This document shows positions 1 through 64,000 of a stretch of DNA of 64,000 nt, piece after piece. The notes beneath the pieces were generated by a model. The model had not been told where the DNA came from, did not search any database, and saw only the letters and a program-made list of their open reading frames with translations. The number at the start of each line of letters is the position of its first letter. Within the stretch, counting starts at the first letter, position 1. The stretch lies in the NCBI RefSeq assembly GCF_000470655.1, contig NC_021921.1, forward strand, positions 186,001 through 250,000, written 5' to 3'. The stretch is from Halorhabdus tiamatea SARL4B. GTDB taxonomy: Archaea > Halobacteriota > Halobacteria > Halobacteriales > Haloarculaceae. The position numbers and the translations under genes are program-made.

Positions 1-1
1 G

Positions 2-1216
2 TTGGCCGGAAGCCTGCACTTCGTCGAGTCCGGCGTCGTTTTCGAGTTGTTCGCACGCCCGGGCGATCGCCGAGACGGCCGGCTGTACGGGCTCGCGGGT
101 TTCTCGCTCGCGATTGCCGCACTTGTCCTCCTTTCCTTGCAGTTCAAAATGCCCGTCGCCGTACCCGTGGCTGCGACGATGTCCCTCGCCATCGGGAACG
201 TCGGTGCCCACCTCGTTCGGGCAGCCAGCGATGAGCGAATCGCCGGGACGGCCGGGTTCGTCACCGGTGGTTTCCTCGCCGGGATTGGTGGATTCGTCCT
301 CTCGGGGTCGATCACCGGCGCGTTCCCGTCGTTCCCCGAAATCGCCTTCCTGGCTGCGAGTGGCGCACTCCTCGCCGCGTTGCTCCGATCGATGCTGTTC
401 GAGCGCGACGACCCGCTGGTGATCCTCTCGGTCGGCCTCCTGCTGTGGCTGTTCTCGGATCTCGCCATCTCGATCACGGCGACGGGGATCGCGATCGCGC
501 TGGCGATCACCGTCGCGCTCGGGTACGTCTCCTACGCGCTCGAGACGGCCTCCGTCCCCGGCATGTTGACGGGCGTCCTCCTGAGCCTGCTGACGATCGT
601 CATCGGCGATTACGGCTGGTTCGCCATGCTCATCACCTTCTTCGGCGGCGGCGGACTCGCGAGCAAGTTCAAATACGACGAGAAGGTCGCGCGTGGCATC
701 GCCCAGGAGAACGAGGGCGCGCGCGGGAGCGGCAACGTCCTCGCGAACTCGCTTGTGGCGCTGTTCGCCGTCCTGGCCGCCGCGGCGAGCCCGCGACTCA
801 CCGGCGTTTCACCCGAGCTGTTCCTGTTTGTCTTCGCCGGCTCGGTCGCGGCGGCGATGAGCGACACCCTCTCGAGTGAGTTCGGCGGCCTCTACGACGC
901 GCCGCGACTCATCACCACGTTCGAGCGGGTCGAACCCGGCACGGACGGCGGTGTGACCTGGCAGGGCGAACTCGCCGGCCTCGCAGGCGCAACTGTCATC
1001 GCTGTCATCGCGTTCGTCGCCTTCGGGACGATCGAGTTCGCGGGCGCGGCCGTGATCGTCACCAGCGGGTTCGTCGGCATGACGGTCGATAGCCTGCTCG
1101 GCGCGACTATCGAGGGCCGGTGGGTCGGCAATCAGGGCGTCAACTTCCTGGCGACGCTCTCGGCCGGGATCGCCGGGGCCGTCCTCGCGCTCGCCGGCGG
1201 CCTCGTGGCCTTCTGA
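2..1216 (+). CDS. DUF92 family integral membrane protein, 5' end cut by window
   Basis: The visible 404 residues are almost entirely hydrophobic helices with the glycine-rich stretch (ITFFGGGGLASKFKYDEK, about residues 210-228) typical of the DUF92/TIGR00297 family of polytopic membrane proteins. Family members in eukaryotes include a phytyl-phosphate kinase, but the archaeal substrate is not known and I do not assign one. The reading frame is open to the window edge, the first usable codon is only a TTG, and relatives carry a further N-terminal segment, so the true start lies upstream of base 1. The stop is 2 bp before the ATG of the acetyltransferase, indicating cotranscription. Family call is fairly sure, function unknown. 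Confidence 0.8.
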   Translation: MAGSLHFVESGVVFELFARPGDRRDGRLYGLAGFSLAIAALVLLSLQFKMPVAVPVAATMSLAIGNVGAHLVRAASDERIAGTAGFVTGGFLAGIGGFVLSGSITGAFPSFPEIAFLAASGALLAALLRSMLFERDDPLVILSVGLLLWLFSDLAISITATGIAIALAITVALGYVSYALETASVPGMLTGVLLSLLTIVIGDYGWFAMLITFFGGGGLASKFKYDEKVARGIAQENEGARGSGNVLANSLVALFAVLAAAASPRLTGVSPELFLFVFAGSVAAAMSDTLSSEFGGLYDAPRLITTFERVEPGTDGGVTWQGELAGLAGATVIAVIAFVAFGTIEFAGAAVIVTSGFVGMTVDSLLGATIEGRWVGNQGVNFLATLSAGIAGAVLALAGGLVAF

Positions 1217-1218
1217 CG

Positions 1219-1659
1219 ATGGCTCGCCCCGCTGTCGAGATCCGGGACGTCCGAGCCGCCGACGAGCCTGCACTTCGGGCGATCCAGCGTGACGTGATCG
1301 ACGAACCCTCACCGCAGTTGCTCGGCGCAGCGACCGAGGGACTGGCGATCACGCGCGTCGCCGTCGACGACCAGCCGGTCGGCTACGGCTTCGCCCTCGT
1401 CGGCGACGACACCGCCTACGTCCCTGAGCTCGCCGTCGCGTCTGCTCACCGCCGTCGCGGGATCGGCACAGCGCTACTCGATTCGATCGCCGAACGTGCC
1501 GGTGAGGCCGGCGCGACGACACTCCGGTTGACCGTCCACGCCGACGACGAACGAGCCAAAGCGTTCTACCGATCGTGTGGGTTCGAAGAAATCGCACGCC
1601 ACCAGCAGTATTTCGCGACGGGATCGGGCGTCGGAATCGACCTCGCGAAGCCGCTCTAG
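1219..1659 (+). CDS. GNAT-family N-acetyltransferase
   Basis: 146 residues with the GNAT fold signature: acetyl-CoA pyrophosphate-binding motif RRRGIGTALL at residues 78-87, preceded by a beta strand VPELAVAS, and the C-terminal pattern AKAFYRSCGFEE of motif B. It should transfer an acetyl group from acetyl-CoA to an amine, but the substrate cannot be read from sequence. I chose the ATG at 1219, 2 bp after the DUF92 stop, over longer GTG-initiated versions because the extra residues are Arg-rich and unlike haloarchaeal protein. The 3' end overlaps the converging dnaG stop by 4 bp. Confidence 0.85.
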   Translation: MARPAVEIRDVRAADEPALRAIQRDVIDEPSPQLLGAATEGLAITRVAVDDQPVGYGFALVGDDTAYVPELAVASAHRRRGIGTALLDSIAERAGEAGATTLRLTVHADDERAKAFYRSCGFEEIARHQQYFATGSGVGIDLAKPL

Positions 1660-3125
1660 GCGGCTCCCGGGACCGTCAGTCGAACCGACGTGGGCTGTTT
1701 GACGAGGTCGCCGCGTTCGCTCGCGACGATCCGGGTGACGCCGCGCTGTGCGGCGACGTCGAGCAGGCGCTGGGTCGCCGGCCCGTCGATGACGACCGTC
1801 CCGGGAACGGGATCGGCGTCGCGGACCGTCTCGAAAGCCTCTGCAACCGGTGCCTCCGAAAGTGTCACCAGTGAATCATCGAGCAATCGTACGGCCTCGG
1901 TCGATTCGCCGATGACGGCCTGGACGTGATCGTCGAGCGTCTCTGCGGCGGAAATTGTCTCCTCGTCGGCGTCGGCAGGTTCAGTCGACGGTGTCTCCCG
2001 CTCTGAGTCCGGCGTCTCGACGGCCGGCTCCCCGTCTGTCGGCACGGCGACGGCCTCGCCGCTTTCCGTCGTGATCGTCTCACCTGTCGCGGTCGTGGCG
2101 GCTCCCTCACCGTCAGCCGCGACGCCGTCTTCGTCGGTCGATTCAGCGCTCTCCGAGACCCTCGCGTCTTCACCGTCTGGGGCTGACCGCGACGTGTCCG
2201 TCTTGTCGGTGTCTCCCGTTTCAGTGGCTGTCGAGTCGGGCGCTGCTTCGTCGGTGTCGGTCTCGGCGACCGCTTCTCCGGGCGCATCGACGTCCGGCGC
2301 GATCTCTGCCAGCGACACCTCGCCCTCGGCGACGCGCTCGTAGGGGACCTTCTCCCGGAGGGCGTCGGTCACGTCGGTCCGCGAGAGATCTTCGACCGAT
2401 CGGCCGGCGGGAGCGAAGGCGACGTAGTCGACGCTGCCGACCTGGGCGAGTTCCTTCAAGATTAGATTCCCGCCGCGGTCGCCGTCGAGGAAGGCGGTCA
2501 CCGTCCGGTCGTGGGTGAGGTCGGCGATCGCGTCGGGGACGTTCGTCCCTTCGACGGCGACGGCGTTCTTGATGCCGTACTGCAGGAGCGTCAGGACGTC
2601 TGCTCGCCCCTCGACGACGATGATGGCGTCGCCGTCGGCGACGCGCGGGCCGGCGGGATACCCCTCGTACTCGGTGATGCGCTCGACGCGCGCCCGGCGG
2701 CGGACCTCCTCGACGAGTTCGTGACTCGACATCACTTCCTCGTCGAAGCGTGCGAGCAACTCCTCGGCACGGTCGACGATCTCGCGACGTTTCGCCGTCC
2801 TGACGTCTTCGAGCTGGGTGACTTCGAGGGTCGCCCGGCAGGGACCGACCCGGTCGATCGCCTCGAGGGAGGCTGCCAGGATCGCCGTCTCGACGCGGTC
2901 GAGCCCGCTGGCGATCGTCACCTCGCCGGTCGAGCGACCGCTCTCGGAGTCGATCGTGACGTCGATGCGCCCGACTTTCGAGGATTCCTGTAGCGTCCTG
3001 AGGTCGAGTTCGTCGCCGAGCAGGCCTTCGGTCTGGCCGAAGATCGCGCCGACGACGTCACTCCGCTCGACCACCCCGTTGGCTTCGATCTGTGCGTGGA
3101 TGAGATATTTCGCTGAATCGTGCAT
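1656..3125 (-). CDS. dnaG: Archaeal DnaG (Toprim-domain primase-like protein)
   Basis: 489 residues. The N-terminal archaeal DnaG domain begins MHDSAKYLIHAQIEANG. A Toprim domain follows with its acidic catalytic motifs VVEGRADV (about 170-177), GTNVPDAI (about 193) and FLDGDRGG (about 212-219). A roughly 150-residue linker very rich in Asp, Glu, Thr and Ser then leads to a conserved C-terminal segment that ends in SVRLTV. Archaeal DnaG is an RNA-polymerising primase-type enzyme also found associated with the exosome. The start at 3125 is chosen because the preceding codons encode a basic, non-haloarchaeal sequence. It converges on and overlaps the acetyltransferase by 4 bp. Confidence 0.93.
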   Translation of the reverse strand: MHDSAKYLIHAQIEANGVVERSDVVGAIFGQTEGLLGDELDLRTLQESSKVGRIDVTIDSESGRSTGEVTIASGLDRVETAILAASLEAIDRVGPCRATLEVTQLEDVRTAKRREIVDRAEELLARFDEEVMSSHELVEEVRRRARVERITEYEGYPAGPRVADGDAIIVVEGRADVLTLLQYGIKNAVAVEGTNVPDAIADLTHDRTVTAFLDGDRGGNLILKELAQVGSVDYVAFAPAGRSVEDLSRTDVTDALREKVPYERVAEGEVSLAEIAPDVDAPGEAVAETDTDEAAPDSTATETGDTDKTDTSRSAPDGEDARVSESAESTDEDGVAADGEGAATTATGETITTESGEAVAVPTDGEPAVETPDSERETPSTEPADADEETISAAETLDDHVQAVIGESTEAVRLLDDSLVTLSEAPVAEAFETVRDADPVPGTVVIDGPATQRLLDVAAQRGVTRIVASERGDLVKQPTSVRLTVPGAA

Positions 3126-3415
3126 TGATGATCTGCCCGGTGTCCGGGCGTGATGTGATTGCCATGACCGAATCCATGGACGAAGACAGGTACGTGACGA
3201 GCCAGCAAATACCTGTCGGGAGAAAGACACACGTCGGTCGGGTGGGCTTCGACCGGACACCGGTGACCTGCTCCATGTCCTGTCAGCAGTGGCCTGGTGT
3301 CCCTGTCTGTTTGCCAGGTGAGCCTCGCGGATTTGAATAGATAATCTCATCAATAGGGGATATTGGTGGGTGGCAGTAACCGTTAAACCGTTTCATCAAT
3401 AATCACGGCCTACAG
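3126..3415. other. 290-bp divergent intergenic region, dnaG / DUF3311
   Basis: No convincing gene is seen here. The right half is AT-rich relative to its surroundings. A TTAAA element at 3383-3387 sits about 33 nt upstream of the DUF3311 start, and the 9-mer TCATCAATA occurs twice, at 3347-3355 and 3393-3401, bracketing it. This is a plausible regulatory region for the symporter operon; no regulator is identified. Confidence 0.4.
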
Positions 3416-3637
3416 ATGGCCGAACGGACAGGCACGTTGTGGTGGAGTCTCGTGGCACTCACCCTGAGTGCGCTCGCGATCCCGTGGTTTCTGTGGGGGT
3501 CGGACACGGTCGTGGCCGGACTGCCGGTGTGGCTGTGGTGGCACGTCGGGTGGATGCTCCTGACGTCGTTCGTCTTCTACGTGTTTACCAGCCACGCCTG
3601 GGGTATCGGCGTCGAGAGAGGAGGTATCGATGGCTGA
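3416..3637 (+). CDS. DUF3311 small membrane protein, symporter-associated
   Basis: 73 residues with two predicted transmembrane helices (about 10-27 and 35-57) rich in Trp, including the LPVWLWWHVGWM stretch that is characteristic of DUF3311. These proteins are encoded immediately before sodium:solute symporters in archaea and bacteria and are presumed small subunits or assembly partners. Here the gene overlaps the symporter start by 8 bp, so the two are translated from one message. Family call is good, biochemical role inferred only from context. Confidence 0.85.
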   Translation: MAERTGTLWWSLVALTLSALAIPWFLWGSDTVVAGLPVWLWWHVGWMLLTSFVFYVFTSHAWGIGVERGGIDG

Positions 3638-5108
3638 CGTCGCCCTCCAGGTCGGGATCGTCGTCGGCTATCTGCTGCTCGCGCTCGGGGTCGGACTGAT
3701 CGCCTATCGGCTGACCGAGCGCTCGGCCGAAGATTACTATCTGGCGAATCGGACGATCGGGACGGTCGTGCTCCTCTTTACGACCTTCGCGACGCTACTG
3801 TCTGCCTTTACGTTCTTCGGCGGCCCCAACCTCGCCTTCAGGGCCGGCCCGGAGTGGATCCTCGTGATGGGCCTGATGGACGGCGTCATCTTCGGGATCC
3901 TGTGGTACGTGATGGGCTACAAGCAGTGGTTGATCGGCCGGAAACACGGCTACGTCACGGTCGGTGAGATGCTGGGCGATCGCTTCGACTCCCGGACGCT
4001 GCGGGGACTGGTCGCGGGGATCAGCCTGTTCTGGCTGCTCGAGTACGTCATGCTCCAGCAGGTCGGGGCGGGCCGGGCGCTGGAATCGCTCACGGCGGGA
4101 GCGATCCCCTACTGGGCGGGCGCGACGTTGATCACGCTCTTCATGATCGGGTACGTCGTCCTCGCGGGGATGCGCGGCGTCGCCTGGACGGACACGGTAC
4201 AGGGCCTGTTCATGCTCGTACTCGTCTGGATCGCGTTCGCGTGGATCGTCGTCTCGGTCGGCGGCCCGGGCGAGTTGACGCAGGCGATGGGTGAAGCCAA
4301 TCCCGAGTTCCTCTCGCTGGGCGGGGGGCTGTACTCGCCGCAGTACATGCTTTCGACGGCGATCGCGATCGGTTTCGGCGTCGCGATGTTCCCCCAGATC
4401 AACCAGCGCTTTTTCGTCGCCCGGAGTCAGCGCGTCCTCAAGCGGTCGCTGGCGCTGTGGCCACTCCTGGTCATCCTGCTTTTCGTCCCCGCGTTCATCC
4501 TCGGCGCGTGGGCGACGGGGCTCGGAATTACCCCTAACGCCCGGGGAAACATCCTCCCGCCGCTGTTGAACGCCTACACGCCGACGTGGTTCGCTGCCCT
4601 GGTGGTCGCGGGTGCGATGGCCGCGATGATGTCCTCCAGTGACTCGATGCTGTTGTCGGGATCGTCGTACCTGACGCGTGACCTCTATCGACCGTTCGTC
4701 GACCCCGACGCGAGTGACCGTCGGGAGGACGTCGTCGCCAGGCTGGCGGTCGTCGCCTTCGCGGTGATCGCCCTCCTGATGAGTCTGGGGACGAACCTGA
4801 CCCTGATCGAGATCGGCGCGACGGCCTTCAAGGGCTACGCCCAGTTGACCCTGCCAGTGTTGGTCGCGCTGTACTGGCGCAATACGACGCGGGCAGGGAT
4901 GCTCGCGGGCGTGGGCGTCAGCCAGGCGTTTTACCTGCTTGCGACGTTCACCGACCTCGTACCGGCGACCTACTGGGGGTGGCAGGCCGGCCTGGTCGGG
5001 ATGGGAATCGGTCTCGTGCTAACGGTCGGCATCTCGCTGGTGTCGACGGCCGCCCCCGAGGAGAACGCCGACCGCTTCGTGACGCCGGGCGGCGTCGACG
5101 GCGACTGA
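3630..5108 (+). CDS. Sodium:solute symporter family (SSS) transporter
   Basis: 492 residues with about 13 hydrophobic helices, of the LeuT-fold SSS family. Features include the N-terminal AEDYYLANRTIG motif typical of the PanF/PutP branch, the conserved FPQINQRFF segment and the AAMMSSSDSMLLSGSS motif, whose Ser/Asp cluster contributes to the Na+ site in this family. It should use the sodium gradient to import a small organic solute. The substrate (carboxylate, amino acid or pantothenate-like) is not determinable. It is paired with DUF3311 upstream. The following gene has its own promoter. Confidence 0.9.
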   Translation: MADVALQVGIVVGYLLLALGVGLIAYRLTERSAEDYYLANRTIGTVVLLFTTFATLLSAFTFFGGPNLAFRAGPEWILVMGLMDGVIFGILWYVMGYKQWLIGRKHGYVTVGEMLGDRFDSRTLRGLVAGISLFWLLEYVMLQQVGAGRALESLTAGAIPYWAGATLITLFMIGYVVLAGMRGVAWTDTVQGLFMLVLVWIAFAWIVVSVGGPGELTQAMGEANPEFLSLGGGLYSPQYMLSTAIAIGFGVAMFPQINQRFFVARSQRVLKRSLALWPLLVILLFVPAFILGAWATGLGITPNARGNILPPLLNAYTPTWFAALVVAGAMAAMMSSSDSMLLSGSSYLTRDLYRPFVDPDASDRREDVVARLAVVAFAVIALLMSLGTNLTLIEIGATAFKGYAQLTLPVLVALYWRNTTRAGMLAGVGVSQAFYLLATFTDLVPATYWGWQAGLVGMGIGLVLTVGISLVSTAAPEENADRFVTPGGVDGD

Positions 5109-5221
5109 ACCGCGTCCGTTCCTCACTGATCGCTTCGTTGGTGCAACCCTTCAGGGCGTATATTCTTCAAAATAGATTTGATAGTGTGTTTCTTCGATGT
5201 TCCGCGACGAATGAAGCTGGT

Positions 5222-5228
5222 TTTTTAT
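5222..5228 (+). promoter_or_regulatory. TATA element for the CARF-like regulator gene
   Basis: TTTTTAT lies 30 nt before the ATG at 5252, in an AT-rich stretch. This spacing would start transcription at or just before the ATG, giving a leaderless mRNA, the usual haloarchaeal arrangement. Confidence 0.5.
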
Positions 5229-5251
5229 CAAACCGGCTCGACAGAGTACGT

Positions 5252-6169
5252 ATGCAAACACACATCGTCCCTGTCGGATTCGATTACGACCGGCTCATCG
5301 CGCCGCTCGTCCGGGAGCAACGAACTGTCGACCGTGCAATCTTGCTCGAGGGGGCGATCGGGAACGAAGCCAACGCGGAGTACTCCCGACTGCTGACGAG
5401 TCAACTCGAGAAAGACTTCCAGAACCTTCTCGGGTCGAAGACCGAGCGCATCCTCGTCGAGGACGTCTACGACTACGACGCCGCCTTCGAGCAAGGGTTC
5501 TCGCTCATCAGCGACGAACTCGACCGCGACCCTGACGCCGAAGTCTGGCTCAACATCTCGGCGATGCCCCGGACGGTGAGCTTCGCCTTCGCGACGGCCG
5601 CCCACTCTATCGCCGTCGAGCGCGAGGGCGACCGCCATCGGATCCACACCTACTACACCGCCCCCGAGAAATATCTCGAAACCGAACTCGCCGAGGAACT
5701 CCGCAAGCAGATCGACCTCCTCAGAGACCTCTCGGACGAGGTCGACGACGACCTCGTCGAGAAGCGCCTGGGGAGTGCCCGGGATCTCATCGAGGAGTTC
5801 GACGAGCGCGGGACAACCATCGGTGCCAAGGAGATCGACGGCAGCTACATGGTCGAGATCCCGGTCGCCTCCTTCTCGAACGTCAAGCCCTTCGAGGAGC
5901 TTATCCTCTTCACACTCGGAGAACACGGCGAGTTCGAATCGGTCTCCGAGTTGGCCCAGACGCTCGCCGAAGACCTCGGCGAGGAGTACACCGACAGCTT
6001 CCGGTCGAAAGTCCTCTACAACGTCGATCGCCTCGGCCCTGGCGGGAAAGGCTACATCGAGCAGGAAGAGCACGGCAAGTCCTATCGAACGCGACTCTCC
6101 CGGATCGGCGAACTCTGGGTGCGCGCTCACTCCGGTGAGCGGCCGGATCGTGCGCCAGCGACAAGTTAA
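5252..6169 (+). CDS. HFX_2341-type regulator: CARF-like N-terminal domain plus winged helix
   Basis: 305 residues. The start MQTHIVPVGFDYDRL and the following alternating strands and helices (res. 1-160), including LLEGAIGNEANAEY and the glycine-poor VWLNISAMPRTVSFAF segment, resemble the CARF-like Rossmann fold of the haloarchaeal HFX_2341/DUF6293 family. A charged helix (about 165-195) links to a C-terminal winged-helix-like region (about 215-295) that would bind DNA. CARF domains sense nucleotide ligands, mostly cyclic oligoadenylates in CRISPR systems, yet no cas gene is present in this window. The start fits a TATA element 30 nt upstream. Assignment to the family is from memory of its sequence; ligand and targets are unknown. 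Confidence 0.75.
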   Translation: MQTHIVPVGFDYDRLIAPLVREQRTVDRAILLEGAIGNEANAEYSRLLTSQLEKDFQNLLGSKTERILVEDVYDYDAAFEQGFSLISDELDRDPDAEVWLNISAMPRTVSFAFATAAHSIAVEREGDRHRIHTYYTAPEKYLETELAEELRKQIDLLRDLSDEVDDDLVEKRLGSARDLIEEFDERGTTIGAKEIDGSYMVEIPVASFSNVKPFEELILFTLGEHGEFESVSELAQTLAEDLGEEYTDSFRSKVLYNVDRLGPGGKGYIEQEEHGKSYRTRLSRIGELWVRAHSGERPDRAPATS

Positions 6170-6195
6170 GGCGAACGCGTTTCGTCGAGAGCGAC

Positions 6196-6531
6196 TTACG
6201 GCGTCAGTGTCTCGCCGAGATCGCCGTGCTCCTCGTGTTCGGCGAGGATGTCGCTACCGCCGACGAACTCACCGTCGACGTACGTCTGCGGGATCGTCTC
6301 CCAGCCGCTGTGTGCTTCCAGTGCGTCCCGGTAGGCCGGGAGTGCATCGAGGACGTCCACTGTTTCGAATTCGTCACAGTGTGCGCGTATCAACCCGACC
6401 GCCCGCTGGGAGAAGCCACATTGGGGCCGCTGTGGCGTCCCCTTCATGAACAGTACCACCTCGTTGTCCGCTATCGCGTGTTCGACGCGTTCCTGGACGG
6501 TCTCGGATTCCGACGGCGTTTCAGTTGACAT
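6196..6531 (-). CDS. Monothiol glutaredoxin (CGFS type)
   Basis: 111 residues with a thioredoxin fold. VVLFMKGTPQRPQCGFSQ contains the single-cysteine active site CGFS at residues 38-41, followed by the TIPQTYVDGEFVGGSDI segment that binds glutathione in the family and the GGSD turn. CGFS glutaredoxins carry and deliver [2Fe-2S] clusters rather than reduce disulfides. Haloarchaea use gamma-glutamylcysteine in place of glutathione, so the ligand may differ. The BolA partner is encoded just upstream on the same strand. The start at 6531 is chosen over an upstream ATG, whose added residues do not resemble the family. Confidence 0.92.
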   Translation of the reverse strand: MSTETPSESETVQERVEHAIADNEVVLFMKGTPQRPQCGFSQRAVGLIRAHCDEFETVDVLDALPAYRDALEAHSGWETIPQTYVDGEFVGGSDILAEHEEHGDLGETLTP

Positions 6532-6637
6532 CGTCACAAACAACGCATGGAGTCGGCTATGACTTGGGAAACAGTCAATGGCTGCCGCTTTCTGTGACGT
6601 GCTATCAACCACCGCCCACTGGTGTCCGCTGGTCAGC

Positions 6638-6877
6638 TCACTCGGCTTCCTCGGGCGTCCGTGTCGTCACTTTCAGCGCGTGGATTTCGGTCGTCAGCAC
6701 GTCGTCGAGGGTGTCGTAGACCAGTTCGTGTTGCTCGACGAGGGACTTCTCGGCGAAGGCCGGCGAGACGACGGTGGCTGCCAGGTGGTCGGTGTCGTTC
6801 GGTCGCGGGTAGGTGACGGTCGCCGTCGCGTCGGGAATGCCTTCCTCGATACGGCGTTCGACCTCGGCGGAGTCCAT
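6638..6877 (-). CDS. BolA/IbaG family protein
   Basis: 79 residues matching the BolA fold: N-terminal helix MDSAEVERRIEEG, strand ATATVTYP, the HLAATVVSPAFAEKSLVEQHELVYDTL segment (helix-turn-helix-like core) and the final IHALKVTTRTPEE strand. BolA proteins form heterocomplexes with CGFS glutaredoxins that bridge an iron-sulfur cluster. The adjacent glutaredoxin gene on the same strand, 106 bp downstream, supports this pairing here. The ATG at 6877 gives the usual family length; an upstream start at 6967 would add an unconserved Cys-containing extension. Confidence 0.88.
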   Translation of the reverse strand: MDSAEVERRIEEGIPDATATVTYPRPNDTDHLAATVVSPAFAEKSLVEQHELVYDTLDDVLTTEIHALKVTTRTPEEAE

Positions 6878-7148
6878 GCCCGTGCTGACCGACAGGCAGG
6901 CAAAGACGTTACGCTCGTGACAATCTGTGACACCGCCACCCAGGGCCGCAGGCGACCGATCGAACACGAAACACTCAATCCGGACGAACTCACAGGGGAA
7001 GATATGTCACGCGTCCCGTCCGGCGTGGGCTCCGGGTCGACGACTACGCAGGCTGGCCCCGCCTGTTCCGTAGTAGGGGCACGTTAGCCCCACATCTCCT
7101 TCTCACAGCCACGGACGGATCGCACGACGACCACTGACGCCACAAACC
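6878..7148. other. 271-bp divergent intergenic region, bolA / valS
   Basis: No conserved small gene is recognised in either strand. The region separates the divergent bolA and valS genes and must hold both promoters. No clear TATA element 30 nt before the valS ATG was found, so valS probably has a 5' leader. Confidence 0.35.
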
Positions 7149-9833
7149 ATGAGTACGGAACACCAGACTGACGACGAGCCGACCGACGAATCGACAGCCG
7201 AGCCGTCTCTCGAGGGAACGTACGACCCCCGAGAGACCGAACCCAGATGGCAGGACTACTGGGTCGAGAACGACGTCTTCGCCTACGAGGAGAGCGAGAC
7301 GCCCGACGCCGACACGCGCTTCACCATCGACACGCCGCCACCGACCGTCTCGGGCAGCCTCCACATGGGCCACCTCTATCAGTTCACGCTCCAGGACTTC
7401 GTCGCCCGATTCCGGCGGATGACCGACGACACCGTCTACTTCCCCTTCGGCTACGACGACAACGGCATCGCCTCCGAGCGACTCACCGAGCGCGAACTCG
7501 GCATCCGCCACAGCAACTTCGAGCGCCGCGAGTTCCAGGAGAAGACTCGCGACGTCTGTGCCGACTACGAGGCCGCCTTCACCAGCGACGTCCAGTCGCT
7601 CGCAATCTCCGTCGACTGGGATAACACGTACAAGACGATCGAACCCCGCGTCCAGCGCATCTCTCAGTTGTCCTTCCTGGATCTCTACGAGCAGGGCAAG
7701 GAGTACCGACAGCGCGCGCCGACGATCTGGTGTCCCGACTGTGAGACGGCCATCTCACAGGTCGAACAGGAGGACACGGACAAGCACACGAAATTCAACG
7801 ACATCGAGTTCCCGCTGGTCGAAGACGGAAACGGCGAGGCCGGTGACGACGAGTCGTTGACCATTTCGACGACTCGCCCGGAACTCCTGCCCGCCTGCGT
7901 CTCGATCTTCATCCACCCAGAGGACGACGAGAACGCCCATCTCGTCGGCGGGACCGCCGAAGTCCCGATCTTCGGCCAGGAAGTTCCGATCATCGAGGAC
8001 GACCGTGTCGACTTAGAGACCGGCAGCGGCGTGGTGATGTCGTGTACGTTCGGCGACCAGACCGACATCGAGTGGTACCAGGCCTACGATCTCCCGCTGC
8101 GGATCGCCATCGACGAGTCCGGCACGATGACCGAGAAGGCCGGCGACTACGAGGGGCTCAGCACACAGGAGGCCCGCAAGGAGATCATCGATGACCTCGA
8201 CGATGCTGGGTATCTCCTCGAGAGTCGCGACCACCACCACACGGTGCAGGTCCACGAGCGGTGTGAGACCGAAGTCGAGTATCTCGTGACCGAACAGTGG
8301 TACGTCGACATCCTCGACTCCACTGACGAATACCTTGACGCCGGCCGGGAGATGGACTGGTACCCCGAGAAGATGTTCACCCGATACAAACACTGGATCG
8401 AAGGCCTCGAGTGGGACTGGTGTATCTCCCGCCAACGGGACTCGGGGATCCCGTTCCCGGTGTGGTACTGCGAGGACTGTGGCGAACCCGTCTTCGCCGA
8501 CCGCGAGGACGTGCCGGTCGACCCCCTCAGCGACGACCCGCCCGTCGAGACCTGTCCGGAGTGTGGCGGTTCGGACTTCGAGCCGGAAAGTGACGTCTTC
8601 GACACCTGGGCGACCTCCTCGCTGACGCCCCTGATCAACGCCGGCTGGGACTGGGATGCGGACGCGGAAGCGTTCGAATTCGCGAACCCGGAACTCTATC
8701 CGATGAACCTCCGGCCCCAGGGTCACGACATCATCTCCTTCTGGCTGTTCCATACGATCGTCAAGACCTACGAGCACACCGGCGAGGTCCCCTTCGAGAC
8801 GGTGATGGTCAACGGGATGGTCCTCGACGAGAACCGCGAGGCGATGTCGAAATCGAAGGGCAACGTCGTCAGCCCGGAGGCAGTCCTCGAGGATTTCCCC
8901 GTCGACGCCACCCGGTACTGGGCTGCCGGGACGTCGATCGGCGACGACTTCCCGTTCAAGGAGAACGACCTCGAAGCCGGCGAGCGCCTGCTCCAGAAGC
9001 TCTGGAACGCCTCGAAACTCGTCGATCAGCTCGCACCCGAAAGCGACTACGACGAGCCCGACGACCTCGCCGCGATCGACGAGTGGCTGCTGGCGAAACT
9101 CGACGGCGTCGTCGAGAGTCTGACCGAGAAACTCGACGCCTACGAGTTCTCGAAGGCCCGCAACGAGCTCCGGACGTTCTTCTGGTCGACGTTCTGTGAT
9201 GACTACCTCGAGATCGCGAAACAGCGCGACGACGAGTCGGCCGCCTACACGCTCGTGACCGCCCATCGAACCTTCCTCAAGCTGTTCGCCCCGTTCCTGC
9301 CACACGTCGTCGAGGAGATCTGGCAGGCGAAATACGCCAAAGCGGACGGAGCAACGTCGATCCACGTGACCGACTGGCCCGAGGTTCGCGGCTACGACGC
9401 CGACCTGGCCGCCGGCGAGACGGCGATGGCGACCATCGCCGCGCTGCGTGGCTACAAGACGACCCACGACATGGCGCTCAACGCGGATCTCGACCGGGTC
9501 GAGGTCTACGGCGACGTCACTGGCTTCGAGTCGGCGATCCAGCAGGCGATGCACGTCGAGACACTCGACGTCGTCGAGGACGACCCCGAGATCAGCACCG
9601 AGATCGTCGACATCGATCTCGATTACGCCACCGTCGGCCCGAAGTACGGCGACGAGGTCGGCGACATCGAAGGGGCTCTCGCGACTGGCGAGTACGAACT
9701 CGACGGCGACGTCCTCCACGCCGGCGACGTGACTCTCGAAGCCGACGAGTTCGAGGTGCGTGAAGAACACACCTACGCCGGCGAGGGCGAACTCGTCGAG
9801 ACCGACGACGTGGCGATCGTCGTCCAGGCCTGA
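7149..9833 (+). CDS. valS: Valyl-tRNA synthetase
   Basis: 894 residues, class Ia aminoacyl-tRNA synthetase that charges tRNA-Val. The HIGH-type motif is SGSLHMGH (res. 68-75) and the KMSKS-type motif is AMSKSKGN (about res. 565), with Ala in the first position. The editing CP1 domain lies between, including TISTTRPELL. Two Cys-X2-Cys zinc-ribbon pairs are visible, WCPDC near residue 197 and WYCEDC...CPEC near 440-475. The C-terminal anticodon-binding helices and an acidic tail complete the protein. An acidic N-terminal extension of about 25 residues is typical for halophiles. tRNA-Val(CAC) is encoded 32 kb away in this window. Confidence 0.97.
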   Translation: MSTEHQTDDEPTDESTAEPSLEGTYDPRETEPRWQDYWVENDVFAYEESETPDADTRFTIDTPPPTVSGSLHMGHLYQFTLQDFVARFRRMTDDTVYFPFGYDDNGIASERLTERELGIRHSNFERREFQEKTRDVCADYEAAFTSDVQSLAISVDWDNTYKTIEPRVQRISQLSFLDLYEQGKEYRQRAPTIWCPDCETAISQVEQEDTDKHTKFNDIEFPLVEDGNGEAGDDESLTISTTRPELLPACVSIFIHPEDDENAHLVGGTAEVPIFGQEVPIIEDDRVDLETGSGVVMSCTFGDQTDIEWYQAYDLPLRIAIDESGTMTEKAGDYEGLSTQEARKEIIDDLDDAGYLLESRDHHHTVQVHERCETEVEYLVTEQWYVDILDSTDEYLDAGREMDWYPEKMFTRYKHWIEGLEWDWCISRQRDSGIPFPVWYCEDCGEPVFADREDVPVDPLSDDPPVETCPECGGSDFEPESDVFDTWATSSLTPLINAGWDWDADAEAFEFANPELYPMNLRPQGHDIISFWLFHTIVKTYEHTGEVPFETVMVNGMVLDENREAMSKSKGNVVSPEAVLEDFPVDATRYWAAGTSIGDDFPFKENDLEAGERLLQKLWNASKLVDQLAPESDYDEPDDLAAIDEWLLAKLDGVVESLTEKLDAYEFSKARNELRTFFWSTFCDDYLEIAKQRDDESAAYTLVTAHRTFLKLFAPFLPHVVEEIWQAKYAKADGATSIHVTDWPEVRGYDADLAAGETAMATIAALRGYKTTHDMALNADLDRVEVYGDVTGFESAIQQAMHVETLDVVEDDPEISTEIVDIDLDYATVGPKYGDEVGDIEGALATGEYELDGDVLHAGDVTLEADEFEVREEHTYAGEGELVETDDVAIVVQA

Positions 9834-10049
9834 AGCCGTCGTCCGAGCGTCTCTTTCGGGAACAAATATCAACGAGTTGTCGCTGACGTTTATATCCCAA
9901 ACCCGGACGAGTGCCCGCTGTCGGCGGCTGCATCGGCCAGCCGGTTCAGCCACCGAGAGGAAAGCGATGTACATCGACCGGGCCATCACCGTGTGTGGAA
10001 GACAGAATCGACGGACGCAACAATCACAGCTGCGACGGGGACTCGGCGG
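9834..10049 (+). promoter_or_regulatory. Leader region of the TrkA-C pair, with TATA element and short upstream ORF
   Basis: A clear TTTATAT element at 9889-9895 is followed by no start codon at the usual 30-nt distance, so the transcript appears to carry a 5' leader of about 130 nt before the ATG at 10050. Within the leader a 28-codon ORF (9967-10053) ends in a TGA that overlaps that ATG (ATGA). It could couple translation to the main gene. An in-frame GTG at 9993 is an alternative, longer start. Confidence 0.4.
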
Positions 10050-11477
10050 ATGAGGCCACCGCTCGGAATGCTCCTGGGCGCGGGGTTCGGACTCGTCGCC
10101 GGGACGACAGCCGCCGGCGCGACCGGCGTCGTCGGGTTCCTCGATAGCTATTATCGCGAGCGGCAACGTTCAGCCGCTGTCGTCCTCGCCGTAGGGCTGT
10201 TGGTCGCCGGTGGTCTCGGGCTCTCTGCTGGCGTGTTCACGACGGGTATCACACTTCCAGGGTTCGATAGCCGACTGTCTCGTTTCCCGCTACAACTCGC
10301 AACGCTCATCGGTGAGAACGCTCTCTTTCTGGGGGCGTTCGGCAGTGTCACTGCGTTGCTCGGCTGGTACGGACACGGTCTGGGCAGCCGGATCGCCGGC
10401 GACGTTCCGGCGGCCGATCCAACCAGGTCCCATCGTGGGCGAGCGCTGTCCCCGGCGACAGTTGCATCAGCGGACGAGGACGGCCGCGTTTCGATCGACG
10501 TGACCTGCGAGCTGGCGGGCGCGAAGTGCGGGCCGGCACTCCCGACAGCGACGTTGGATGCGATCGAATCTCGCTCGTGGCGGTTCCCGGTCGACTTGCC
10601 GGTCGATACACTCGAGACCCGGCTCGCGGCCCGAATCAGCACGGCGTTCGGTCTCGACGTCGAACGCGTCTCTATCGACCAACAGGGGCGGGCGAGTGTC
10701 GCCGTCAAGCTTTCTACATCGTCGGTCCCAACACAGCTACCCGACGGAAAACGGGCGGTCACCGTCGAGACGACTATCCCTGCAGGACTGGCACCTGACG
10801 ACCGCGTTACGCTCGCGGTCGAGGAGGAATCTGTCGACGCCACCGTCCTGGCAGTCGCTCCAGTCCGGAACGAAGATCAGTCCCACCGTGGCCGGCGGAC
10901 GGACGGTGTCGAATCGCGATCCCGACGGCAGGTCGAATCAGTCACACCCGAAGCGATACCGCCGGATCGAACGACTGCGGGCGGAAACTGTGATGTCACC
11001 GTCGCCGTCGAAGCCGAGGCTGTCAGCACTGTCCTGACCGCAGACCCAGTCACGCTCCTCGTGCGACCGTCCGGCGGGAACCACGCTCGTGGCGCGCTCA
11101 GACAGCTACGGCGAGGTGGCATGGTCCTTCGCCGCGTGAGGGTAGACGAGGGGAATCACGACTGTTTGGTCGAACACGCCGAGGACCTCACCGTTCTTGG
11201 CGTCCGCCCACCCGAGACGTCGGACGACGACACGAACGCCTGGCAGTTTCGCTCACTCGAGAGCGCGAGCGGGAGTCGACACGATCCGCCTTCCCGAACG
11301 GATACTGACTCCGAGTCCGCAGTCGATCCTAGAGACGATCAGGGTACGGATTTCACACTCGCCGGGACCGACCGTTCCCTTCCGCCCGGGACGGAGCTGT
11401 TCGTGATCGGTCCGGACCGGCTCCTGGACCGGCTGCTCGATCCGGAGCTTCAATCGACCCCATCGGAGGCGCTATGA
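10050..11477 (+). CDS. Membrane protein with TrkA-C-like domains (first of copy-A pair)
   Basis: 475 residues. About three to four transmembrane helices occupy residues 1-110. A domain follows (about 165-250) with WRFPVDLPVDTLETRLAARI and VSIDQQGRASVA, which aligns by eye with the first gene of the copy-B pair at 58496-59725. The C-terminal SLPPGTELFVIG motif is the last strand of an RCK-C/TrkA-C domain, which binds ligands that gate or regulate K+ and other ion transport. A Ser/Thr/Asp-rich low-complexity stretch lies between. The gene overlaps the next by 4 bp (ATGA), so the products probably work as a pair. Transported ion and ligand are unknown. Confidence 0.7.
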   Translation: MRPPLGMLLGAGFGLVAGTTAAGATGVVGFLDSYYRERQRSAAVVLAVGLLVAGGLGLSAGVFTTGITLPGFDSRLSRFPLQLATLIGENALFLGAFGSVTALLGWYGHGLGSRIAGDVPAADPTRSHRGRALSPATVASADEDGRVSIDVTCELAGAKCGPALPTATLDAIESRSWRFPVDLPVDTLETRLAARISTAFGLDVERVSIDQQGRASVAVKLSTSSVPTQLPDGKRAVTVETTIPAGLAPDDRVTLAVEEESVDATVLAVAPVRNEDQSHRGRRTDGVESRSRRQVESVTPEAIPPDRTTAGGNCDVTVAVEAEAVSTVLTADPVTLLVRPSGGNHARGALRQLRRGGMVLRRVRVDEGNHDCLVEHAEDLTVLGVRPPETSDDDTNAWQFRSLESASGSRHDPPSRTDTDSESAVDPRDDQGTDFTLAGTDRSLPPGTELFVIGPDRLLDRLLDPELQSTPSEAL

Positions 11478-12676
11478 CGGGGCTCTCGCTTTCCCCTGGC
11501 GTCGCTGTCGCGACCGCGATCAGTCAACTCTCATCGGTTGTACCACCCGGAACGCGGTCGGCCACGGTGAGTCTCGTCGGACTCGTCGTGCTTTCGACGC
11601 TTACGGCAGCGTTCGCGGCCGTCTGCTACCGTCGCGAGACCACACGCCCGATTCCAACTGGCGCTGCCGTCCTCACCGGTCTCGTGTCGATCTCCCTCTG
11701 GATCGGCGGTCGGATCGTCAGTGAGCACACCGTCGTCGCCGATCTGTCGCTCGTCCTCGATGCGACGGGCTACTTCCTCATTGGATCGTTCGGCGCAGGT
11801 GCGGTCGGTGCCTTCGGCGGCCGGCGACTCGGGGACGCTATCGCGTGTGTCTTCGCGGACATCCAGCCGGCCGAACACCCACGGGAAATCGCGGACGTAC
11901 GGCGATCAGCACGCCAGGCGAGGCGCGTGCAGCTCCCGGAGACGATCCTGGACCGGTCAGGGAGCGACCCGGTCGATCGGGAGCTGAAACGTGAACTCGC
12001 AGGGAGTACCTGGTCGTTGCCACGGACGCTCTCGCCCGAGGCAGTCACGGCCCGCGTGAAATCTCGCTTCGAACGCGATTACGGGATCGATCGTGTCGAG
12101 ATCGAGATGGACGGACCGCACATCCTCAGGCGGCTGGCGATCGGCTACGAGCCGTCCGGACTCAGTGCGTCGCTCCCGCCCCGGACGGTCGGCGTCGCGG
12201 TCGAGAGCCAACGCACCAGTGGCGCGAACGTGGGCGACCCAGTCGACGTCTGGACTGCCGAAGACGACCGAGTCGCGTTCGCCGGGAGGGCGACGGTCGA
12301 ACGAGCGAGTACCAACACGACGACGCTCGTCCTGCCGGCGGCGCGGTCCACCGCACTCGTCGGGACCAGCCCAGACGGTCTGACGACGATACCGGCCGCC
12401 CCAGACGACGGGGCCGACTTTCGGTCGGTCCTGAGAGCGAGTGATCACGCGATCTCAGTGCTTACCGTCGAAGCGAACGGTCCTCTGGAAGGGGAGTTCG
12501 TCGGCTGGTTGGCCGTCACCGTTCTCGTGATCGTCCGTGACGAGGGGGTAATTTCGCTCCCAGCCGAAACGGAGACACTCCGGAGCGGTGACGACGTGTA
12601 CGTCTTCGGCGGCCCGAGCGCGTTCGAAGCACTCGCCAGGTTCGAGCGTGCGCGACGGTCTGACGCACCCGCCTGA
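11474..12676 (+). CDS. Membrane protein with TrkA-C-like domain (second of copy-A pair)
   Basis: 400 residues. Three predicted membrane helices (about 30-55, 62-80, 95-120) precede a cytoplasmic domain. Its WSLPRTLSPEAVTARVKSRF and DRVEIEMDG segments match the second gene of the copy-B pair (56898-58499) at VFPRGLTVQELRDRLTRRLR and VDIEIDDDG. The SLPPRTVGVAVES and LRSGDDVYVFGGP segments also correspond, the latter being the TrkA-C-like end. Translation is coupled to the previous gene through a 4-bp overlap. Its position immediately before the ParA-RecA fusion gene, which has its own promoter, places it at the edge of the pilus locus. Confidence 0.7.
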   Translation: MTGLSLSPGVAVATAISQLSSVVPPGTRSATVSLVGLVVLSTLTAAFAAVCYRRETTRPIPTGAAVLTGLVSISLWIGGRIVSEHTVVADLSLVLDATGYFLIGSFGAGAVGAFGGRRLGDAIACVFADIQPAEHPREIADVRRSARQARRVQLPETILDRSGSDPVDRELKRELAGSTWSLPRTLSPEAVTARVKSRFERDYGIDRVEIEMDGPHILRRLAIGYEPSGLSASLPPRTVGVAVESQRTSGANVGDPVDVWTAEDDRVAFAGRATVERASTNTTTLVLPAARSTALVGTSPDGLTTIPAAPDDGADFRSVLRASDHAISVLTVEANGPLEGEFVGWLAVTVLVIVRDEGVISLPAETETLRSGDDVYVFGGPSAFEALARFERARRSDAPA

Positions 12677-12687
12677 GACGGCGGATG

Positions 12688-12695
12688 TTTATAAA
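12688..12695 (+). promoter_or_regulatory. TATA element, ParA-RecA fusion gene
   Basis: TTTATAAA begins 31 nt before the ATG at 12719, a strong match to a haloarchaeal promoter for a leaderless transcript and support for that start over the GTG at 12704. Confidence 0.6.
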
Positions 12696-12718
12696 TCGAG
12701 GCGGTGCCAACGGGTCAC

Positions 12719-14002
12719 ATGCTCGCAGTCGCAGGAACGAAGGGGGGCTGTGGAAAGACGACGGTGGCGATCGGCATCGCCGAGGCGTTCGCCCGGGCGG
12801 ACGTCCCCTCCGTCGTCGTGGACGCCGACCGACAGTTACCGAACCTCCACGTCATCGGTGACGTCGATCGTGACCCGACGAGCGGTCGAGTCCCGGACGC
12901 CGAAGATCCATCGACAGTTGCGGTCGAGAGTCCCCGAGAACCGACCGCCAGGCTGCTTCCCGCACCACTGCCAGACGAGGACGTCTCCGTCGACGCGGTG
13001 CTCGCTCGCCTCGCTGAGAGTTCGAGACAGACGATCGTCGATTGTCCATCGGGGGCCGGCCCGGACGCCGTCGACCCGCTCTCGGCGGCCGATAGAGCGA
13101 TCGTCGTCACGACGACGTCATCCCATAGCATCGAAGCCGCCACCGCGACGGTCGACATGGCGTCTCACCTCGACGTCCCCGTCGCCGGCCTGGTTGTGAA
13201 CCAGTCCGAACGCGTCCCGCCGTCGCTGGTCGAGGCCACTGACCGACCGGTCCTGGGGACGATCCCCGACCGAGCGTCGCCACTCACACATCCAGATACC
13301 TGTGACGCTTACGACCACATCGCCGCGGAACTGACCAATCGCTGGCCAGTGACTGATGGAACGACAGTCGCGGCCGACCGCCAGCGAACAGGCCTCGATG
13401 CCCTGGATGCGGGACTCGGCGGGGGCATCCCACACGGGAGCGTCGTCGCGGTGATCGCCGAACCGTCGAGTCAAGCCGAGCAGTTTCTCTACGCGCTGAC
13501 GGATGCTCGGGGAACGCTCTATCTCACGGTCGAACGATCGCCGTCGCTCGTCCGTGACTCGATCGAGTCGGCCGCCGTACCCACCGGGGATCCGACGATC
13601 CGCCGGCTCGATCCCGATGAGATCTATACCGAAGCGACTGGCTTTCTCGAGACGATACCCGACGGAGCAAACCTCGTCATCGACCCGATCGACGCCTTCG
13701 AACGGACTGATCGCGAGCAATATCGGCGCTTCATGAACGGGCTTCTCGAACACGTGCGCGAGACTGAGTCAGTCGCGTTCGTCCACTGTCTCGATAGCGA
13801 GGAGCCACCGTCCCTCAGACCCCTGACAGTCCATTTTTCGGATCTCGTCTTCGAGTTTGAGGCATCGATGAGTGTCGCCGGAATGGCCCAGTGTGTCACC
13901 GTCCCGAAGGTCCGAGGGGAGCCGGTTCCTGCAGCGACGATCGAACTCGATCTGATCGACGAGTCAGTCATCCCGAGTCGGTTGCCCTCCCACAGTGACT
14001 GA
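12719..14002 (+). CDS. ParA/MinD-like ATPase fused to a degenerate RecA/KaiC-like domain
   Basis: 427 residues. Residues 1-210 form a ParA/MinD NTPase with the deviant Walker A KGGCGKTT (8-15), the switch I VVVDADRQLPN, the Walker B IVDCPSGAG and the adenine-proximal VVNQSERVPPS. From about residue 220 a RecA-fold domain begins with GLDALDAGLGGGIPHGSVV, as in KaiC/Rad55 proteins. Its P-loop reads AEPSSQAEQF and lacks the catalytic Lys and Thr, so it probably does not hydrolyse ATP. I recall this as the haloarchaeal DUF7125 type. ParA-like ATPases position surface machines, and neighbours encode a pilus. A role in placing or timing pilus assembly is inference. Confidence 0.75.
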   Translation: MLAVAGTKGGCGKTTVAIGIAEAFARADVPSVVVDADRQLPNLHVIGDVDRDPTSGRVPDAEDPSTVAVESPREPTARLLPAPLPDEDVSVDAVLARLAESSRQTIVDCPSGAGPDAVDPLSAADRAIVVTTTSSHSIEAATATVDMASHLDVPVAGLVVNQSERVPPSLVEATDRPVLGTIPDRASPLTHPDTCDAYDHIAAELTNRWPVTDGTTVAADRQRTGLDALDAGLGGGIPHGSVVAVIAEPSSQAEQFLYALTDARGTLYLTVERSPSLVRDSIESAAVPTGDPTIRRLDPDEIYTEATGFLETIPDGANLVIDPIDAFERTDREQYRRFMNGLLEHVRETESVAFVHCLDSEEPPSLRPLTVHFSDLVFEFEASMSVAGMAQCVTVPKVRGEPVPAATIELDLIDESVIPSRLPSHSD

Positions 14003-14031
14003 CCAGCGGGCGAGGCCACGATTCCAAACCG

Positions 14032-14727
14032 TCACCGAACGCGTCGGCGCTCTATCTGAGAGCGACAGTCCCGAAGCCGGTCCGCGAGATCTTCGAATCG
14101 TTCGGCGGAGTCCTCGTCGGGCAACGCATCGCGAACGGGTACCCAGTCTTCCTGTGCCTGCTGAATCGCCACGCGTTCGGGGATGTACGTCACGGGTGCG
14201 TTGAACCGTGTTTCGATCTCCGTCCGGACGCGCTCGTACGTGGTGCGATCTGTTTTGTTGAGGACGACCGCCCCGACCGGTGTATCGAGTGTCACTGCGA
14301 GCTCTCGCGTCCGATCGGCGTTTTCGAGTGCCGCTTCGTCAGTGTTGGTCACGAGCACCACGACATCCGCGCTCGCAATCTCCGTGCCGACGTCGCGTGC
14401 GAGTCCGACCGGGCAGTCGACGACAACTGGACCGGACGTCCGATCGAGTCTCTCGAGCACTGTTTCGAACGTCCGGAGGTCGGCCGCCCGCGCTCCGTGA
14501 ATCGTTCTGCCGCAGGGGAGTAACTCCATATTCCAGAACTGCTCGATAGCATCCAGTGGCTCGACGCGTCCCGCGAGCACGTCGTGTAAGTCCGGGCCGG
14601 TCCCACGAGGGAGATCGGCACTCGAGAGATCGCCGTCGACGACGACCGCCTCGAGTTCCCGTGCCAGATTGAGGGCGACCGTCGACTTCCCGACGCCACC
14701 TTTCCCGCCCGCGACTGCCACGATCAT
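14032..14727 (-). CDS. MinD/ParA-family ATPase of the pilus locus
   Basis: 231 residues with the full deviant Walker A motif GGKGGVGKST (res. 6-15), switch I VVVDGDLSSADLP, Walker B VVVDCPVGLA and the VVLNKTDRT nucleotide-specificity strand. This is a functional-looking positioning ATPase of the MinD/ParA group. The start at 14727 overlaps the stop of the preceding gene (ATGA), giving translational coupling, and replaces a longer reading with 12 extra residues. It is the last gene of the leftward arm (pilin-like, adhesin, small protein, MinD) and converges on the ParA-RecA fusion gene. Localising the adhesin or pilus machine is a reasonable but unproven role. Confidence 0.85.
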   Translation of the reverse strand: MIVAVAGGKGGVGKSTVALNLARELEAVVVDGDLSSADLPRGTGPDLHDVLAGRVEPLDAIEQFWNMELLPCGRTIHGARAADLRTFETVLERLDRTSGPVVVDCPVGLARDVGTEIASADVVVLVTNTDEAALENADRTRELAVTLDTPVGAVVLNKTDRTTYERVRTEIETRFNAPVTYIPERVAIQQAQEDWVPVRDALPDEDSAERFEDLADRLRDCRSQIERRRVR

Positions 14728-15110
14728 CGCCGATCTGCCAGAAGTGCTCTTGGCGGTCGCCACCCGTCGAGGTCACGGAGGACTGCGCTGGTGTCCCTCC
14801 GGTCTGCGGACGTAACCCGCCGCACGTCGACGACGGTCAACGGTTGGTCGATCGGCTCCGCCGGGCTGGCGTAGCCCAGGCCGCGGCGTTCCCCGGGCTG
14901 AACGGTCCCCTCCCAGTAGTCTCCGTCCCACTCCGGCGTTTCGATTCCCGCCCGCCTGGGCGGCCACGGCGGACCCTCGAGTCGATTTTCGAGCCGGACG
15001 GCCTGGCTCGTCCCGCGCGTGTTCGTGACGGTGGCCTGGACGAACGTCACTCCGCCTTCGACGATCGTTTCCGTGTCCAATTCGACCATGTGTGATTGGA
15101 AATTCCCCAT
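14724..15110 (-). CDS. Small haloarchaeal protein coupled to MinD (DUF7857-like)
   Basis: 128 residues with no signal peptide and no membrane helix. It has a compact beta-rich pattern: TIVEGGVTFVQATVTN, RLENRLEGPPWPPRRAG and GERRGLGYASP. It resembles, from memory, the DUF7857 family, which occurs beside MinD genes in haloarchaea. The beta-sandwich look (immunoglobulin-like, with VTNTRG) could fit a protein-binding module. It sits 9 bp after the adhesin stop and overlaps the MinD start by 4 bp. A second in-frame ATG at 15089 is an alternative start. Function unknown. Confidence 0.65.
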   Translation of the reverse strand: MGNFQSHMVELDTETIVEGGVTFVQATVTNTRGTSQAVRLENRLEGPPWPPRRAGIETPEWDGDYWEGTVQPGERRGLGYASPAEPIDQPLTVVDVRRVTSADRRDTSAVLRDLDGWRPPRALLADRR

Positions 15111-15119
15111 TGATGCATG

Positions 15120-17435
15120 CTAGTGCTGGCGGGCGAGTAACACTCCACCGCCGAGGAAGGCCAATACGGTGACGACGATCCCGAAGCCGGGACCCGTAGT
15201 CGTCGTTGTTGCCTGGTTCGTCGTGTCGGGTGTGCTCGTACTATCAGCTCGAGGTCCGTCCCCACTATCGTCTCGAGGTCCGTCACTGCTATCGACCGAT
15301 TCTTCCGACCTGGACGGTGTAGGCGTCTCGTCCGTCTGGATAGTTATCGACCCGGCCTCCGAGTCGTCCCCGGTATCGACTTTGTATTCGACGGCGTCCG
15401 AGCCCTCGACGGTCACATCGAGTGAGACTCGTCGGGTCTCGCCACCATCGAGACGTACTGCCTCGCGAACGCGCTCGTGGCCGTCGATGGACAACGAGAC
15501 GTTCCTCGAGCCAGCACGGTCGCCGACGTTCTCGACGGTGGCCGTGACCGTGATCGTCTCACCTTCGGTGACTTCCGTCGGCCCATCGAGATCTCCCAGT
15601 TCGAACTGGGCTGGCGCACGGACCGTCGTTTTGGCACGCTGGGTCGAGTTCCCGACGGTCACGGCGTGTGTCACTGTCCTGCCGGTCGGTTCCGCCGCCG
15701 TGAACTCGACGCGGTGGATCGACTCACCCGGCGTGACGCGAACGCGCTTGTCGGTCGACTGCTCGCCACTACGGTAGGAAACGGGGATTGAGACGGGTGT
15801 GTCGGCAGTGTTCTCGAACGTCGCCTCCACAGCGTAGGTCTCGCCCGGCGTGACGGTCGCCGGTGCGCTCACGTCTTTGCACTCGACCGTATCCCGATCG
15901 AGGGCCGCGAGGGTGCCGAGATGTCGCTCCGCAAGCGTGACGTCGTACGTTCCAGTCTCGTTTACGGACCACGCGACTGTTTCCACCGTGTCCGCGTATC
16001 CGGAAACGAAGACGGTCTCTTCGGCGACTGTCTCGCCGTCGGCCGAGACCGAGAGGCGCTCGCTTCCGGGCATCCCGCCGTCGTTTTCGAACCTCGCGGT
16101 GACCGTGGCCGTGCTGTTGGCGAGAATCGCCGACGTGTCGAGCTGTGCGTCGGTCCGCGTGACGTTGGCGGGCGTCCGAACGTCGAGCGTCGCCGTATCG
16201 GTCTTTCCGTTGACGGTGACTGAGACGTTGGCCGTCCCTGTCTCGGACGGGACTACGGTCCTGTTCTCGATCGAGACAGCACCGTCGACGTCGTAGTCAC
16301 TCGTCTGCGTCGCCGTGGTGGTCGAGCCGTCGTACAACTCCAGCGTCACCGTGACGTCGGTCGTGTCCTCGACGCTGAGAGGCGAGTGTCCGACCGTGAC
16401 GTCGACGTCCTCGACGTGTTGCTCTAAGACCGGATAGCTGTCTGTCGTCATGAAATTGGTCCCGACGAAGAGGTACTCCATGTTCTCTTTCGCGGCTGGG
16501 CCAGTCATCTGGTCGGTCGTCAAGCCGGTAACCTCTCTTGATCCTTTGCCGACTCCTTCCGTGGTGCCACTCGAATTGAGGTCCCAATATAGTTCTGAGA
16601 GAGTAGGCGAGACGGTATCTGCCCATCCGAAAACTCCACCTGTTTGAGAGTTGCCGCGGATGGTTGATACTGAAAATGAATTTCGTATTTTATTTGATCG
16701 TCTGCTCAGTGTCCCAATGATCCCACCAGCTGCCTTATCTTTAGATTGGACCATTCCATGAGATGTAGATCCAAGAATTGTACTATCTGTAGATAAAAAT
16801 CCGAGAACACCCCCAATATATTCAGAGCCGATAACATTAGCAGTCGATCTTGAACTCTGAAGATCCCCTTTATGCATAGTCCCCGCTATACCACCAACCA
16901 TTCTGGCCCCCTCAATTTTCCCATCTACAGACATTGAACGAATCTTTCCATCCTCACAATAGCCCACGATTCCACCGACGTGATTTTTTCCGATGATATC
17001 TGCTTCTCGGACATGAATCGACTGCAGCTCCGCTCCTTTAGTAGCTCCAAAAAGCCCGACATGATCTTCAGAAACCCTCGTGATTGAAAGGCCCGTGATT
17101 ACGTGATCACGACCATCTATGGACCCCTTAAAAGGCCCATCCGGATTTGACCCCACAGGATCAAATCCTTCTCCTTTGTTCCAGTCTGCTGTCTCAGTAG
17201 CATTGATATCAGCAGCGAGAACGTAACTGGCGGAAAGGTCCTCTTCCATGGCTTGGAGCTCTTCTGCGTTTGTAACTACATATGGGTCTTCAGCGGTTCC
17301 AGACCCGGATAATGATTCAATGGATGTCATTTCAGATGCCGCAACCATCCCACTAATACTCATACCGAAGGCCAGAGCAATTATACAAATTACAATAGCA
17401 AAAAACGATTTTGAATGTGAAACTGTATTCCTCAT
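15120..17435 (-). CDS. GLUG-repeat, PGF-CTERM-anchored surface adhesin
   Basis: 771 residues. A signal peptide (about 1-33, hydrophobic core FFAIVICIIALAFGM) leads to a head with six GLUG-type turns (VGLFG 126, VGGIVG 153, VGGIAG 180, IGGVLG 207, AGGIIG 236, TGGVFG 265) spaced 27-29 residues apart, as in beta-helical adhesins. Three or four immunoglobulin/CARDB-like domains (about 340-700) follow, then a Ser/Thr/Asp stalk and a PGF-CTERM tail (GPGFG, a helix, basic end) that archaeosortase would cleave for lipid anchoring. The head is AT-rich while the rest is GC-rich. It lies 2 bp after the pilin-like gene. Likely mediates surface or cell contact. Confidence 0.82.
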   Translation of the reverse strand: MRNTVSHSKSFFAIVICIIALAFGMSISGMVAASEMTSIESLSGSGTAEDPYVVTNAEELQAMEEDLSASYVLAADINATETADWNKGEGFDPVGSNPDGPFKGSIDGRDHVITGLSITRVSEDHVGLFGATKGAELQSIHVREADIIGKNHVGGIVGYCEDGKIRSMSVDGKIEGARMVGGIAGTMHKGDLQSSRSTANVIGSEYIGGVLGFLSTDSTILGSTSHGMVQSKDKAAGGIIGTLSRRSNKIRNSFSVSTIRGNSQTGGVFGWADTVSPTLSELYWDLNSSGTTEGVGKGSREVTGLTTDQMTGPAAKENMEYLFVGTNFMTTDSYPVLEQHVEDVDVTVGHSPLSVEDTTDVTVTLELYDGSTTTATQTSDYDVDGAVSIENRTVVPSETGTANVSVTVNGKTDTATLDVRTPANVTRTDAQLDTSAILANSTATVTARFENDGGMPGSERLSVSADGETVAEETVFVSGYADTVETVAWSVNETGTYDVTLAERHLGTLAALDRDTVECKDVSAPATVTPGETYAVEATFENTADTPVSIPVSYRSGEQSTDKRVRVTPGESIHRVEFTAAEPTGRTVTHAVTVGNSTQRAKTTVRAPAQFELGDLDGPTEVTEGETITVTATVENVGDRAGSRNVSLSIDGHERVREAVRLDGGETRRVSLDVTVEGSDAVEYKVDTGDDSEAGSITIQTDETPTPSRSEESVDSSDGPRDDSGDGPRADSTSTPDTTNQATTTTTGPGFGIVVTVLAFLGGGVLLARQH

Positions 17436-17640
17436 AATTAACGATAAATCACTACCTCGGTGGACTCATCAGTAGCCTTATAATCGGAGTCGGAAGGAGG
17501 GATGACTTCGAACTCAAGACTTCCTCGATTTTGATCGGATCTGAAGTCGATATTTGCCTTATCTCGATCCGGACTACCTGAGATAATATCCAATTTGGCT
17601 GACCCATTTGTGGTGTTGAGTTTCATTGGTTCATCAACCA
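16560..17640. other. AT-rich segment across pilin end and adhesin head
   Basis: Base composition drops visibly from the surrounding GC-rich sequence to runs such as TTTCGTATTTTATTTGATCG. The segment covers roughly residues 93-159 of the pilin-like protein, the gene junction, and residues 1-290 of the adhesin. Both reading frames remain intact. Borders are by eye, within about 60 bp. It looks like a recently recombined cassette. Confidence 0.7.
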
Positions 17641-17917
17641 GCGTCAAACTCCCACTCCGAACCAGCACGTGCGCGCCCTCGACCGGATCGCCTTCGCTCG
17701 TCACGACACTCACGTTCGTCGTCTCACCCACCTTCACCAGTTCGTCGCTGAACTCCACGGTCACGGTCTCGTCCTGGAAGCTGTCGTCGAACTGTCCGAG
17801 GACGTTCATCATCAGCGAGAGGGCGGCGACGCCGACGACCAGTGCGATCACCAGCCGGATCGGTAACCCCTCGATCGCGCGTTCGTCCCCCGCGAAATCG
17901 CCAGTTCTGCGTCGCAT
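17438..17917 (-). CDS. Prepilin-like membrane protein paired with the adhesin
   Basis: 159 residues. The N-terminus has a charged leader, then ERAIEG followed by LPIRLVIALVVGVAALSLMM, which fits an archaeal class III signal peptide with PibD cleavage after Gly. The rest is an extracellular beta-rich region (VTVEFSDELVKVGETTNVSVV, resembling an Ig-like fold). It would be a minor pilin or an adaptor carrying the adhesin encoded 2 bp downstream. The first 90 codons are GC-rich, the last 65 AT-rich. The promoter is the symmetric TATA at 17941-17947, 30 nt from the ATG. Confidence 0.72.
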   Translation of the reverse strand: MRRRTGDFAGDERAIEGLPIRLVIALVVGVAALSLMMNVLGQFDDSFQDETVTVEFSDELVKVGETTNVSVVTSEGDPVEGAHVLVRSGSLTLVDEPMKLNTTNGSAKLDIISGSPDRDKANIDFRSDQNRGSLEFEVIPPSDSDYKATDESTEVVIYR

Positions 17918-17940
17918 ACCGTTCGTGGCTGCGCTCTGTC

Positions 17941-17947
17941 TTATAAA
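17941..17947. promoter_or_regulatory. Symmetric TATA element between the two pilus-locus arms
   Basis: TTATAAA reads as a TATA box on both strands. On the minus strand it lies 30 nt before the pilin-like ATG (17917), implying a leaderless start. On the plus strand it would drive the HerA-like gene with a leader of about 25 nt. One element may therefore serve both divergent arms. Confidence 0.5.
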
Positions 17948-17995
17948 CTCCCGGACGACCGTCCCTTCAAGTGCGATGGCGGGGCCAGGACCGCC

Positions 17996-19123
17996 ATGAC
18001 GTTCGTCCTCGGCCGCGGTGACGCGGACGACGACCTGCCGAAGATGCGCCTCGGAACCTACCGAGCCCTCGACGGAAGTCCCGGTGCGGACCTATTTTTG
18101 GACCTCGACCGTCCGCACGCGATGCTCGTCGTCGGCAAGCGCGGCTACGGAAAGTCCTACACGCTTGGCGTGCTCGCGGAAGGGCTCGCCGCGACGCCCG
18201 GTATCGCGCCGACGATCGTCGATCCGATGGGAATCTTCGGGCCGCTCGCGGGCGGTTCGAATGGCGAATCGAACCGGGATTTGGGTGGCGATGCGATCGC
18301 CGCGACGGTCTTCGAAGAACCGACAGTCGCGCCCGACACCCTCGATCCGCGATCGTGGTGTGCGCTACTCGGTCTCGACCCCGAGAGCGGCGCGGGCAGT
18401 CTCGTCTGGCGAGCGGCACAGGAACGTTCGACGCTCGCAGGCATGCGCAAACATATCACTGACGGTGATGCCCCCGACCGGGACGAGCGTGCTGCTCTCA
18501 ATCACCTCCGACTCGCCCAGTCCTGGGGCGTCTTCGACGCGGAGGGGATCGACGCCGAACAGCTCGGCGGCGGTGAGATCACGGTCGTCGACGTCTCTGG
18601 ACACGAGACGGCGGCGATGAGCGCCGTCTGCCGGGGCGTCGGCGAAGCGCTCTACCGCGCCGGCGTGAGCGACAGCGTCGATCGGCTCCCGTGGCTGCTG
18701 GTCGATGAGGCACACACGTTCTTCGACGGCGTCGCGGCGAGCGCCCTCGAGACCATTCTCACGCGGGGGCGCGCACCCGGCGTAAGTCTCGTTTCAGCTA
18801 CCCAGCGACCGAGTGCCGTCCCCGAGGTCGGGGTCTCACAGTCGGACGTTCTCCTCTCCCATCGACTGACTGCCGGGGCCGACCTCGACGCACTCAGGCG
18901 GGCCCAGCCGACGTACATGAACGGCTCACTGGCGGATCGGATGCCCAGCCAACCGGGCGATGTCGTCATCGTCGACGACGCCACGGAGACGGTCCACGCG
19001 GCCCGGGTTCGCGAGCGCGAGACGCCACACGGCGGTGACAGCCCGGCTGTGAGCGAAACCTCCTACGGCCAGTCCATCGAACGCAACGGACGGCCAGAGC
19101 ATGTCGATGTGCGCCCAGAGTAG
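17996..19123 (+). CDS. HerA/VirB4-like P-loop ATPase (DUF87-type) of the pilus locus
   Basis: 375 residues. Walker A is VVGKRGYGKSYTLG (res. 45-58), Walker B with the catalytic Glu is PWLLVDEAHTFF (about 231-242), and the sensor SLVSATQRPSAVP follows, the HerA/FtsK-like arrangement. Such ATPases pump DNA or protein as hexamers. No NurA nuclease is nearby, so a DNA-end-resection role is unlikely. The gene leads the rightward pilus arm and diverges from the pilin-like gene. I infer a motor or regulatory role in the surface system. It is shorter than typical HerA (about 500 residues) and lacks the full N-terminal HAS barrel. Confidence 0.75.
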   Translation: MTFVLGRGDADDDLPKMRLGTYRALDGSPGADLFLDLDRPHAMLVVGKRGYGKSYTLGVLAEGLAATPGIAPTIVDPMGIFGPLAGGSNGESNRDLGGDAIAATVFEEPTVAPDTLDPRSWCALLGLDPESGAGSLVWRAAQERSTLAGMRKHITDGDAPDRDERAALNHLRLAQSWGVFDAEGIDAEQLGGGEITVVDVSGHETAAMSAVCRGVGEALYRAGVSDSVDRLPWLLVDEAHTFFDGVAASALETILTRGRAPGVSLVSATQRPSAVPEVGVSQSDVLLSHRLTAGADLDALRRAQPTYMNGSLADRMPSQPGDVVIVDDATETVHAARVRERETPHGGDSPAVSETSYGQSIERNGRPEHVDVRPE

Positions 19124-19165
19124 ACAGCCCGCGGCTGCTGTCAACTCCACTCACCCCAAAGTTCG

Positions 19166-19654
19166 ATGATCCGATACGTCCTGGCGATCCTGCTGACGGT
19201 GGCGCTACTTGGAATCGGGGTGGCGGGCGTCGATCACGCCACGACAATTCGGAGTGAAGCGCAGGTCGAGACTCAGATCGCCGAGATCGAATCTGCGGTG
19301 ACCTCACTCCACGAGACCGAGGAACCGACCCCGACGGAGCAAGCCGGCGCGCGACGCGTGCTCGAACTCGATCTACCGTCGTCGGGATTCGCGTCGGAAC
19401 CGGTCGACACCTTTCGGATCAGACCGGACGCCCCCGGCATCACGACGATCGAGTATCGCGTCGATGGACGAATGACGCGCACGAAACACATCGAGACAAT
19501 CATCAAAAATCACAATGCCTCGGATGGGACGACCGATCTGAGCGGGGTTACAGGCCGCGTGACTCTCGCGCTCTCGCTCACAGCGGCGAGAAGTGCTCCC
19601 GGGAGCGATCCGGGGACGTATGTCACGCTACGGGTGCTGTCGAGGGGTCGATGA
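19166..19654 (+). CDS. Membrane-anchored pilus-locus protein (DUF7311-like)
   Basis: 162 residues. A single N-terminal hydrophobic helix (MIRYVLAILLTVALLGIGVAGV) is followed by an extracytoplasmic region with a predicted coiled segment (EAQVETQIAEIESAVTSLHE) and beta strands. This resembles minor pseudopilins, though no PibD site is evident. It matches my recollection of the haloarchaeal DUF7311 family that precedes pilB. The gene lies 42 bp after the HerA-like gene and before the pilB promoter. Function unknown. Confidence 0.65.
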   Translation: MIRYVLAILLTVALLGIGVAGVDHATTIRSEAQVETQIAEIESAVTSLHETEEPTPTEQAGARRVLELDLPSSGFASEPVDTFRIRPDAPGITTIEYRVDGRMTRTKHIETIIKNHNASDGTTDLSGVTGRVTLALSLTAARSAPGSDPGTYVTLRVLSRGR

Positions 19655-19720
19655 GTGAGTGCCGTCGCGGTTGTCTGGAGGGACCCGACCGAATGCTGCA
19701 ATCGGTGAGCGACACGGACG

Positions 19721-19727
19721 TTTATAA
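19721..19727 (+). promoter_or_regulatory. TATA element for pilB operon
   Basis: TTTATAA starts 30 nt before the pilB ATG at 19751, as expected for a leaderless message. It shows that pilB-pilC and following genes can be transcribed separately from the HerA-like gene. Confidence 0.55.
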
Positions 19728-19750
19728 CGGAGTGGGCAGCCACCGTCCCT

Positions 19751-21685
19751 ATGCCGGAACTGTCGGCCGGATCGTCGGCCGCTACGTTCGCCCGGGCAGT
19801 GGGCTTCGAGACGGTCCTGAAACTGCTGGACAGTGAGCACGGGGACGCGTGTTCGTGCCGACCGGAGAGAGACGGCGACCGATTGCTCGTCGACGCAAGC
19901 GAGTGCGACGGCGATCTCGCCGCTTCGTCAGCCTGTCGTGAAACGGTCCTGCGGGAACTCGCGACCGATCCGGTTACGGCGGTTGTCGTCGAGTCGGACG
20001 GCCTCCAACACCGGTATCGACACGAGGCGGCGTCGCTCCTCTCGGCGATCGGTCGGTTTCTCGAGCTCCTCGGAGCGGACGAAGAGGCCATCGAGCGCCG
20101 CGTCGTGACTGAGCCGCTCGCAGTCGCGGGGGACCTCCGTGAACGAGTCGATCCGATCGCGGACGTCGGCGTCGAATCTGGTCTCGTCGAGACCGCCGCT
20201 CGTCTCGATGACGTGTCCGAGATCCTGACACCAGAGCGTGGCCTCACGATCGGCCACTACTTCGTCGATCACTCGATCGGCGACGACGTCCGACTTCGGG
20301 AAGTCATCGACCTCGACACCGGCAGTCGGGCACGCGTCTACGCCCGCCCGAACGGCGTTCCACGGTACGTCCTCGACCCGGTCGAGCTTGCGCTCTCGGA
20401 ATCTAATCGGCGAACGATCCTCGACGGCTACGAACGGATTGCGAACGGGGAGCTGGCCGGCGACGGGGCCGCGACCTATGCGATCGAAGCGGCGGATACC
20501 GGCGCAGTCGACCCACAGTTGGCGTCAGTCTTGCGAAAACATACGCGTGGCTACGGTGTTCTCGAGGACCTTTTCGCCGATCCGGAGGTCACCGACGTCT
20601 ACCTCACGGCACCGGTGGCACGCAATCCACTCAGAGTGGTTCGCGGTGGGGAGTCCATGACGACGAATGTCTCTCTGAGTTCCGACGGGGCACACGCGAT
20701 CGCGTCGCGGATCAGGCGCACGAGCGGGCGGGCGTTCTCGCGGGCGACGCCGACCGTCGACGCGAAAGCGACCCTCGACGGCGAGGCCGAATTACGCGTC
20801 GCTGGAGTAACCAATCCGGTCTCCGAGGGAATCGCCTTCGCGTTCAGACAGCAAACCGGGGATCGGTTCACGCTCCCGGAACTCGTCCGGAACGGGACCG
20901 TGACGCCGGAGGTCGCGGGATTTCTCTCAGTCGCGATCGAGTCGAACGCGGCGGCGCTCATCGCCGGAACCCGCGGGGCAGGCAAGACGACGCTGCTCGG
21001 GACGTTGTTGTACGAACTGACGGCGGACACCCGGACAGTCGTGATCGAGGACACACCGGAGCTACCGGTCGAGTCGTTGCAATCCGTGGGCCGTGACGTC
21101 CAGGCGCTTCGAACCGGGACGGGTCACGGGCCGGAGATGACCCCGGCGGAGGCTCTGCGTACGGCCCTTCGACTCGGTGACGGCGCGCTCGTGGTCGGCG
21201 AGATCCGTGGCGAGGAGGCACCGGTCCTCTACGAGGCGATGCGGGTCGGTGCGAACGGAAACGCCGTCCTCGGAACGATCCACGGCGACGGCGCGGGCGA
21301 CGTCTACGAACGCGTCGTCACGGACCTCGGCGTCGACCCGTCGTCGTTCGCGGTGACTGATCTGGTGGTGACGATCCAGACAGTCCCGACGCCCCAGGGC
21401 CGTGACCGCCGGGTCTCCCGTATCGAGGAAGTGATCTACGACGGGAGCGACGTCTGGTTCGAACCGCTCTACGAAACTGATGGGACAGCGCCCCGACCGA
21501 CCGGTCGGATCGACCAGGGCGAGAGTCGGTTCGTCCACGAGTTGTCCGGTCCAGCGGGGGCCTATGCGGACGTGCGAGAGTCGATCGCCAGGCGAGCCGA
21601 CCGGCTGGAGACGCTCGCCGCGGACGGCCGAACCGAACCCGCAGAAGTCGCCAGCGCGTACGCCGGCCGGAGCCGATCGAACTGA
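19751..21685 (+). CDS. PilB/TadA-type secretion ATPase
   Basis: 644 residues. The C-terminal half is a type II/IV secretion ATPase with Walker A IAGTRGAGKTT (res. 404-414), Asp box VVIEDTPELP, Walker B ALVVGEIRGEE (about 475-485) and His box AVLGTIHGDGAGD. It powers assembly of type IV pilins at the inner face of the membrane. The N-terminus (res. 1-120) carries an unusual cysteine set (Cys34, Cys36, Cys52, Cys62) after HGDAC, which could bind zinc. The gene ends in TGATG shared with pilC, so translation is coupled. Certain as a secretion ATPase; which pilus it builds is inferred from the neighbours. Confidence 0.93.
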   Translation: MPELSAGSSAATFARAVGFETVLKLLDSEHGDACSCRPERDGDRLLVDASECDGDLAASSACRETVLRELATDPVTAVVVESDGLQHRYRHEAASLLSAIGRFLELLGADEEAIERRVVTEPLAVAGDLRERVDPIADVGVESGLVETAARLDDVSEILTPERGLTIGHYFVDHSIGDDVRLREVIDLDTGSRARVYARPNGVPRYVLDPVELALSESNRRTILDGYERIANGELAGDGAATYAIEAADTGAVDPQLASVLRKHTRGYGVLEDLFADPEVTDVYLTAPVARNPLRVVRGGESMTTNVSLSSDGAHAIASRIRRTSGRAFSRATPTVDAKATLDGEAELRVAGVTNPVSEGIAFAFRQQTGDRFTLPELVRNGTVTPEVAGFLSVAIESNAAALIAGTRGAGKTTLLGTLLYELTADTRTVVIEDTPELPVESLQSVGRDVQALRTGTGHGPEMTPAEALRTALRLGDGALVVGEIRGEEAPVLYEAMRVGANGNAVLGTIHGDGAGDVYERVVTDLGVDPSSFAVTDLVVTIQTVPTPQGRDRRVSRIEEVIYDGSDVWFEPLYETDGTAPRPTGRIDQGESRFVHELSGPAGAYADVRESIARRADRLETLAADGRTEPAEVASAYAGRSRSN

Positions 21686-23391
21686 TGGCGGTTCGTTCGG
21701 CTCTGCTCGTCGGCCTCGCGTGGCTCTATCGTTTCGAGGTCGAAGCGAGTGACGAACTCGTCGAGTCGGTCACGTTCCTGGGGTCGCCGCACACGCCCGA
21801 GACGTACGTCAAAGCCGGGTACAGTGCCGGCATTCTCGGGGCGTTGGTTCCGATCGGATTCACTCTCTGGCTCCCCTGGTACGCAGTCGTCGGCATATCG
21901 CTAGGGTGTTCGCTGGTGTCGATGCACGTCGTGCAGACGCTCCCGCACGTGCTCGCGTCGTTCGAACGGACCGAGGCGCTGGGGGACGCACCGACCCTGA
22001 TCGGGCGGGCAGTCCTCCGGATGCAGATCGAACCCTCGACCGAATCAGCCATCAGGTTTGCCGCCGAGACTGGATCGAGCTCGCTGGCGAGGAACCTCGA
22101 GACACACGTCGAAGCCGCCGTCGGGACGCCACGGACCGGCCTGCTGTCCTTCGCCGAGGAGTGGGCCGATCGGTTTCCGGCGATGCGGCGCTCGGCGTAC
22201 TTACTGGCGAGTGCCGGGGAGGCACCCGAGGCCGAGCGCAACCGGACGCTGGATCGCTCGCTTGCGGCCGTCCTCGACGGGACGCGCGATCGCATGGCCG
22301 AGTTCACGAACGCGATCCGCGGGCCGACCACGATACTGTACGCCTTTGGCGTGATGGTTCCGCTCGCGCTCGTCGCACTCGTTCCGGCCGTCGGGTTCGT
22401 GGGTTACGAGCTCAGTATCTGGTATCTGGTCGTTGGATACGACGTCGTCCTGCCGATCGTTCTGGTGGGGGCGAGCCTCTGGCTGCTCGCACGCCGGCCG
22501 ATCGCGTTTCCGCCACCGAAGGTCACTCGCGCACACCCGGACGTTCCGCCGCGAGCGCTCCCGACGCTGCTGTGGGGTGGGCTCGGGACGCTTGCTGGGT
22601 ACGCGCTCGTCACCGCAGTCGGTGTCGGCTACCTGGCCCCGATCGCCAGTGGTGGTCTCGGCATCGCCGGGGCGCTGATCGGATACGTCCGTCCCATCCT
22701 TCAGGTGCGAACGTACGTCCGCGAGGTCGAGGCGGACCTCACCGACGCGCTGTATCTCACGGGCCGACTCGTCGACGACGGCAACTCCGTCGAGACGGCG
22801 ATTCAGCGGGCTGGAGAACAAGTTCCGGGGGAGACCGGCGATCTCTTCGCCCGCGCTGCCGGCCTCCAGCGTCGACTCCACGTCAGCGTCCACGAGGCGT
22901 TCCTCGGCGAGTACGGCGTCGTCACGACAGTGCCGAGCCCGCGCGTTCGGGCCACCGTCGAACTCCTGGCGATCGCCGCCGAACAGGGTGCACCGGCCGG
23001 GCGCGCGATCGTCTCGATGGCCGATCACCTCGACGAACTCCGGGACGTCGAAGCCCAAACGAGACGACAGCTCTCGACGATCACCGACACGATCGACAAC
23101 ACCGCGACGTTTTTCGGGCCGATGGTCGCCGGGGCGACTGTCGGGCTTGCCGGCGGCCTCGCCGGGGAGGGAACGGCGATCGTAGACGGTGCGACGACGC
23201 TCCCGATCGAGCAACTCGGCATCGTGATCGGGGTCTACGTCGTCTCGCTGTCCTTTATCTTAGTTCCGCTCGCGGTCGCCCTCGAGGACGGCCTCGACTG
23301 GCCGTTGCTCGGCTATCGAATCGGCCGCTCCCTCCTCGGGGCCGTCCCGATCTACGTCGTCACCATTGTCGTCGTGGGGGCGACGTTCTGA
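21685..23391 (+). CDS. PilC/TadC-type platform membrane protein
   Basis: 568 residues with two type II secretion F domains separated by membrane helices, as usual for archaeal PilC: hydrophobic helices near residues 43-70, 215-270, 292-330 and 480-565. The cytoplasmic helical bundles in between contain GRAVLRMQIEPS and LYLTGRLVDDGNSVETAI, the characteristic first helix of the second F domain. It is the membrane platform on which the PilB ATPase acts to insert pilins. Its ATG shares a base with the pilB stop. Pilin-like genes follow after 51 bp. Confidence 0.9.
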   Translation: MAVRSALLVGLAWLYRFEVEASDELVESVTFLGSPHTPETYVKAGYSAGILGALVPIGFTLWLPWYAVVGISLGCSLVSMHVVQTLPHVLASFERTEALGDAPTLIGRAVLRMQIEPSTESAIRFAAETGSSSLARNLETHVEAAVGTPRTGLLSFAEEWADRFPAMRRSAYLLASAGEAPEAERNRTLDRSLAAVLDGTRDRMAEFTNAIRGPTTILYAFGVMVPLALVALVPAVGFVGYELSIWYLVVGYDVVLPIVLVGASLWLLARRPIAFPPPKVTRAHPDVPPRALPTLLWGGLGTLAGYALVTAVGVGYLAPIASGGLGIAGALIGYVRPILQVRTYVREVEADLTDALYLTGRLVDDGNSVETAIQRAGEQVPGETGDLFARAAGLQRRLHVSVHEAFLGEYGVVTTVPSPRVRATVELLAIAAEQGAPAGRAIVSMADHLDELRDVEAQTRRQLSTITDTIDNTATFFGPMVAGATVGLAGGLAGEGTAIVDGATTLPIEQLGIVIGVYVVSLSFILVPLAVALEDGLDWPLLGYRIGRSLLGAVPIYVVTIVVVGATF

Positions 23392-23442
23392 GCAGTCGTC
23401 TGTGACTTTAAGTACGATACCCGGGCCAGGAGACCCAACCGC

Positions 23443-23892
23443 ATGGACGGCGTACTCTCGGGCCGCGGGCAGACCGAACCCCTGGCAGCGCTGGCTGCGA
23501 TCGCACTCGTCTGTACGGCGATCACGCTCTACACCGGGCTGTACGGGACGCTGTTCGACTCGGTGGGCGAGGAGCGCGCGCTCGGTTCGGTCACGGCCGA
23601 ACGGGTCTGGGACGCGATCGGCGAGAACGGGGTCTACGACAGCGACGACGACCTCCGAACGCGAATCGAGCCGGCGACGATCCCACAGGGTGCGAACCTC
23701 GAGGTGACGGTGACGTACGTCGGTGACGACGGGCGGATGGAAACGGCGGGATCGGCGACCTTCGACGCCCGAGGAAGCGTGATTCGGACGGATCCACCGT
23801 CGACCGCCGAGCGATTCGAGCGGTCGGTTCCGGTTCGGATCGCACCGGGCGACCTAAAGCCGGGGACGCTCACGGTGGTGGTCTGGTCGTGA
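23443..23892 (+). CDS. Pilin-like protein (DUF7285-like)
   Basis: 149 residues. The N-terminus GRGQTEPLAALAAIALVCTAITLY has a hydrophobic helix preceded by Gly and followed at position 5 by Glu-Pro, close to the layout of archaeal minor pilins. The rest is a beta-rich exported domain (LEVTVTYVGDDGRMETAG, VPVRIAPGDLKPGTLTVVV). It matches my memory of the DUF7285 family found after pilC in haloarchaea. The end overlaps the GTG start of the next gene. Probably a minor pilin; no experimental role known to me. Confidence 0.7.
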   Translation: MDGVLSGRGQTEPLAALAAIALVCTAITLYTGLYGTLFDSVGEERALGSVTAERVWDAIGENGVYDSDDDLRTRIEPATIPQGANLEVTVTYVGDDGRMETAGSATFDARGSVIRTDPPSTAERFERSVPVRIAPGDLKPGTLTVVVWS

Positions 23893-24881
23893 GGCGGCCG
23901 TCTCGCGCGATAAGCACTGTCGCAGACGTCACGCTCGCGATCCTGCTGATCGTCGCCGCGATGGGCGTCCTCGCGACGTTCGTCGACAGCGAGCAGAAGC
24001 GCCACGATCCGATGACTGCGGAGTACACGGCCGAGACGATCGCCTCGGGGACGATGAACGTCACTTACGACGTCGAAGCCGCGATCGACGACTACGCCGA
24101 CCTCGCGGGCGTCGATGCTGACGCCGATTACACCGACAAGGAACTCAAACGGCGTGCCCACGGGCCGATTGTCGCCCACGCCGCGGCGGCGGCCGTCCGC
24201 AACCTCGAGGTCGATCGCGACGCGCTCCGGGACGGATCCGGGCACGGCACCGTCGAACTGTCGAAAGACGCCGCGTACGAACGCGCCGTCGACGAGGCAC
24301 TCCAGACTCGCCTCGTCGAGTCGAGTTTCGACACGCAGGTGATCGCCGTCTGGGAACCGATCGAGGGTGGCCCCTTGCGCGGGGCAGCCACGCTCGGACA
24401 GACGCCGCCAGTGGACGCCGACGTGAGTGCGACAACGATCACCGTCCCGGTCGACGTGCCGTCGGTGCGTCAGCGAACTGTCGATCGGGTGGACGATCCG
24501 GACGACTTCGGGATCGTCGCGAACGCCGTCGCGTCGGCCGTCATCGACGGGTATCTCCCCGAGCGACGTTCCCAGCGAGCACTCGAAAGTGCCGGCGTTC
24601 GGCACGATCTCACGGCGTATCGCTACCGGCGGCTGGCGACCGTTCTGAGAACACCGACGAACGGCGTCGAATCGACCGTCGTGCCGGTACTCGACCGTCG
24701 AACGGCCAACGCGAGCGTCGCCAACACGGCGCTGACTCGGGCGCTCGGGACACAACTCGAAGCCGATCTCGAGTCGGCTGATCCGGCACGCCCGGCTGCT
24801 GGACCGCTCGGGAACGGGACGGCGGCAGCCGAGCGCGTCTCGACGGGGACGGTCACGATCACGGTGAGAACATGGAACTGA
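23889..24881 (+). CDS. Pilus-locus membrane-anchored protein (DUF7284-like)
   Basis: 330 residues. The N-terminal RAISTVADVTLAILLIVAAMGVL is a Sec- or pilin-type helix. The rest is an exported alpha/beta region with no cysteine. The GTG start overlaps the stop of the preceding gene (GTGA) and the end overlaps the next ATG by 10 bp, so it is part of a tightly coupled run. It resembles the DUF7284 family by memory. Possible role: minor pilin or periplasm-side assembly factor. Not recognised beyond this. Confidence 0.68.
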   Translation: MRRPSRAISTVADVTLAILLIVAAMGVLATFVDSEQKRHDPMTAEYTAETIASGTMNVTYDVEAAIDDYADLAGVDADADYTDKELKRRAHGPIVAHAAAAAVRNLEVDRDALRDGSGHGTVELSKDAAYERAVDEALQTRLVESSFDTQVIAVWEPIEGGPLRGAATLGQTPPVDADVSATTITVPVDVPSVRQRTVDRVDDPDDFGIVANAVASAVIDGYLPERRSQRALESAGVRHDLTAYRYRRLATVLRTPTNGVESTVVPVLDRRTANASVANTALTRALGTQLEADLESADPARPAAGPLGNGTAAAERVSTGTVTITVRTWN

Positions 24882-27800
24882 CCAAGCGAAGTGACGACCA
24901 GAAGCGACGGAAGCAGCGAGGTCGGGGACCGGACCGACGATTGGGAGACGACGATCGGGGCCGCGTCCCGTTTGCGATCGTCGGGGTCGTGCTCTTGCTC
25001 ACGAGCGTCGCGTTCGTGGGCCACGTCCTCCCACAATCGACCGTCACACCGGACGTCGACGCGAGCGTCGCGATCGCACAGACCGAGGGAGTCACACAGT
25101 CCGCGATCCGAACGGGGGCAAAGCGTGGTATCGAAGCGGCCGCCGCCCGGCCGGTGACCCAGGCGAGCGACACCGCGTGGGGGACGGCTCTCGCTGCCAA
25201 CAGCACGGATTCGACCTCCTCCGCCTCGACGGCCGAGGGGGCGCTACCGAGCGGGGCGTTTCGAAGATACCTCGCGGCGATGATCTACCTCGAAGTCGAG
25301 TCGACCGTAGAGCGGGCCGGACAGCAGGTCGGAGATGTCCGGACGAATGTCTCCGTGCCGTCGATCGAAACCCCGGCCGACCTCCGGGCGGCGATCGATC
25401 GTGTTAGCCTCTCGACGGCAGCGGAAGGCGTCCTTACGGTCACGATCCCAAACGTGACGATTCGTGCCAGGTCCGGCAACCGAACGCTCGAGCATCGAGA
25501 GACGGCGATGACAGTGTCGATTGCGACGCCGATCGCGCAGCTACACGATCGCGTCGAGCGCTTCGAAGACGCCCTCGCGGCCGGCGTGACCGAGCGTGGG
25601 CTGACCCAGCGGTTCAACGCGCGGATCTACGCGCTCGGGTGGGCGCGGGGCTACGCACAGAACTATCAGGCTCCGATCGTCCAAGTGATCGCGAACAGAC
25701 ACGTCCAGCCCGCACTCAACGACGCCATCTACCGGACCCAGAGAGACGTTTTCGGCGCCGCCGATCCGGAGTTACAGGACGCAAACAGACTCGGCTGGAC
25801 CTGTATGGCGCTGAAGGACGGCGGTTCGATGTTCGACGAGTACATGGGATCGAACGACGTCAGCTACGGGAACACCACGTTCACCGGCGACGAACTCGTT
25901 TTCGAGCGCTCGAACGGGACGCTGTCGGCCAGCGTCCCGACCGACGGGGCGAGTACCGCGGAGGCCCTGTGTTCGGGGGCCGAACTGGCACTCGGCGATC
26001 AGATCACTGGTGAACTCCCCGCTGCGCCCGGGACCCGCGACCTGCTCGGGCAGGCCCCCGGGATGAACGCGACCGAGACGATCGGCGTCAATCAAACGTC
26101 GTACGTCCCCTTCGCCCGGATGGCCGCACCAGATGGAGATCGGTCGATCGAAAATGTGATCGACCGGATCTACACGATCGACGGGCGCGCGAACACGAAC
26201 ACCCGCGTCGTCGACCCGCTCGAACTCTCCGGGACGGCGACGTGTACCAACGCGACGGACGAGCGAGGAACGTGTGCGAATGGGACGTGTGCGAACGCCA
26301 CGCGAGGGACGTATACAATCTCGAACGGACGCACCGTCGACGGAGCGCAATTCACCGAGAGGACGACCCGGCCGGAGGACTACTACGAAGCGAGATCCAC
26401 CGTCGAAGTCAGTGTGTCGAAATACAAACGATGTCCGCCCGGCCAGGACAACGCGCTGATCGACACCGACACGATGACGGTCGACGTCCGCACCCAGTTC
26501 GGTGAAGCCGACGCGAACCCGAACGCCGAGATCGACGGGGTGAACCCGATTTCCATCGGGGATGACAAGTACGACCGCGGGGCTGCGGTTTCCGGACTGC
26601 CGGCCGATTTCAGGAACTACGCCGGTAGCGAGTCCATCGTGACGGAATCACTCCTCGGCGACGAACCCAACCCGGAGGCACACGCGGCGTGGGTGAAATC
26701 AGCGTTGCCGAACCGGATCACCACGGAAGCGGACATCACGGGTCCAATCGCCGAGCAGTTGAACGTCCAGAAGCGAGTGACGCTCGATCACGACCGGTTT
26801 CTCGACGCGAAACTCGCCGCGGCGATCGCGTCGGATCTCACCGAGATGCGGCGGGCCGCGGCCGATATCACGTACGAATTCTCACGGACGGATCTGCTCG
26901 AACGTGGCGAGAAGAGTCCGTTCACGCGGCTGATCGAGAAGACGGAGACGACGTTGACAGAGCGGTATCTCGACCGGGCGGAACCCTACGACAGCGTCGG
27001 TCAAAAGGCGATCTACGAGGCGCGGTACGCCTACCTCCAGGCCCTGCTCGCGGAACTCGAAACAGTCGAGTCCGGCCACGAGAAGGCAGTCGGCGGCATC
27101 GACGACAAACTCGACGGGGCCGACCTGAGTCTGGAGAAGGCACTGACGTTCTTACAGGAAGGTGTCTCGGCGGACGAGCCCGATCCCGTGCCGATGAACT
27201 CCTCGAATCTGACGGGGACCGTCACCTACGAGGTCTCAGGCGCGCCGACCTACCTCGTCGCGGAGAACCTGACGAAACGGGATGTCCCGGCGATCCCGGC
27301 CGGGGCGGAGTTCACACCGCTCGCGATGCGAAACGAAGAGCTCCTGGATTCGCCCATCGACGATATCGCCAACGGCCTCGTCAGCAACGTGCTCGATGCG
27401 ATCAACCTGGGCGGGTCCGACGCGACGATACCACTCAAGACGGCCGGTGACGTGCTGCTGGCCGGCAATCTCGCCGCGGACGTCGAGGACGATCCGATCA
27501 CGAACCGCAGCTTCGAGACGTCTCTGGCTGCGCTCGAGGACACGGTCGACGAATCGCTCTCGACGTTCGGCGAAACTGTCGCCGATGGGACTGTCAAGCA
27601 ACTCTACCCGCACGATGCGGCCGCGTGTGTCGTCGCCGAGGACGCGGCCCGTGGTAGACGCGGACCATCCTGTGCAGACCGGTACGGCGACTCGCTGGTC
27701 GCGACGATCACCGCCGCTCACGACGAGATCGAACGTCGCGCCGACGAAGTCATCGCGGGGTACGACACGACGGGCGAGCGGGCGGTTGCGATCGGCAAGG

Positions 27801-28525
27801 GGAACGCGACTGCGCCGCTCGTCGAGACGATCACCGACGCGATCGACGCGGAGGCGTATCGACCCAGCGCGTTCACCGAGACCTACGACGCCGAACAGTG
27901 GCCCCACTTCGTCGAGTCGGCGCTCCGGCCTGCGATCGAGAACGCCAGCGCGATCACCGTCGATATCGAGGACGGACAACACGTCACCACGATCGAGGAG
28001 ACTGTCAAAACCAAGATCGGAGACGTGGCTACCGGCGTGGTCGAGGATCGGCTCGGCGACCTCACGAAACGGGCCCGCGATCGCATCAGCGACAAGATGG
28101 CGTCGTGGGGCGGTTCGTGGTCGAGTAAGCTGAAACGGCCAGCCAGAATCGCCGGCGGGCTGCCGTTGTTGCCGGTCCCCACCCACTGGTACGCGACGGT
28201 CAACGTCTGGGACGTCGACGTTTCCGGGGCGTACACGCGCTTGGAGGTGGACGCAAACGTTGGCAGCCCCACCAAGACGACCGCGACGACGTACGTCCGG
28301 GAGAACCGAACGGTGAGCGTCGACATCGCGGGTGAATCGCGCCGACTCGGCAGGGTCGAACCGATCGACTTCACGACGCGTTCGGTTCTGATCGTCGTGA
28401 CACCGACTGGCGTCGGCGTGGGCGATACTGACGGGGAGAACCCGGAGTGTTCGCCGACGTATCCGGCGGTCGGCGACGTCGACCCGGACGCAATCCAATG
28501 TGAGTATGACGGCACTGGGCACTGA
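24872..28525 (+). CDS. Very large membrane-anchored pilus-locus protein (DUF7286-like)
   Basis: 1217 residues, the largest protein here. A highly charged cytoplasmic start (KRSDDQKRRKQRGRGPDRR) precedes one hydrophobic helix (VPFAIVGVVLLLTSVAFV, about 31-50). Everything after it is outside the cell. It contains many Asn-X-Ser/Thr sites for N-glycosylation, a cluster of cysteines (about residues 457-475, plus 529 and 920-940) that may form disulfides, several long helical stretches such as EKTETTLTERYLDRAE, and a final beta-rich domain. It resembles the DUF7286 family in memory. It could be a scaffold or pore-side assembly protein of the pilus. Overlaps the gene before it by 10 bp. Confidence 0.7.
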   Translation: MELTKRSDDQKRRKQRGRGPDRRLGDDDRGRVPFAIVGVVLLLTSVAFVGHVLPQSTVTPDVDASVAIAQTEGVTQSAIRTGAKRGIEAAAARPVTQASDTAWGTALAANSTDSTSSASTAEGALPSGAFRRYLAAMIYLEVESTVERAGQQVGDVRTNVSVPSIETPADLRAAIDRVSLSTAAEGVLTVTIPNVTIRARSGNRTLEHRETAMTVSIATPIAQLHDRVERFEDALAAGVTERGLTQRFNARIYALGWARGYAQNYQAPIVQVIANRHVQPALNDAIYRTQRDVFGAADPELQDANRLGWTCMALKDGGSMFDEYMGSNDVSYGNTTFTGDELVFERSNGTLSASVPTDGASTAEALCSGAELALGDQITGELPAAPGTRDLLGQAPGMNATETIGVNQTSYVPFARMAAPDGDRSIENVIDRIYTIDGRANTNTRVVDPLELSGTATCTNATDERGTCANGTCANATRGTYTISNGRTVDGAQFTERTTRPEDYYEARSTVEVSVSKYKRCPPGQDNALIDTDTMTVDVRTQFGEADANPNAEIDGVNPISIGDDKYDRGAAVSGLPADFRNYAGSESIVTESLLGDEPNPEAHAAWVKSALPNRITTEADITGPIAEQLNVQKRVTLDHDRFLDAKLAAAIASDLTEMRRAAADITYEFSRTDLLERGEKSPFTRLIEKTETTLTERYLDRAEPYDSVGQKAIYEARYAYLQALLAELETVESGHEKAVGGIDDKLDGADLSLEKALTFLQEGVSADEPDPVPMNSSNLTGTVTYEVSGAPTYLVAENLTKRDVPAIPAGAEFTPLAMRNEELLDSPIDDIANGLVSNVLDAINLGGSDATIPLKTAGDVLLAGNLAADVEDDPITNRSFETSLAALEDTVDESLSTFGETVADGTVKQLYPHDAAACVVAEDAARGRRGPSCADRYGDSLVATITAAHDEIERRADEVIAGYDTTGERAVAIGKGNATAPLVETITDAIDAEAYRPSAFTETYDAEQWPHFVESALRPAIENASAITVDIEDGQHVTTIEETVKTKIGDVATGVVEDRLGDLTKRARDRISDKMASWGGSWSSKLKRPARIAGGLPLLPVPTHWYATVNVWDVDVSGAYTRLEVDANVGSPTKTTATTYVRENRTVSVDIAGESRRLGRVEPIDFTTRSVLIVVTPTGVGVGDTDGENPECSPTYPAVGDVDPDAIQCEYDGTGH

Positions 28526-28561
28526 GATGGCGTCGCGAAGATCGAAATCGCAAGAATGTGG

Positions 28562-28570
28562 CAAGGAGGC
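28562..28570 (+). promoter_or_regulatory. Strong Shine-Dalgarno sequence
   Basis: AAGGAGGCC sits 5 nt before the ATG at 28576 and marks that ATG, not the GTG at 28558, as the start of the DUF7283-like gene. An internal operon gene with a Shine-Dalgarno site contrasts with the leaderless first genes. Confidence 0.7.
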
Positions 28571-28575
28571 CGGAA

Positions 28576-29091
28576 ATGGACACTGAAGCGCCAGTCGACG
28601 CGTGGTACACCTGGGTCGGCGTTGCCGTCGTCGGCGTTGCCGTGCTCGGATTCGTCCTCGGATTACCGGGCCAGCCACCACCGGATGCGACAAAAGCCGC
28701 GAATACGATCGACCGGGTGGCTGGAAGCGTACAGGAATCCGCGGCCACGTACGAACACGACGCCGCGGCGGTCAACATCGACACCAGACGAATCGCAATG
28801 CGGAACGACGGCGGAACGACACGAGCGTCGGTGGCCTTCGGGTCACTCACGCCAGTGAGCGCAGTCGAAGACGCCGCGATTCGGGACGCACTCGAGCGAA
28901 TCACGCATGGACAGCCGCCGGGGGCAGTCCTCTCGGAGTACCGATTCGATTCGACAGCGTTGCGCACTGCGACCGAGCGCACGCGCGAACGCATCGACAG
29001 CAACGGTACCGCCTGGCAGCCGGCCGACGGCGTTCTAACCGTCCGGCGGGTCCACATCGACGGGGAATCACTCGTTCTCGTAGACGCATGA
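28576..29091 (+). CDS. Membrane-anchored pilus-locus protein (DUF7283-like)
   Basis: 171 residues. After APVDAWYTW comes one hydrophobic helix (VGVAVVGVAVLGFVLGLP), then an exported beta-rich domain: the segments DAAAVNIDTRRIAMRNDGG, ASVAFGSLTPV and VLTVRRVHIDG look like a single compact fold. It fits the DUF7283 family as I remember it, a regular member of this haloarchaeal pilus locus. The start is fixed by the AAGGAGGCC site. The stop overlaps an ATG of a short ORF (ATGA). Confidence 0.7.
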   Translation: MDTEAPVDAWYTWVGVAVVGVAVLGFVLGLPGQPPPDATKAANTIDRVAGSVQESAATYEHDAAAVNIDTRRIAMRNDGGTTRASVAFGSLTPVSAVEDAAIRDALERITHGQPPGAVLSEYRFDSTALRTATERTRERIDSNGTAWQPADGVLTVRRVHIDGESLVLVDA

Positions 29092-29249
29092 GACATCGAA
29101 TCAACCATCAACGATGGGGGAACCCACCGACGACGGGGTATCGAGCGGCGAAAGGACACTGGAACTCGGCAGGAACCGACCCAATCGACACTGGGTGTCG
29201 ACCGCGGAGCGGAGAAGGGAGTCCAGAGGGGGTGAGCACGGATGACTGA
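29088..29249 (+). CDS. Possible 53-residue coupled small ORF
   Basis: Begins at an ATGA overlap with the previous stop and ends 8 bp inside the next gene, so it fills the gap exactly. Its composition is basic (many Arg, Gly, His), unlike haloarchaeal proteins, and a 43-residue ORF in another frame (from ATG 29113) is acidic and equally possible. Kept as a low-confidence candidate; it may be noncoding spacer. Confidence 0.2.
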   Translation: MRHRINHQRWGNPPTTGYRAAKGHWNSAGTDPIDTGCRPRSGEGSPEGVSTDD

Positions 29250-29766
29250 CCTCGAGACGCTCGAGCAGCGACTGGTGGCGATCGAGCGGACGGTTTTGGA
29301 GGACGATCACGAGCGAAGGGCCTTCGAGGGTGATTCGGCGGCTGATGCCGACCTCGAAGGGATCGAGACCAGACTCGACGCGCTCGAGGCGCGCGTCGCC
29401 GAACTCGAGGCGACTGTCCAGTCGATCGACGGGTACGTCTCGCAGGTCGAGTCCGTGAACCAGGCTGTCGAGCGCCGGGCGGACGCGGCGCTCGCGACGG
29501 TCGATCGGCTCGAATCCCGTCTCGAGGCGCTCGAAAGCACAGGAGACGGGCAACCGCGAGGTGACGAGTCACAATCGAGTGCCGGCCACGCCCAAAACGA
29601 CAAGGCGACGAACCGACCGGCGGATGCGCCCGCGCCTGTGAGACAGGATCGGGAGCGCTCGAATCCGACAGACGACGGCCAAGCCCCGGACGAGCACACG
29701 GACTGGCCCGGACCGCTCACGAAATTCCGAGACGTCTTCGCGGGCGTTCGTGAGTGGATTCCGTAG
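29242..29766 (+). CDS. Coiled-coil protein closing the pilus operon (DUF7310-like)
   Basis: 174 residues, soluble. Heptad-like leucine/glutamate repeats from residue 4 to about 97 (LETLEQRLVAIE, TRLDALEARVAELEATVQ, VDRLESRLEALES) form a long coiled coil. A polar disordered stretch follows, then a short aromatic C-terminal helix (WPGPLTKFRDVFAGVREWIP) that may dock on membrane or partner. It matches the DUF7310 coiled-coil family in memory. As the last gene of the rightward run it may link cytoplasmic parts of the machine. The stop abuts the converging DUF1405 gene. Confidence 0.72.
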   Translation: MTDLETLEQRLVAIERTVLEDDHERRAFEGDSAADADLEGIETRLDALEARVAELEATVQSIDGYVSQVESVNQAVERRADAALATVDRLESRLEALESTGDGQPRGDESQSSAGHAQNDKATNRPADAPAPVRQDRERSNPTDDGQAPDEHTDWPGPLTKFRDVFAGVREWIP

Positions 29767-30474
29767 TCACGCCTGCGCTCGGTGGGTCCCGAGCGCCAGG
29801 ACGATTGCGGCAAGCGTGAGGACGACCGCGGCACCGGCAGCCAGATCGTGCGCGAAGACGGTGTGGTCGACGACGCCGTCGACGTATTCGGCACGGAGTG
29901 TGGTGTGGTGAGGGCCGCCGAGGATCGGCCAGACGTAGTCCACCAGGTCGTTGAGGCCGTACCACGCGGTGGCGACGCCGATCGCGGGCAGCGTGAACTG
30001 CGCGTAGCGATGAATCACGAACGCCTCGAACACCATCGCGAGGTGGCTCGTGATCAAGAAGACGTACAGCCAGGTGGCGATGCCGCCGGGGCCGTTGACG
30101 AACAGCTGGACGAACGGCGTCCAGAAGCCGAGTTTGAGACACCCGAAGAAGGCGAGCACGTGCAGCCAGTTGGCCCGAAAGTCGAGTCGCCAGGCGATCA
30201 ACGAGAGCGCGATGAACAGCGTCGCGAGTGGGCTGTCAGGGACCAGCGGCCAGGCGAGAAGTGGCGTCTCCGCGAGTTGAAACCGGTAGTACCAGAACCC
30301 GAAGGCCGTCCCGACGAGGTTGACGATCGCGATCGGCCACGCGAGCCGGAGGCCGACGTCCTCGAGCCAGGTCGGAAGCGGCCCAATGGCTCGGGATCGA
30401 CCCTGACTCGGTGGGAGATCGGCGTCGAAGATCGTGGCGAGTGCGCGTTCGAGACGACGCCCGACACCTGTCAT
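29767..30474 (-). CDS. DUF1405 family membrane protein
   Basis: 235 residues with about six hydrophobic helices and the conserved patterns WLYVFLITSHLAMVFEAF and NDLVDYVWPILG of DUF1405 (YpjA-like) proteins. No catalytic role is known for the family. The ATG at 30474 is chosen because the nine residues upstream are not conserved in style. It is the converging neighbour of the pilus operon, directly adjacent to its last stop, and is not expected to belong to it. Confidence 0.8.
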   Translation of the reverse strand: MTGVGRRLERALATIFDADLPPSQGRSRAIGPLPTWLEDVGLRLAWPIAIVNLVGTAFGFWYYRFQLAETPLLAWPLVPDSPLATLFIALSLIAWRLDFRANWLHVLAFFGCLKLGFWTPFVQLFVNGPGGIATWLYVFLITSHLAMVFEAFVIHRYAQFTLPAIGVATAWYGLNDLVDYVWPILGGPHHTTLRAEYVDGVVDHTVFAHDLAAGAAVVLTLAAIVLALGTHRAQA

Positions 30475-30555
30475 AGACGCCCGGAGGAAAGCCGGGCTCA
30501 AAACGATAGCGGTTGCGGGAACCCCAATTCGGTCGGCGTCACGGGGGCTGATAAA

Positions 30556-30699
30556 TCACTCGCGCCACTCGTACCCACAGGACGGACACTCGAAGTACCG
30601 CCAGTCGGTGCCGCCGGGAACGGCGTCAGTACCGACGCGATTCCGGTCGTCGCTACCACACTCTGGACAACAGCGGAGTTGAAAGCTCTTCGTAGCCAT
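30556..30699 (-). CDS. Zinc-ribbon microprotein (47 aa)
   Basis: Short ORF MATKSFQLRCCPECGS... ending CPSCGYEWRE. Two Cys-X2-Cys pairs (CPEC, CPSC) 27 residues apart form a zinc ribbon of the type found in transcription factors and in many haloarchaeal microproteins. It lies on its own between the DUF1405 gene and mutL. The acid/base balance and the paired knuckles make it convincing as a gene. Specific function unknown. Confidence 0.75.
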   Translation of the reverse strand: MATKSFQLRCCPECGSDDRNRVGTDAVPGGTDWRYFECPSCGYEWRE

Positions 30700-30792
30700 T
30701 GACAGAACCTTGGATATGATCATTAAAAATAGTTAATGAAGGGGCAAAGTGTGCACCGTACGTTTTTCCGGGCCGGTGACGGAGAGACGCTC

Positions 30793-32928
30793 ATGGACGA
30801 AATCCGGGAACTCGATGGGACGACGATCGAGCGCATCGCGGCCGGTGAGGTGGTCGAGCGCCCGGCGTCAGTCGTCAAGGAACTGTTCGAGAACAGTCTC
30901 GACGCCGACGCCTCCCGCGTCCGGGTCGCCGTCGAGTCGGGGGGCACCGAGTCGATCCGGGTCAGCGACGACGGCGTCGGCATGAGCGAAGCCGACGCCC
31001 GCGCGGCGGTCCGTGAGCACACGACGAGCAAGATCCGGGACATCGACGATCTGGAATCCGGCGTCGGGACGCTCGGGTTCCGGGGCGAGGCGCTCCACGC
31101 GATCGGGGCAGTGTCACGCATGACGATCACGACGCGCCCTCGGGGAGGCGAGCGCGGGACGCGCGTCGGTGTGGAGGGTGGTGAGGTGACGGCCGTCGAG
31201 GCAGCCGGCTGTCCCGAGGGGACGACCGTCGAGGTCGCGGACATCTTCTACAACGTTCCGGCCCGCCGGAAGTACCTGAGCCGGGAGGCCACGGAATTCG
31301 ATCACGTCAACACCGTCGTCACCAACTACGCGCTGGCCAACCCGGACGTCGCCGTGGCCCTCGAACACGACGGCAGAGAGACCTTCGCCACGACGGGCGG
31401 GGGCTCGCTTCGGGAGACAGTCATGGCCGTCTACGGACGTGAGGTGGCCGAGGCCATGCTCGACGTCGACGCGGAGACGATGCCCGATGGCCCACTCGAT
31501 GGGATCGACGGACTCGTGAGCCACCCCGAGACCAACCGGGCGGACCGGGCCTACGTCGCGACGTTCGTCAACGGTCGATACGTCCGATCGAGCGCTGCGC
31601 GCAACGCTATCGTCGAGGCCTACGGAAACCAGCTCGCCCCAGACCGCTATCCCTTTGCGGTTCTGGATCTCTCCCTACCCGCCGGAACGGTCGACGTCAA
31701 CGTCCACCCCCGGAAGATGGAAGTCCGCTTCGCCGACGAAGAGGGGCTCCGCGAGCAGGTCCGGGCGGCCGTCGAGGAGACGCTACTCACAGAGGGATTG
31801 ATTCGTTCGAGCGCACCTCGCGGCCGATCGGCTCCCGAACAGACCGAGATCGAACCGGACGCGTCGACGAACGGCCGGACTGCAGAATCGACAGATACCG
31901 ATCCTGGTTCCCGGAGCGATGCGGAGAGTGAGACACCCAGCGAGGGGACAGCCACCGGCAGGCCAGCCGAATCGGTCTCTGACCGGTCGACCGAACGGCG
32001 TTCGGAGCCCGGCGACGCCGAAGCCACTGTAGGGGCTTCCGAAGGAACGCTCTCTACGAGCAATCCCGACGATTCAGGTGGCGACCCCCGCACAGGAGCC
32101 GGCACGGACGACGTGACGACTGCCCGTGAGACTGACCCCTCTACTGGCGTGGGGGCTTCGGTCCCGGCCGACCGTGATCGAGACGCTCGCGCCAACGCTG
32201 GAAGTGACGGAGAGCAAACGTCGTGGGATGGAACTGCAACGACGAGCGTCCGCGATTCCGGCGTCCAGGCCCGGCTGGGGAGCGACGACGGACCGCGAGA
32301 GGGAGAATTCGAGTCGCTACCGTCGATGCGGATTCTGGGGCAGTTACACGACACCTACGTCGTCGCCGAGACCGACACCGGTCTCGTGTTGATCGATCAG
32401 CACGCCGCCGACGAGCGGATCAACTACGAGCGCCTCAAGGACGCTTTCGCCGGTGAGACGACGACCCAGGTACTGGCCGAGCCGGTCGAACTCGATCTCA
32501 CCGCACGGGAGTCTGCCCTGTTTGCGGACTTCGAGGAGACACTCGCGCGGCTGGGGTTCAGTGCCGAGCGGATCGACGACCGGACCGTCGGCGTCACGGC
32601 GGTCCCCTCACTGGTCGCCGAGACTGCCGACCCTGACCTGCTCCGGGACGTGCTCTCGTCGTTCGTCGACAGCGACGCAGATCCGGCAGCGACCGTGGAG
32701 GCAGCGGCCGACGACGTCCTCGCCGATCTCGCTTGCTACCCCTCGATCACGGGGAACACGTCGTTGACCGAGGGGTCGACCGTCGGCCTTCTCGAAAAGC
32801 TCGACGAGTGTGAGAATCCCTACGCGTGCCCCCACGGCCGGCCGGTCGTCGTCGAGATCGACGCCGACGAACTCGCCGACCGCTTCGAGCGGGACTACCC
32901 GGGCCACGCGACCAGACGCCTCGATTGA
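30793..32928 (+). CDS. mutL: DNA mismatch repair protein MutL
   Basis: 711 residues. The GHKL ATPase domain shows the motifs ENSLDADASRVRV, DDGVGM and GFRGEAL, and a transducer domain follows (NVHPRKMEVRF about res. 310). A Ser/Thr/Asp/Glu-rich linker of about 150 residues connects to the dimerisation domain. This carries the endonuclease motif DQHA-X2-E-X4-E (DQHAADERINYE) and the metal-site helper CPHGRP near the end. It is thus a nicking-type MutL. mutS is not in the window. The ATG at 30793 has a T-rich TATA-like element 30 nt upstream; the ATG at 30736 would add 19 unconserved residues. Confidence 0.95.
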   Translation: MDEIRELDGTTIERIAAGEVVERPASVVKELFENSLDADASRVRVAVESGGTESIRVSDDGVGMSEADARAAVREHTTSKIRDIDDLESGVGTLGFRGEALHAIGAVSRMTITTRPRGGERGTRVGVEGGEVTAVEAAGCPEGTTVEVADIFYNVPARRKYLSREATEFDHVNTVVTNYALANPDVAVALEHDGRETFATTGGGSLRETVMAVYGREVAEAMLDVDAETMPDGPLDGIDGLVSHPETNRADRAYVATFVNGRYVRSSAARNAIVEAYGNQLAPDRYPFAVLDLSLPAGTVDVNVHPRKMEVRFADEEGLREQVRAAVEETLLTEGLIRSSAPRGRSAPEQTEIEPDASTNGRTAESTDTDPGSRSDAESETPSEGTATGRPAESVSDRSTERRSEPGDAEATVGASEGTLSTSNPDDSGGDPRTGAGTDDVTTARETDPSTGVGASVPADRDRDARANAGSDGEQTSWDGTATTSVRDSGVQARLGSDDGPREGEFESLPSMRILGQLHDTYVVAETDTGLVLIDQHAADERINYERLKDAFAGETTTQVLAEPVELDLTARESALFADFEETLARLGFSAERIDDRTVGVTAVPSLVAETADPDLLRDVLSSFVDSDADPAATVEAAADDVLADLACYPSITGNTSLTEGSTVGLLEKLDECENPYACPHGRPVVVEIDADELADRFERDYPGHATRRLD

Positions 32929-32986
32929 GCCGAGCAGGTCAGGCTCGACCGTATCAATTAAGCGTGCTGCCGGAGATGACTGCGTT

Positions 32987-33922
32987 ATGCCAACTTTGGT
33001 CACGGTCGGGGAAACGCCGCTCAGACTGAGTCCGCCAGGCAACCGTCGGTTCGTCGGGAGCGAGACCGTCGAGATGACGGCGACGGGAACCGAGAGCAAC
33101 GTCGCGATCGCCGCGGCGGCCCTCGGGGCGGATGCGACCTGGGCGTCGAAACTCCCCGCGACCCAACTCGGCAAGCGGATCGTCAGTGAACTTCGGGAAT
33201 ACGGCGTCGAGACTGACGTCGCCTGGAGTGAGTCGGGCCGCGTCGGCCTCGAGTTTCGCCAGCCCGGCGTCCCGCCACGGGATCCAGTGATCATCCACGA
33301 CCGCGACGGGGCAACGGCCAGTTCGATGGAGCCGGCAGATCTCCCGATGGACGCCGTCGAGGCGGCTGAGGCCGTCTTCGCCTCCGGGAGTACCGCGGCA
33401 CTTTCGGCGACGGCTGCCGAGACACTGTCGGCTGTGCTCAGCGCCGGGGGGAACGGCGACGACCTGGCTGTCTTCGAACTCGACTACCGGCCGCGGCTCT
33501 GGTCGCCCAAGGAGGCACTCGACACGCTGGACCCGCTTCTCGAAGACGTCGACGTCCTGATCGCCAACGAAGAGCAGCTACGGACCGTCTTCGGACGGAC
33601 GGGCGATCCTCGCGAGGTGGCCCACGGCGTCGCCTCCGCGCGCGATCTCGACCTGCTCGCGATGACGCGGAGCGAACACGGCGCGCTCGTCATCGACGAG
33701 AGTGTCGTCCACGAACTCGAGAGCGTCGAGGCGGAGACGATCGACGCGGCCGGCCAACACGACGCTTTCAGCGGTGCGTTCCTCCAACGACTTCTCGCCG
33801 GCGACCGGCCCGACGAGGCGCTTGCCTACGGCGTCGCCGCGGCGACGATGACCCGAACGACGCCTGGCCCGATCCCGGCGTTCGATCAGTCTGACGTCGA
33901 GGGCGTCGTTCAACAGCTGTAA
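32987..33922 (+). CDS. PfkB-family sugar kinase, possibly 2-keto-3-deoxygluconate kinase
   Basis: 311 residues of the ribokinase/PfkB fold. The N-terminus MPTLVTVGETPLRLSPPGNRRF and the GTESNVAIAAAALGADATW segment match the first PfkB signature. The second signature reads DAAGQHDAFSGAF: the catalytic Asp is kept but the usual GAGD anion hole is GQHD. The family phosphorylates sugars or nucleosides with ATP. KDG kinase is my best guess because haloarchaea degrade glucose by the semi-phosphorylative Entner-Doudoroff path and the length fits, but no pathway neighbours support it. Confidence 0.8.
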   Translation: MPTLVTVGETPLRLSPPGNRRFVGSETVEMTATGTESNVAIAAAALGADATWASKLPATQLGKRIVSELREYGVETDVAWSESGRVGLEFRQPGVPPRDPVIIHDRDGATASSMEPADLPMDAVEAAEAVFASGSTAALSATAAETLSAVLSAGGNGDDLAVFELDYRPRLWSPKEALDTLDPLLEDVDVLIANEEQLRTVFGRTGDPREVAHGVASARDLDLLAMTRSEHGALVIDESVVHELESVEAETIDAAGQHDAFSGAFLQRLLAGDRPDEALAYGVAAATMTRTTPGPIPAFDQSDVEGVVQQL

Positions 33923-33936
33923 GTCTGGGCCCGTTC

Positions 33937-35019
33937 TCAGCGCGAAAACAACGCACGGAGTTGCGCCCGGGAGAACAGCGTCGAGGGCTCGTCCATGTGG
34001 ACGCCGATCTCGCCAGCGAACAGACCAAGGCCCGCGCCCTGGAGCGGCTCCGGCAGCGAATACCCGCGGCGGACGACTGCTCCGAGTTTGATCTCCCGGC
34101 CAATGTCCTGCCGCCAGGCACGCTCGTAGTCGGTGAGGGTTGCGGGGTCGGTCGGATCGATCTCGCGGGCGGCGTGATCGGCCGCCGTCATCCCGTAACG
34201 GATGCCGCCGCCGGTGAAGGGCTTGGTCTGGGCGGCCGCGTCCCCGATCAGAAACGCCCGCTCGCTCGTGACCGATTCCGGCGGGCCGATCGGAATCAGT
34301 CCCGAACACCGGCGATCCGTCTCGACACCGTAGGCGTCTGTAAACGAGTCGAAGCGGTCGCTCGCGGACTCGCCCGGTGGGACGGCCAGCCCGTACTCGA
34401 CGCCGGCCTCGCCGCGAGGGATCCGCCAGGCGAAAAAGCGCGGGACGGTGAGGTGGACGTCGACGAAGTCGCTGTCCTCCGGCCCGTCATCGAATCCGAG
34501 GACACCGTGGAGGAGTTCCTCGGGTTCGGGCAGCGAGACGGCGTCTCGAACCCGTGACTGTGGACCGTCACAACCTGCGACCATGCGAGCGCGGTGGGTC
34601 TGGACGCCGTCCGGGCCGGAGACGGTCACCACGACGCAGTCCTCGCGTTCCTCGACGTCAGTGACAGTGTGGCCGTCCCGGACGTCAGCGCCGGCTTCAC
34701 TCGCGGCACGAGCGAGCGTTTTGTCCAAACCGACGCGGTCGATGACCTGCGAGACGACCTCGTCCTTGTAGAACGGGTACGCTCGACTGTCCGGGCCACC
34801 GAGGTGAAAACGGGCACCGTAGATCTCGTTCTGGCGAAGCGATTCGCGGTCCTCGGGCGGAACGTATTCCAGGACGTCAGTGCTGACGTGGCCCGAGCAG
34901 GCCAGCGGTTCGCCGATTTCGCCTTGCTCGAAGACGAGGACGTCCAGGCCGTCGCCTGCGGCCTGGCGGGCGTAGCGACTCCCGGCGGGCCCGGCTCCGA
35001 CCACGATGACGTCACGCAT
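33937..35019 (-). CDS. Geranylgeranyl reductase family flavoprotein
   Basis: 360 residues. FAD-binding motif VVGAGPAGS (res. 5-13), then CSGHVS and GDAAAQTKPFTGGGIRYGM, the sequence hallmarks of geranylgeranyl/digeranylgeranylglycerophospholipid reductases. These saturate the isoprenoid chains of archaeal membrane lipids. The gene converges on the kinase gene at its 3' end. Its promoter overlaps a 14-bp perfect palindrome at 35039-35052. Several paralogues are normal in haloarchaea, so the exact substrate (lipid precursor, menaquinone or chlorin side chain) is not fixed. Confidence 0.9.
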   Translation of the reverse strand: MRDVIVVGAGPAGSRYARQAAGDGLDVLVFEQGEIGEPLACSGHVSTDVLEYVPPEDRESLRQNEIYGARFHLGGPDSRAYPFYKDEVVSQVIDRVGLDKTLARAASEAGADVRDGHTVTDVEEREDCVVVTVSGPDGVQTHRARMVAGCDGPQSRVRDAVSLPEPEELLHGVLGFDDGPEDSDFVDVHLTVPRFFAWRIPRGEAGVEYGLAVPPGESASDRFDSFTDAYGVETDRRCSGLIPIGPPESVTSERAFLIGDAAAQTKPFTGGGIRYGMTAADHAAREIDPTDPATLTDYERAWRQDIGREIKLGAVVRRGYSLPEPLQGAGLGLFAGEIGVHMDEPSTLFSRAQLRALFSR

Positions 35020-35038
35020 AGTCGGCCGAAACACCCCG

Positions 35039-35052
35039 AGACCTATAGGTCT
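35039..35052. promoter_or_regulatory. 14-bp palindrome over the GGR promoter
   Basis: AGACCTATAGGTCT is a perfect inverted repeat with its centre 26-27 nt upstream of the reductase ATG (35019), so CTATAG probably serves as the TATA element and the flanking symmetric bases as an operator. The match may also be chance; no second copy was noticed. Confidence 0.4.
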
Positions 35053-35123
35053 TGACGGTACGGTCACGTCATCGAGTCGCCGGCAGGCAAACTTACAAGC
35101 GGGACGGATGCGAACCGTGTGGT

Positions 35124-35306
35124 ATGCCAGCCACGATCGACTCCGAGATGGGCTTCGGGCTGACGATACTCTTCAGCGTTCTCGCAGTACTCGGCGCGCT
35201 GGTCATGTTGTTGGGTGCGGCCGAGAATTTGATCGCTGCAGCGGGGTTCGCCCTCGCCGTCGGCGCAGGGTCGGCAGCCGTCGGCGCGCGTCACGTCTTT
35301 GCGTGA
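35124..35306 (+). CDS. Small two-helix membrane protein
   Basis: 60 residues. Two hydrophobic helices (LTILFSVLAVLGALVMLLGAA and IAAAGFALAVGAGSAAVGA) with almost no soluble part. The start ATG at 35124 has an AT-rich element 32 nt upstream. Similar tiny proteins are encoded next to lipid-reductase genes in haloarchaea, but I do not recognise a named function. Confidence 0.6.
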   Translation: MPATIDSEMGFGLTILFSVLAVLGALVMLLGAAENLIAAAGFALAVGAGSAAVGARHVFA

Positions 35307-35343
35307 ACGAACGGGCTTTTATCGCTACAGTCGTAATATGGGT

Positions 35344-35568
35344 ATGGTCGAATTGAGCGAGGAGGAACAGCGTATCCTGGCGTACCTGCGCGAGCAGGTC
35401 GCCAGCGGTGACAGTTACTTCCGGGCGAAGAACATCGCCGAAAGCATCGGTCTCTCGGCCAAGCAGGTCGGCGTTCGGCTTCCAAACCTCTCGGAGAAGG
35501 CCGACGAGGTCGACATCGAGAAGTGGGGGCGGGCCCGCTCGACGACCTGGCGAGTCACCCGGAGCTAA
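35344..35568 (+). CDS. Small winged-helix protein (DUF7123-like)
   Basis: 74 residues with a single helix-turn-helix-type domain: LSEEEQRILAYLREQV, YFRAKNIAESIGLSAKQVGVRLPNLSE, then a beta wing ending WGRARSTTWRVTRS. The size and sequence match the haloarchaeal DUF7123 family in memory. It may be a small transcription regulator. The TTTTATC element at 35317 lies 27 nt upstream of this ATG; an ATG at 35338 is also possible and would add two residues. Confidence 0.75.
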   Translation: MVELSEEEQRILAYLREQVASGDSYFRAKNIAESIGLSAKQVGVRLPNLSEKADEVDIEKWGRARSTTWRVTRS

Positions 35569-35604
35569 CGGCGGACTTTTTGGCGACCCGTCCCAGGGAG
35601 ACGT

Positions 35605-36030
35605 ATGTCGCTTCGTCTGGAGCACGTCATCGAGGTGTCGGCCACGCCCGAAGAGGTCTGGCGGTTCATCGCCGACCCGGAGCAGCGTGCCAGGTATATC
35701 AGCGTCGTCGAGGACTACACGATCGAGGGGGACCGCGCGGCGACCTGGGAGATCGCGCTGCCGATCCCCGTCATCGACAGCACAATTACCGTCAAAACCG
35801 AGGACGTCGAACGACGCGACCCCGAGTTCGTGAAGTTCGTCGGCCGCTCGCGCGCGGTTCGGGTCGTCGGTGAACACGAACTCACGCCGACTGAGGCGGG
35901 CACCCGCCTTACCAACACCTTCACTGTCGAAGGACGGCTCCCCGGCGTCGAGCGCTTCTTCAAGAAAAACCTCGAAGCCGAATTCGAGAATCTCGAGGAC
36001 GGACTCGAGGCGTTTCTCGCGAAAAAGTGA
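35605..36030 (+). CDS. SRPBCC/CoxG-like ligand-binding protein
   Basis: 141 residues with the START/SRPBCC helix-grip fold: the strand LRLEHVIEVSATPEEVWRFIADPE, followed by alternating strands and the long C-terminal helix FKKNLEAEFENLEDGLEAFLA. Such proteins bind hydrophobic ligands in a deep cavity. CoxG-like members belong to carbon monoxide dehydrogenase operons, but no such genes are near, so the role is unassigned. A T-rich element 29 nt upstream supports the start. Confidence 0.75.
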   Translation: MSLRLEHVIEVSATPEEVWRFIADPEQRARYISVVEDYTIEGDRAATWEIALPIPVIDSTITVKTEDVERRDPEFVKFVGRSRAVRVVGEHELTPTEAGTRLTNTFTVEGRLPGVERFFKKNLEAEFENLEDGLEAFLAKK

Positions 36031-36182
36031 ACGAAAACCACGGCGCGTCGATCGATTTGTCGGTGGCGGATGCAGACATTTATCTTCCCGGAGTCTAAGA
36101 CTCTCTTGCCGGCACGGCGCTTTTCTCGCCAGGCCGGCAGACACCCGCCACGCATCCGCCACACCGCTCGGCTGCGCCTCGA

Positions 36183-36206
36183 TGCCGGTTGTCCGGACAA
36201 CCGGCA
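36183..36206. repeat. Perfect 24-bp palindrome between convergent genes
   Basis: TGCCGGTTGTCC followed directly by its exact reverse complement, with no spacer. It lies 153 bp after the SRPBCC stop and 22 bp before the CDC48 stop (both genes point towards it). A bidirectional terminator is one reading, but no T-run follows. A protein-binding dyad or a site of a mobile element is also possible. Confidence 0.75.
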
Positions 36207-36227
36207 CCCGCCTCCTCGTCTTCGAAC

Positions 36228-38321
36228 TCACAACAGCGACGGCTCGATTCGATCGCGAGCGGCCGCGAAGTCCTCGTTCTGGATCGTCACCTCGTCGGTC
36301 CGTTCGTTAGCGACAGCAGGATCCCGGTCGGCGGCCACGCGCCTGATCGCACGCATCGAGGCGGCCCGGACTACGGCATCGAGGTCCGCTCCGGAGAACC
36401 CCTCGGTCTCGGCTGCGATGCCCTCGACATCGACGTTCGGCCCCAGTGGCTTGGCTGCCGTGTGCACGTCGAGAACCGCCTGACGAGCATCCCTGTCGGG
36501 TGCGGGGACTTCGACGTGGGTCTCCAGACGGCCCGGCCGGAGGAGGGCGTCGTCGAGGGCGTCCCGGCGGTTCGTGGCTGCCACAACGACGAGGTTCGGG
36601 TCGTCCCCGGCGGCGTCGAGTTCAGTGAGCAGTTGTGAGACGACGCGTTCGGTGACCTCGTGGCCCTCGCCACGCCGGGCCGCGATCGCGTCTATCTCGT
36701 CGAGGAAGACGATAGTCGGGGCGGTCTGGCGGGCTCGCTCGAAGAGTTCCCGGACGGCTTTCTCGCTCTCGCCGACGTACCGATCGAGCAACTCGGGGCC
36801 GGCGACCCGGATGAAGTTGACGTCGGTCTCGCCGGCGAGGGCGCGTGCCAGCAGCGTCTTGCCAGTCCCCGGTGGGCCATAGAGGAGGACGCCTGTCGGT
36901 GGCTCCGTGTCGGTCGCCTCGAACAACGGCCCGTACTCAAGCGGCCACTCAACGGCTTCCCGAAGTGTGTCTTTGACCTCGTCGAGACCGCCGACGTCCG
37001 CGAAATCGACGGCCGGCGATTCGGCGACGTAGGCTCGCATCGCCGAGGGTTCGACGCCGGCGAGGGCCTGCTCGAAGTCCGCACGCGAGACGACCGGCTC
37101 GTCGCGTTCGCGCTGAAGCGCTGCCATCGCGGCTTCGGTGACGACCGAGGCGACGTCCGCGCCGACGAAGCCGTGCATCCGGCCGGCGAGGCGATCGAGG
37201 TCGACGTCGTCCGCGAGTGGCACGCCGCGGGTGTGGACCTCGAGGATCTCCTCGCGCCCCTCTCGATCGGGGACGCCGACTTCGATCTCGCGATCGAAGC
37301 GCCCGCCGCGCCGGAGCGCGGGGTCGACGGCGTCGACGCGGTTGGTCGCGCCGATGACGATGACCTGGCCGCGAGATTCCAACCCGTCGAGCAGCGTCAG
37401 CAACTGGGCGACGACGCGGTTCTCCATGTCGCTGTCTTCGTCGCGCGCGCCGGCGATGGAGTCGATCTCGTCGACGAACAGGATCGACGGGGCCTCCGAT
37501 TCGGCACGTTCGAAGGCCTCACGGAGCTGTTGTTCGCTCTCGCCTTTGTACTTCGAGACGATTTCCGGGCCGGAGATCGACTCGAAGTACGCGTCGACCT
37601 CGTTGGCGACCGCGCGGGCGATCAGCGTCTTGCCGGTCCCCGGCGGGCCATACAGCAGGACGCCCTTCGGCGGGTCGATACCCAGTCGGTCGAAGACGTC
37701 GGGATCCGACAGCGGCAGTTCGATCATCTCCCGGACCCGGTCGAGCTCGTCGTCGAGCCCACCGATGTCCTCGTAGGTGATCGAACCGGGTTCGCCCTCG
37801 TCGGTCGATGCGTCGGCCCCGTCGTCACCGCTTTCCGGGTCGTCCATCGGCTGTCCGACGGCAATCGTGGTCCCTCCGACCACCCGAACCGTCCCATCCG
37901 GGTCGGTGTCCTCGACGTGGAAGGTCCCGATCTCGGGGACGGTAACCCGATCGCCTGGGCCTACCGGCGTGTTCCCCAGTCGGTCTTCGATCGTCGATTC
38001 GGCGCTCCCCTGGACCGTCCCATCGATCGGCCTGAGGTCGACGGCTTCGGCGTCACGCAGACTCGCACGCCGGAGGGTCACGTCCGAGCCGACGGTCACG
38101 TCGGCGTTCGAACGCGTATCGGCGTCGATTCGGACGTACTCGCCATTGCCGTCCTCCGGCCAGACTTTCGCGACCGTCTCGCGGTCGCCCTCGATGCGCA
38201 CCGGATCACCGCTCAGGACGCCGAGTCGATTCCGGACCGATTCCGGAAGGCGGGCGATTCCCCGACCGGCATCGCGCTTTTTGGCCCCCTTGACGGTGAC
38301 CGAGACCCCGTCGTCTACCAT
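36228..38321 (-). CDS. CDC48/VAT-type AAA+ ATPase
   Basis: 697 residues. An N-terminal double-psi barrel domain (VTVKGAKKRDAGRGIARLPES) leads to two AAA modules. D1 has Walker A GPPGTGKTLIARAV and Walker B ILFVDEIDSIAG; D2 has GPPGTGKTLLARAL and IVFLDEIDAIAARRGEG, with the arginine-finger segments RRGGRFDREIEVG and LLRPGRLE. These hexameric unfoldases extract and unfold proteins, often for the proteasome. There are several CDC48 paralogues in haloarchaea. The start at 38321 is chosen on family style over an upstream ATG whose residues are Arg-rich. Confidence 0.94.
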   Translation of the reverse strand: MVDDGVSVTVKGAKKRDAGRGIARLPESVRNRLGVLSGDPVRIEGDRETVAKVWPEDGNGEYVRIDADTRSNADVTVGSDVTLRRASLRDAEAVDLRPIDGTVQGSAESTIEDRLGNTPVGPGDRVTVPEIGTFHVEDTDPDGTVRVVGGTTIAVGQPMDDPESGDDGADASTDEGEPGSITYEDIGGLDDELDRVREMIELPLSDPDVFDRLGIDPPKGVLLYGPPGTGKTLIARAVANEVDAYFESISGPEIVSKYKGESEQQLREAFERAESEAPSILFVDEIDSIAGARDEDSDMENRVVAQLLTLLDGLESRGQVIVIGATNRVDAVDPALRRGGRFDREIEVGVPDREGREEILEVHTRGVPLADDVDLDRLAGRMHGFVGADVASVVTEAAMAALQRERDEPVVSRADFEQALAGVEPSAMRAYVAESPAVDFADVGGLDEVKDTLREAVEWPLEYGPLFEATDTEPPTGVLLYGPPGTGKTLLARALAGETDVNFIRVAGPELLDRYVGESEKAVRELFERARQTAPTIVFLDEIDAIAARRGEGHEVTERVVSQLLTELDAAGDDPNLVVVAATNRRDALDDALLRPGRLETHVEVPAPDRDARQAVLDVHTAAKPLGPNVDVEGIAAETEGFSGADLDAVVRAASMRAIRRVAADRDPAVANERTDEVTIQNEDFAAARDRIEPSLL

Positions 38322-38423
38322 GGCCGGGGGTTCGAGTTCCCCCCTCTTGAGAATTCCCACTACCGTGTCGTGTGAACGCTGCCCACGAAAACGCCTATAC
38401 TTTCGGACCACGGACTAAGAGAC

Positions 38424-38558
38424 ATGGTTACCGAGACCGAGCGCGACGGGCTGATCTGGTATCAGTGTGAGGTCTGCGGGATGCTCTTCGACGATCGCGA
38501 GGACGCAGGCAAGCACGAGGACAACTGCGACGCCGAGGACCCCTCCTACATTCAGTGA
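38424..38558 (+). CDS. Zinc-binding microprotein (DUF7128-like, 44 aa)
   Basis: Short acidic protein with CEVCGMLFDDREDAGKHEDNC, a Cys-X2-Cys...His-X4-Cys knuckle that should bind one zinc, ending DAEDPSYIQ. The pattern closely resembles the haloarchaeal DUF7128 family by memory. TATACTTT about 28 nt upstream of the ATG at 38424 looks like its promoter. Function unknown. Confidence 0.8.
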   Translation: MVTETERDGLIWYQCEVCGMLFDDREDAGKHEDNCDAEDPSYIQ

Positions 38559-38603
38559 CTGGTGGGGACGGTCGCGGATTCGCTTCGGGCCGGGCCAATC
38601 ACG

Positions 38604-39041
38604 TCATTCGTCGTCAGTCTCGGGAACGAGTTCGAAGGATCGTTCGCCCATCTCGTTCTCTTCGAAGACGAACACCCGGCCGTCGACCGCCTCGAAGTCC
38701 GCATCCACGACGATACGCTGTGTCTCGTTGCGGGCTCGAACGCCGGGGAAGACGGTGGTCTCCTCGCCTGGTTCGAGGACGACCCGTCCGACACCCGTCG
38801 ATTCGAGGATGTTGGCCTCGGTGATGCGGTCGTTGACGTACACGAGCACACCTTCAGTTTCGCTTGCGGCCGTCACGAGGACGTGGACCTGTTTGCCGGG
38901 CATCGTCCGAACCGATCCTTCCTGGCGATGCGGGACACCGTGATAGAGCGTCTCCCGGCCGTCGACATACTCGACGACGACACCCTCCTCGGTCAACTCG
39001 ACGCCGACGGTGTCCGGCGGGACGTCTTCCCGAATGCTCAT
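38604..39041 (-). CDS. DUF5796 family protein
   Basis: 145 residues, soluble and beta-rich, beginning MSIREDVPPDTVGVELTEEGVVVEY and containing YHGVPHRQEGSVRTMPGK and GVLVYVNDRITE. This matches the haloarchaeal DUF5796 family as I recall it; no activity is known. The start at 39041 is set by this N-terminus, and a T-rich element lies about 28 nt upstream on the minus strand. It diverges from the shikimate kinase gene. Confidence 0.85.
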   Translation of the reverse strand: MSIREDVPPDTVGVELTEEGVVVEYVDGRETLYHGVPHRQEGSVRTMPGKQVHVLVTAASETEGVLVYVNDRITEANILESTGVGRVVLEPGEETTVFPGVRARNETQRIVVDADFEAVDGRVFVFEENEMGERSFELVPETDDE

Positions 39042-39131
39042 AGCTGGGCTGGGCACCGCGGAAGGAAAAGCGCCCCGTTGTCGACCGACGAACCAGCACA
39101 CGTAAATATTCTCCCCGGGACGAACGCGTAC

Positions 39132-39983
39132 ATGGAAGGGACGGCTGTCGCGCCGGCGGCTGGAACGGTCCTCAACGCGCTGGCGACGGGTACCGGCTCG
39201 GCGTTCGCCATCGACGCGGAGTTGCGTGCGGAGGTACGGCTCGAACCCGACGCGCCGGTCTCCGGGACGATCGCGGGCGAACCCGATGCCGACACGGAAC
39301 TCATCGAACGTTGCGTCGAGTTGGTCACCGAGCGCTTCGGTAACGGCGAGGGCGGGACGGTTCGGACGGAGAGTAACATCCCGTTGGCCGCCGGCCTGAA
39401 GAGTTCGAGCGCGGCGGCGAACGCGACTGTCCTTGCAACCCTGTCGGCCCTCGACGCGACGTCGGAAGTGTCGCGGGCCGACGCCGCGCGGATCGGCGTC
39501 CAGGCTGCTCGGGACGCCGGCGTCACCGCGACGGGTGCGTTCGACGACGCGAGCGCGAGCATGCTCGGGGGTGTTACTGTGACGAACAATCACGAGGACG
39601 AACTCCTCGCCCGCGACACCGTCGAGTGGGACGTGCTGGTGTGGACGCCGCTCGAGCGCGCCTACAGTGCCGACGCCGACATCGAGCGGTGCCAGCAGGT
39701 CGCGCCGATGGCCGAGCTAGTCGCCGACCTCGCGCTCGATGGACACTACGAGCGGGCGATGACCGTCAACGGCCTGGCGTTTTCGGCGGCGCTCGGGTTC
39801 TCCCCGGAACCGTTGATCGAAGCGATGCCCCACGTCGCCGGTGTCTCGCTGTCGGGGACCGGCCCGAGTGTCACGGCGGTCGGGAACCGAGACGATTTAG
39901 AGCGCGTCGAACGACTCTGGGAACAACGAGAGGGTACGACATGGCTAACGACGACACAGACCGACGGTACACGGACGAGATGA
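39132..39983 (+). CDS. Archaeal shikimate kinase (GHMP superfamily)
   Basis: 283 residues of the GHMP kinase fold. The ATP-binding motif is IPLAAGLKSSSAAANA (about 84-100), and the third motif is GVSLSGTGPSVTAVG near the C-terminus. Archaea use this homoserine-kinase-like enzyme in place of the bacterial shikimate kinase to phosphorylate shikimate in aromatic amino-acid synthesis. The adjacent chorismate mutase supports the assignment. An AATATT element about 29 nt upstream of the ATG indicates a leaderless start. Confidence 0.92.
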   Translation: MEGTAVAPAAGTVLNALATGTGSAFAIDAELRAEVRLEPDAPVSGTIAGEPDADTELIERCVELVTERFGNGEGGTVRTESNIPLAAGLKSSSAAANATVLATLSALDATSEVSRADAARIGVQAARDAGVTATGAFDDASASMLGGVTVTNNHEDELLARDTVEWDVLVWTPLERAYSADADIERCQQVAPMAELVADLALDGHYERAMTVNGLAFSAALGFSPEPLIEAMPHVAGVSLSGTGPSVTAVGNRDDLERVERLWEQREGTTWLTTTQTDGTRTR

Positions 39984-40246
39984 GTCTCGACGAACTCCGC
40001 GAGGAGATCGAATCGATCGATCGCGAACTCGTCGAGCTGATCGCGCGACGGACCTACGTCGCCGACACGATCGCAGCGGTCAAGGAGGAACGCGATCTCC
40101 CGACGACCGACGAGCGTCAGGAACAGCGCGTGATGGACCGCGCCGGCGCGAACGCCGAACAGTTCGACGTCGACGCCAACCTCGTGAAGGCCATCTTCCG
40201 GCTGTTGATCGAGTTGAACAAGGTCGAACAGCGCGAAAACAGGTAG
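39941..40246 (+). CDS. Chorismate mutase (AroQ class)
   Basis: 101 residues with the all-helical AroQ fold: SLDELREEIESIDRELVELIARRTYVADTIAAVKEE and the C-terminal KAIFRLLIELNKVEQ. It converts chorismate to prephenate for Phe and Tyr synthesis. The start is ambiguous. This ATG overlaps the kinase gene by 43 bp out of frame. A second ATG at 39980 makes an ATGA overlap with the kinase stop and gives an 88-residue protein. Both keep the catalytic helix. Confidence 0.9.
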   Translation: MANDDTDRRYTDEMSLDELREEIESIDRELVELIARRTYVADTIAAVKEERDLPTTDERQEQRVMDRAGANAEQFDVDANLVKAIFRLLIELNKVEQRENR

Positions 40247-40285
40247 CGCGGCGGACGAACACGTACGCCGACAGATCGGACTCTA

Positions 40286-40690
40286 TCACTCTTCGACCGC
40301 GTCTCGGATCTCCGTCGCGAGTTCCTCGTAGCGTTCCGTTCCCGTCCCCTTCTTGACGTAGCCGGTGAAGGACTCGTCGTCGAGTTCCGCTTTGATGTCC
40401 TCGCGTTCTCTACCGGTAAAGGCGAAAAACGGCAGTGCTGGATCGATCTTGCGAGCGCGCTCTAAGAATTCGACACCCGTCATCTCCGGCATCGTGTAAT
40501 CGCTGATGACGCAGTCGATGGCCTCAGGTGCAGACGCGAGAGAGTCGAGTGCGTCGACCACATTCGCGTACGTCTCTGCGTGCATATCGTCGTCGGCCCG
40601 CTCGAGGAACGTCGCTGTGACGTCGAGGATGTCCTGGTCTTCATCGACGAGGAGGACAGTAATTTCGTCTGGCATCGATCCTAGTGGCAT
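40286..40690 (-). CDS. Stand-alone receiver-domain response regulator
   Basis: 134 residues consisting only of a CheY-like receiver. Acidic pocket DED, phosphoacceptor Asp in the segment VISDYTMPEM, the Thr in AFTGRE and the conserved Lys in YVKKGT are all present. There is no output domain, so it must act through partners such as a histidine kinase or methyl-accepting system. No kinase gene is nearby. A second in-frame ATG five codons later (40675) is also a possible start. Confidence 0.9.
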   Translation of the reverse strand: MPLGSMPDEITVLLVDEDQDILDVTATFLERADDDMHAETYANVVDALDSLASAPEAIDCVISDYTMPEMTGVEFLERARKIDPALPFFAFTGREREDIKAELDDESFTGYVKKGTGTERYEELATEIRDAVEE

Positions 40691-40795
40691 TTCGTTCGCT
40701 TTCCTATGTAATCTCTCGGCCCAGTTATCAAATATAAAATCTGGAAGGAGCTGATATCAACGGCTAGCAAATACCGTTTCAATGCGTGAATGCCG

Positions 40796-40966
40796 TCAGG
40801 CCGATACCCCAGTATCGACGGCGTTCTCGATATTGACAATACGAAACCCACACTCCGGGCAGCGCCACTTGACTTTGGTGCCGAGATTCATCCGCGTTCG
40901 TGCGGTCCGGACGAATTCGCGAGTCTCCCGGCAATTCGGGCAATATCGCTCGGCAGTGTCAGACAT
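40796..40966 (-). CDS. Zinc beta-ribbon protein (56 aa)
   Basis: Small protein MSDTAERYCPNCRET... with two Cys-X2-Cys pairs (CPNC and CPEC) about 24 residues apart and a core WRCPECGFRIVNIENAVD. It is a classic zinc ribbon and resembles the haloarchaeal DUF7838-type family by memory. Likely nucleic-acid or protein binding. A TATATTATA sequence is only 3 nt from the ATG on this strand, too close to be its TATA box. Confidence 0.82.
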   Translation of the reverse strand: MSDTAERYCPNCRETREFVRTARTRMNLGTKVKWRCPECGFRIVNIENAVDTGVSA

Positions 40967-41056
40967 GGTATAATATAGGCCAGGAAGTGTGGTCAATGTT
41001 TGGACACCAGCCAGACTCGCTCCCATCTTCAAGGTGATCCGGCCCGTAGCAATGGT

Positions 41057-41596
41057 ATGGTACTGTACACTGGCCGCGGCGACGAGGGACAGACAGACCT
41101 TCTCACCGGCGATCGCGTCTCGAAGACGAGTCCGCGTATCGAGGCCTACGGGACAGTCGACGAGCTCAACGCGTTGCTCGGGACGATCCACCCGACCGAC
41201 CACGCGGACGTCGCGGACGCACTCCGTCGCGTCCAGAACCATCTCCACGTGATCCAGGCCGAGTTCGCGAAGCCGGGAGCCACTGACGACGACACACGGA
41301 TCGAAGCCGAGCACGTCGAGAGACTCGAGTCCTGGATCGACGAGTTCGACGAGGACTTGCCGGCACTGGATTCGTTCGTCCTCCCCGGCGGGAGTGACGG
41401 AGCGAGCGTCCTCCATCACGCCCGGACGGTCTGCCGTCGAGCCGAGCGTCGCGCTGTCGGACTCGCTGAAACCGCAACCGGTGCGGTTCGGGAATCGCCG
41501 CTGGTGTACCTTAATCGACTGTCAGACCTGCTGTTCGTCCTCGCCCGGACGCTCAATCACCGAGCCGGCGTCGAGGAACCGAGCCCCACATACTGA
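41057..41596 (+). CDS. Cob(I)yrinic acid a,c-diamide adenosyltransferase (PduO type)
   Basis: 179 residues with the N-terminal TGRGDEGQTDLLTGDRVSK segment and IEAYGTVDELNALLG, the ATP-binding motif of PduO-type ATP:cobalamin adenosyltransferases, and YLNRLSDLLFVLAR with the RRAERR Arg patch. It attaches the adenosyl group to cobalamin during coenzyme B12 formation or repair. No other B12 genes are in the window. Start ATG at 41057 rather than the upstream ATGs, since the family begins with this motif. Confidence 0.92.
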   Translation: MVLYTGRGDEGQTDLLTGDRVSKTSPRIEAYGTVDELNALLGTIHPTDHADVADALRRVQNHLHVIQAEFAKPGATDDDTRIEAEHVERLESWIDEFDEDLPALDSFVLPGGSDGASVLHHARTVCRRAERRAVGLAETATGAVRESPLVYLNRLSDLLFVLARTLNHRAGVEEPSPTY

Positions 41597-41647
41597 CCTC
41601 GGATGACGGCCACAATGGTTTTACCGCTGGTGGCCGTATCAATAGAT

Positions 41648-41905
41648 ATGAACAAGCACTTCGAAGACGCACGGTACTACCTCAAGCGCGCCGGCGAGAC
41701 AGCAAAGAAGGGTGTCGAAGCGGAACTCGAGCCCGTCCGGGAGCGATTCACGGAGCTCACCGGTGAAGAGGAGCCGGAACCGGAGCCAAATCGCCTGGAG
41801 AAGATCCGGGCGGACTTAAAAGAGGTTCAGGAAAACGCGGAGGGCGAGGCCAAGGAGGCCATCAAAGACGCCCGGGAGAAGATCGACGACTACCGGGCGG
41901 AGTGA
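41648..41905 (+). CDS. Small acidic helical protein (DUF7553-like)
   Basis: 85 residues, almost all charged and helical: MNKHFEDARYYLKRAGETAKKGVEAELEPVRERF and a second helix KEVQENAEGEAKEAIKDAREKI. Similar in size and pattern to the DUF7553 family by memory. A TTTTACC element lies 29 nt upstream of the ATG. It precedes tRNA-Val by 48 bp. Function unknown. Confidence 0.72.
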   Translation: MNKHFEDARYYLKRAGETAKKGVEAELEPVRERFTELTGEEEPEPEPNRLEKIRADLKEVQENAEGEAKEAIKDAREKIDDYRAE

Positions 41906-41953
41906 GAACGGTACAGCAATTCTTAAGTTTGCCCTTCCAGTAGCGACGAGTGC

Positions 41954-42028
41954 GGGTTGGTGATCTAGTCCGGTTATGATACCTCCTTCACACGGAGGAA
42001 GTCGGCGGTTCAACTCCGCCCCAACCCA
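41954..42028 (+). tRNA. tRNA-Val (anticodon CAC)
   Basis: Acceptor GGGTTGG pairs with CCAACCC, discriminator base A at 42028. The anticodon arm is CCTCC-TTCACAC-GGAGG with anticodon CAC, and the T arm is GGCGG-TTCAACT-CCGCC. No intron and no encoded CCA are seen. Confidence 0.95.
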
Positions 42029-42127
42029 TTCTTGCGACGAACAGACGTGAGGAGCAGATGGTGCAAGCGGAGTTGAAGCAGAGAAGTCGCAGCCCGCACA
42101 ACGGAGTGAGCAGGAACGTCTTCGCGT

Positions 42128-42149
42128 GGTTCAACTCCGCCCCAACCCA
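42128..42149 (+). repeat. Duplicated 3' end of tRNA-Val
   Basis: The last 22 bases of the tRNA gene (42007-42028, from GGTTCAACTCC to the discriminator A) recur exactly here, 121 bp further on, and the next 20 or so bases are also similar. An inverted 11-mer GCGGAGTTGAA at 42067-42077 lies between. This pattern is the usual footprint of integration at a tRNA 3' end. Confidence 0.85.
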
Positions 42150-42151
42150 CT

Positions 42152-42181
42152 TTTGCCGCGAACAAATCTGTGAGCGGCAAA
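42152..42181 (+). terminator. Hairpin after the tRNA-like repeat
   Basis: TTTGCCGC and its complement GCGGCAAA are 14 nt apart, giving an 8-bp stem between the tRNA region and the converging epimerase gene. It may be a terminator or processing signal. It lies only 22 bp before the epimerase stop at 42203. Confidence 0.4.
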
Positions 42182-42202
42182 TGCGTGGACTGACGGGCCG
42201 AC

Positions 42203-43150
42203 TTACCCGAGGTGGGGTTCGTTCTCGGGGTCGTCGAGCAGTTCGCGGGCACCCTGGCGGACAGCTTCGTCACTCGAGACGGATGGTTCCCAGCCCAGCG
42301 CAGCGAGTTTCTCGATCGAGAGACGCATCTTGGGGACGTCGCCGGTCCAGCCCCGGTCGCCGCCAGTGTACTCGTAGTCAGGATCGACGCCCATCTCGTC
42401 GCTGACGATGTCGGCGATCCGGTTGACCGAGGTCGTCGTTCGCGTCCCGAGATTGTACGTGTTTACCGCGTCGTCGGCGTGTTCGACGACGTAGCACATC
42501 GCGTCGATACAGTCCGCGAGGCGCATGTATGATTTCTCCTGACGACCGTCCCCGCGGATCGTCAGCGTCTCCGGATCTTCAGAGAGCTTATAGATGAAGT
42601 CCGGGACGACGCCCGCGCCGAAGCGTGGCCCGACGATGTTGGCGAACCGGAAATTCCAGACCGTGAAATCGTGGCTATGTGCGTACACCGACAGCAGGCT
42701 CTCCTCGGAGAGCTTCGCCGCGCCGTACTCGCTGATCGGTTCGAGTGGGGCGTAATCCTCGGGCGTCGGTCGCGGGGCTTCGCCGTAGACCGTCGAGGAC
42801 GACGTGAACGCAATCGACTCGACGTCGACGTCGTCCATGCGTTCGAGAATGTTGTAGGTCATCTCGCCGTTGGCCTCGAACTGCTCGCGCGGTGCGTCGG
42901 CGTTGACGTACTTGTCCGCTGCAAGATGAAAGACCAGGTCGACGTCGCCAGTGATCGCTTCGGCGACGATCGCCTCGTCCGTGAGGTCGCCCCGTATGAA
43001 CGTCGCCTCTTCGGGGACTGTCTCTCGGATCCCGTTCGAGAGGTCGTCGACGACGACCACGTCGTTGTCAGGTGTGAGTCGCTTGGCGAGGGCTGACCCG
43101 ATCAGTCCTGCGCCACCAGTAAGTACGATTCGCCTGTCAGTCAGTTCCAT
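42203..43150 (-). CDS. NAD-dependent sugar-nucleotide epimerase/dehydratase
   Basis: 315 residues of the extended SDR type. NAD-binding motif TGGAGLIGSAL (res. 11-21), catalytic Ser in FTSSSTVYG and the YGAAK Tyr-Lys pair. Typical for UDP-glucose 4-epimerase-like proteins, and the divergent neighbour is galactokinase, so a role in galactose or UDP-sugar metabolism is likely, but substrate is not fixed. A T-rich element 29 nt upstream on the minus strand supports the start at 43150. Confidence 0.85.
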   Translation of the reverse strand: MELTDRRIVLTGGAGLIGSALAKRLTPDNDVVVVDDLSNGIRETVPEEATFIRGDLTDEAIVAEAITGDVDLVFHLAADKYVNADAPREQFEANGEMTYNILERMDDVDVESIAFTSSSTVYGEAPRPTPEDYAPLEPISEYGAAKLSEESLLSVYAHSHDFTVWNFRFANIVGPRFGAGVVPDFIYKLSEDPETLTIRGDGRQEKSYMRLADCIDAMCYVVEHADDAVNTYNLGTRTTTSVNRIADIVSDEMGVDPDYEYTGGDRGWTGDVPKMRLSIEKLAALGWEPSVSSDEAVRQGARELLDDPENEPHLG

Positions 43151-43253
43151 AGTGTGATGCTCACTCACGTCTGGAAAAACATGTCGGACTGTTCCGAGGT
43201 TGGCGTCTCCCAGTAGCGAGTCAAGTCTGTGCTGTCGCCACCCTGCAGTCGCA

Positions 43254-43260
43254 TTTTTAC
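43254..43260 (+). promoter_or_regulatory. TATA element for galactokinase gene
   Basis: TTTTTAC starts 30 nt before the ATG at 43284, predicting a leaderless message. The GGAGGAGG run at 43264-43271 would then lie upstream of or at the transcript start and play little role in translation. Confidence 0.5.
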
Positions 43261-43283
43261 GTCCGGAGGAGGAGCTATGACAC

Positions 43284-44369
43284 ATGAGATCGCTCGAGGG
43301 AGACTATACGGTCGTTTCTCCTGGCCGCGTCAATCTGATCGGTGGACACACCGACTACACGCACGGGCACGTCATGCCGCTGGCGACAGATCTCCACACT
43401 CGTCTCGAAGCGACTCCGAGCGATGACGTTGCGGTATCCTCGAACGCCGTCGAAACCAGCTATTCGTTCCCGACGGACGACCTGGAACCCGCCGACGACT
43501 GGGTGGACTACGTCAAAGGTAGTTATGCCGTCTTACAGGAGGAAGGACACGATCCCGGCGGCTTTCACGGCGAGTTCACAACGACACTGCCAGTTGGATC
43601 AGGGTTGAGCTCCTCGGCCAGTCTGGAACTGGCCGTCATGGCGTTTTTGAACGAGGCATACGACCTCGGCCTCTCTCGGAAACGAATGGCGGTGTTGAGC
43701 CAGCGCGTCGAGAACGACTACGTCGGTGTCTCCTGTGGCATCATGGACCAGTTTGCCGTGGCACTCGGCCAGGCGGGCCACGCACTCGCGATCGACACCG
43801 AAACACCCGGATTCGAGCCCGTTCCGTTTCCGGATGGCGTCGAGATCCTCGTCTTTCACACTGGCGTCTCCCGAGAACTGGTCGATTCCGCGTACAACCA
43901 GCGTCGCGAGACCGTCGAGCGTGCGCTCGAAAAGCTTGGTGTCGAATCTTCGAAAGCCGTGACTGCGGACGATCTTGACGGACTGCCTCCACTCGAGCGC
44001 GAGCGACTCGGCTACCTCGTCCGGGAGAACGCTCGCGTCCAAAAAGCGAAGACGGCACTCGAAGCCGGCGATATCGAGACGTTCGGGGACGTTCTCCTGG
44101 ATGCACACCGGGATATCGCCGACCACTACGAGGCCAGCTCTGGAGAACTCGATTTCGTCGTCGAGGCGGCTGTCGATGCCGGGGCCGACGGCGCTCGACT
44201 GACTGGCGCTGGCTGGGGTGGGGCAGCGATTGCGGTCGTCGACAGTGACGAAGCCGACTCGATCGCCACGTCGGTCGAGGCAGCGTATCGAGAACAGTTT
44301 CCAGAACACGAGCCTCACCACTACCGCGTCGAAGCATCCGACGGGGTGCGCGTGACGCGGAACGGCTGA
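43284..44369 (+). CDS. galK: Galactokinase
   Basis: 361 residues of the GHMP family with the galactokinase signature GRVNLIGGHTDYTHG (res. 14-28), the ATP motif LPVGSGLSSSASLE (about 107-120) and GARLTGAGWGG near the C-terminus. It phosphorylates galactose at C1. The GIMDQFAVALG segment provides the catalytic Asp. It diverges from an epimerase gene, so the pair suggests a Leloir-type step; the uridylyltransferase is not in this window. Confidence 0.9.
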   Translation: MRSLEGDYTVVSPGRVNLIGGHTDYTHGHVMPLATDLHTRLEATPSDDVAVSSNAVETSYSFPTDDLEPADDWVDYVKGSYAVLQEEGHDPGGFHGEFTTTLPVGSGLSSSASLELAVMAFLNEAYDLGLSRKRMAVLSQRVENDYVGVSCGIMDQFAVALGQAGHALAIDTETPGFEPVPFPDGVEILVFHTGVSRELVDSAYNQRRETVERALEKLGVESSKAVTADDLDGLPPLERERLGYLVRENARVQKAKTALEAGDIETFGDVLLDAHRDIADHYEASSGELDFVVEAAVDAGADGARLTGAGWGGAAIAVVDSDEADSIATSVEAAYREQFPEHEPHHYRVEASDGVRVTRNG

Positions 44370-44408
44370 TCGACGGCGGCGAGTGTCGGGCCTCCCCAGC
44401 TCGTCTCC

Positions 44409-45251
44409 TCACGCCACGTTCGGTTCACGTACGGTGAGCACGGGAACGTCGGCGGTCCGAACCAGTTTCTCGGTGACGCCGCCGAAGAGGTATCGATCGA
44501 TCCCGGTTCGGCCGTGGGTTCCGACGACGATCAGGTCGATCGGATTTTCGGCGACGAGGGCCTCGATCTCGTTGTGGACGGAAGAACCGTGAACGACTGC
44601 CGTCGATACGTCGGAGAGCGAGGCTTCGCGGGCCACGTCTGCGGCTGTCTCGACGGCATCGTGAGCCCGTTCGTCGATTCGATCGCGACTCGCCGACGAG
44701 CGGACGTTGGCGTCGTTGCGCGATCCTTCGACGACCGAGAGTGCGGTCAGCGGGACGTCGGCCACGCTGGCGAGGGTAACGGCGACATCGAGGGCAGCGT
44801 TCGCACACCGACTGCCGTCGGTCGGCACCAGGATCCGACGATAGGGGTATCGCAATTCGGCGTCGGGACAGGCAGTCAACACGGGGACGTCCGAGAGTCG
44901 GATGACTCGCGCCGTAACACTGCCCAGGAGCAGTCGTTCCAGACCGGTCCGTCCGTGGGTCGGCATGACGATGAGGTCGACGTCTTCCGCATCGGCGTAG
45001 TCCAGAATCTGGCGGTAGGGCCGTCCAGACCGAATCGCCGTGCGTGGCGTGAGGCCGCGTTCACGGACCCGATCGGCAGCGAGTTCGACGAGTTCCGTCC
45101 CGGCGTCTTCGTCTTCGTCTTCGATGTCTTCATCCTGGACAGTCAGGACGTGCACCGTCGCGTCGTGATCTGTGGCCAGGTCGAGGGCGTGTTCCAGTGT
45201 CGACATCGCCCCCGCACTCCCATCGGTCGGAAAGAGGATCCGATCCAGCAT
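44409..45251 (-). CDS. Double-domain universal stress protein
   Basis: 280 residues made of two UspA domains. Each begins with the strand RILFPTDGS or RILVPTDGS and ends with the ATP-binding G-X2-G-X9-G(S/T) motif (THGRTGLERLLLGSVT and THGRTGIDRYLFGGVT). These bind ATP or AMP and help survival under stress. The start at 45251 matches the family. No operon partner is evident. Confidence 0.92.
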   Translation of the reverse strand: MLDRILFPTDGSAGAMSTLEHALDLATDHDATVHVLTVQDEDIEDEDEDAGTELVELAADRVRERGLTPRTAIRSGRPYRQILDYADAEDVDLIVMPTHGRTGLERLLLGSVTARVIRLSDVPVLTACPDAELRYPYRRILVPTDGSRCANAALDVAVTLASVADVPLTALSVVEGSRNDANVRSSASRDRIDERAHDAVETAADVAREASLSDVSTAVVHGSSVHNEIEALVAENPIDLIVVGTHGRTGIDRYLFGGVTEKLVRTADVPVLTVREPNVA

Positions 45252-45332
45252 GTGTCTACGAGAACTAACAACGGGGGGTGTCAAAAGTATGCGTGCCGTC
45301 GACCCTCTCGCCGGCCGTGGCCGACGCTCCGC

Positions 45333-46430
45333 TCAGAACGCCCGGTCGTACTGCGGCGGGACGTCGACGCGGTCGAGTGCGTCGAGTTCGCGCGCCGCGT
45401 GAAGTGTGAAATACGGATCCCGGAGGTGTTCCCGACCGACGATCGCGAGGTCGGCGCGACCGTTAGCGACGATGGCATCGGCCTGTTGGGCCGTCGTGAT
45501 CTTCCCGACGGCCCCGACGCGGAGGTCCTCGGGCGTCCCCTCGCCGATGCGCTCGGCGTGGGGGACCTGGTAGTTCGGTCCCGCTTCGTCGGGATAGGAT
45601 CCGGGGGCGATCCCGCCGGAACTCACGTCGATCAGATCGACGCCCAATTCGGCGAGGTCGCCGGCCAGTCGGACCGACTGCTCGAGCGTCCAGGACTCGC
45701 CGTCGTCGATCCAGTCGGTCGCGGAGATGCGGACGAAGACGGGCTTCTCGTCGGGCCAGACGTCCCTGACCGTGGTGACGACCTCCCGGAGGAATCGCGT
45801 CCGATCCATGAAACTCCCGCCGTATTCGTCGGTCCGGTCGTTCGTGACCGGTGAGAGGAACTCGTGGATGAGATACCCGTGGGCGGCGTGGACCTCGGCG
45901 ATCTCGAAACCGGCGTTGAGTGCGCGCTCGGCTCCGGTCCGGAACGATTCGATCACGTCCTCGATGTCGTCGTGATCCATCCCCCGGTGTGGTGGGGCCT
46001 CGGCGTCGTACGGCCAGGCGTTCCCGCTCGGGCCGACCGTCTCCCAGCCGCCGGATTCGGGCTGGACGGGGTCGCTACCCTCCCAGGGCCGACTCTTCGA
46101 GGCCTTTCGTCCGGCGTGGGCGAGCTGGATCGCGGGGATCGAGCCTTTTTCCGCGATGAACTCGGTGATCGGCTGCCAGGCCTCGACGTGTTCGTCCGAC
46201 CAGATCCCGGTGTCTTCAGGCGATATTCGGCCGCGCGGTTCGACGGCCGTCGCCTCACTCATGACGATTCCCGCCCCACCGACGGCCCGGCTGCCGAGGT
46301 GGACGCGATGCCAGTCGGTCGGGACGCCGTCGCGGTCCTCACAGGAGTACTGACACATCGGCGAGACCATCACGCGATTGGGGACAGTCGTGTCCCGCAT
46401 TTCGAGCGACGAGAAGAGGTCGGGTGTCAT
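45333..46430 (-). CDS. Old Yellow Enzyme-type NAD(P)H:flavin oxidoreductase
   Basis: 365 residues, a TIM barrel of the YqjM-like Old Yellow Enzyme subfamily: MVSPMCQYSCEDRDGVPTDWH (with the FMN-stacking Cys), the QLAHAGRKAS loop, HAAHGYLIHEFLSPVTN and the C-terminal LAIVGREHLRDPYF. Uses FMN to reduce activated alkenes or related electrophiles. Start at 46430, since residues upstream are basic and unlike the family. Confidence 0.92.
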   Translation of the reverse strand: MTPDLFSSLEMRDTTVPNRVMVSPMCQYSCEDRDGVPTDWHRVHLGSRAVGGAGIVMSEATAVEPRGRISPEDTGIWSDEHVEAWQPITEFIAEKGSIPAIQLAHAGRKASKSRPWEGSDPVQPESGGWETVGPSGNAWPYDAEAPPHRGMDHDDIEDVIESFRTGAERALNAGFEIAEVHAAHGYLIHEFLSPVTNDRTDEYGGSFMDRTRFLREVVTTVRDVWPDEKPVFVRISATDWIDDGESWTLEQSVRLAGDLAELGVDLIDVSSGGIAPGSYPDEAGPNYQVPHAERIGEGTPEDLRVGAVGKITTAQQADAIVANGRADLAIVGREHLRDPYFTLHAARELDALDRVDVPPQYDRAF

Positions 46431-46572
46431 CTTGAGCTGGTAGGGCAGCGGGACTTTTGTACGTCTCGACTCGAACTGGACCGGCGCGAGCGGCCGTTTT
46501 CGCCGGCGGGTCGAGCTGGCAACGATTGGCATCCAGGGAAGATTTACAAGGGCTCGGTCGCGTAGCAATTAC

Positions 46573-47196
46573 ATGGCCGCATACGGCCGGCCGAGCCTCA
46601 GAGACCTGTTCGACGATTCTCCGACGCCACACATCGCCCACCCGCCACAGACCCACCACCGGGATTTCTATCTCGCCACGGACGGATCCTTCCACGGCGG
46701 GGAGGGCGGTCTCGGCGTCGTGATCGAGACGCGCGACGGCAAATGCGTCGCGCGGCTGGCAGTCCCGGACGTCGTCCCGGACAACAACGTCGCGGAATAT
46801 CGCGCGTTGCACTTCGGTCTGGACGTCCTCGCCGCCAGAGCACCACCCCGCTCGCGTGTCGGTGTCCTCGTCGACCACAACGAACTCGCAAAGAACGTCA
46901 ACGCGGCGATGCTCGATCTCGCCGCCCCCCGCGTCGACTCTCCACACCGAACGTCGGTCCCAGCGGCCACGACGAACCATTGGCGGGGGATTCAAGCGCG
47001 CGTTCGCGGATTTCACGCGCTCCGAGTCGCCCGGATCGAGAGCGACGTGAATCCCGCCCATCCCCTGGCGAACGCACCGGAGGAGTACGCCCACGTCAAC
47101 GACGAGTGCGAGCAGTGTCTGCGCCCTGACCCGGTCGAGACTGTCTCCGAGAGCGTCCCACCACCCTCACGCGCGGATCGACCGGCTGACGACTGA
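46573..47196 (+). CDS. RNase H-fold protein (haloarchaeal RNase HI-like)
   Basis: 207 residues. The catalytic acids of the RNase H fold are visible: Asp37 in ATDGSF, Glu75 in NNVAEYRAL and Asp101 in VLVDHNE, with Asp158 a candidate fourth. An N-terminal flag (RPSLRDLFDDSPTPHIAHPP) and a Pro-rich tail are haloarchaeal features. It should cut RNA in RNA/DNA hybrids, or act like the reverse-transcriptase-associated RNase H domains. The TTTACAA element 30 nt upstream fits the start. Confidence 0.8.
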   Translation: MAAYGRPSLRDLFDDSPTPHIAHPPQTHHRDFYLATDGSFHGGEGGLGVVIETRDGKCVARLAVPDVVPDNNVAEYRALHFGLDVLAARAPPRSRVGVLVDHNELAKNVNAAMLDLAAPRVDSPHRTSVPAATTNHWRGIQARVRGFHALRVARIESDVNPAHPLANAPEEYAHVNDECEQCLRPDPVETVSESVPPPSRADRPADD

Positions 47197-47276
47197 TCGG
47201 AAGGGCCACCGGTCGTCACCACGGCGTGAGTGCCGGAAGGACTGAGGCTAAGTGCGTGCCCGAACAAGGGCCGCTT

Positions 47277-48089
47277 ATGAATCGGCGGTTTCGCTATCTC
47301 GTCGCCACGACGATCCTGTTCGTGTTCACGACGATATTGCTGGGCGTCGCAACGAAATCTTACGGGGCTGGGCTGGCCTGCCAGGCCCGCTGGCCGGTCT
47401 GTGACGGCGGAGTGCTGAATCTCTTTCCGGAGTCGTTCCCGAGTTTCTTCGAGTGGATCCACCGGGTCGTCGCCGGGATCGGCGGGCTGTTCATCGTCGG
47501 GTCGGCGATCGACTCCTGGCGGCGTGAGACGCCCGCGAAAATCCGGTACGCACTCACTCTCGGTGCGGTGTTGACGCCGCTGCAGGTACTGCTTGGTCAG
47601 CAGACCGTCGTCAACTTCGGGACGTCCGAGGTACTGACGGCGCACTTCTGGACGGCATTTACGATCTTCGGTGCGTTCTCGTTTGCCTTCGTGGCGACCT
47701 GGGCTGACTCGGTCCGATCGACCCACCTCACCGCCGCTGTCCTCGGCGCGCTCGTTCTCTTCCCCGCGAACGTCCTGTTGACGCCGCCGTTTATCAGCAG
47801 CTACACGCCGGTCCTGGGCACGCTACAGTACGCCGTCCTGCTCGTCCTGGTCCTTGCCGTTCTCACGCTCGTGGTCGTCGGCCGCGAGGAACTGTCCGGA
47901 CGGTACCGACACGCACCGCTCGTCGTCCTCGCGGCACTGCCGATAACTGTCTACCTCGGTCGGCATCTGATCGCCGCCTCGACACTCCACCAGACAGCGT
48001 ATCTACTCGCCGGACTCGCCGTCTACGGTGGATTGATCGCGAGCGCTGTCGGGCTGTGGCGTGCTGAAAACGGCTCAATCGGAATCTAG
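47277..48089 (+). CDS. CtaA/COX15-type heme A synthase
   Basis: 270 residues with about eight membrane helices. ACQARWPVCDGG and FFEWIHRVVAG carry the family motifs. Further His residues sit in TAHFWTAF and STLHQTAYLL, giving the heme ligands expected of CtaA. It hydroxylates heme O to heme A for terminal oxidases. The start at 47277 begins with NRRFRYLVATTILF. Its stop overlaps that of the converging rfcL by 3 bp. Single-enzyme call; partner heme O synthase is elsewhere. Confidence 0.85.
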   Translation: MNRRFRYLVATTILFVFTTILLGVATKSYGAGLACQARWPVCDGGVLNLFPESFPSFFEWIHRVVAGIGGLFIVGSAIDSWRRETPAKIRYALTLGAVLTPLQVLLGQQTVVNFGTSEVLTAHFWTAFTIFGAFSFAFVATWADSVRSTHLTAAVLGALVLFPANVLLTPPFISSYTPVLGTLQYAVLLVLVLAVLTLVVVGREELSGRYRHAPLVVLAALPITVYLGRHLIAASTLHQTAYLLAGLAVYGGLIASAVGLWRAENGSIGI

Positions 48090-49582
48090 ACGAAGTCCCC
48101 GAGCCCGGTCTGTTGGTCGTCGCTGTCGTCTTCTTCGCCGCTCGGTTCAGCCTCCTCCTGACTCGAAGCTGCATCAGTCTCGACTGCTTGCGATTCGGGC
48201 GTGGTCTCGTCGGCTGTCTCCGCCCGCTCGTTCCCTTGCACAGCACCTTCCGACGACGATTCGTCGGTTTCCCCCGACTCGAACGCACCTTCCGAGGCGT
48301 CGACGGCGGCGGTCTCCCGACGTTCCGCCGCGTCCTCGACGATCGAGGCGATCTTGTTCGTGTCCGCACCGCTGCCCGTGATGAACGCCACGTGGTCGGG
48401 ATCGAGATCGTACGCCCCGGTCATCGCGACCGTCAACTCGCGGTTCGTGCAGTGGTGGGTCATCGTCTCCAGATAGGGTAGCACTTCGCGGCGTGCGGTA
48501 GACATGCTGACGCCGCTTTCCGTCGCGATGGCCCGAGCGACGTCGTCGCGGGTGTCCCGCGCACCGCTAGTTCGACCAAGTTTCGACCAGTAACTCGGCG
48601 GGCCGTAGCGTGTCCAGCCGCCTTTCTCGCCGCTTCGAGCCGCCGCGACGCCGGCCGTCATAGCGTCGGACGCATATCGCCAGAAGGTGTAGTTCTGCGT
48701 CGCCCGAACCCGACCGAGCCACCGGTCGGCGTTCGCGAGCGAACGGTAGGCTGCGGCGAGTTCCGCCCCCTCGTAGTCCTTGGGCACGTTGTCCTCGATC
48801 CAGGAGATGAGGTCGTCTGGCGTCTCGTCGACATCGTAGGACGCTTCGAGGGCTTCCTGGGCGTCTGCTTCCTTCAGGACGGTGTCGAGAAACGAAAAGA
48901 TGTCAGTCGTCCGATCGCGTTCGCTGGTCACGACGTCGTCTTCGGTTACGGTCTCCCGACCCTCCGCGATGGCCTGCAGATCGTTGATCGCGCCCCGGAG
49001 ATCGCCGTCGTTCATCTCCGCGATCTTCCGGAGTGCGTCTTCTTCGAACCCGACGTCCTCCTGGCGGCAGATGTCCCGGAGGACGGGCACGATCGACCGG
49101 GCGGAGACGTCTCGGAACTCGATGTCGCGGCAGGCGTTGCGGAGCCCGTTGCTCATCTCGTAGAACTCGTTGGCGATGAGGACCATCGGCTGTTGGGCCT
49201 CCTTGACCAGCGAGGTGATCGCCCGCGTCCCGCCGCGGTCGACGTTGCCGTGGAGGTTGTCGGCCTCGTCTAGGATGACGAGTCGCCGCCCTGACCCCCC
49301 TTGAGTGAGCGTCCCGCTTTTGGCTGCCTCCCCCGCGACCCGCTCGATGACGTCTTTCGTCCGGGAGTCGCTGGCGTTGAGTTCGATCGTCGGCCAGTCC
49401 ATGTCGTTGGCGAGCGCGTGGGCCGCGGAGGTCTTCCCGACGCCCGGCGAGCCATAGAGGATGACGGCCTCGCGGTGGTCGGGCCAGGTGTCAGCCCACT
49501 CCTGAAGGGCGTCGCGGGCCTTGTCGTTGCCCCGCACCTCCGTGAGTGTCGAAGGACGATGTGTCTCCGTCCAGTCGGTCAT
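48086..49582 (-). CDS. rfcL: Replication factor C large subunit
   Basis: 498 residues of the archaeal clamp-loader large subunit. Walker A GSPGVGKTSAAHA (res. 44-56), Walker B RRLVILDEADN and a C-terminal collar. The last 90 residues are an acidic Glu/Ser/Thr tail ending QQTGLGDFV, a PIP-box-like peptide for binding the PCNA clamp. It loads the sliding clamp with the RFC small subunit, encoded elsewhere. Confidence 0.95.
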   Translation of the reverse strand: MTDWTETHRPSTLTEVRGNDKARDALQEWADTWPDHREAVILYGSPGVGKTSAAHALANDMDWPTIELNASDSRTKDVIERVAGEAAKSGTLTQGGSGRRLVILDEADNLHGNVDRGGTRAITSLVKEAQQPMVLIANEFYEMSNGLRNACRDIEFRDVSARSIVPVLRDICRQEDVGFEEDALRKIAEMNDGDLRGAINDLQAIAEGRETVTEDDVVTSERDRTTDIFSFLDTVLKEADAQEALEASYDVDETPDDLISWIEDNVPKDYEGAELAAAYRSLANADRWLGRVRATQNYTFWRYASDAMTAGVAAARSGEKGGWTRYGPPSYWSKLGRTSGARDTRDDVARAIATESGVSMSTARREVLPYLETMTHHCTNRELTVAMTGAYDLDPDHVAFITGSGADTNKIASIVEDAAERRETAAVDASEGAFESGETDESSSEGAVQGNERAETADETTPESQAVETDAASSQEEAEPSGEEDDSDDQQTGLGDFV

Positions 49583-49666
49583 TGTCGGTGGGTGGGGCGA
49601 GCGGCGTTTAGCTTCTGCGGTGACGGTCGAATGTACTACAAGAGTCGGCTTCCCGCACTGACCCGA

Positions 49667-50557
49667 TCAGATCGCCCAGAGCGTCGTCGTCCAGAAGTCA
49701 CGGAACGCATCGGCCAGAGCCGGTTCGGGCTCGCCGGTCGCGTCGACAGTCGCCGTGACGTCGGCCTCGTCGTCGAACGCGTCCAGGACGGTTTTCTCTC
49801 CGACAACGTACAGCCGGTCGGTCGATCGTTCTTCGAGGGCCAGCTGGCACCGCTGGAGGTGTGAGTCGATCTGCTCGTCGCGAAGCCGTTCGAAGCGGGC
49901 CTGCGAGAAACCGCCTTTCGAGTGATTGCGACCGAGGTCGCTGTCGAATCCGTGGAACGCGACGCGTTCACGTCCAACGTATTCGCCCATCGCGAAGAGA
50001 TCAGAGCGGACCAGCGCCAGCGTGAACGTTCCTGTCGGTTCGAAGTGAGAACGATCGATTTCAAACCCATCACTCCAGGTGACGAACGGGTCGGGTTCGA
50101 TCGGGGCTTGCAGTGCCACGCTGAGCAAGCCGGCATCGTCGGTGAATACAAAACACGGCGCGGCCCGGGAGACCAGGCTCGCACGGTCGCCGGACGCCTC
50201 GCTGACGGCGTCCGGAAGCGTCCCGTCGTCGACGAACGCCGTCAGCGCGCCTTCCGGATCGGTCTCAACAGATTCGAGACGGGCCAGGACCGTCGTGAGA
50301 CGCTCACCGCGCAACGACTCCCGTCGACGAGCGGACACGTCTCGGCCCGATCCCGAGAGCCGATCGACACGATCCGTCAGCTCCTGGACTCGGTCCTCCA
50401 GGCGGTTCGCACGACGTTCGGCCTCCTGGTATTCCGTTTCGATGTCGGCCCGACGGTCGGATTCAGCGTCCAACTGGCGCTGGAGGTGGCGGTTCTCCTC
50501 CTCGAGTTCCTCGATTCGCTCCCTGAGTTGGGCACGGCCAAGTAGCTCGTCGAGCAT
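49667..50557 (-). CDS. Vms1/ANKZF1-family release factor-like protein
   Basis: 296 residues. The N-terminal third is a coiled coil (LRERIEELEEENRHLQRQLDAE). The C-terminal domain has the VLRF1 fold of an eRF1-like peptidyl-tRNA hydrolase, with the segment NHSKGGFSQARFERLRDEQI carrying the catalytic Gln (GGFSQ). Such proteins release nascent chains from stalled ribosomes in quality control. A promoter-like TTTAAGC lies 30 nt upstream on the minus strand. Confidence 0.85.
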   Translation of the reverse strand: MLDELLGRAQLRERIEELEEENRHLQRQLDAESDRRADIETEYQEAERRANRLEDRVQELTDRVDRLSGSGRDVSARRRESLRGERLTTVLARLESVETDPEGALTAFVDDGTLPDAVSEASGDRASLVSRAAPCFVFTDDAGLLSVALQAPIEPDPFVTWSDGFEIDRSHFEPTGTFTLALVRSDLFAMGEYVGRERVAFHGFDSDLGRNHSKGGFSQARFERLRDEQIDSHLQRCQLALEERSTDRLYVVGEKTVLDAFDDEADVTATVDATGEPEPALADAFRDFWTTTLWAI

Positions 50558-50582
50558 TGGGCCAACAGACGGTCGGGACGGC

Positions 50583-50984
50583 TTAAATCCCGGTGGGTCG
50601 GCCGTCGCCAGCGGGTCCGTCGACAGAACCGTCGTCCTGGCGTCGACGGTCCTCCACGCTACCGATCAGCGATAGCAATTGCTCGGCTCGATCGGCCGTC
50701 GCGAGTAACACTTCCCGCAACGACGGTGGATTCTCGATTTGCGAGTCCGAGAGAATCTCGGGCGGCACCGCGAGTGTCTCTGCCGGTACGGACGGGACGC
50801 CTGTGACTGGGAAGTGTCGCTGGTCGAGTTTCATCACCACCGGCCCGCTCCCGTGCCCCTCATTGCCGTAAAGCTGCTGGCGAAGTGCTTTGTAGTCCTG
50901 TCTCGCTATCGCCGGCGTCGCTCCGTCGTGTGGCTCGACGTACAACCGCCCGAGGTAGTACGATCCCGAGAACGGTTCGAACAT
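50583..50984 (-). CDS. DUF5802 family protein
   Basis: 133 residues, soluble. The N-terminus MFEPFSGSYYLGRLYVEPHDG and the segments VVMKLDQRHFPVTGVPSVPAETLAVP and NPPSLREVLLA match the DUF5802 family, one of the small conserved haloarchaeal proteins. The start at 50984 is used since the upstream codons do not resemble the family. Function unknown. It lies 25 bp after the start of the Vms1-like gene on the same strand. Confidence 0.85.
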   Translation of the reverse strand: MFEPFSGSYYLGRLYVEPHDGATPAIARQDYKALRQQLYGNEGHGSGPVVMKLDQRHFPVTGVPSVPAETLAVPPEILSDSQIENPPSLREVLLATADRAEQLLSLIGSVEDRRRQDDGSVDGPAGDGRPTGI

Positions 50985-51158
50985 GCTATATAGTAACATG
51001 CACCACACCAGTGCGTATAAATCTTCGCCAACCCGACCACTCGGTAAGGACGGGCAGTCGAAATTGGCTCTAAAACGCTCTCGGATCGTCGAATAAACGC
51101 TCTTGGACGATTTGAAGGGGTCAGACTGGACAGTGAACGGTACGAACGAATATCCGGG

Positions 51159-51165
51159 TTTATAC
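51159..51165 (+). promoter_or_regulatory. TATA element, secreted low-complexity protein gene
   Basis: TTTATAC starts 30 nt before the ATG at 51189, in the 204-bp gap between the divergent DUF5802 and secreted-protein genes. A second TTTATAC on the other strand (about 51014-51020) is placed for the DUF5802 gene with a short leader. Confidence 0.55.
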
Positions 51166-51188
51166 GCGACCACGGCCAACACTGGAAC

Positions 51189-52619
51189 ATGAGATATCGG
51201 GTTCCCGTGGCCGTACTATTGGTCGCCATGGGTCTCGCAGTCGGGCCGGCTCTGGCATCGGCAGTCGTCGGCCCCAGTACGACGACAGCCGATCACTCCG
51301 TCACGTCACCCTCGGATCTCCTCGTGAACACGACTGCGAACGAGAGCGACACGCCGACCGAAGAGAACGCGACGCCCACACTGGGAAGCAAAATGAGCGC
51401 CTTTATGCAGTCGAATACGGTATCGGCCGAGTCTGCCGTCGAGAACGGGATGTGGAAGGCCGGGTACAACCAGGCGAACACGTCGGCGAGACGAAACGCG
51501 GTCCAGCAGCGCACCGCATCGCTCGAACGCCGACTCCAACGGCTCGAGAACCAACTCGCCGCCATCGAAAACGAGAGTGTCGACGTTCGGAACCCGCGAT
51601 CAGCCGCCACCGTTTCGGGTCTCGCAGCACGGATTCACGCCTTAGAGCGAGCGATCAACGACACGGACGAGAAAGCGCGCGAGGTCGGAGTCAATACGAC
51701 CCGTCTCGATGCCCTCCGGTCGCAGGCCACGAACATGAGTGGCCACGAGGTCGCTTCGATGGCCCGTAATCTCTCCGTCGGGCCGCCAGCGGACGTGCCA
51801 CGGGGGCCACCGGCTGATTCGCCCGCCGGCCCGAACGAATCCGCTGGGAATGGACCCAAAGGCCCGAACGGAACGATGCCACCGGGTGCGAACGGCACAG
51901 CACAACCCGGAGCGAACGGGACGGCACCACCCGGGACAAACGGTACATCACCACCGGGGGGAAATGGGGGGCCATCTGATCCACGCAACGATGACACTAA
52001 CCCACCGGGGGACGATGGGGGAACGACGAACCCATCTCTCGACCGTGGTGAGGGAAACGACAATCAATCGACGCCAGACAACGGACCAGACGGTTCCCAG
52101 CCAGACCACCGCGGCTCTCCGGCCGCGAACGGTTCCGAAACAATGCCGAACAGCGGGAATGCTGACGGGGCCTCCGGAACGGATCCCGCCACTCCAGACG
52201 GGAACGAAACGGGTGATGACGACACGCCAGACGCCGATCCGGGCAATCCGGATACGACTGACGGCGACACCCGGACGACACCCGGAAACGGAACCGACGA
52301 CTCACCAGGAGCCGATGGGACGAACCACGGAACAGAACCCGGCGAGCAACCGGCCGGATCAGACACTGAGACCACCGATACTGACGACACACCCCGTTCC
52401 GATAGCGACACTGCTGGATCCCCCGCTTCTGACGCCAATTTGGATGGGGCCCCGACTGCCAACGAGACGGGACAGACCCCGGGTTCGGGTGCCAACTCCG
52501 ACGAGACGGGGGGTTCGAATGGCGACCCGGGGAACGCACCGGACGCCGATGGCGTGAGTGCGAAAGGGCCGGACCCCGCGGCGACGTTCAGACGCCTCCA
52601 AACGAAACAACACGGCTAA
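51189..52619 (+). CDS. Secreted low-complexity protein with coiled coil and repeats
   Basis: 476 residues. A Sec signal peptide (RVPVAVLLVAMGLAVGPALA) is followed by Ser/Thr-rich sequence, a helical coiled-coil section (about 85-190, containing ASLERRLQRLENQLAAIENE) and then 280 residues of Gly, Asn, Asp, Pro and Thr, including the short tandem repeat P-G-x-N-G-T around residues 220-265 and many N-X-T sites. No C-terminal anchor is seen. It likely forms an extended glycosylated surface or S-layer-associated layer. The regulator gene follows after a 100-bp gap. Function unknown. Confidence 0.72.
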   Translation: MRYRVPVAVLLVAMGLAVGPALASAVVGPSTTTADHSVTSPSDLLVNTTANESDTPTEENATPTLGSKMSAFMQSNTVSAESAVENGMWKAGYNQANTSARRNAVQQRTASLERRLQRLENQLAAIENESVDVRNPRSAATVSGLAARIHALERAINDTDEKAREVGVNTTRLDALRSQATNMSGHEVASMARNLSVGPPADVPRGPPADSPAGPNESAGNGPKGPNGTMPPGANGTAQPGANGTAPPGTNGTSPPGGNGGPSDPRNDDTNPPGDDGGTTNPSLDRGEGNDNQSTPDNGPDGSQPDHRGSPAANGSETMPNSGNADGASGTDPATPDGNETGDDDTPDADPGNPDTTDGDTRTTPGNGTDDSPGADGTNHGTEPGEQPAGSDTETTDTDDTPRSDSDTAGSPASDANLDGAPTANETGQTPGSGANSDETGGSNGDPGNAPDADGVSAKGPDPAATFRRLQTKQHG

Positions 52620-52688
52620 CCTGTTAGTTGAGTCGTGTGTATTCCCAGCGGCGTCTAACTCGTCACGCGGCTCCGAATGAACGATATG

Positions 52689-52710
52689 TTTAAATGTTAG
52701 AATCACTAAC
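52689..52710 (+). promoter_or_regulatory. TATA element and adjoining inverted repeat of the regulator gene
   Basis: TTTAAAT at 52689-52695 sits 31 nt before the ATG (52720). The next bases, GTTAG-AATCA-CTAAC (52696-52710), form an inverted repeat that would lie between TATA and start, a common operator position for self-repression by the winged-helix protein. Confidence 0.5.
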
Positions 52711-52719
52711 GTCACGTGA

Positions 52720-53370
52720 ATGGAATCTGCCGAGTTACTCGATCTCCTGGGGAACGCGAACCGCCGACGCATCCTGCGTCTGCTGGCGCGCAAACCCTGT
52801 TACGTCACGGAGATCAGCGACTATCTCGGCGTGAGTCCGAAGGCTGTCATCGATCACCTGCGACAACTCGAGGAGGCCGGCCTCGTCGAGAGCAGAACCG
52901 ACGAACGCCGTCGCAAGTACTTTTACATCTCGCGAGGCTTCCGGCTCGAAGTCACGGCCTCGCCATACGATTTCGGGACGAAGACTGCGTATCCGGCCAG
53001 TTCCGGACTGGACATCACTTCGTGTAAGCACCTCTCGATCGACGTCGACCCCGACGGCGCGTCCGAGTTGCCGGAGCTGGCCGTCGAGATGCGGCGGCTT
53101 CGTCGGCTCCGCAACGAGCTGTCGCTCGCCCAGCGGTGGGTCCAGGGGCGACTTACGGACGTCATGGAGCGCGTCAGCGACGAAATCGACGACAGCGACG
53201 ATCGTCTCTACGTCGAAGTGATGGGCGCTATCGCCGACGGCGGTGCCGACATCGAGACCATCAGTCGCCGGGTAGAAGTCCCGCCGCCGGTCGTCGAGGA
53301 CGTCCTCCAGTCGCTGCAATCCCGTGGCGTCGTCGAGCAAGAGGGCGGGCAGTGGGTACTCCGCAGATGA
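52720..53370 (+). CDS. ArsR-type winged-helix transcription regulator
   Basis: 216 residues. The N-terminal 65 residues are a winged helix: LLGNANRRRILRLLAR, EISDYLGVSPKAVIDHLRQLEEAGLVES and the wing EDRRRKYFYIS-like strand. The C-terminal section holds a second helical bundle and an apparent winged helix (YVEVMGAIADGGADIETISRRV ... LQSLQSRGVVEQEGGQWVLRR), so it may have two HTH units. There is no obvious metal-binding Cys pair. Probably regulates itself through the nearby inverted repeat. Confidence 0.85.
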   Translation: MESAELLDLLGNANRRRILRLLARKPCYVTEISDYLGVSPKAVIDHLRQLEEAGLVESRTDERRRKYFYISRGFRLEVTASPYDFGTKTAYPASSGLDITSCKHLSIDVDPDGASELPELAVEMRRLRRLRNELSLAQRWVQGRLTDVMERVSDEIDDSDDRLYVEVMGAIADGGADIETISRRVEVPPPVVEDVLQSLQSRGVVEQEGGQWVLRR

Positions 53371-53406
53371 GTTATACGGATAAATCGCACTGTTTAGCGT
53401 TACGAC

Positions 53407-53422
53407 CGCCCGCTTTCGGGCG
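53407..53422. terminator. Hairpin between convergent genes
   Basis: CGCCCG-CTTT-CGGGCG gives a 6-bp GC stem with a 4-base loop, between the regulator stop (53370) and the membrane gene stop (53455). It could end transcription from both sides. Confidence 0.4.
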
Positions 53423-53454
53423 ATCGATTCGGACCTGACTGAGAGTAATCCGTA

Positions 53455-54033
53455 TCAGACATCCCGCGTCAATCCGTCGCGCAGGTCGCGACCGACGTAG
53501 TGGCCGATCAGGGCCGCGAGCAGGCCGCTGCCGACGCCGAACAGGACCACGAGATCGCCACGCCCGGCGAGTGCAACGACCAGAAACTCTGTGAGGGCTC
53601 CCAGAGCGGCCGTGGCCGCTCCCGCGAGTCCGATTTCGAGGTACTGTCGGCGCTCGCCCACGAGGCCGAACCCGAGGCCGACCGCGAAAATGCCGGCGAG
53701 CGCGCCGAGCGTGTCGACGAAGGGGATCACGAACCCGAACCCGATCGCCGCGACGATGCTGGCGACGAGCGCAGTTCCGAAGGTCCGCACCGAGAAGAGG
53801 TGTCCGAGTCGCGAACGCACGGACCCGAGCGGACGTGAGACTGACCTGCCGACGATCGAACGCAGCCGATCCCGGAGCCCCGACGACGACCCTGCCCCGT
53901 CTTCCCGGGTAGGTTCGTCCCGACTCGAGGCGACGCCAGCGCCGTCGTCCAGGCCAGAATCGAGGAGTTCCTCCAGGTCCTCGCTGTCGACGGACGATCG
54001 CTCGCGGGTTCGCTGATCGGATCGCTCGGCCAT
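53455..54033 (-). CDS. Haloarchaeal membrane protein of unknown function
   Basis: 192 residues. The first 80 are polar and disordered (RSDQRTRERSSVDSEDLEELLDSG). The C-terminal half has three to four hydrophobic helices with many Gly residues (FGTALVASIVAAIGFGFVIPFV, AGIFAVGLGFGLV, GLAGAATAALGALTEFLVV). I do not recognise a named family. It diverges from gatD across an 83-bp gap. Confidence 0.6.
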   Translation of the reverse strand: MAERSDQRTRERSSVDSEDLEELLDSGLDDGAGVASSRDEPTREDGAGSSSGLRDRLRSIVGRSVSRPLGSVRSRLGHLFSVRTFGTALVASIVAAIGFGFVIPFVDTLGALAGIFAVGLGFGLVGERRQYLEIGLAGAATAALGALTEFLVVALAGRGDLVVLFGVGSGLLAALIGHYVGRDLRDGLTRDV

Positions 54034-54116
54034 ACCGTCGCTGGGGCGGCCAGGGACATGGGCCTTTTCCCGTGTAGAAAGATGGTTTGAAGTCCACCGG
54101 TCCGGTAGCCCCGAGC

Positions 54117-55409
54117 ATGAATCCAGGAGATCGCGTTGCAGTCGAGGACGGCGAGGGGACCTTCGAGGGCGTGTTACTCCCCTCGACGGACGCGGAAACG
54201 CTCGTCGTCAAACTCCCGAGTGGCTACAACGTCGGCGTCGATCGCTCCGCTGCCGAGGCCGACGTCCTCGAGGCGGACGTCTACGACATCGAATCCGGCG
54301 AGGCGAGCGAGGAGTCGAAAATCGAGTTCGACAAGGACCTCCCGACGATATCACTCATCTCGACCGGCGGCACTATCGCCTCGACCGTCGACTACCGCAC
54401 CGGCGCGGTCACTGCCCAGTTCGACGCCGAGGACGTCCTCCGGGCCGTCCCCGAACTCGCCGGGTTGGCGAACTATCGCGGGCGCGTCGTCGCGAACATC
54501 CTCAGCGAGAACATGACCCCTGACGTGTGGGTGGATCTCGCACAGGCCATTCACGAGGAGATCGAAGCGGGGGCCGACGGCGTCGTCGTCATGCACGGCA
54601 CCGACACGATGCAGTTCTCCGCGAGCGCGATATCCTTCATGCTGGAGACGCCGGTCCCGATCGTCTTCACCGGCAGCCAGCGCTCGGCCGATCGCCCCTC
54701 TTCGGACAACGTGATGAACGCCGTCTGCGCGGTCGAGGCCGCCAAAAGCGACGCCGCGGAGGTCATGATCGCCATGCACGCCTCCGAGAGCGACGACGCC
54801 TGTGCGCTCCACCGTGGGACTCGCGCCCGGAAGAACCACACCTCCCGCCGTGATGCGTTCGAAACGATCGGCCGGAAACCGCTCGGGACTGTCGACTACG
54901 AGACGAGCGAGGCCGACGCGGCCTCGGACACTCGAGCGACCGACAGCCGCGAGACCCGCGAGATTACGTTTCGACGGGAATACGAGGAGCGCGGAGAAAC
55001 TGACTTGGAGCTTCGAGCGAGTCTCGAAACCGACGTCGACCTCGTGAAGTTCACACCTGGTGCGGGACCGTCGATGCTCGATCCCGTCGAGGGATCGGCT
55101 GGCGTGGTGATCGAGGGGACCGGCCTGGGACACGTCAATACGAACTGGATCGACCGGATCGACGCGCTGGTCGAGGACGGCACGACGGTCGTCATGACCA
55201 GCCAGTGTATCGACGGCCGGGTCTGCGATCGGGTCTACGACACCGGCCGCGATCTGCTGGACGCTGGCGTGATCGAGGGCGAGGACATGCTCCCCGGGAC
55301 GGCGATGGTCAAGCTGATGTGGGTGCTGGCCAACCGCGACGACCCGGCGGTCGCCATGCGCGAACCGCTCGCCGGCGAGATCACCGACCGATCGACACCC
55401 TGGGAATAG
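54117..55409 (+). CDS. gatD: Glutamyl-tRNA(Gln) amidotransferase subunit D
   Basis: 430 residues. A short N-terminal beta domain (MNPGDRVAVEDGEGTFEGVLLP) precedes an L-asparaginase-type amidohydrolase domain, with the two catalytic threonine motifs ISTGGTIAS (about 89-97) and HGTDTMQFSA (about 160) and the Lys in EAAKSDAAE. With GatE it converts Glu-tRNA(Gln) to Gln-tRNA(Gln), the archaeal route. GatE is not in this window. The start at 54117 fits the family. Confidence 0.94.
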   Translation: MNPGDRVAVEDGEGTFEGVLLPSTDAETLVVKLPSGYNVGVDRSAAEADVLEADVYDIESGEASEESKIEFDKDLPTISLISTGGTIASTVDYRTGAVTAQFDAEDVLRAVPELAGLANYRGRVVANILSENMTPDVWVDLAQAIHEEIEAGADGVVVMHGTDTMQFSASAISFMLETPVPIVFTGSQRSADRPSSDNVMNAVCAVEAAKSDAAEVMIAMHASESDDACALHRGTRARKNHTSRRDAFETIGRKPLGTVDYETSEADAASDTRATDSRETREITFRREYEERGETDLELRASLETDVDLVKFTPGAGPSMLDPVEGSAGVVIEGTGLGHVNTNWIDRIDALVEDGTTVVMTSQCIDGRVCDRVYDTGRDLLDAGVIEGEDMLPGTAMVKLMWVLANRDDPAVAMREPLAGEITDRSTPWE

Positions 55410-55445
55410 GGAAGACGACTCGAAGCGCGTTCTGTCGTAACCTGT

Positions 55446-56777
55446 TTACTCGAAAACAAACGCCGCACCGGTGGGGATGCCGTTCTCCGTGGCTGCCCGA
55501 TCAGCGCCGACGACGGCCGTAGTTCCGTCACCGGCGAGTGCCAGTGACCGTCCGAAACGAACATTCGATCGTCCGTCCCCGGCGCTGAGTACAGTCTTCC
55601 GGTCCCACGAGCCTCCCGACCGGGTGACGGCCTCGACAGCAGTCCCCTGTTCGGTACTCGGCCTGACGATGAGGGCCGTCTCGCCGTCGGCGGAGAGCGC
55701 GACGTGCGCGTTCTTCCCGGGGTTGTCCGTCTGGCCGGGTGAGAGTGTCGCCGATCGGCTCCACTCGCCGTCCGCCCACTCGAAGACGGACGCCGGGCCG
55801 CCGTAGTCCCCGACGACGGCCGTGGTGCCGTCACTGGATATGCCGATCACACCGTCGCGTAACAGGAAGGTATCGTCGTCGATCGGGAGTGTCGATGCTT
55901 CGGCCCAGGACTCCTCAACGCCCTCGAAGACGGTGACCGAACCGCCCCCCTGGGAGGCGACGAAGGCTTTCGACCCATCACCTGTGAGTGCGACCGCTGA
56001 TCCAACGTGGTCTGGTCCCCACCGTTCCTCGGGGGCGAACTTCGCGGCCTGGTGCCACTCCTCGCCGGATCGCTCGAAGACGAACGCCGCCCCCGGTGCC
56101 GGTCCGATCGAGTCGTTCACGGACGCGACCACGTCGTCGAAGGCCGACCCACCGGATACCGGCGGCGCACCGCTGGTCGTACTGAAGGCGTGGTAGGGTG
56201 CGCCGGCCAGCACCGTCCCCCCGTCGGCCGAGACCTCGACGGATTCGCCGAGCGCATTGGCAAACGCCACCGACCTGTCGGTGGTGTCATCCGCCACGTC
56301 CTCGATCAACCTCGCCCCCTGGCTCCACTCGCCGTCGACCCGTTCGAAGACGTACACCGCACCGGATGTCTGCATCGCGCGTCGCTCGTCGAACCCACAC
56401 CCGACGACGGCCGTCGTCCCGTCGGCCGACAGCGCCACGCCGGCCCCGAACGAGTAGATTTCTCGCGAGGCGTCGGGAACGAGTTTCCCAGCTTGGGTCC
56501 AGGAATCGTCCGCGCGTTCGAAGACGTAGACTGCCCCCGTTTCCGTTCCAACGGGCGTGTCGGCTTGATATGCGCTGACGAGAATCGTCGATCTGTCCCG
56601 GGAAACGGCGACTTCGTTGCCGAACAGGCCGTCCGCGTCGCCGTCGTCGGGTGTGAGCGTCCTTCGCTCGCCGAAGGACTGGCCGGGGGCGGCAATGCCG
56701 CTACAGCCAGCAACCGCCGTGAGACTGGCTGTTCCGACGAATTTGAGGGCGTTTCGACGGCTCTCGTCCATACGCAA
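55446..56777 (-). CDS. Tat-exported lipoprotein with beta-propeller repeats
   Basis: 443 residues. The signal RRNALKFVGTASLTAVAGC has twin Arg and a lipobox, with Cys25 the predicted lipidation site. The rest consists of seven or so repeats of the type SADGTTAVVG...GAVYVFERADDSW, matching FG-GAP/integrin-like blades of a propeller. It is probably exposed on the cell surface and binds a protein or ion. ATG at 56777 or 56771 (third codon) are both possible. Confidence 0.78.
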   Translation of the reverse strand: MRMDESRRNALKFVGTASLTAVAGCSGIAAPGQSFGERRTLTPDDGDADGLFGNEVAVSRDRSTILVSAYQADTPVGTETGAVYVFERADDSWTQAGKLVPDASREIYSFGAGVALSADGTTAVVGCGFDERRAMQTSGAVYVFERVDGEWSQGARLIEDVADDTTDRSVAFANALGESVEVSADGGTVLAGAPYHAFSTTSGAPPVSGGSAFDDVVASVNDSIGPAPGAAFVFERSGEEWHQAAKFAPEERWGPDHVGSAVALTGDGSKAFVASQGGGSVTVFEGVEESWAEASTLPIDDDTFLLRDGVIGISSDGTTAVVGDYGGPASVFEWADGEWSRSATLSPGQTDNPGKNAHVALSADGETALIVRPSTEQGTAVEAVTRSGGSWDRKTVLSAGDGRSNVRFGRSLALAGDGTTAVVGADRAATENGIPTGAAFVFE

Positions 56778-56897
56778 ATGTTGTACACTTCAGTGATATT
56801 CTTTGTGATGATAACGTTGAACAAGGTTATGTGATGTCCGTTCGGACGGGTGCTGAACTGGGGGCAGCCGAACCGCGAGAGTTCAGTGCCGGCGAAT

Positions 56898-58499
56898 TCA
56901 GGCGCGTTCGTCCCCGTTGGGTTTGTCAACCGCGTCCCCGGTGTCCCCCGTCCTCTTGCCAGTATCCTCCGTCGTTTCTCCCGTGGCTTCCGGCGTCTCT
57001 TCGGTCACCCCACCCGTCTCATCGGAATGCTCCGACATCGACGTGCCTCCCTGCGCTGATTGGTCGTCCGATTTGTTCCCTCCGGTAGGTGACTGTTCGG
57101 TCACGCCGTCAGTGCCCGCCGACTCGATGGGCTCGGGTTCGTCGTCCCCAGAATCGCTTGCTGGGTCAGCCGTTCCGCTCGGCCCTTGGCGCTGCTCACC
57201 GTCGGTTTCAGTGGCTCCCTCGCCCGATCCGGTGGTCGACTGCTCGTCCACGGAACCAGCATCGTCGACTGGCTGGGCCGACTCGACAGGGTGGGACGCA
57301 CGGACGTCGGAGATGGTGCTCGATGCGGACGCTCCCTCGCCAACGCTTTCGACAGTGCCGGCCGACTCGATCCGGCGGATCGCGTCGGGACGGGCGATGA
57401 CGTACACCGAGTCGCCACCCGAGAGGACGCGGTCACTGGCCGGCAGTGCCTCGATGCGATCGTCCGGCCCACCGGCGTGGATCGCGACGACCGTGACGGC
57501 GAGCGCTCCGACCGGCACCCCAGCCAGTGAACTCCCGTCGGCGATCTCGACGACGCCGAGCGTCTCGTCGGCGGCCCGAAGTAGTTCGGTCAACTCTCGG
57601 TCGTCGCGTTCCTCGATCGGGAGGGTAACGAGTTTGTATCGTTCCTCGCTCGACAACTTCGAGGCGTCGGCGGCGTCGATCGCGAGCGTGACGATCTCGC
57701 CCGCCGTCCCGCGGACCTCGGCGTTCAGCAGTCGGCGCTTGGGGTCGCGCTCCCACACCTGCACCAGGTCGCCGGCACTGGCCGCGTAGGCGGGATCGGC
57801 CCGAACCGCCATCGCAGCGCTCTCGGGCGGCAGCGTCGGGCCGATCCCCGCGGCACGAGCGCCGAGTCCGAGGTGGGTGACGGCCCCGTCGTCGTCGATC
57901 TCGATGTCGACGTGGCCGACGCGGTAGTCTTCCCGCAAACGGCGGGTCAGGCGGTCGCGCAATTCCTGGACAGTGAGACCACGCGGGAAGACGAACGTCT
58001 TCGCCTCGAGGGTCGCCTTCGTCTCGGCGTCGACAGGATCGTACCCGGGCACGTCGTCGATCTCTGCCGGGAGTTCGACAGTGATGACCCGACCGACGGC
58101 TCTGACGACCCGACTCACCGAATCGTCGAGTGCGACCTGATCGGTCCCACCGAGAACGGTCTTTGCCAGGTGATCGCCCACGGTGATTCCGACCAGGGCC
58201 GCGACGGTCCCGGCCGCGAGTGCGCTCACGTTGAACGCTGCGGCCTTGACACTTAGTGTGGTGGCTCCGTACATGACTTCCCCGAGTGCAGTCATGGCGT
58301 TGAGCAAGAGTGCGACCGTTGCGAGGGCGACGAGTACCGCCGGCGGGTTCGAGACCCGTTCGCGAGCGTACCAGCGATACGTGATCGCGAGGCCACCGGC
58401 CACCGCCGCGGCGACGACTGCGAGGCCGCCGATCTCGGCGGCGGCATCCAGCACGGTGCTCGCCCTGACGGACACCTGCAACGGGACGGCGTCGATCAC
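56898..58499 (-). CDS. Membrane protein with TrkA-C-like domain (second of copy-B pair)
   Basis: 533 residues. Two or three membrane helices at the N-terminus (about 19-45, 51-80, 88-110) lead to a cytoplasmic region with FVFPRGLTVQELRDRLTRRLR and VDIEIDDDGA, and a TrkA-C-like end VLSGGDSVYVIARPDAIRRIE (about 355-375). Residues 380-533 are a long acidic, Glu/Ser/Thr-rich tail that the copy-A partner lacks. Starts at an ATGA overlap with the preceding gene. It may gate or regulate K+ transport with the neighbouring channel. Confidence 0.72.
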   Translation of the reverse strand: MIDAVPLQVSVRASTVLDAAAEIGGLAVVAAAVAGGLAITYRWYARERVSNPPAVLVALATVALLLNAMTALGEVMYGATTLSVKAAAFNVSALAAGTVAALVGITVGDHLAKTVLGGTDQVALDDSVSRVVRAVGRVITVELPAEIDDVPGYDPVDAETKATLEAKTFVFPRGLTVQELRDRLTRRLREDYRVGHVDIEIDDDGAVTHLGLGARAAGIGPTLPPESAAMAVRADPAYAASAGDLVQVWERDPKRRLLNAEVRGTAGEIVTLAIDAADASKLSSEERYKLVTLPIEERDDRELTELLRAADETLGVVEIADGSSLAGVPVGALAVTVVAIHAGGPDDRIEALPASDRVLSGGDSVYVIARPDAIRRIESAGTVESVGEGASASSTISDVRASHPVESAQPVDDAGSVDEQSTTGSGEGATETDGEQRQGPSGTADPASDSGDDEPEPIESAGTDGVTEQSPTGGNKSDDQSAQGGTSMSEHSDETGGVTEETPEATGETTEDTGKRTGDTGDAVDKPNGDERA

Positions 58500-59725
58500 G
58501 CGATCGTCCCCTCGAGTTCCGTGAGTCCGTCACGCGTCCCGACCGCGTACAGTTCAGTCCCGGGAGCGAGCGAGTGATCTCCCGGTGGATCGAACTCCCA
58601 GCCGCCCGTATCTCTGGCTGCGAGCACGACGACGCCGAACCGATCCCGGAACCCGGCGGTGCCCAGCGTCTCGCCTTCGAGGTCGCCGCCGGCCCGGACG
58701 GTCACCCGGCGGAACCGTTTGCCCGCCCGCCGGAGCAGCGAGATCAGGGCGTACTCCCGGCGAGTCCCGCGCGCCTCGACGATGACCGTCGCCCGATCCG
58801 ACCGGAGTACGGCCTCCGCGTCGGTCCGACCGACTGCGACCGTAACCTGGCCGTCGCCACCTGTCGTCGTCGGCGCGCGGACCGATTCGAGGAGTCGTTT
58901 CTCAGTCTCGGACGACGATGTCGGGAGTTCGTCGGCCGACTCGGCTGGCTCGCTTCCTTCGCGTGCGGAGCGCGCGCTCAGGACGGTACCCCGGACCTGC
59001 GTGTCGGCCGTCACGACCGTCACCACGTCGCCGCGAGCGAGGCCGGTCGGCACCAGCGCGTCGACGGAGACTGCCCGCTTGCCGGATTCGACGCGTTTCG
59101 AGAGCCCCGAGAACGGCGGCGCGCCAGCGACGGTCGCCCGGCCGCGCTCGTCGATGGCGACCGAGACGTCACCGAGGTCGTATTCGTTGGTCAATCGTTC
59201 GGCCAGTCGGTTCTCCAGCGCCGGCAAGTCGAGGTCGGCCGGAAACGTCCACTCGCCCGCCCGGATCTCCGCGCGGAGGTCCTCGGGCAGCGGCGGGTAT
59301 CCCTCGACGTCGGCAACCTCCCCGGCCACCCGCACGCGGACCTCGTTGCCGCCGACGGACTCGATCAGATCGAGGGCGAGCGTCCGCTCGCCGAGTGTCC
59401 GCAACGAGAGCTTCCGCGGCATCTCCGCGCCGAGCTGGTCACCCTTGCTGTGGGCGTAAAGTACCATCATCATGATCACGAGCAAAGCGACCAGGATCGT
59501 CGGCGCGTTCGCGGAGCCAGTGATCGACGGGTCCGCGAGCGCGAGCAGCCCGCCGTTGACGCCAGCCAGTGCGACCCCGAGGACGACCACACCGAATCCC
59601 GGCAGCGTGACGCCGGTGAGGTACTTGAACAGGAATCCGAGCGTCCAGGCGACCAATGCCGGGATGATCCCGGTGAGCACACCCAGGTAGACGCCAAAGA
59701 GTAGTGCGACCGGCAGCGATGGCAT
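58496..59725 (-). CDS. Membrane protein with TrkA-C-like domain (first of copy-B pair)
   Basis: 409 residues. Three hydrophobic helices (about 5-30, 35-60, 70-95) then a cytoplasmic region with WTFPADLDLPALENRLAERL and VSIAIDERG-like strands and a clear RCK-C/TrkA-C end, HSLAPGTELYAVGTRDGL. It corresponds to the first gene of the copy-A pair (10050-11477). The ATG at 59725 is preferred over the GTG at 59740, which only adds five residues. Overlaps the second gene (ATGA). Divergent from the K+ channel gene by 123 bp, which suggests common regulation of potassium handling. Confidence 0.75.
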   Translation of the reverse strand: MPSLPVALLFGVYLGVLTGIIPALVAWTLGFLFKYLTGVTLPGFGVVVLGVALAGVNGGLLALADPSITGSANAPTILVALLVIMMMVLYAHSKGDQLGAEMPRKLSLRTLGERTLALDLIESVGGNEVRVRVAGEVADVEGYPPLPEDLRAEIRAGEWTFPADLDLPALENRLAERLTNEYDLGDVSVAIDERGRATVAGAPPFSGLSKRVESGKRAVSVDALVPTGLARGDVVTVVTADTQVRGTVLSARSAREGSEPAESADELPTSSSETEKRLLESVRAPTTTGGDGQVTVAVGRTDAEAVLRSDRATVIVEARGTRREYALISLLRRAGKRFRRVTVRAGGDLEGETLGTAGFRDRFGVVVLAARDTGGWEFDPPGDHSLAPGTELYAVGTRDGLTELEGTIA

Positions 59726-59848
59726 GGATGACGCTGACACGCCCCAGTCTCAAATCAGTACCGGCCGGCGACCACCCCGACGTCAGATCGGAAGCCCTCG
59801 CGATGCCGTCCCGGCAGACTTTACTCCCGGCCTTCGGTGTATTCGAGC

Positions 59849-61015
59849 ATGGAAGAGCGACGAGGCTGGCTCGGCCCGAAGCTACCGATCCACCTCGCGT
59901 CGGCCGTCGCGATCCTCTCGGTCGTGACGGGGCTACTCAACGTCGGGACGGCCTCGATCGCAGGCCCGATCGCCGAGATAGTTCCATCCGCAATCCAGCA
60001 GACTGCTGGCTTTACTGGCTCGCTGACCGGCTTTCTGATGCTCGTCTCGGCGTATGGCTTGCGACGACGGTTGCGGGTCGCGTGGTTCTCCACAATCGTC
60101 CTGTTGCCCGTTACGGCCTTTCAGGGACTCGTCCAGTCGGCCGTCGTCTCGGTGCCGCTGGTGGTCCTTTCGGTACTTGCCGTGGCGCCACTGCTGGTGA
60201 ATTACCGGCGATTCGACCGCCAGATCGACCTCTCGATCGGCCAGTTGGCCGCCCTCGCCGCGCTCGTCGGTACTCTGATTTATGGAACCGTCGGTACCTA
60301 CGCGTTACGCGATGACTTCGGCGGTGTCGAAACGCTTACCGATGCCCTCTATTATACGGTCGTCACCGCTTCGACCGTCGGCTACGGCGACGTGATCCCC
60401 TCCGGCTCTGACGGCGCGCGGCTGTTCGCGCTGTCGGTCGTCGTCCTCGGGACGGCGTCGTTTGCCCTCGCGCTCGGCTCGCTCATCGGCCCGATGATCC
60501 AGGCCAGGTTCGCCCGCGCACTCGGAACCATGACACGCTCACAACTCGACCAGCTCGAGAACCACGTCCTCGTGGCTGGATACGGCGACCTCACCGAACC
60601 GATCCTTGAAGAACTCCAGACCGAGACTGACTTCATCGTCATTACGCCGGATGGCGATGCCGCGACCGGCCTCGGCAATCGCGACATCAACGCGATCGTC
60701 GGCGATCCGAGCGACGACGAGCCGCTGCGACGGGCCGGCATCGAACGTGCCCGTGCTGTCCTGGTAGCGACCAACGACGACGCCCAGGACGCCCTCGCGA
60801 TCCTCACAGCCAGACAGCTCAACCCCGACGCGCGGATCGTCGCCGCCGCGACCGATCGAGACAACATCGAGAAACTCCGGCGGGCCGGCGCGGACTCAGT
60901 CATCAGCCCGGCTGTCATCGGCGGTCACCTTCTTGTCCAGTCGGCGATGGGCGGCGAGGGCATGGAATCGATCGCCGATCGATTGCTTGCAGTCGAGAAC
61001 GACGACGACCTCTGA
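59849..61015 (+). CDS. Potassium channel with TrkA-N domain
   Basis: 388 residues. Up to six membrane helices precede and include a pore whose selectivity filter reads TVGYGD (res. 176-181), the standard K+ filter. From about residue 230 a TrkA-N Rossmann domain starts NHVLVAGYGDLTEPI and ends with DSVISPAVIGG. It would gate by NAD or another nucleotide. No separate TrkA-C domain is attached here, although the divergent pair encodes TrkA-C-like domains. The TTTACTC element 29 nt upstream supports the start. Confidence 0.92.
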   Translation: MEERRGWLGPKLPIHLASAVAILSVVTGLLNVGTASIAGPIAEIVPSAIQQTAGFTGSLTGFLMLVSAYGLRRRLRVAWFSTIVLLPVTAFQGLVQSAVVSVPLVVLSVLAVAPLLVNYRRFDRQIDLSIGQLAALAALVGTLIYGTVGTYALRDDFGGVETLTDALYYTVVTASTVGYGDVIPSGSDGARLFALSVVVLGTASFALALGSLIGPMIQARFARALGTMTRSQLDQLENHVLVAGYGDLTEPILEELQTETDFIVITPDGDAATGLGNRDINAIVGDPSDDEPLRRAGIERARAVLVATNDDAQDALAILTARQLNPDARIVAAATDRDNIEKLRRAGADSVISPAVIGGHLLVQSAMGGEGMESIADRLLAVENDDDL

Positions 61016-61053
61016 GGCCGGGTGAGAACGGGGCGGTTTTTATTGTATCGCGG

Positions 61054-62577
61054 TCACGTCCGGTCGTCGACGTAGTTTCGATCCACGATGGCGACGTCGG
61101 TGTCAACGTCCTCGAGTCGTTCGAAGGTCGGCGGCGAGATGAACCGCGACGTCGGTGACCGGTCCTGGCTCGATCCGACAATCACCAGATCGTAGCCAGC
61201 CGCATTCTCCGCAAGGAACGACCGGAGATCGTCGGCTGCGACCCGGGTTTCGATCCGCCCGGCGAACGGTTCGACGATGTCGGCGAGTAACTCCTCGGCC
61301 TCCCGGCGGTCACGTTCGGTATCGATACAGTGACAGACGCTGATGTGGCCAGTCGGACCGGCGAGGCGAGTCGCGAAATCGATCATGCTGTGGGCGACGC
61401 CCCTCGTCCGAACCGGGACGAGGATACGCCGCCACCGCGTTCGGCCGTCCTGGGACCGGTGGACCAACACGTCGATATCGCCGACGAACAGTTGTTTGAT
61501 CGTCGGCGAGAGTCCGCCGTGGCGCTCCTGGTAGGGAACGGCGATCAGGTCACAGTTCGCTTCCCTGGCAGTGCGCGAAATCGTCGCTACGGGGATTTCG
61601 CCGTCGGCAGCGACGATGACGTCACACGGGACGCCGATCTTCGTCTCGATCCGTGCGGCGTCCGCTTCGAGGCGATCAGCGGCCGCCGAGACAGCGTGTC
61701 GCTCGGCGATTGCGTCGAGGGTCTCCGCATCGAAGTCGGCCGCTTCGAGAGTCTCTCGATCACTCGGAGTCAACGACGGATCGGCCTCCATCGAAACCCA
61801 GTCGTGGCTGGCGGGTGCATCAGTATCGAGCAGTTCGCGCTCGACACTGGCGACAGTCTCGTCGTCGACGATGTCGAGCAAGACGACCTTTCCTGCGTCG
61901 TGAGCGGCGGCGAGTCGGGCGGCGAACATCGCCGTCGCGTCGGCATCCTCTCCAAGCAACGGGACCAGCACCCGGTCGTCGCCACGTACCGAATCGTAGA
62001 GGAGGTCTGCCCGGTTCTCGTAGACGCCCTCGCGCCAGGCGACGAAGACGACGGCTACCAGCGACGCCGAGAGGAAGACGCTCAGGACGTACTCGATCTG
62101 TGCCGTCCCGGTGACGTGGACGAGTAGTGCCGTCGAGTACGCTGACGCCTCACGCAGGTTCAGGATCCACGTGACGGTCCCGGTCAGAAAAAGCCCGAGT
62201 GCGACGGCACCGCCATGTACCTGGTACTCTCCAGGGGGAACAGCATACCAGTAGCGCGCGGTCACGGCGAGCGCGATCCAGCCACACAACGCGCCGGCGG
62301 TCAGGCCGCCCACGAATCGGCGTGGCGAGGACGCTGGACTCTCCGGGTTCGTAAACAGCGAGTACGAGCCGGCGGCCAACGGTGGAAACAGGAGATACGG
62401 AAGCACGTCCAGCGCGTTCGACAACCACGTCACCACACCCATCAACACCGGGATGGCAAACAGCACCGAGAGGTGGACGAGATTCCGCGTATGTTCGACC
62501 CAGCGACGGAACGCACCGGCGCGATACCGCATGCGCCGTCGCACGCCGCGATAGGCCGACCCCGGACGACCGCTCAT
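61054..62577 (-). CDS. HPP-type membrane protein fused to universal-stress domains
   Basis: 507 residues. Residues 30-190 contain five hydrophobic helices, with LPYLLFPPLAAGSYSLFTNPESPASSPRRFVGG matching the HPP family. From about residue 195 two cytoplasmic UspA-like domains follow (DRVLVPLLGED...DLIAVPYQERHGG and RRILVPVRTRG...DLVIVGSSQDRSPTS). The fusion suggests a membrane transporter or sensor controlled by nucleotide-binding stress domains. Next to the K+ channel, but on the opposite strand. Confidence 0.78.
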   Translation of the reverse strand: MSGRPGSAYRGVRRRMRYRAGAFRRWVEHTRNLVHLSVLFAIPVLMGVVTWLSNALDVLPYLLFPPLAAGSYSLFTNPESPASSPRRFVGGLTAGALCGWIALAVTARYWYAVPPGEYQVHGGAVALGLFLTGTVTWILNLREASAYSTALLVHVTGTAQIEYVLSVFLSASLVAVVFVAWREGVYENRADLLYDSVRGDDRVLVPLLGEDADATAMFAARLAAAHDAGKVVLLDIVDDETVASVERELLDTDAPASHDWVSMEADPSLTPSDRETLEAADFDAETLDAIAERHAVSAAADRLEADAARIETKIGVPCDVIVAADGEIPVATISRTAREANCDLIAVPYQERHGGLSPTIKQLFVGDIDVLVHRSQDGRTRWRRILVPVRTRGVAHSMIDFATRLAGPTGHISVCHCIDTERDRREAEELLADIVEPFAGRIETRVAADDLRSFLAENAAGYDLVIVGSSQDRSPTSRFISPPTFERLEDVDTDVAIVDRNYVDDRT

Positions 62578-62642
62578 ATACTTCGGCTACCGATCCGTGG
62601 CTCAAAACGTTCCCGATTCGACGAGCGTGGCTCGACGGGGGC

Positions 62643-63482
62643 TCACCCGAGTATATATATGACGACGTTGTTCATGGCCGGTCCTATTCCGACGGCCGTG
62701 ATCAGCGCGAGGAAGAGGCTCCCGCGGGCCGGTCGCTCTTCGATGTACTCGGCGAAGGCAACGACGACCGCCGTCGCCAGGAGCAACTTCACGACCAGAA
62801 ACAGCCAGCCGGAACCGATATACTCGGCCGTCGGTAGTTGCCCGGCGAAGTCCATGATCGTCGCCGGGATCGGCGTCCGTTCGTGGGCCCCGAGGACGTC
62901 TTTCCCGACCGTCGTGATGACGCCATCGAAGGCGTGTGCGAAGACGACGGCCACGCCGGCGACGCCCGTCCGGGCGACTTCGCCCGTCCATTTCAGGCTC
63001 ACGAGGAAATACGTCGTGGCCGTCAGGACGAGCGCGACGAGGAAGGCGACGGTTGGCCACAGCGGCTGAAAGGACAGTTCTGGCCCCATCCCCTGCCAGA
63101 TAATCACGCCGAGAAAGACGAGCAAGACACCGAGGCCAGTCGCCCCGAGATACGTCACGACCCGGTCGAGGCTGTTGGTGGCTGTTCCCAGGACGATCAA
63201 CAGCAGCCAGACGGTCGCGACGAGGACGTACGTGGTCAGATAGACGGCAGGCGCTCCGAACAGGGGGCCGGCCCACTCGGGGTAGAGGCCAGGTGGATTC
63301 GGTATCTGATAGAAGCCATGCGCGATACCGCCGACGGCCATCCACGGGAGCAACGCGAGGACGTGACCTTTGCCCACGGGCGGTTCGAGGCCCAACAGCA
63401 GCAACGTCGTCAACAGGAGTCCGAGCCCGAGGACGACGAGATACGGGAGTGCCGGGACGACGAATCCACTCGGGAGTACCAT
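62643..63482 (-). CDS. DUF63 family membrane protein
   Basis: 279 residues with about eight hydrophobic helices and the motifs AVGGIAHGFYQIPN, HAFDGVITTVGKDVLG and FAEYIEERPARG, consistent with the archaeal DUF63 family of integral membrane proteins. No enzymatic role is known. The ATG at 63482 fits an upstream T-rich element about 30 nt away on the minus strand. Confidence 0.82.
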   Translation of the reverse strand: MVLPSGFVVPALPYLVVLGLGLLLTTLLLLGLEPPVGKGHVLALLPWMAVGGIAHGFYQIPNPPGLYPEWAGPLFGAPAVYLTTYVLVATVWLLLIVLGTATNSLDRVVTYLGATGLGVLLVFLGVIIWQGMGPELSFQPLWPTVAFLVALVLTATTYFLVSLKWTGEVARTGVAGVAVVFAHAFDGVITTVGKDVLGAHERTPIPATIMDFAGQLPTAEYIGSGWLFLVVKLLLATAVVVAFAEYIEERPARGSLFLALITAVGIGPAMNNVVIYILG

Positions 63483-63571
63483 ATGTTGATAAACTTAGGC
63501 GTCAATGGAAAACGTTCCGGTCTGCCGGCAATCACGCGGACGAACGCAGGCTAACGAAAACGAGTACGGCG

Positions 63572-64000
63572 TCAGCGACGGCGTGCACCGATCAGCGCCA
63601 CCGCGAGGAGAGCGACCATACTGAGGAGGGCACCGAACCCGGGACCGCTTGCCGTGGTCGTCTCAGCCGATTCGTCGGGACTCTCCCCTGTCTCGTCGCT
63701 TTCGTCGTCAGTCGTCGTCTCGGCATCGTCGCTGCCACTGTCGGTCGTTGTTTCGTCAACGCCCTCATTGTCGGTCGTTGTCTCGTCGCTTTCGTCGTCC
63801 GTTGTCGTCTCGGTGTCATCGTCAGCTGACGACGTTGTCGTCTCGGCATCATCGCCCATCTGCTGGGCGTCGTCGTTCGCCTGGGGCACCATCATGTTCG
63901 TCTCTACCGCCGACTCTTCGACCGTCACAGTCTGTGATTGTTCGTCCCACTCGCCCGGGGGGTAAATGACCGTATCCTCAGTGATCATTTCGTGTTCCCG
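63572..64000 (-). CDS. PGF-CTERM surface protein, 5' end beyond window
   Basis: The last 143 residues of a surface protein. A stretch of repeated D-D-E-S-D-E-T-T-T-type units (about 90 residues, negatively charged) precedes ASGPGFGALLSMVALLAVALIGARRR, the PGF-CTERM tail that archaeosortase would remove before lipid attachment. The frame is open to the window edge, so the start and the functional domain are outside it. Several repeated DESDE blocks differ slightly, suggesting expansion by recombination. Confidence 0.75.
   Translation of the reverse strand, partial: REHEMITEDTVIYPPGEWDEQSQTVTVEESAVETNMMVPQANDDAQQMGDDAETTTSSADDDTETTTDDESDETTTDNEGVDETTTDSGSDDAETTTDDESDETGESPDESAETTTASGPGFGALLSMVALLAVALIGARRR

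Follow-up and report, generated by a model that had tools for sequence, protein, structure and literature searches.

To our knowledge, archaeal type IV pili have been described with one motor ATPase and without PilT. TadZ places Tad pili, and the MinD4 and MinD2 proteins of Haloferax volcanii have roles in archaellum placement and cell shape. DNA uptake in Methanococcus is known to require type IV-like pili, and members of the HerA and ParA/MinD families are known to act on DNA. In the portion of the survey by Makarova et al. (2016; PMC4858521) available to us, pilus subclade 4F combines a VirB11-type ATPase carrying an N-terminal cysteine-rich domain with PilC, several pilin-like proteins with a single transmembrane (TM) segment and a haloarchaeal cytosolic coiled-coil protein (arCOG07564); it occurs in Methanocella too, and its dedicated PilA-family major pilin (arCOG02981) is mostly encoded elsewhere in the genome. 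The same portion uses HerA only as the name of a superfamily and presents MinD as a usually stand-alone, general regulator of type IV pili. In Crenarchaeota, the Ups/Ced and Ted systems tie pilus genes to VirB4/HerA-type ATPases; loci for Ted DNA import carry HerA-like and MinD/ParA genes, and Ced cooperates with Ups type IV pili (PMC9905601).

The window analysed here, a 64,000-nt stretch of DNA from Halorhabdus tiamatea SARL4B, brings together type IV pilus parts that are scattered in most relatives of this archaeon. The locus spans positions 9886-29766 and comprises 16 genes. An earlier note on this DNA had set its left border at 12719, which falls short, since a promoter element and the genes up494 and up400 have to be added; DUF1405 and MutL on the right side lie outside. 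In the following list, promoter elements are given with their scores in a weight matrix trained on pg/HerA regions only.

9886..9910, plus strand: promoter element of the unit up494-up400-ParA/DUF7125 (score 19.2; outside the training set)
9993..11477, plus strand: up494, membrane protein, also in the supercluster of other genomes
11474..12676, plus strand: up400, TM protein with a TrkA_C-like domain, an additional paralogue in a widespread family, likewise found in other genomes' supercluster
12716..14002, plus strand: ParA fused to DUF7125 (KaiC/RecA-like; Pfam E 4e-43), preceded by the promoter element in other genomes
14032..14763, minus strand: MinD ATPase of the DUF7857-linked type (Pfam)
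14724..15110, minus strand: DUF7857, small MinD partner (Pfam E 2e-25; phyletic coupling)
15120..17435, minus strand: GLUG/CARDB surface protein, variable, with a C-terminal TM segment (Pfam)
17438..17917, minus strand: pg, pilin-like single-TM protein (DERAIEGLPIRLVIALVVG; profile, phyletic coupling)
17926..17950, minus strand: promoter element of the leftward arm (score 21.3)
17963..17987, plus strand: promoter element of the HerA-like gene (score 22.5)
17996..19123, plus strand: HerA-like ATPase, 375 aa (Pfam DUF87; AlphaFold model)
19166..19654, plus strand: DUF7311, single-TM pilin-like protein (Pfam E 2e-38)
19718..19742, plus strand: promoter element of PilB, 8 bp from the start codon (score 17.0; outside the training set)
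19751..21685, plus strand: PilB assembly ATPase with N-terminal cysteines (T2SSE E 1e-19; TadA family)
21685..23391, plus strand: PilC membrane platform (T2SSF E 4e-6)
23404..23428, plus strand: promoter element of DUF7285-7284-7286-7283-7310 (score 23.8, the highest in the window; outside the training set)
23443..23892, plus strand: DUF7285, pilin-like protein (Pfam E 2e-26)
23889..24881, plus strand: DUF7284, pilin-like protein (RAISTVADVTLAILLI; Pfam E 6e-71)
24872..28525, plus strand: DUF7286, 1217-aa single-TM protein (Pfam E 4e-195)
28558..29091, plus strand: DUF7283, single-TM protein (Pfam E 1e-47)
29242..29766, plus strand: DUF7310, cytosolic coiled coil (Pfam E 8e-27)

All genes named in the earlier note (PilB, PilC, HerA-like, MinD, the ParA fusion, DUF7857, the GLUG protein, the 1217-aa protein and the coiled coil) were recovered with Pfam, as were the tight gene overlaps and short gaps. 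Its membrane-anchored pilin-like proteins exist, but number six rather than five, each with a single N-terminal TM segment (DUF7311, 7285, 7284, 7286, 7283 and pg). The two arms indeed diverge from a common centre, a 78-bp gap in which one promoter element occurs twice, once in each orientation.

Judged by sequence, the core DUF7310-7311-PilB-PilC-7283-7285-7284-7286 is an operon for a haloarchaeal type IV pilus and fits subclade 4F. The gene for PilB, a VirB11/TadA-type ATPase, overlaps that of the T2SSF platform protein PilC, and residues C34, C36, C52 and C62 of its N-terminal cysteine-rich domain are invariant among ten PilBs; the DUF7310 coiled coil is present and conserved. No major pilin was found within the locus. 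The predicted structure of DUF7286, of moderate confidence (pLDDT 73), matched no PDB fold at E<0.001. The HerA-like ATPase, pg, MinD-DUF7857, ParA-DUF7125 and the common promoter element set the locus apart from the 4F account, as far as the available portion of that source goes. Searches of the literature under the DUF names returned no papers, the literature searched contained no account of a link between HerA and a type IV pilus, and the HerA/MinD/regulon architecture appears to be undescribed.

The earlier label "Tad-like" holds as an analogy, in that a TadA-like ATPase and a MinD/ParA-family ATPase are tied to a pilus as in Tad systems with TadZ. It does not hold as a class, because Tad is defined by a platform split into TadB and TadC, which the locus lacks: there is one long PilC of 568 aa, no pair of separate one-domain platform genes, and an extra HerA-family ATPase; neither a secretin nor TadG was identified in the locus. 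Unlike in Ced and Ted, the HerA-like ATPase has no predicted TM segment, is encoded with pg, and lies next to or is co-marked with PilB-PilC; within the locus, Pfam recognised neither a CedA/TedA or VirB6-like channel nor a VirB2-like pilin. By analogy with MinD4 and MinD2, the MinD of this locus may be a family member acting on a machine of the type IV pilus superfamily, but it is of a DUF7857-paired type that tracks this particular pilus.

This tracking was seen in 116 Halobacteria genomes, 86 pilus-positive and 30 negative as judged by DUF7286, in which the genes lie mostly at unlinked loci. The HerA-like ATPase was present in 82/86 positive and 0/30 negative genomes, MinD in 81/86 and 0/30, DUF7857 in 85/86 and 0/30, and pg in 86/86 and 1/30; the association of HerA-like, MinD and DUF7857 with pilus genes, which the earlier note had proposed to check, is near-perfect. 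The archaellum control FlaD/E was only weakly associated with the pilus (phi 0.18). Outside Halobacteria, the HerA-like gene occurs in 21 of 22 genomes with DUF7286 compared with 3 of about 142 others, and its coupling to the pilus holds in methanogens as well. Coupling of unlinked loci is seen inside five genera having both states, and unlinked parts decay together in three genomes; the genomes are not independent samples, and taxonomy alone makes a case for about 9-10 separate concordant losses. MinD is always accompanied by DUF7857, and HerA mostly by the membrane protein pg; DUF7286 and DUF7857 are present in Haloferax volcanii. One genus (g4, four species) has lost both HerA-like and MinD while keeping the pilus core, pg and DUF7857, so that the two ATPases are not strictly essential; one genome (G099) is without MinD and DUF7857. 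Two families were discarded as phyletic markers: DUF7125 is near-universal (112/116) and only its ParA-fused copy belongs to the system, and the up400 family is widespread, with only the extra copy being locus-specific.

The scattered units share a 25-bp promoter element (TATA plus GAAnnCGnGnCCA), which also stands before the pilus operon, the MinD operon and the ParA-DUF7125 gene. In 140 loci, 272 of 281 sites precede a component (167/172 and 105/109 in the two sets), and in 28 unlinked pil operons the element is about 115-fold enriched on the operon sense strand. A plain search for TTATAA gave 2/40 matches only, the longer element being visible in the sequences. All 16 genes of the locus could be served by the five top-scoring sites in the window; the assignment of the 9886..9910 element to the up494 unit is less certain, because 82 bp separate this element from the called GTG start. 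In methanogen loci no copy of the element turned up. The scattered units may answer to a common transcription regulator.

The AlphaFold model of the HerA-like ATPase (pLDDT 90) has HerA as its top PDB fold (E 1e-16), and its best structural matches are DNA translocases (HerA, VirB4). The Walker A, Walker B, TQ-P and Arg motifs are present and invariant from haloarchaea to methanogens. Walker A lies at residue 47 as opposed to about 147 in a solved HerA; only three short strands precede it in the model, and the N-terminal barrel is truncated. In the consolidated loci of many Natrialbaceae and Haloarculaceae, the gene is a neighbour of the pilus operon, and in Methanocellales of PilB-PilC; where it is unlinked, it is paired with pg and lies next to PIMT and rpo genes. 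An anti-phage HerA was considered and rejected: the PADLOC HerA models match over the common ATPase domain alone, with E 1.7e-17 at best, and a partner gene was not seen.

We consider it fairly probable that this locus unites in a single place a dedicated type IV pilus machine of haloarchaea and its regulon, with HerA-like/pg and MinD/DUF7857 as regular parts and HerA as a second motor. PilB and PilC would assemble a filament from the pilin-like proteins DUF7283, DUF7284, DUF7285 and DUF7311 and the giant DUF7286, with PilB driving extension and the major pilin probably encoded elsewhere. Like TadZ in Tad pili, MinD-DUF7857 would determine where in the membrane the machine sits. The HerA-like ATPase may dock at the filament base via pg and act as the second motor of a lineage that lacks PilT, retracting or handling the filament.

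Since it belongs to the HerA superfamily, the HerA-like protein might instead be a repair helicase partnering NurA, as in the HerA-NurA DNA end-resection complex, whose HerA shares its fold and motifs. That HerA, however, has 500-600 aa and a HAS barrel, whereas the HerA-like protein has 375 aa and a truncated one; NurA, present in 115/116 Halobacteria genomes, lies 1.24 Mb away in the window's genome, about a quarter of the genomes have no HerA-like gene, and unlinked copies sit with pg rather than beside NurA. These findings rule out the repair role, to which we give almost no weight. Nor do we give more to a chance neighbourhood or lineage hitch-hiking with no functional link: presence patterns are partly phylogenetic, but the unlinked coupling inside the mixed-state genera recurs in methanogens, and common promoter elements and co-decay go with it. 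Of the two outcomes that the earlier note had named as refuting, a lack of conserved co-occurrence and a consistent pairing of HerA-like with NurA, neither was observed. Co-occurrence and the missing pairing with NurA hence argue that the HerA-type ATPase and MinD belong to the pilus system, as the earlier note had suggested from location; we regard this as well supported.

They might do so indirectly, the pilus serving surface adhesion while the work of HerA-like and MinD is confined to regulating genes, partitioning chromosomes or assembly checkpoints, without pilus contact. The roles of both families on DNA and the genus g4 speak for this; the common promoter element, the near-perfect coupling to a membrane machine and the company of DUF7857 and pg make it improbable. 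Less easily set aside, if still unlikely, is a DNA-moving system, in which cells or DNA are bound or brought in by the pilus, a ring of the HerA-like protein drives DNA through the membrane in the manner of CedB/VirB4-type ATPases, and MinD/ParA position the machine or the DNA. As modelled, the nearest folds of HerA-like would suit DNA movement no less well than work on a filament, and the Ted and Ced/Ups precedents, together with pilus-dependent DNA uptake in Methanococcus, point the same way. The truncated barrel speaks against it, Pfam recognised no CedA/TedA-like channel, ComEC, relaxase or nuclease in the locus, and the prepilin peptidase PibD is reported to be without effect on Haloferax mating (PMC7749143). 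Somewhat more doubtful again is a pilus-coupled DNA translocation machine independent of Ced/Ted and extending from methanogens to haloarchaea, with a HerA DNA pump, MinD placement and parts that are scattered but bound by a promoter class. Between DNA movement and a second pilus motor, we favour the motor.

A HerA-family ATPase and a specific type of MinD are evolutionarily bound to one widespread pilus type. As the parts are scattered in most haloarchaea, gene neighbourhoods there do not reveal this link. The window serves as a Rosetta stone for which orphan genes go together, and with the 25-bp promoter element the complete set of parts could be read from any haloarchaeal genome.

The gene cluster in the window is compact and comprises 16 genes between positions 9993 and 29766. 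Pfam agrees with the protein families that the earlier note had read from the sequence: ParA fused to DUF7125, MinD, DUF7857 and a GLUG/CARDB surface protein in the left part of the locus, a DUF87/HerA-like ATPase, DUF7311, PilB (T2SSE) and PilC (T2SSF) in the right part, and DUF7285, DUF7284, DUF7286, DUF7283 and DUF7310 at the far right. The extent proposed there (12719-29766) stands with respect to its genes but not to its left border, since up494 and up400 (genes for membrane proteins at 9993-11477 and 11474-12676, both + strand) lie beyond it and are also members. The two arms of the locus diverge from a 78-bp gap (17918-17995) between pg (17438-17917, − strand), which encodes a pilin-like protein with a weak Pfam match to DUF7382, and the HerA-like gene (17996-19123, + strand); within the units, most neighboring genes overlap or are closely spaced. 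The GC content falls to 53% at 16001-18000 (surroundings about 65%), across the gene for the GLUG/CARDB surface protein, whose C-terminus resembles a PGF-type archaeosortase signal and which is probably a recently exchanged adhesin. Another GC dip (59-61% at 40001-44000) has no relation to the pilus locus.

In other genomes, 40 loci show strong conservation of the order DUF7310-DUF7311-PilB-PilC-DUF7283-DUF7285-DUF7284-DUF7286; relative to it, DUF7283 and DUF7310 are relocated to the end of the locus in the window. In some Natrialbaceae (L053, L057, L118, L126) the operon is divided around HerA, with DUF7311-PilB-PilC in one direction and DUF7285-7284-7286 in the opposite one, and promoter elements are retained. 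One genome (G058; L036, L052) carries two complete pilus operons, two copies each of pg, MinD and DUF7857, and a single HerA-like gene. The pilus type itself is already known, and its PilB may correspond to Haloferax volcanii PilB2. The N-terminal cysteines of PilB are invariant and, because of these cysteines, the coiled-coil protein and the relatives in Methanocellales-type genomes, the core matches, in these features, subclade 4F of Makarova et al. (2016; PMC4858521). The studied Haloferax systems PilB3 (clade 2) and PilB1 (4C) are placed in other clades (PMC6491452).

We scored gene presence in 116 Halobacteria genomes, with DUF7286 as the pilus marker (intact in 86, remnant in three), using cut-offs chosen after the score gaps were known (for HerA-like, between a score of 139 bits and the full-gene scores that come next, all above 200; for the DUF7857-linked MinD type, a clear gap from 151 to 251 bits). 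The co-occurrence on which the earlier note's composite locus depended is borne out: HerA-like (82/86 DUF7286-intact genomes vs. 0/30 others), DUF7857 (85/86 vs. 0/30), the DUF7857-linked MinD (81/86 vs. 0/30) and pg (86/86 vs. 1/30) all track DUF7286. The archaellum control FlaD/E was present in 72/86 vs. 20/30, and NurA in 115 of the 116 genomes. In the families where HerA is mostly distant from the pilus operon (f2, f4-f9), it was found in 52/52 DUF7286-intact genomes vs. 0/13 others. Five genera (g9, g10, g15, g16, g35) include genomes in either state; in each genus the components travel together, with exceptions (pg retained in G108 and partly in G012; MinD-DUF7857 absent in G099). The clear departure is genus g4 (G036, G037, G049, G098), which retains the pilus, pg and DUF7857 and from which HerA-like and MinD have both disappeared; in one of its loci (L109, G037), DUF7857 remains without an adjoining MinD and without the promoter element. 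In H. volcanii, MinD1 (HVO_0225) may be the MinD of this DUF7857-linked type. Within a wider set of 197 Halobacteriota genomes, the non-haloarchaeal members have HerA-like in 21/22 DUF7286 genomes vs. 3 of about 142 others; the link thus reaches methanogens.

In G056, DUF7286 is split into three frames and no other operon genes were found beside it; one deletion at another locus removed the initial portions of HerA and pg. A deletion in G012 fuses the DUF7310 start to the C-terminal 216 residues of DUF7286, and HerA, MinD and DUF7857 are all absent; G067 has a similar remnant. Unlinked components therefore decay in the same genomes. An open frame in another genome (G045:C1:2327403-2328275) joins HerA-like and DUF7125 fragments, an apparent chimera or sequencing frameshift.

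A HerA-like profile scan of named genomes yielded 80 loci. The gene directly adjoins the pilus operon in many Natrialbaceae and in Halosimplex, Halorientalis and Haloarcula relatives; such consolidated loci often include up494-up400, DUF7857-MinD and ParA-DUF7125 (e.g., L161 of Natrialba asiatica), and their PilBs form one fully supported clade. Methanocellales-type genomes (f17; L199, L200, L205) have HerA-like next to PilB (and PilC), with DUF7284-7286 elsewhere. In other haloarchaea its usual partner is a divergent pg, close to PIMT and genes for RNA polymerase and not to NurA; consistent pairing with NurA elsewhere is what the earlier note had named as refuting its reading.

From the divergent pg/HerA regions of 55 loci we defined a 25-bp element, present there in two copies of opposite orientation, nearly always offset by 33 bp, in which GAAnnCGnGnCCA follows a haloarchaeal TATA box. 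Five sites in the 64-kb window score above 15, against 0.1 expected in Markov shuffles; between them they could drive all 16 genes, in five units:

9886, + strand, promoter element, matrix score >15
17926, − strand, promoter element, matrix score >15
17963, + strand, promoter element, matrix score >15
19718, + strand, promoter element, matrix score >15
23404, + strand, promoter element, matrix score >15

The distance from element end to start codon is 8 bp for pg, HerA and PilB in the window. When the weight matrix, trained solely on pg/HerA regions, was scanned over other loci, 28 unlinked pilus operons had 56 sites on the operon sense strand vs. 2 in the other 901 kb of strand; at 20 DUF7857-MinD loci, the top site of the entire 9 kb coincided with the DUF7857 start at 15 loci and lay no more than 165 bp from it at three others. 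Sites scoring above 18 preceded a component in 167/172 and 105/109 cases (two sets of loci), counts that include the pg/HerA training sites; without these, the first set gives 81/86. The components so preceded are pg, HerA, DUF7310, DUF7311, PilB, DUF7283, DUF7285, DUF7857-MinD, ParA-DUF7125 and up494. This distribution is strong evidence for one regulon. The matrix scan did not detect the element in methanogen loci. A TFB-like gene adjoins DUF7857-MinD in most unlinked loci (L091-L110) and is a candidate regulator of this promoter class. In the literature searched (most subscription journals and all supplements lay outside its scope), we found neither a description of the element nor HerA/pg, MinD/DUF7857 or ParA-DUF7125 as pilus members.

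The HerA-like protein (375 aa, no predicted TM segment) keeps its Walker A core, DE, RG/P-G and TQ-P motifs invariant from haloarchaea to methanogens and should be an active ATPase. Its AlphaFold model (pLDDT 90) is closest in fold to HerA (9x1m, 4d2i) and also matches VirB4, with the N-terminal barrel down to a few strands. The main rival to a filament motor would be, by analogy, DNA translocation: Ted loci also contain HerA-like and MinD/ParA genes (PMC9905601), but Haloferax mating is reportedly unaffected by pibD (PMC7749143). The genes of the locus are one co-inherited, co-located and co-promoted set. In its probable mode of action, MinD-DUF7857 would mark the site of assembly, PilB-PilC would build the filament, and pg would anchor the HerA-like ATPase at the membrane as a second motor.
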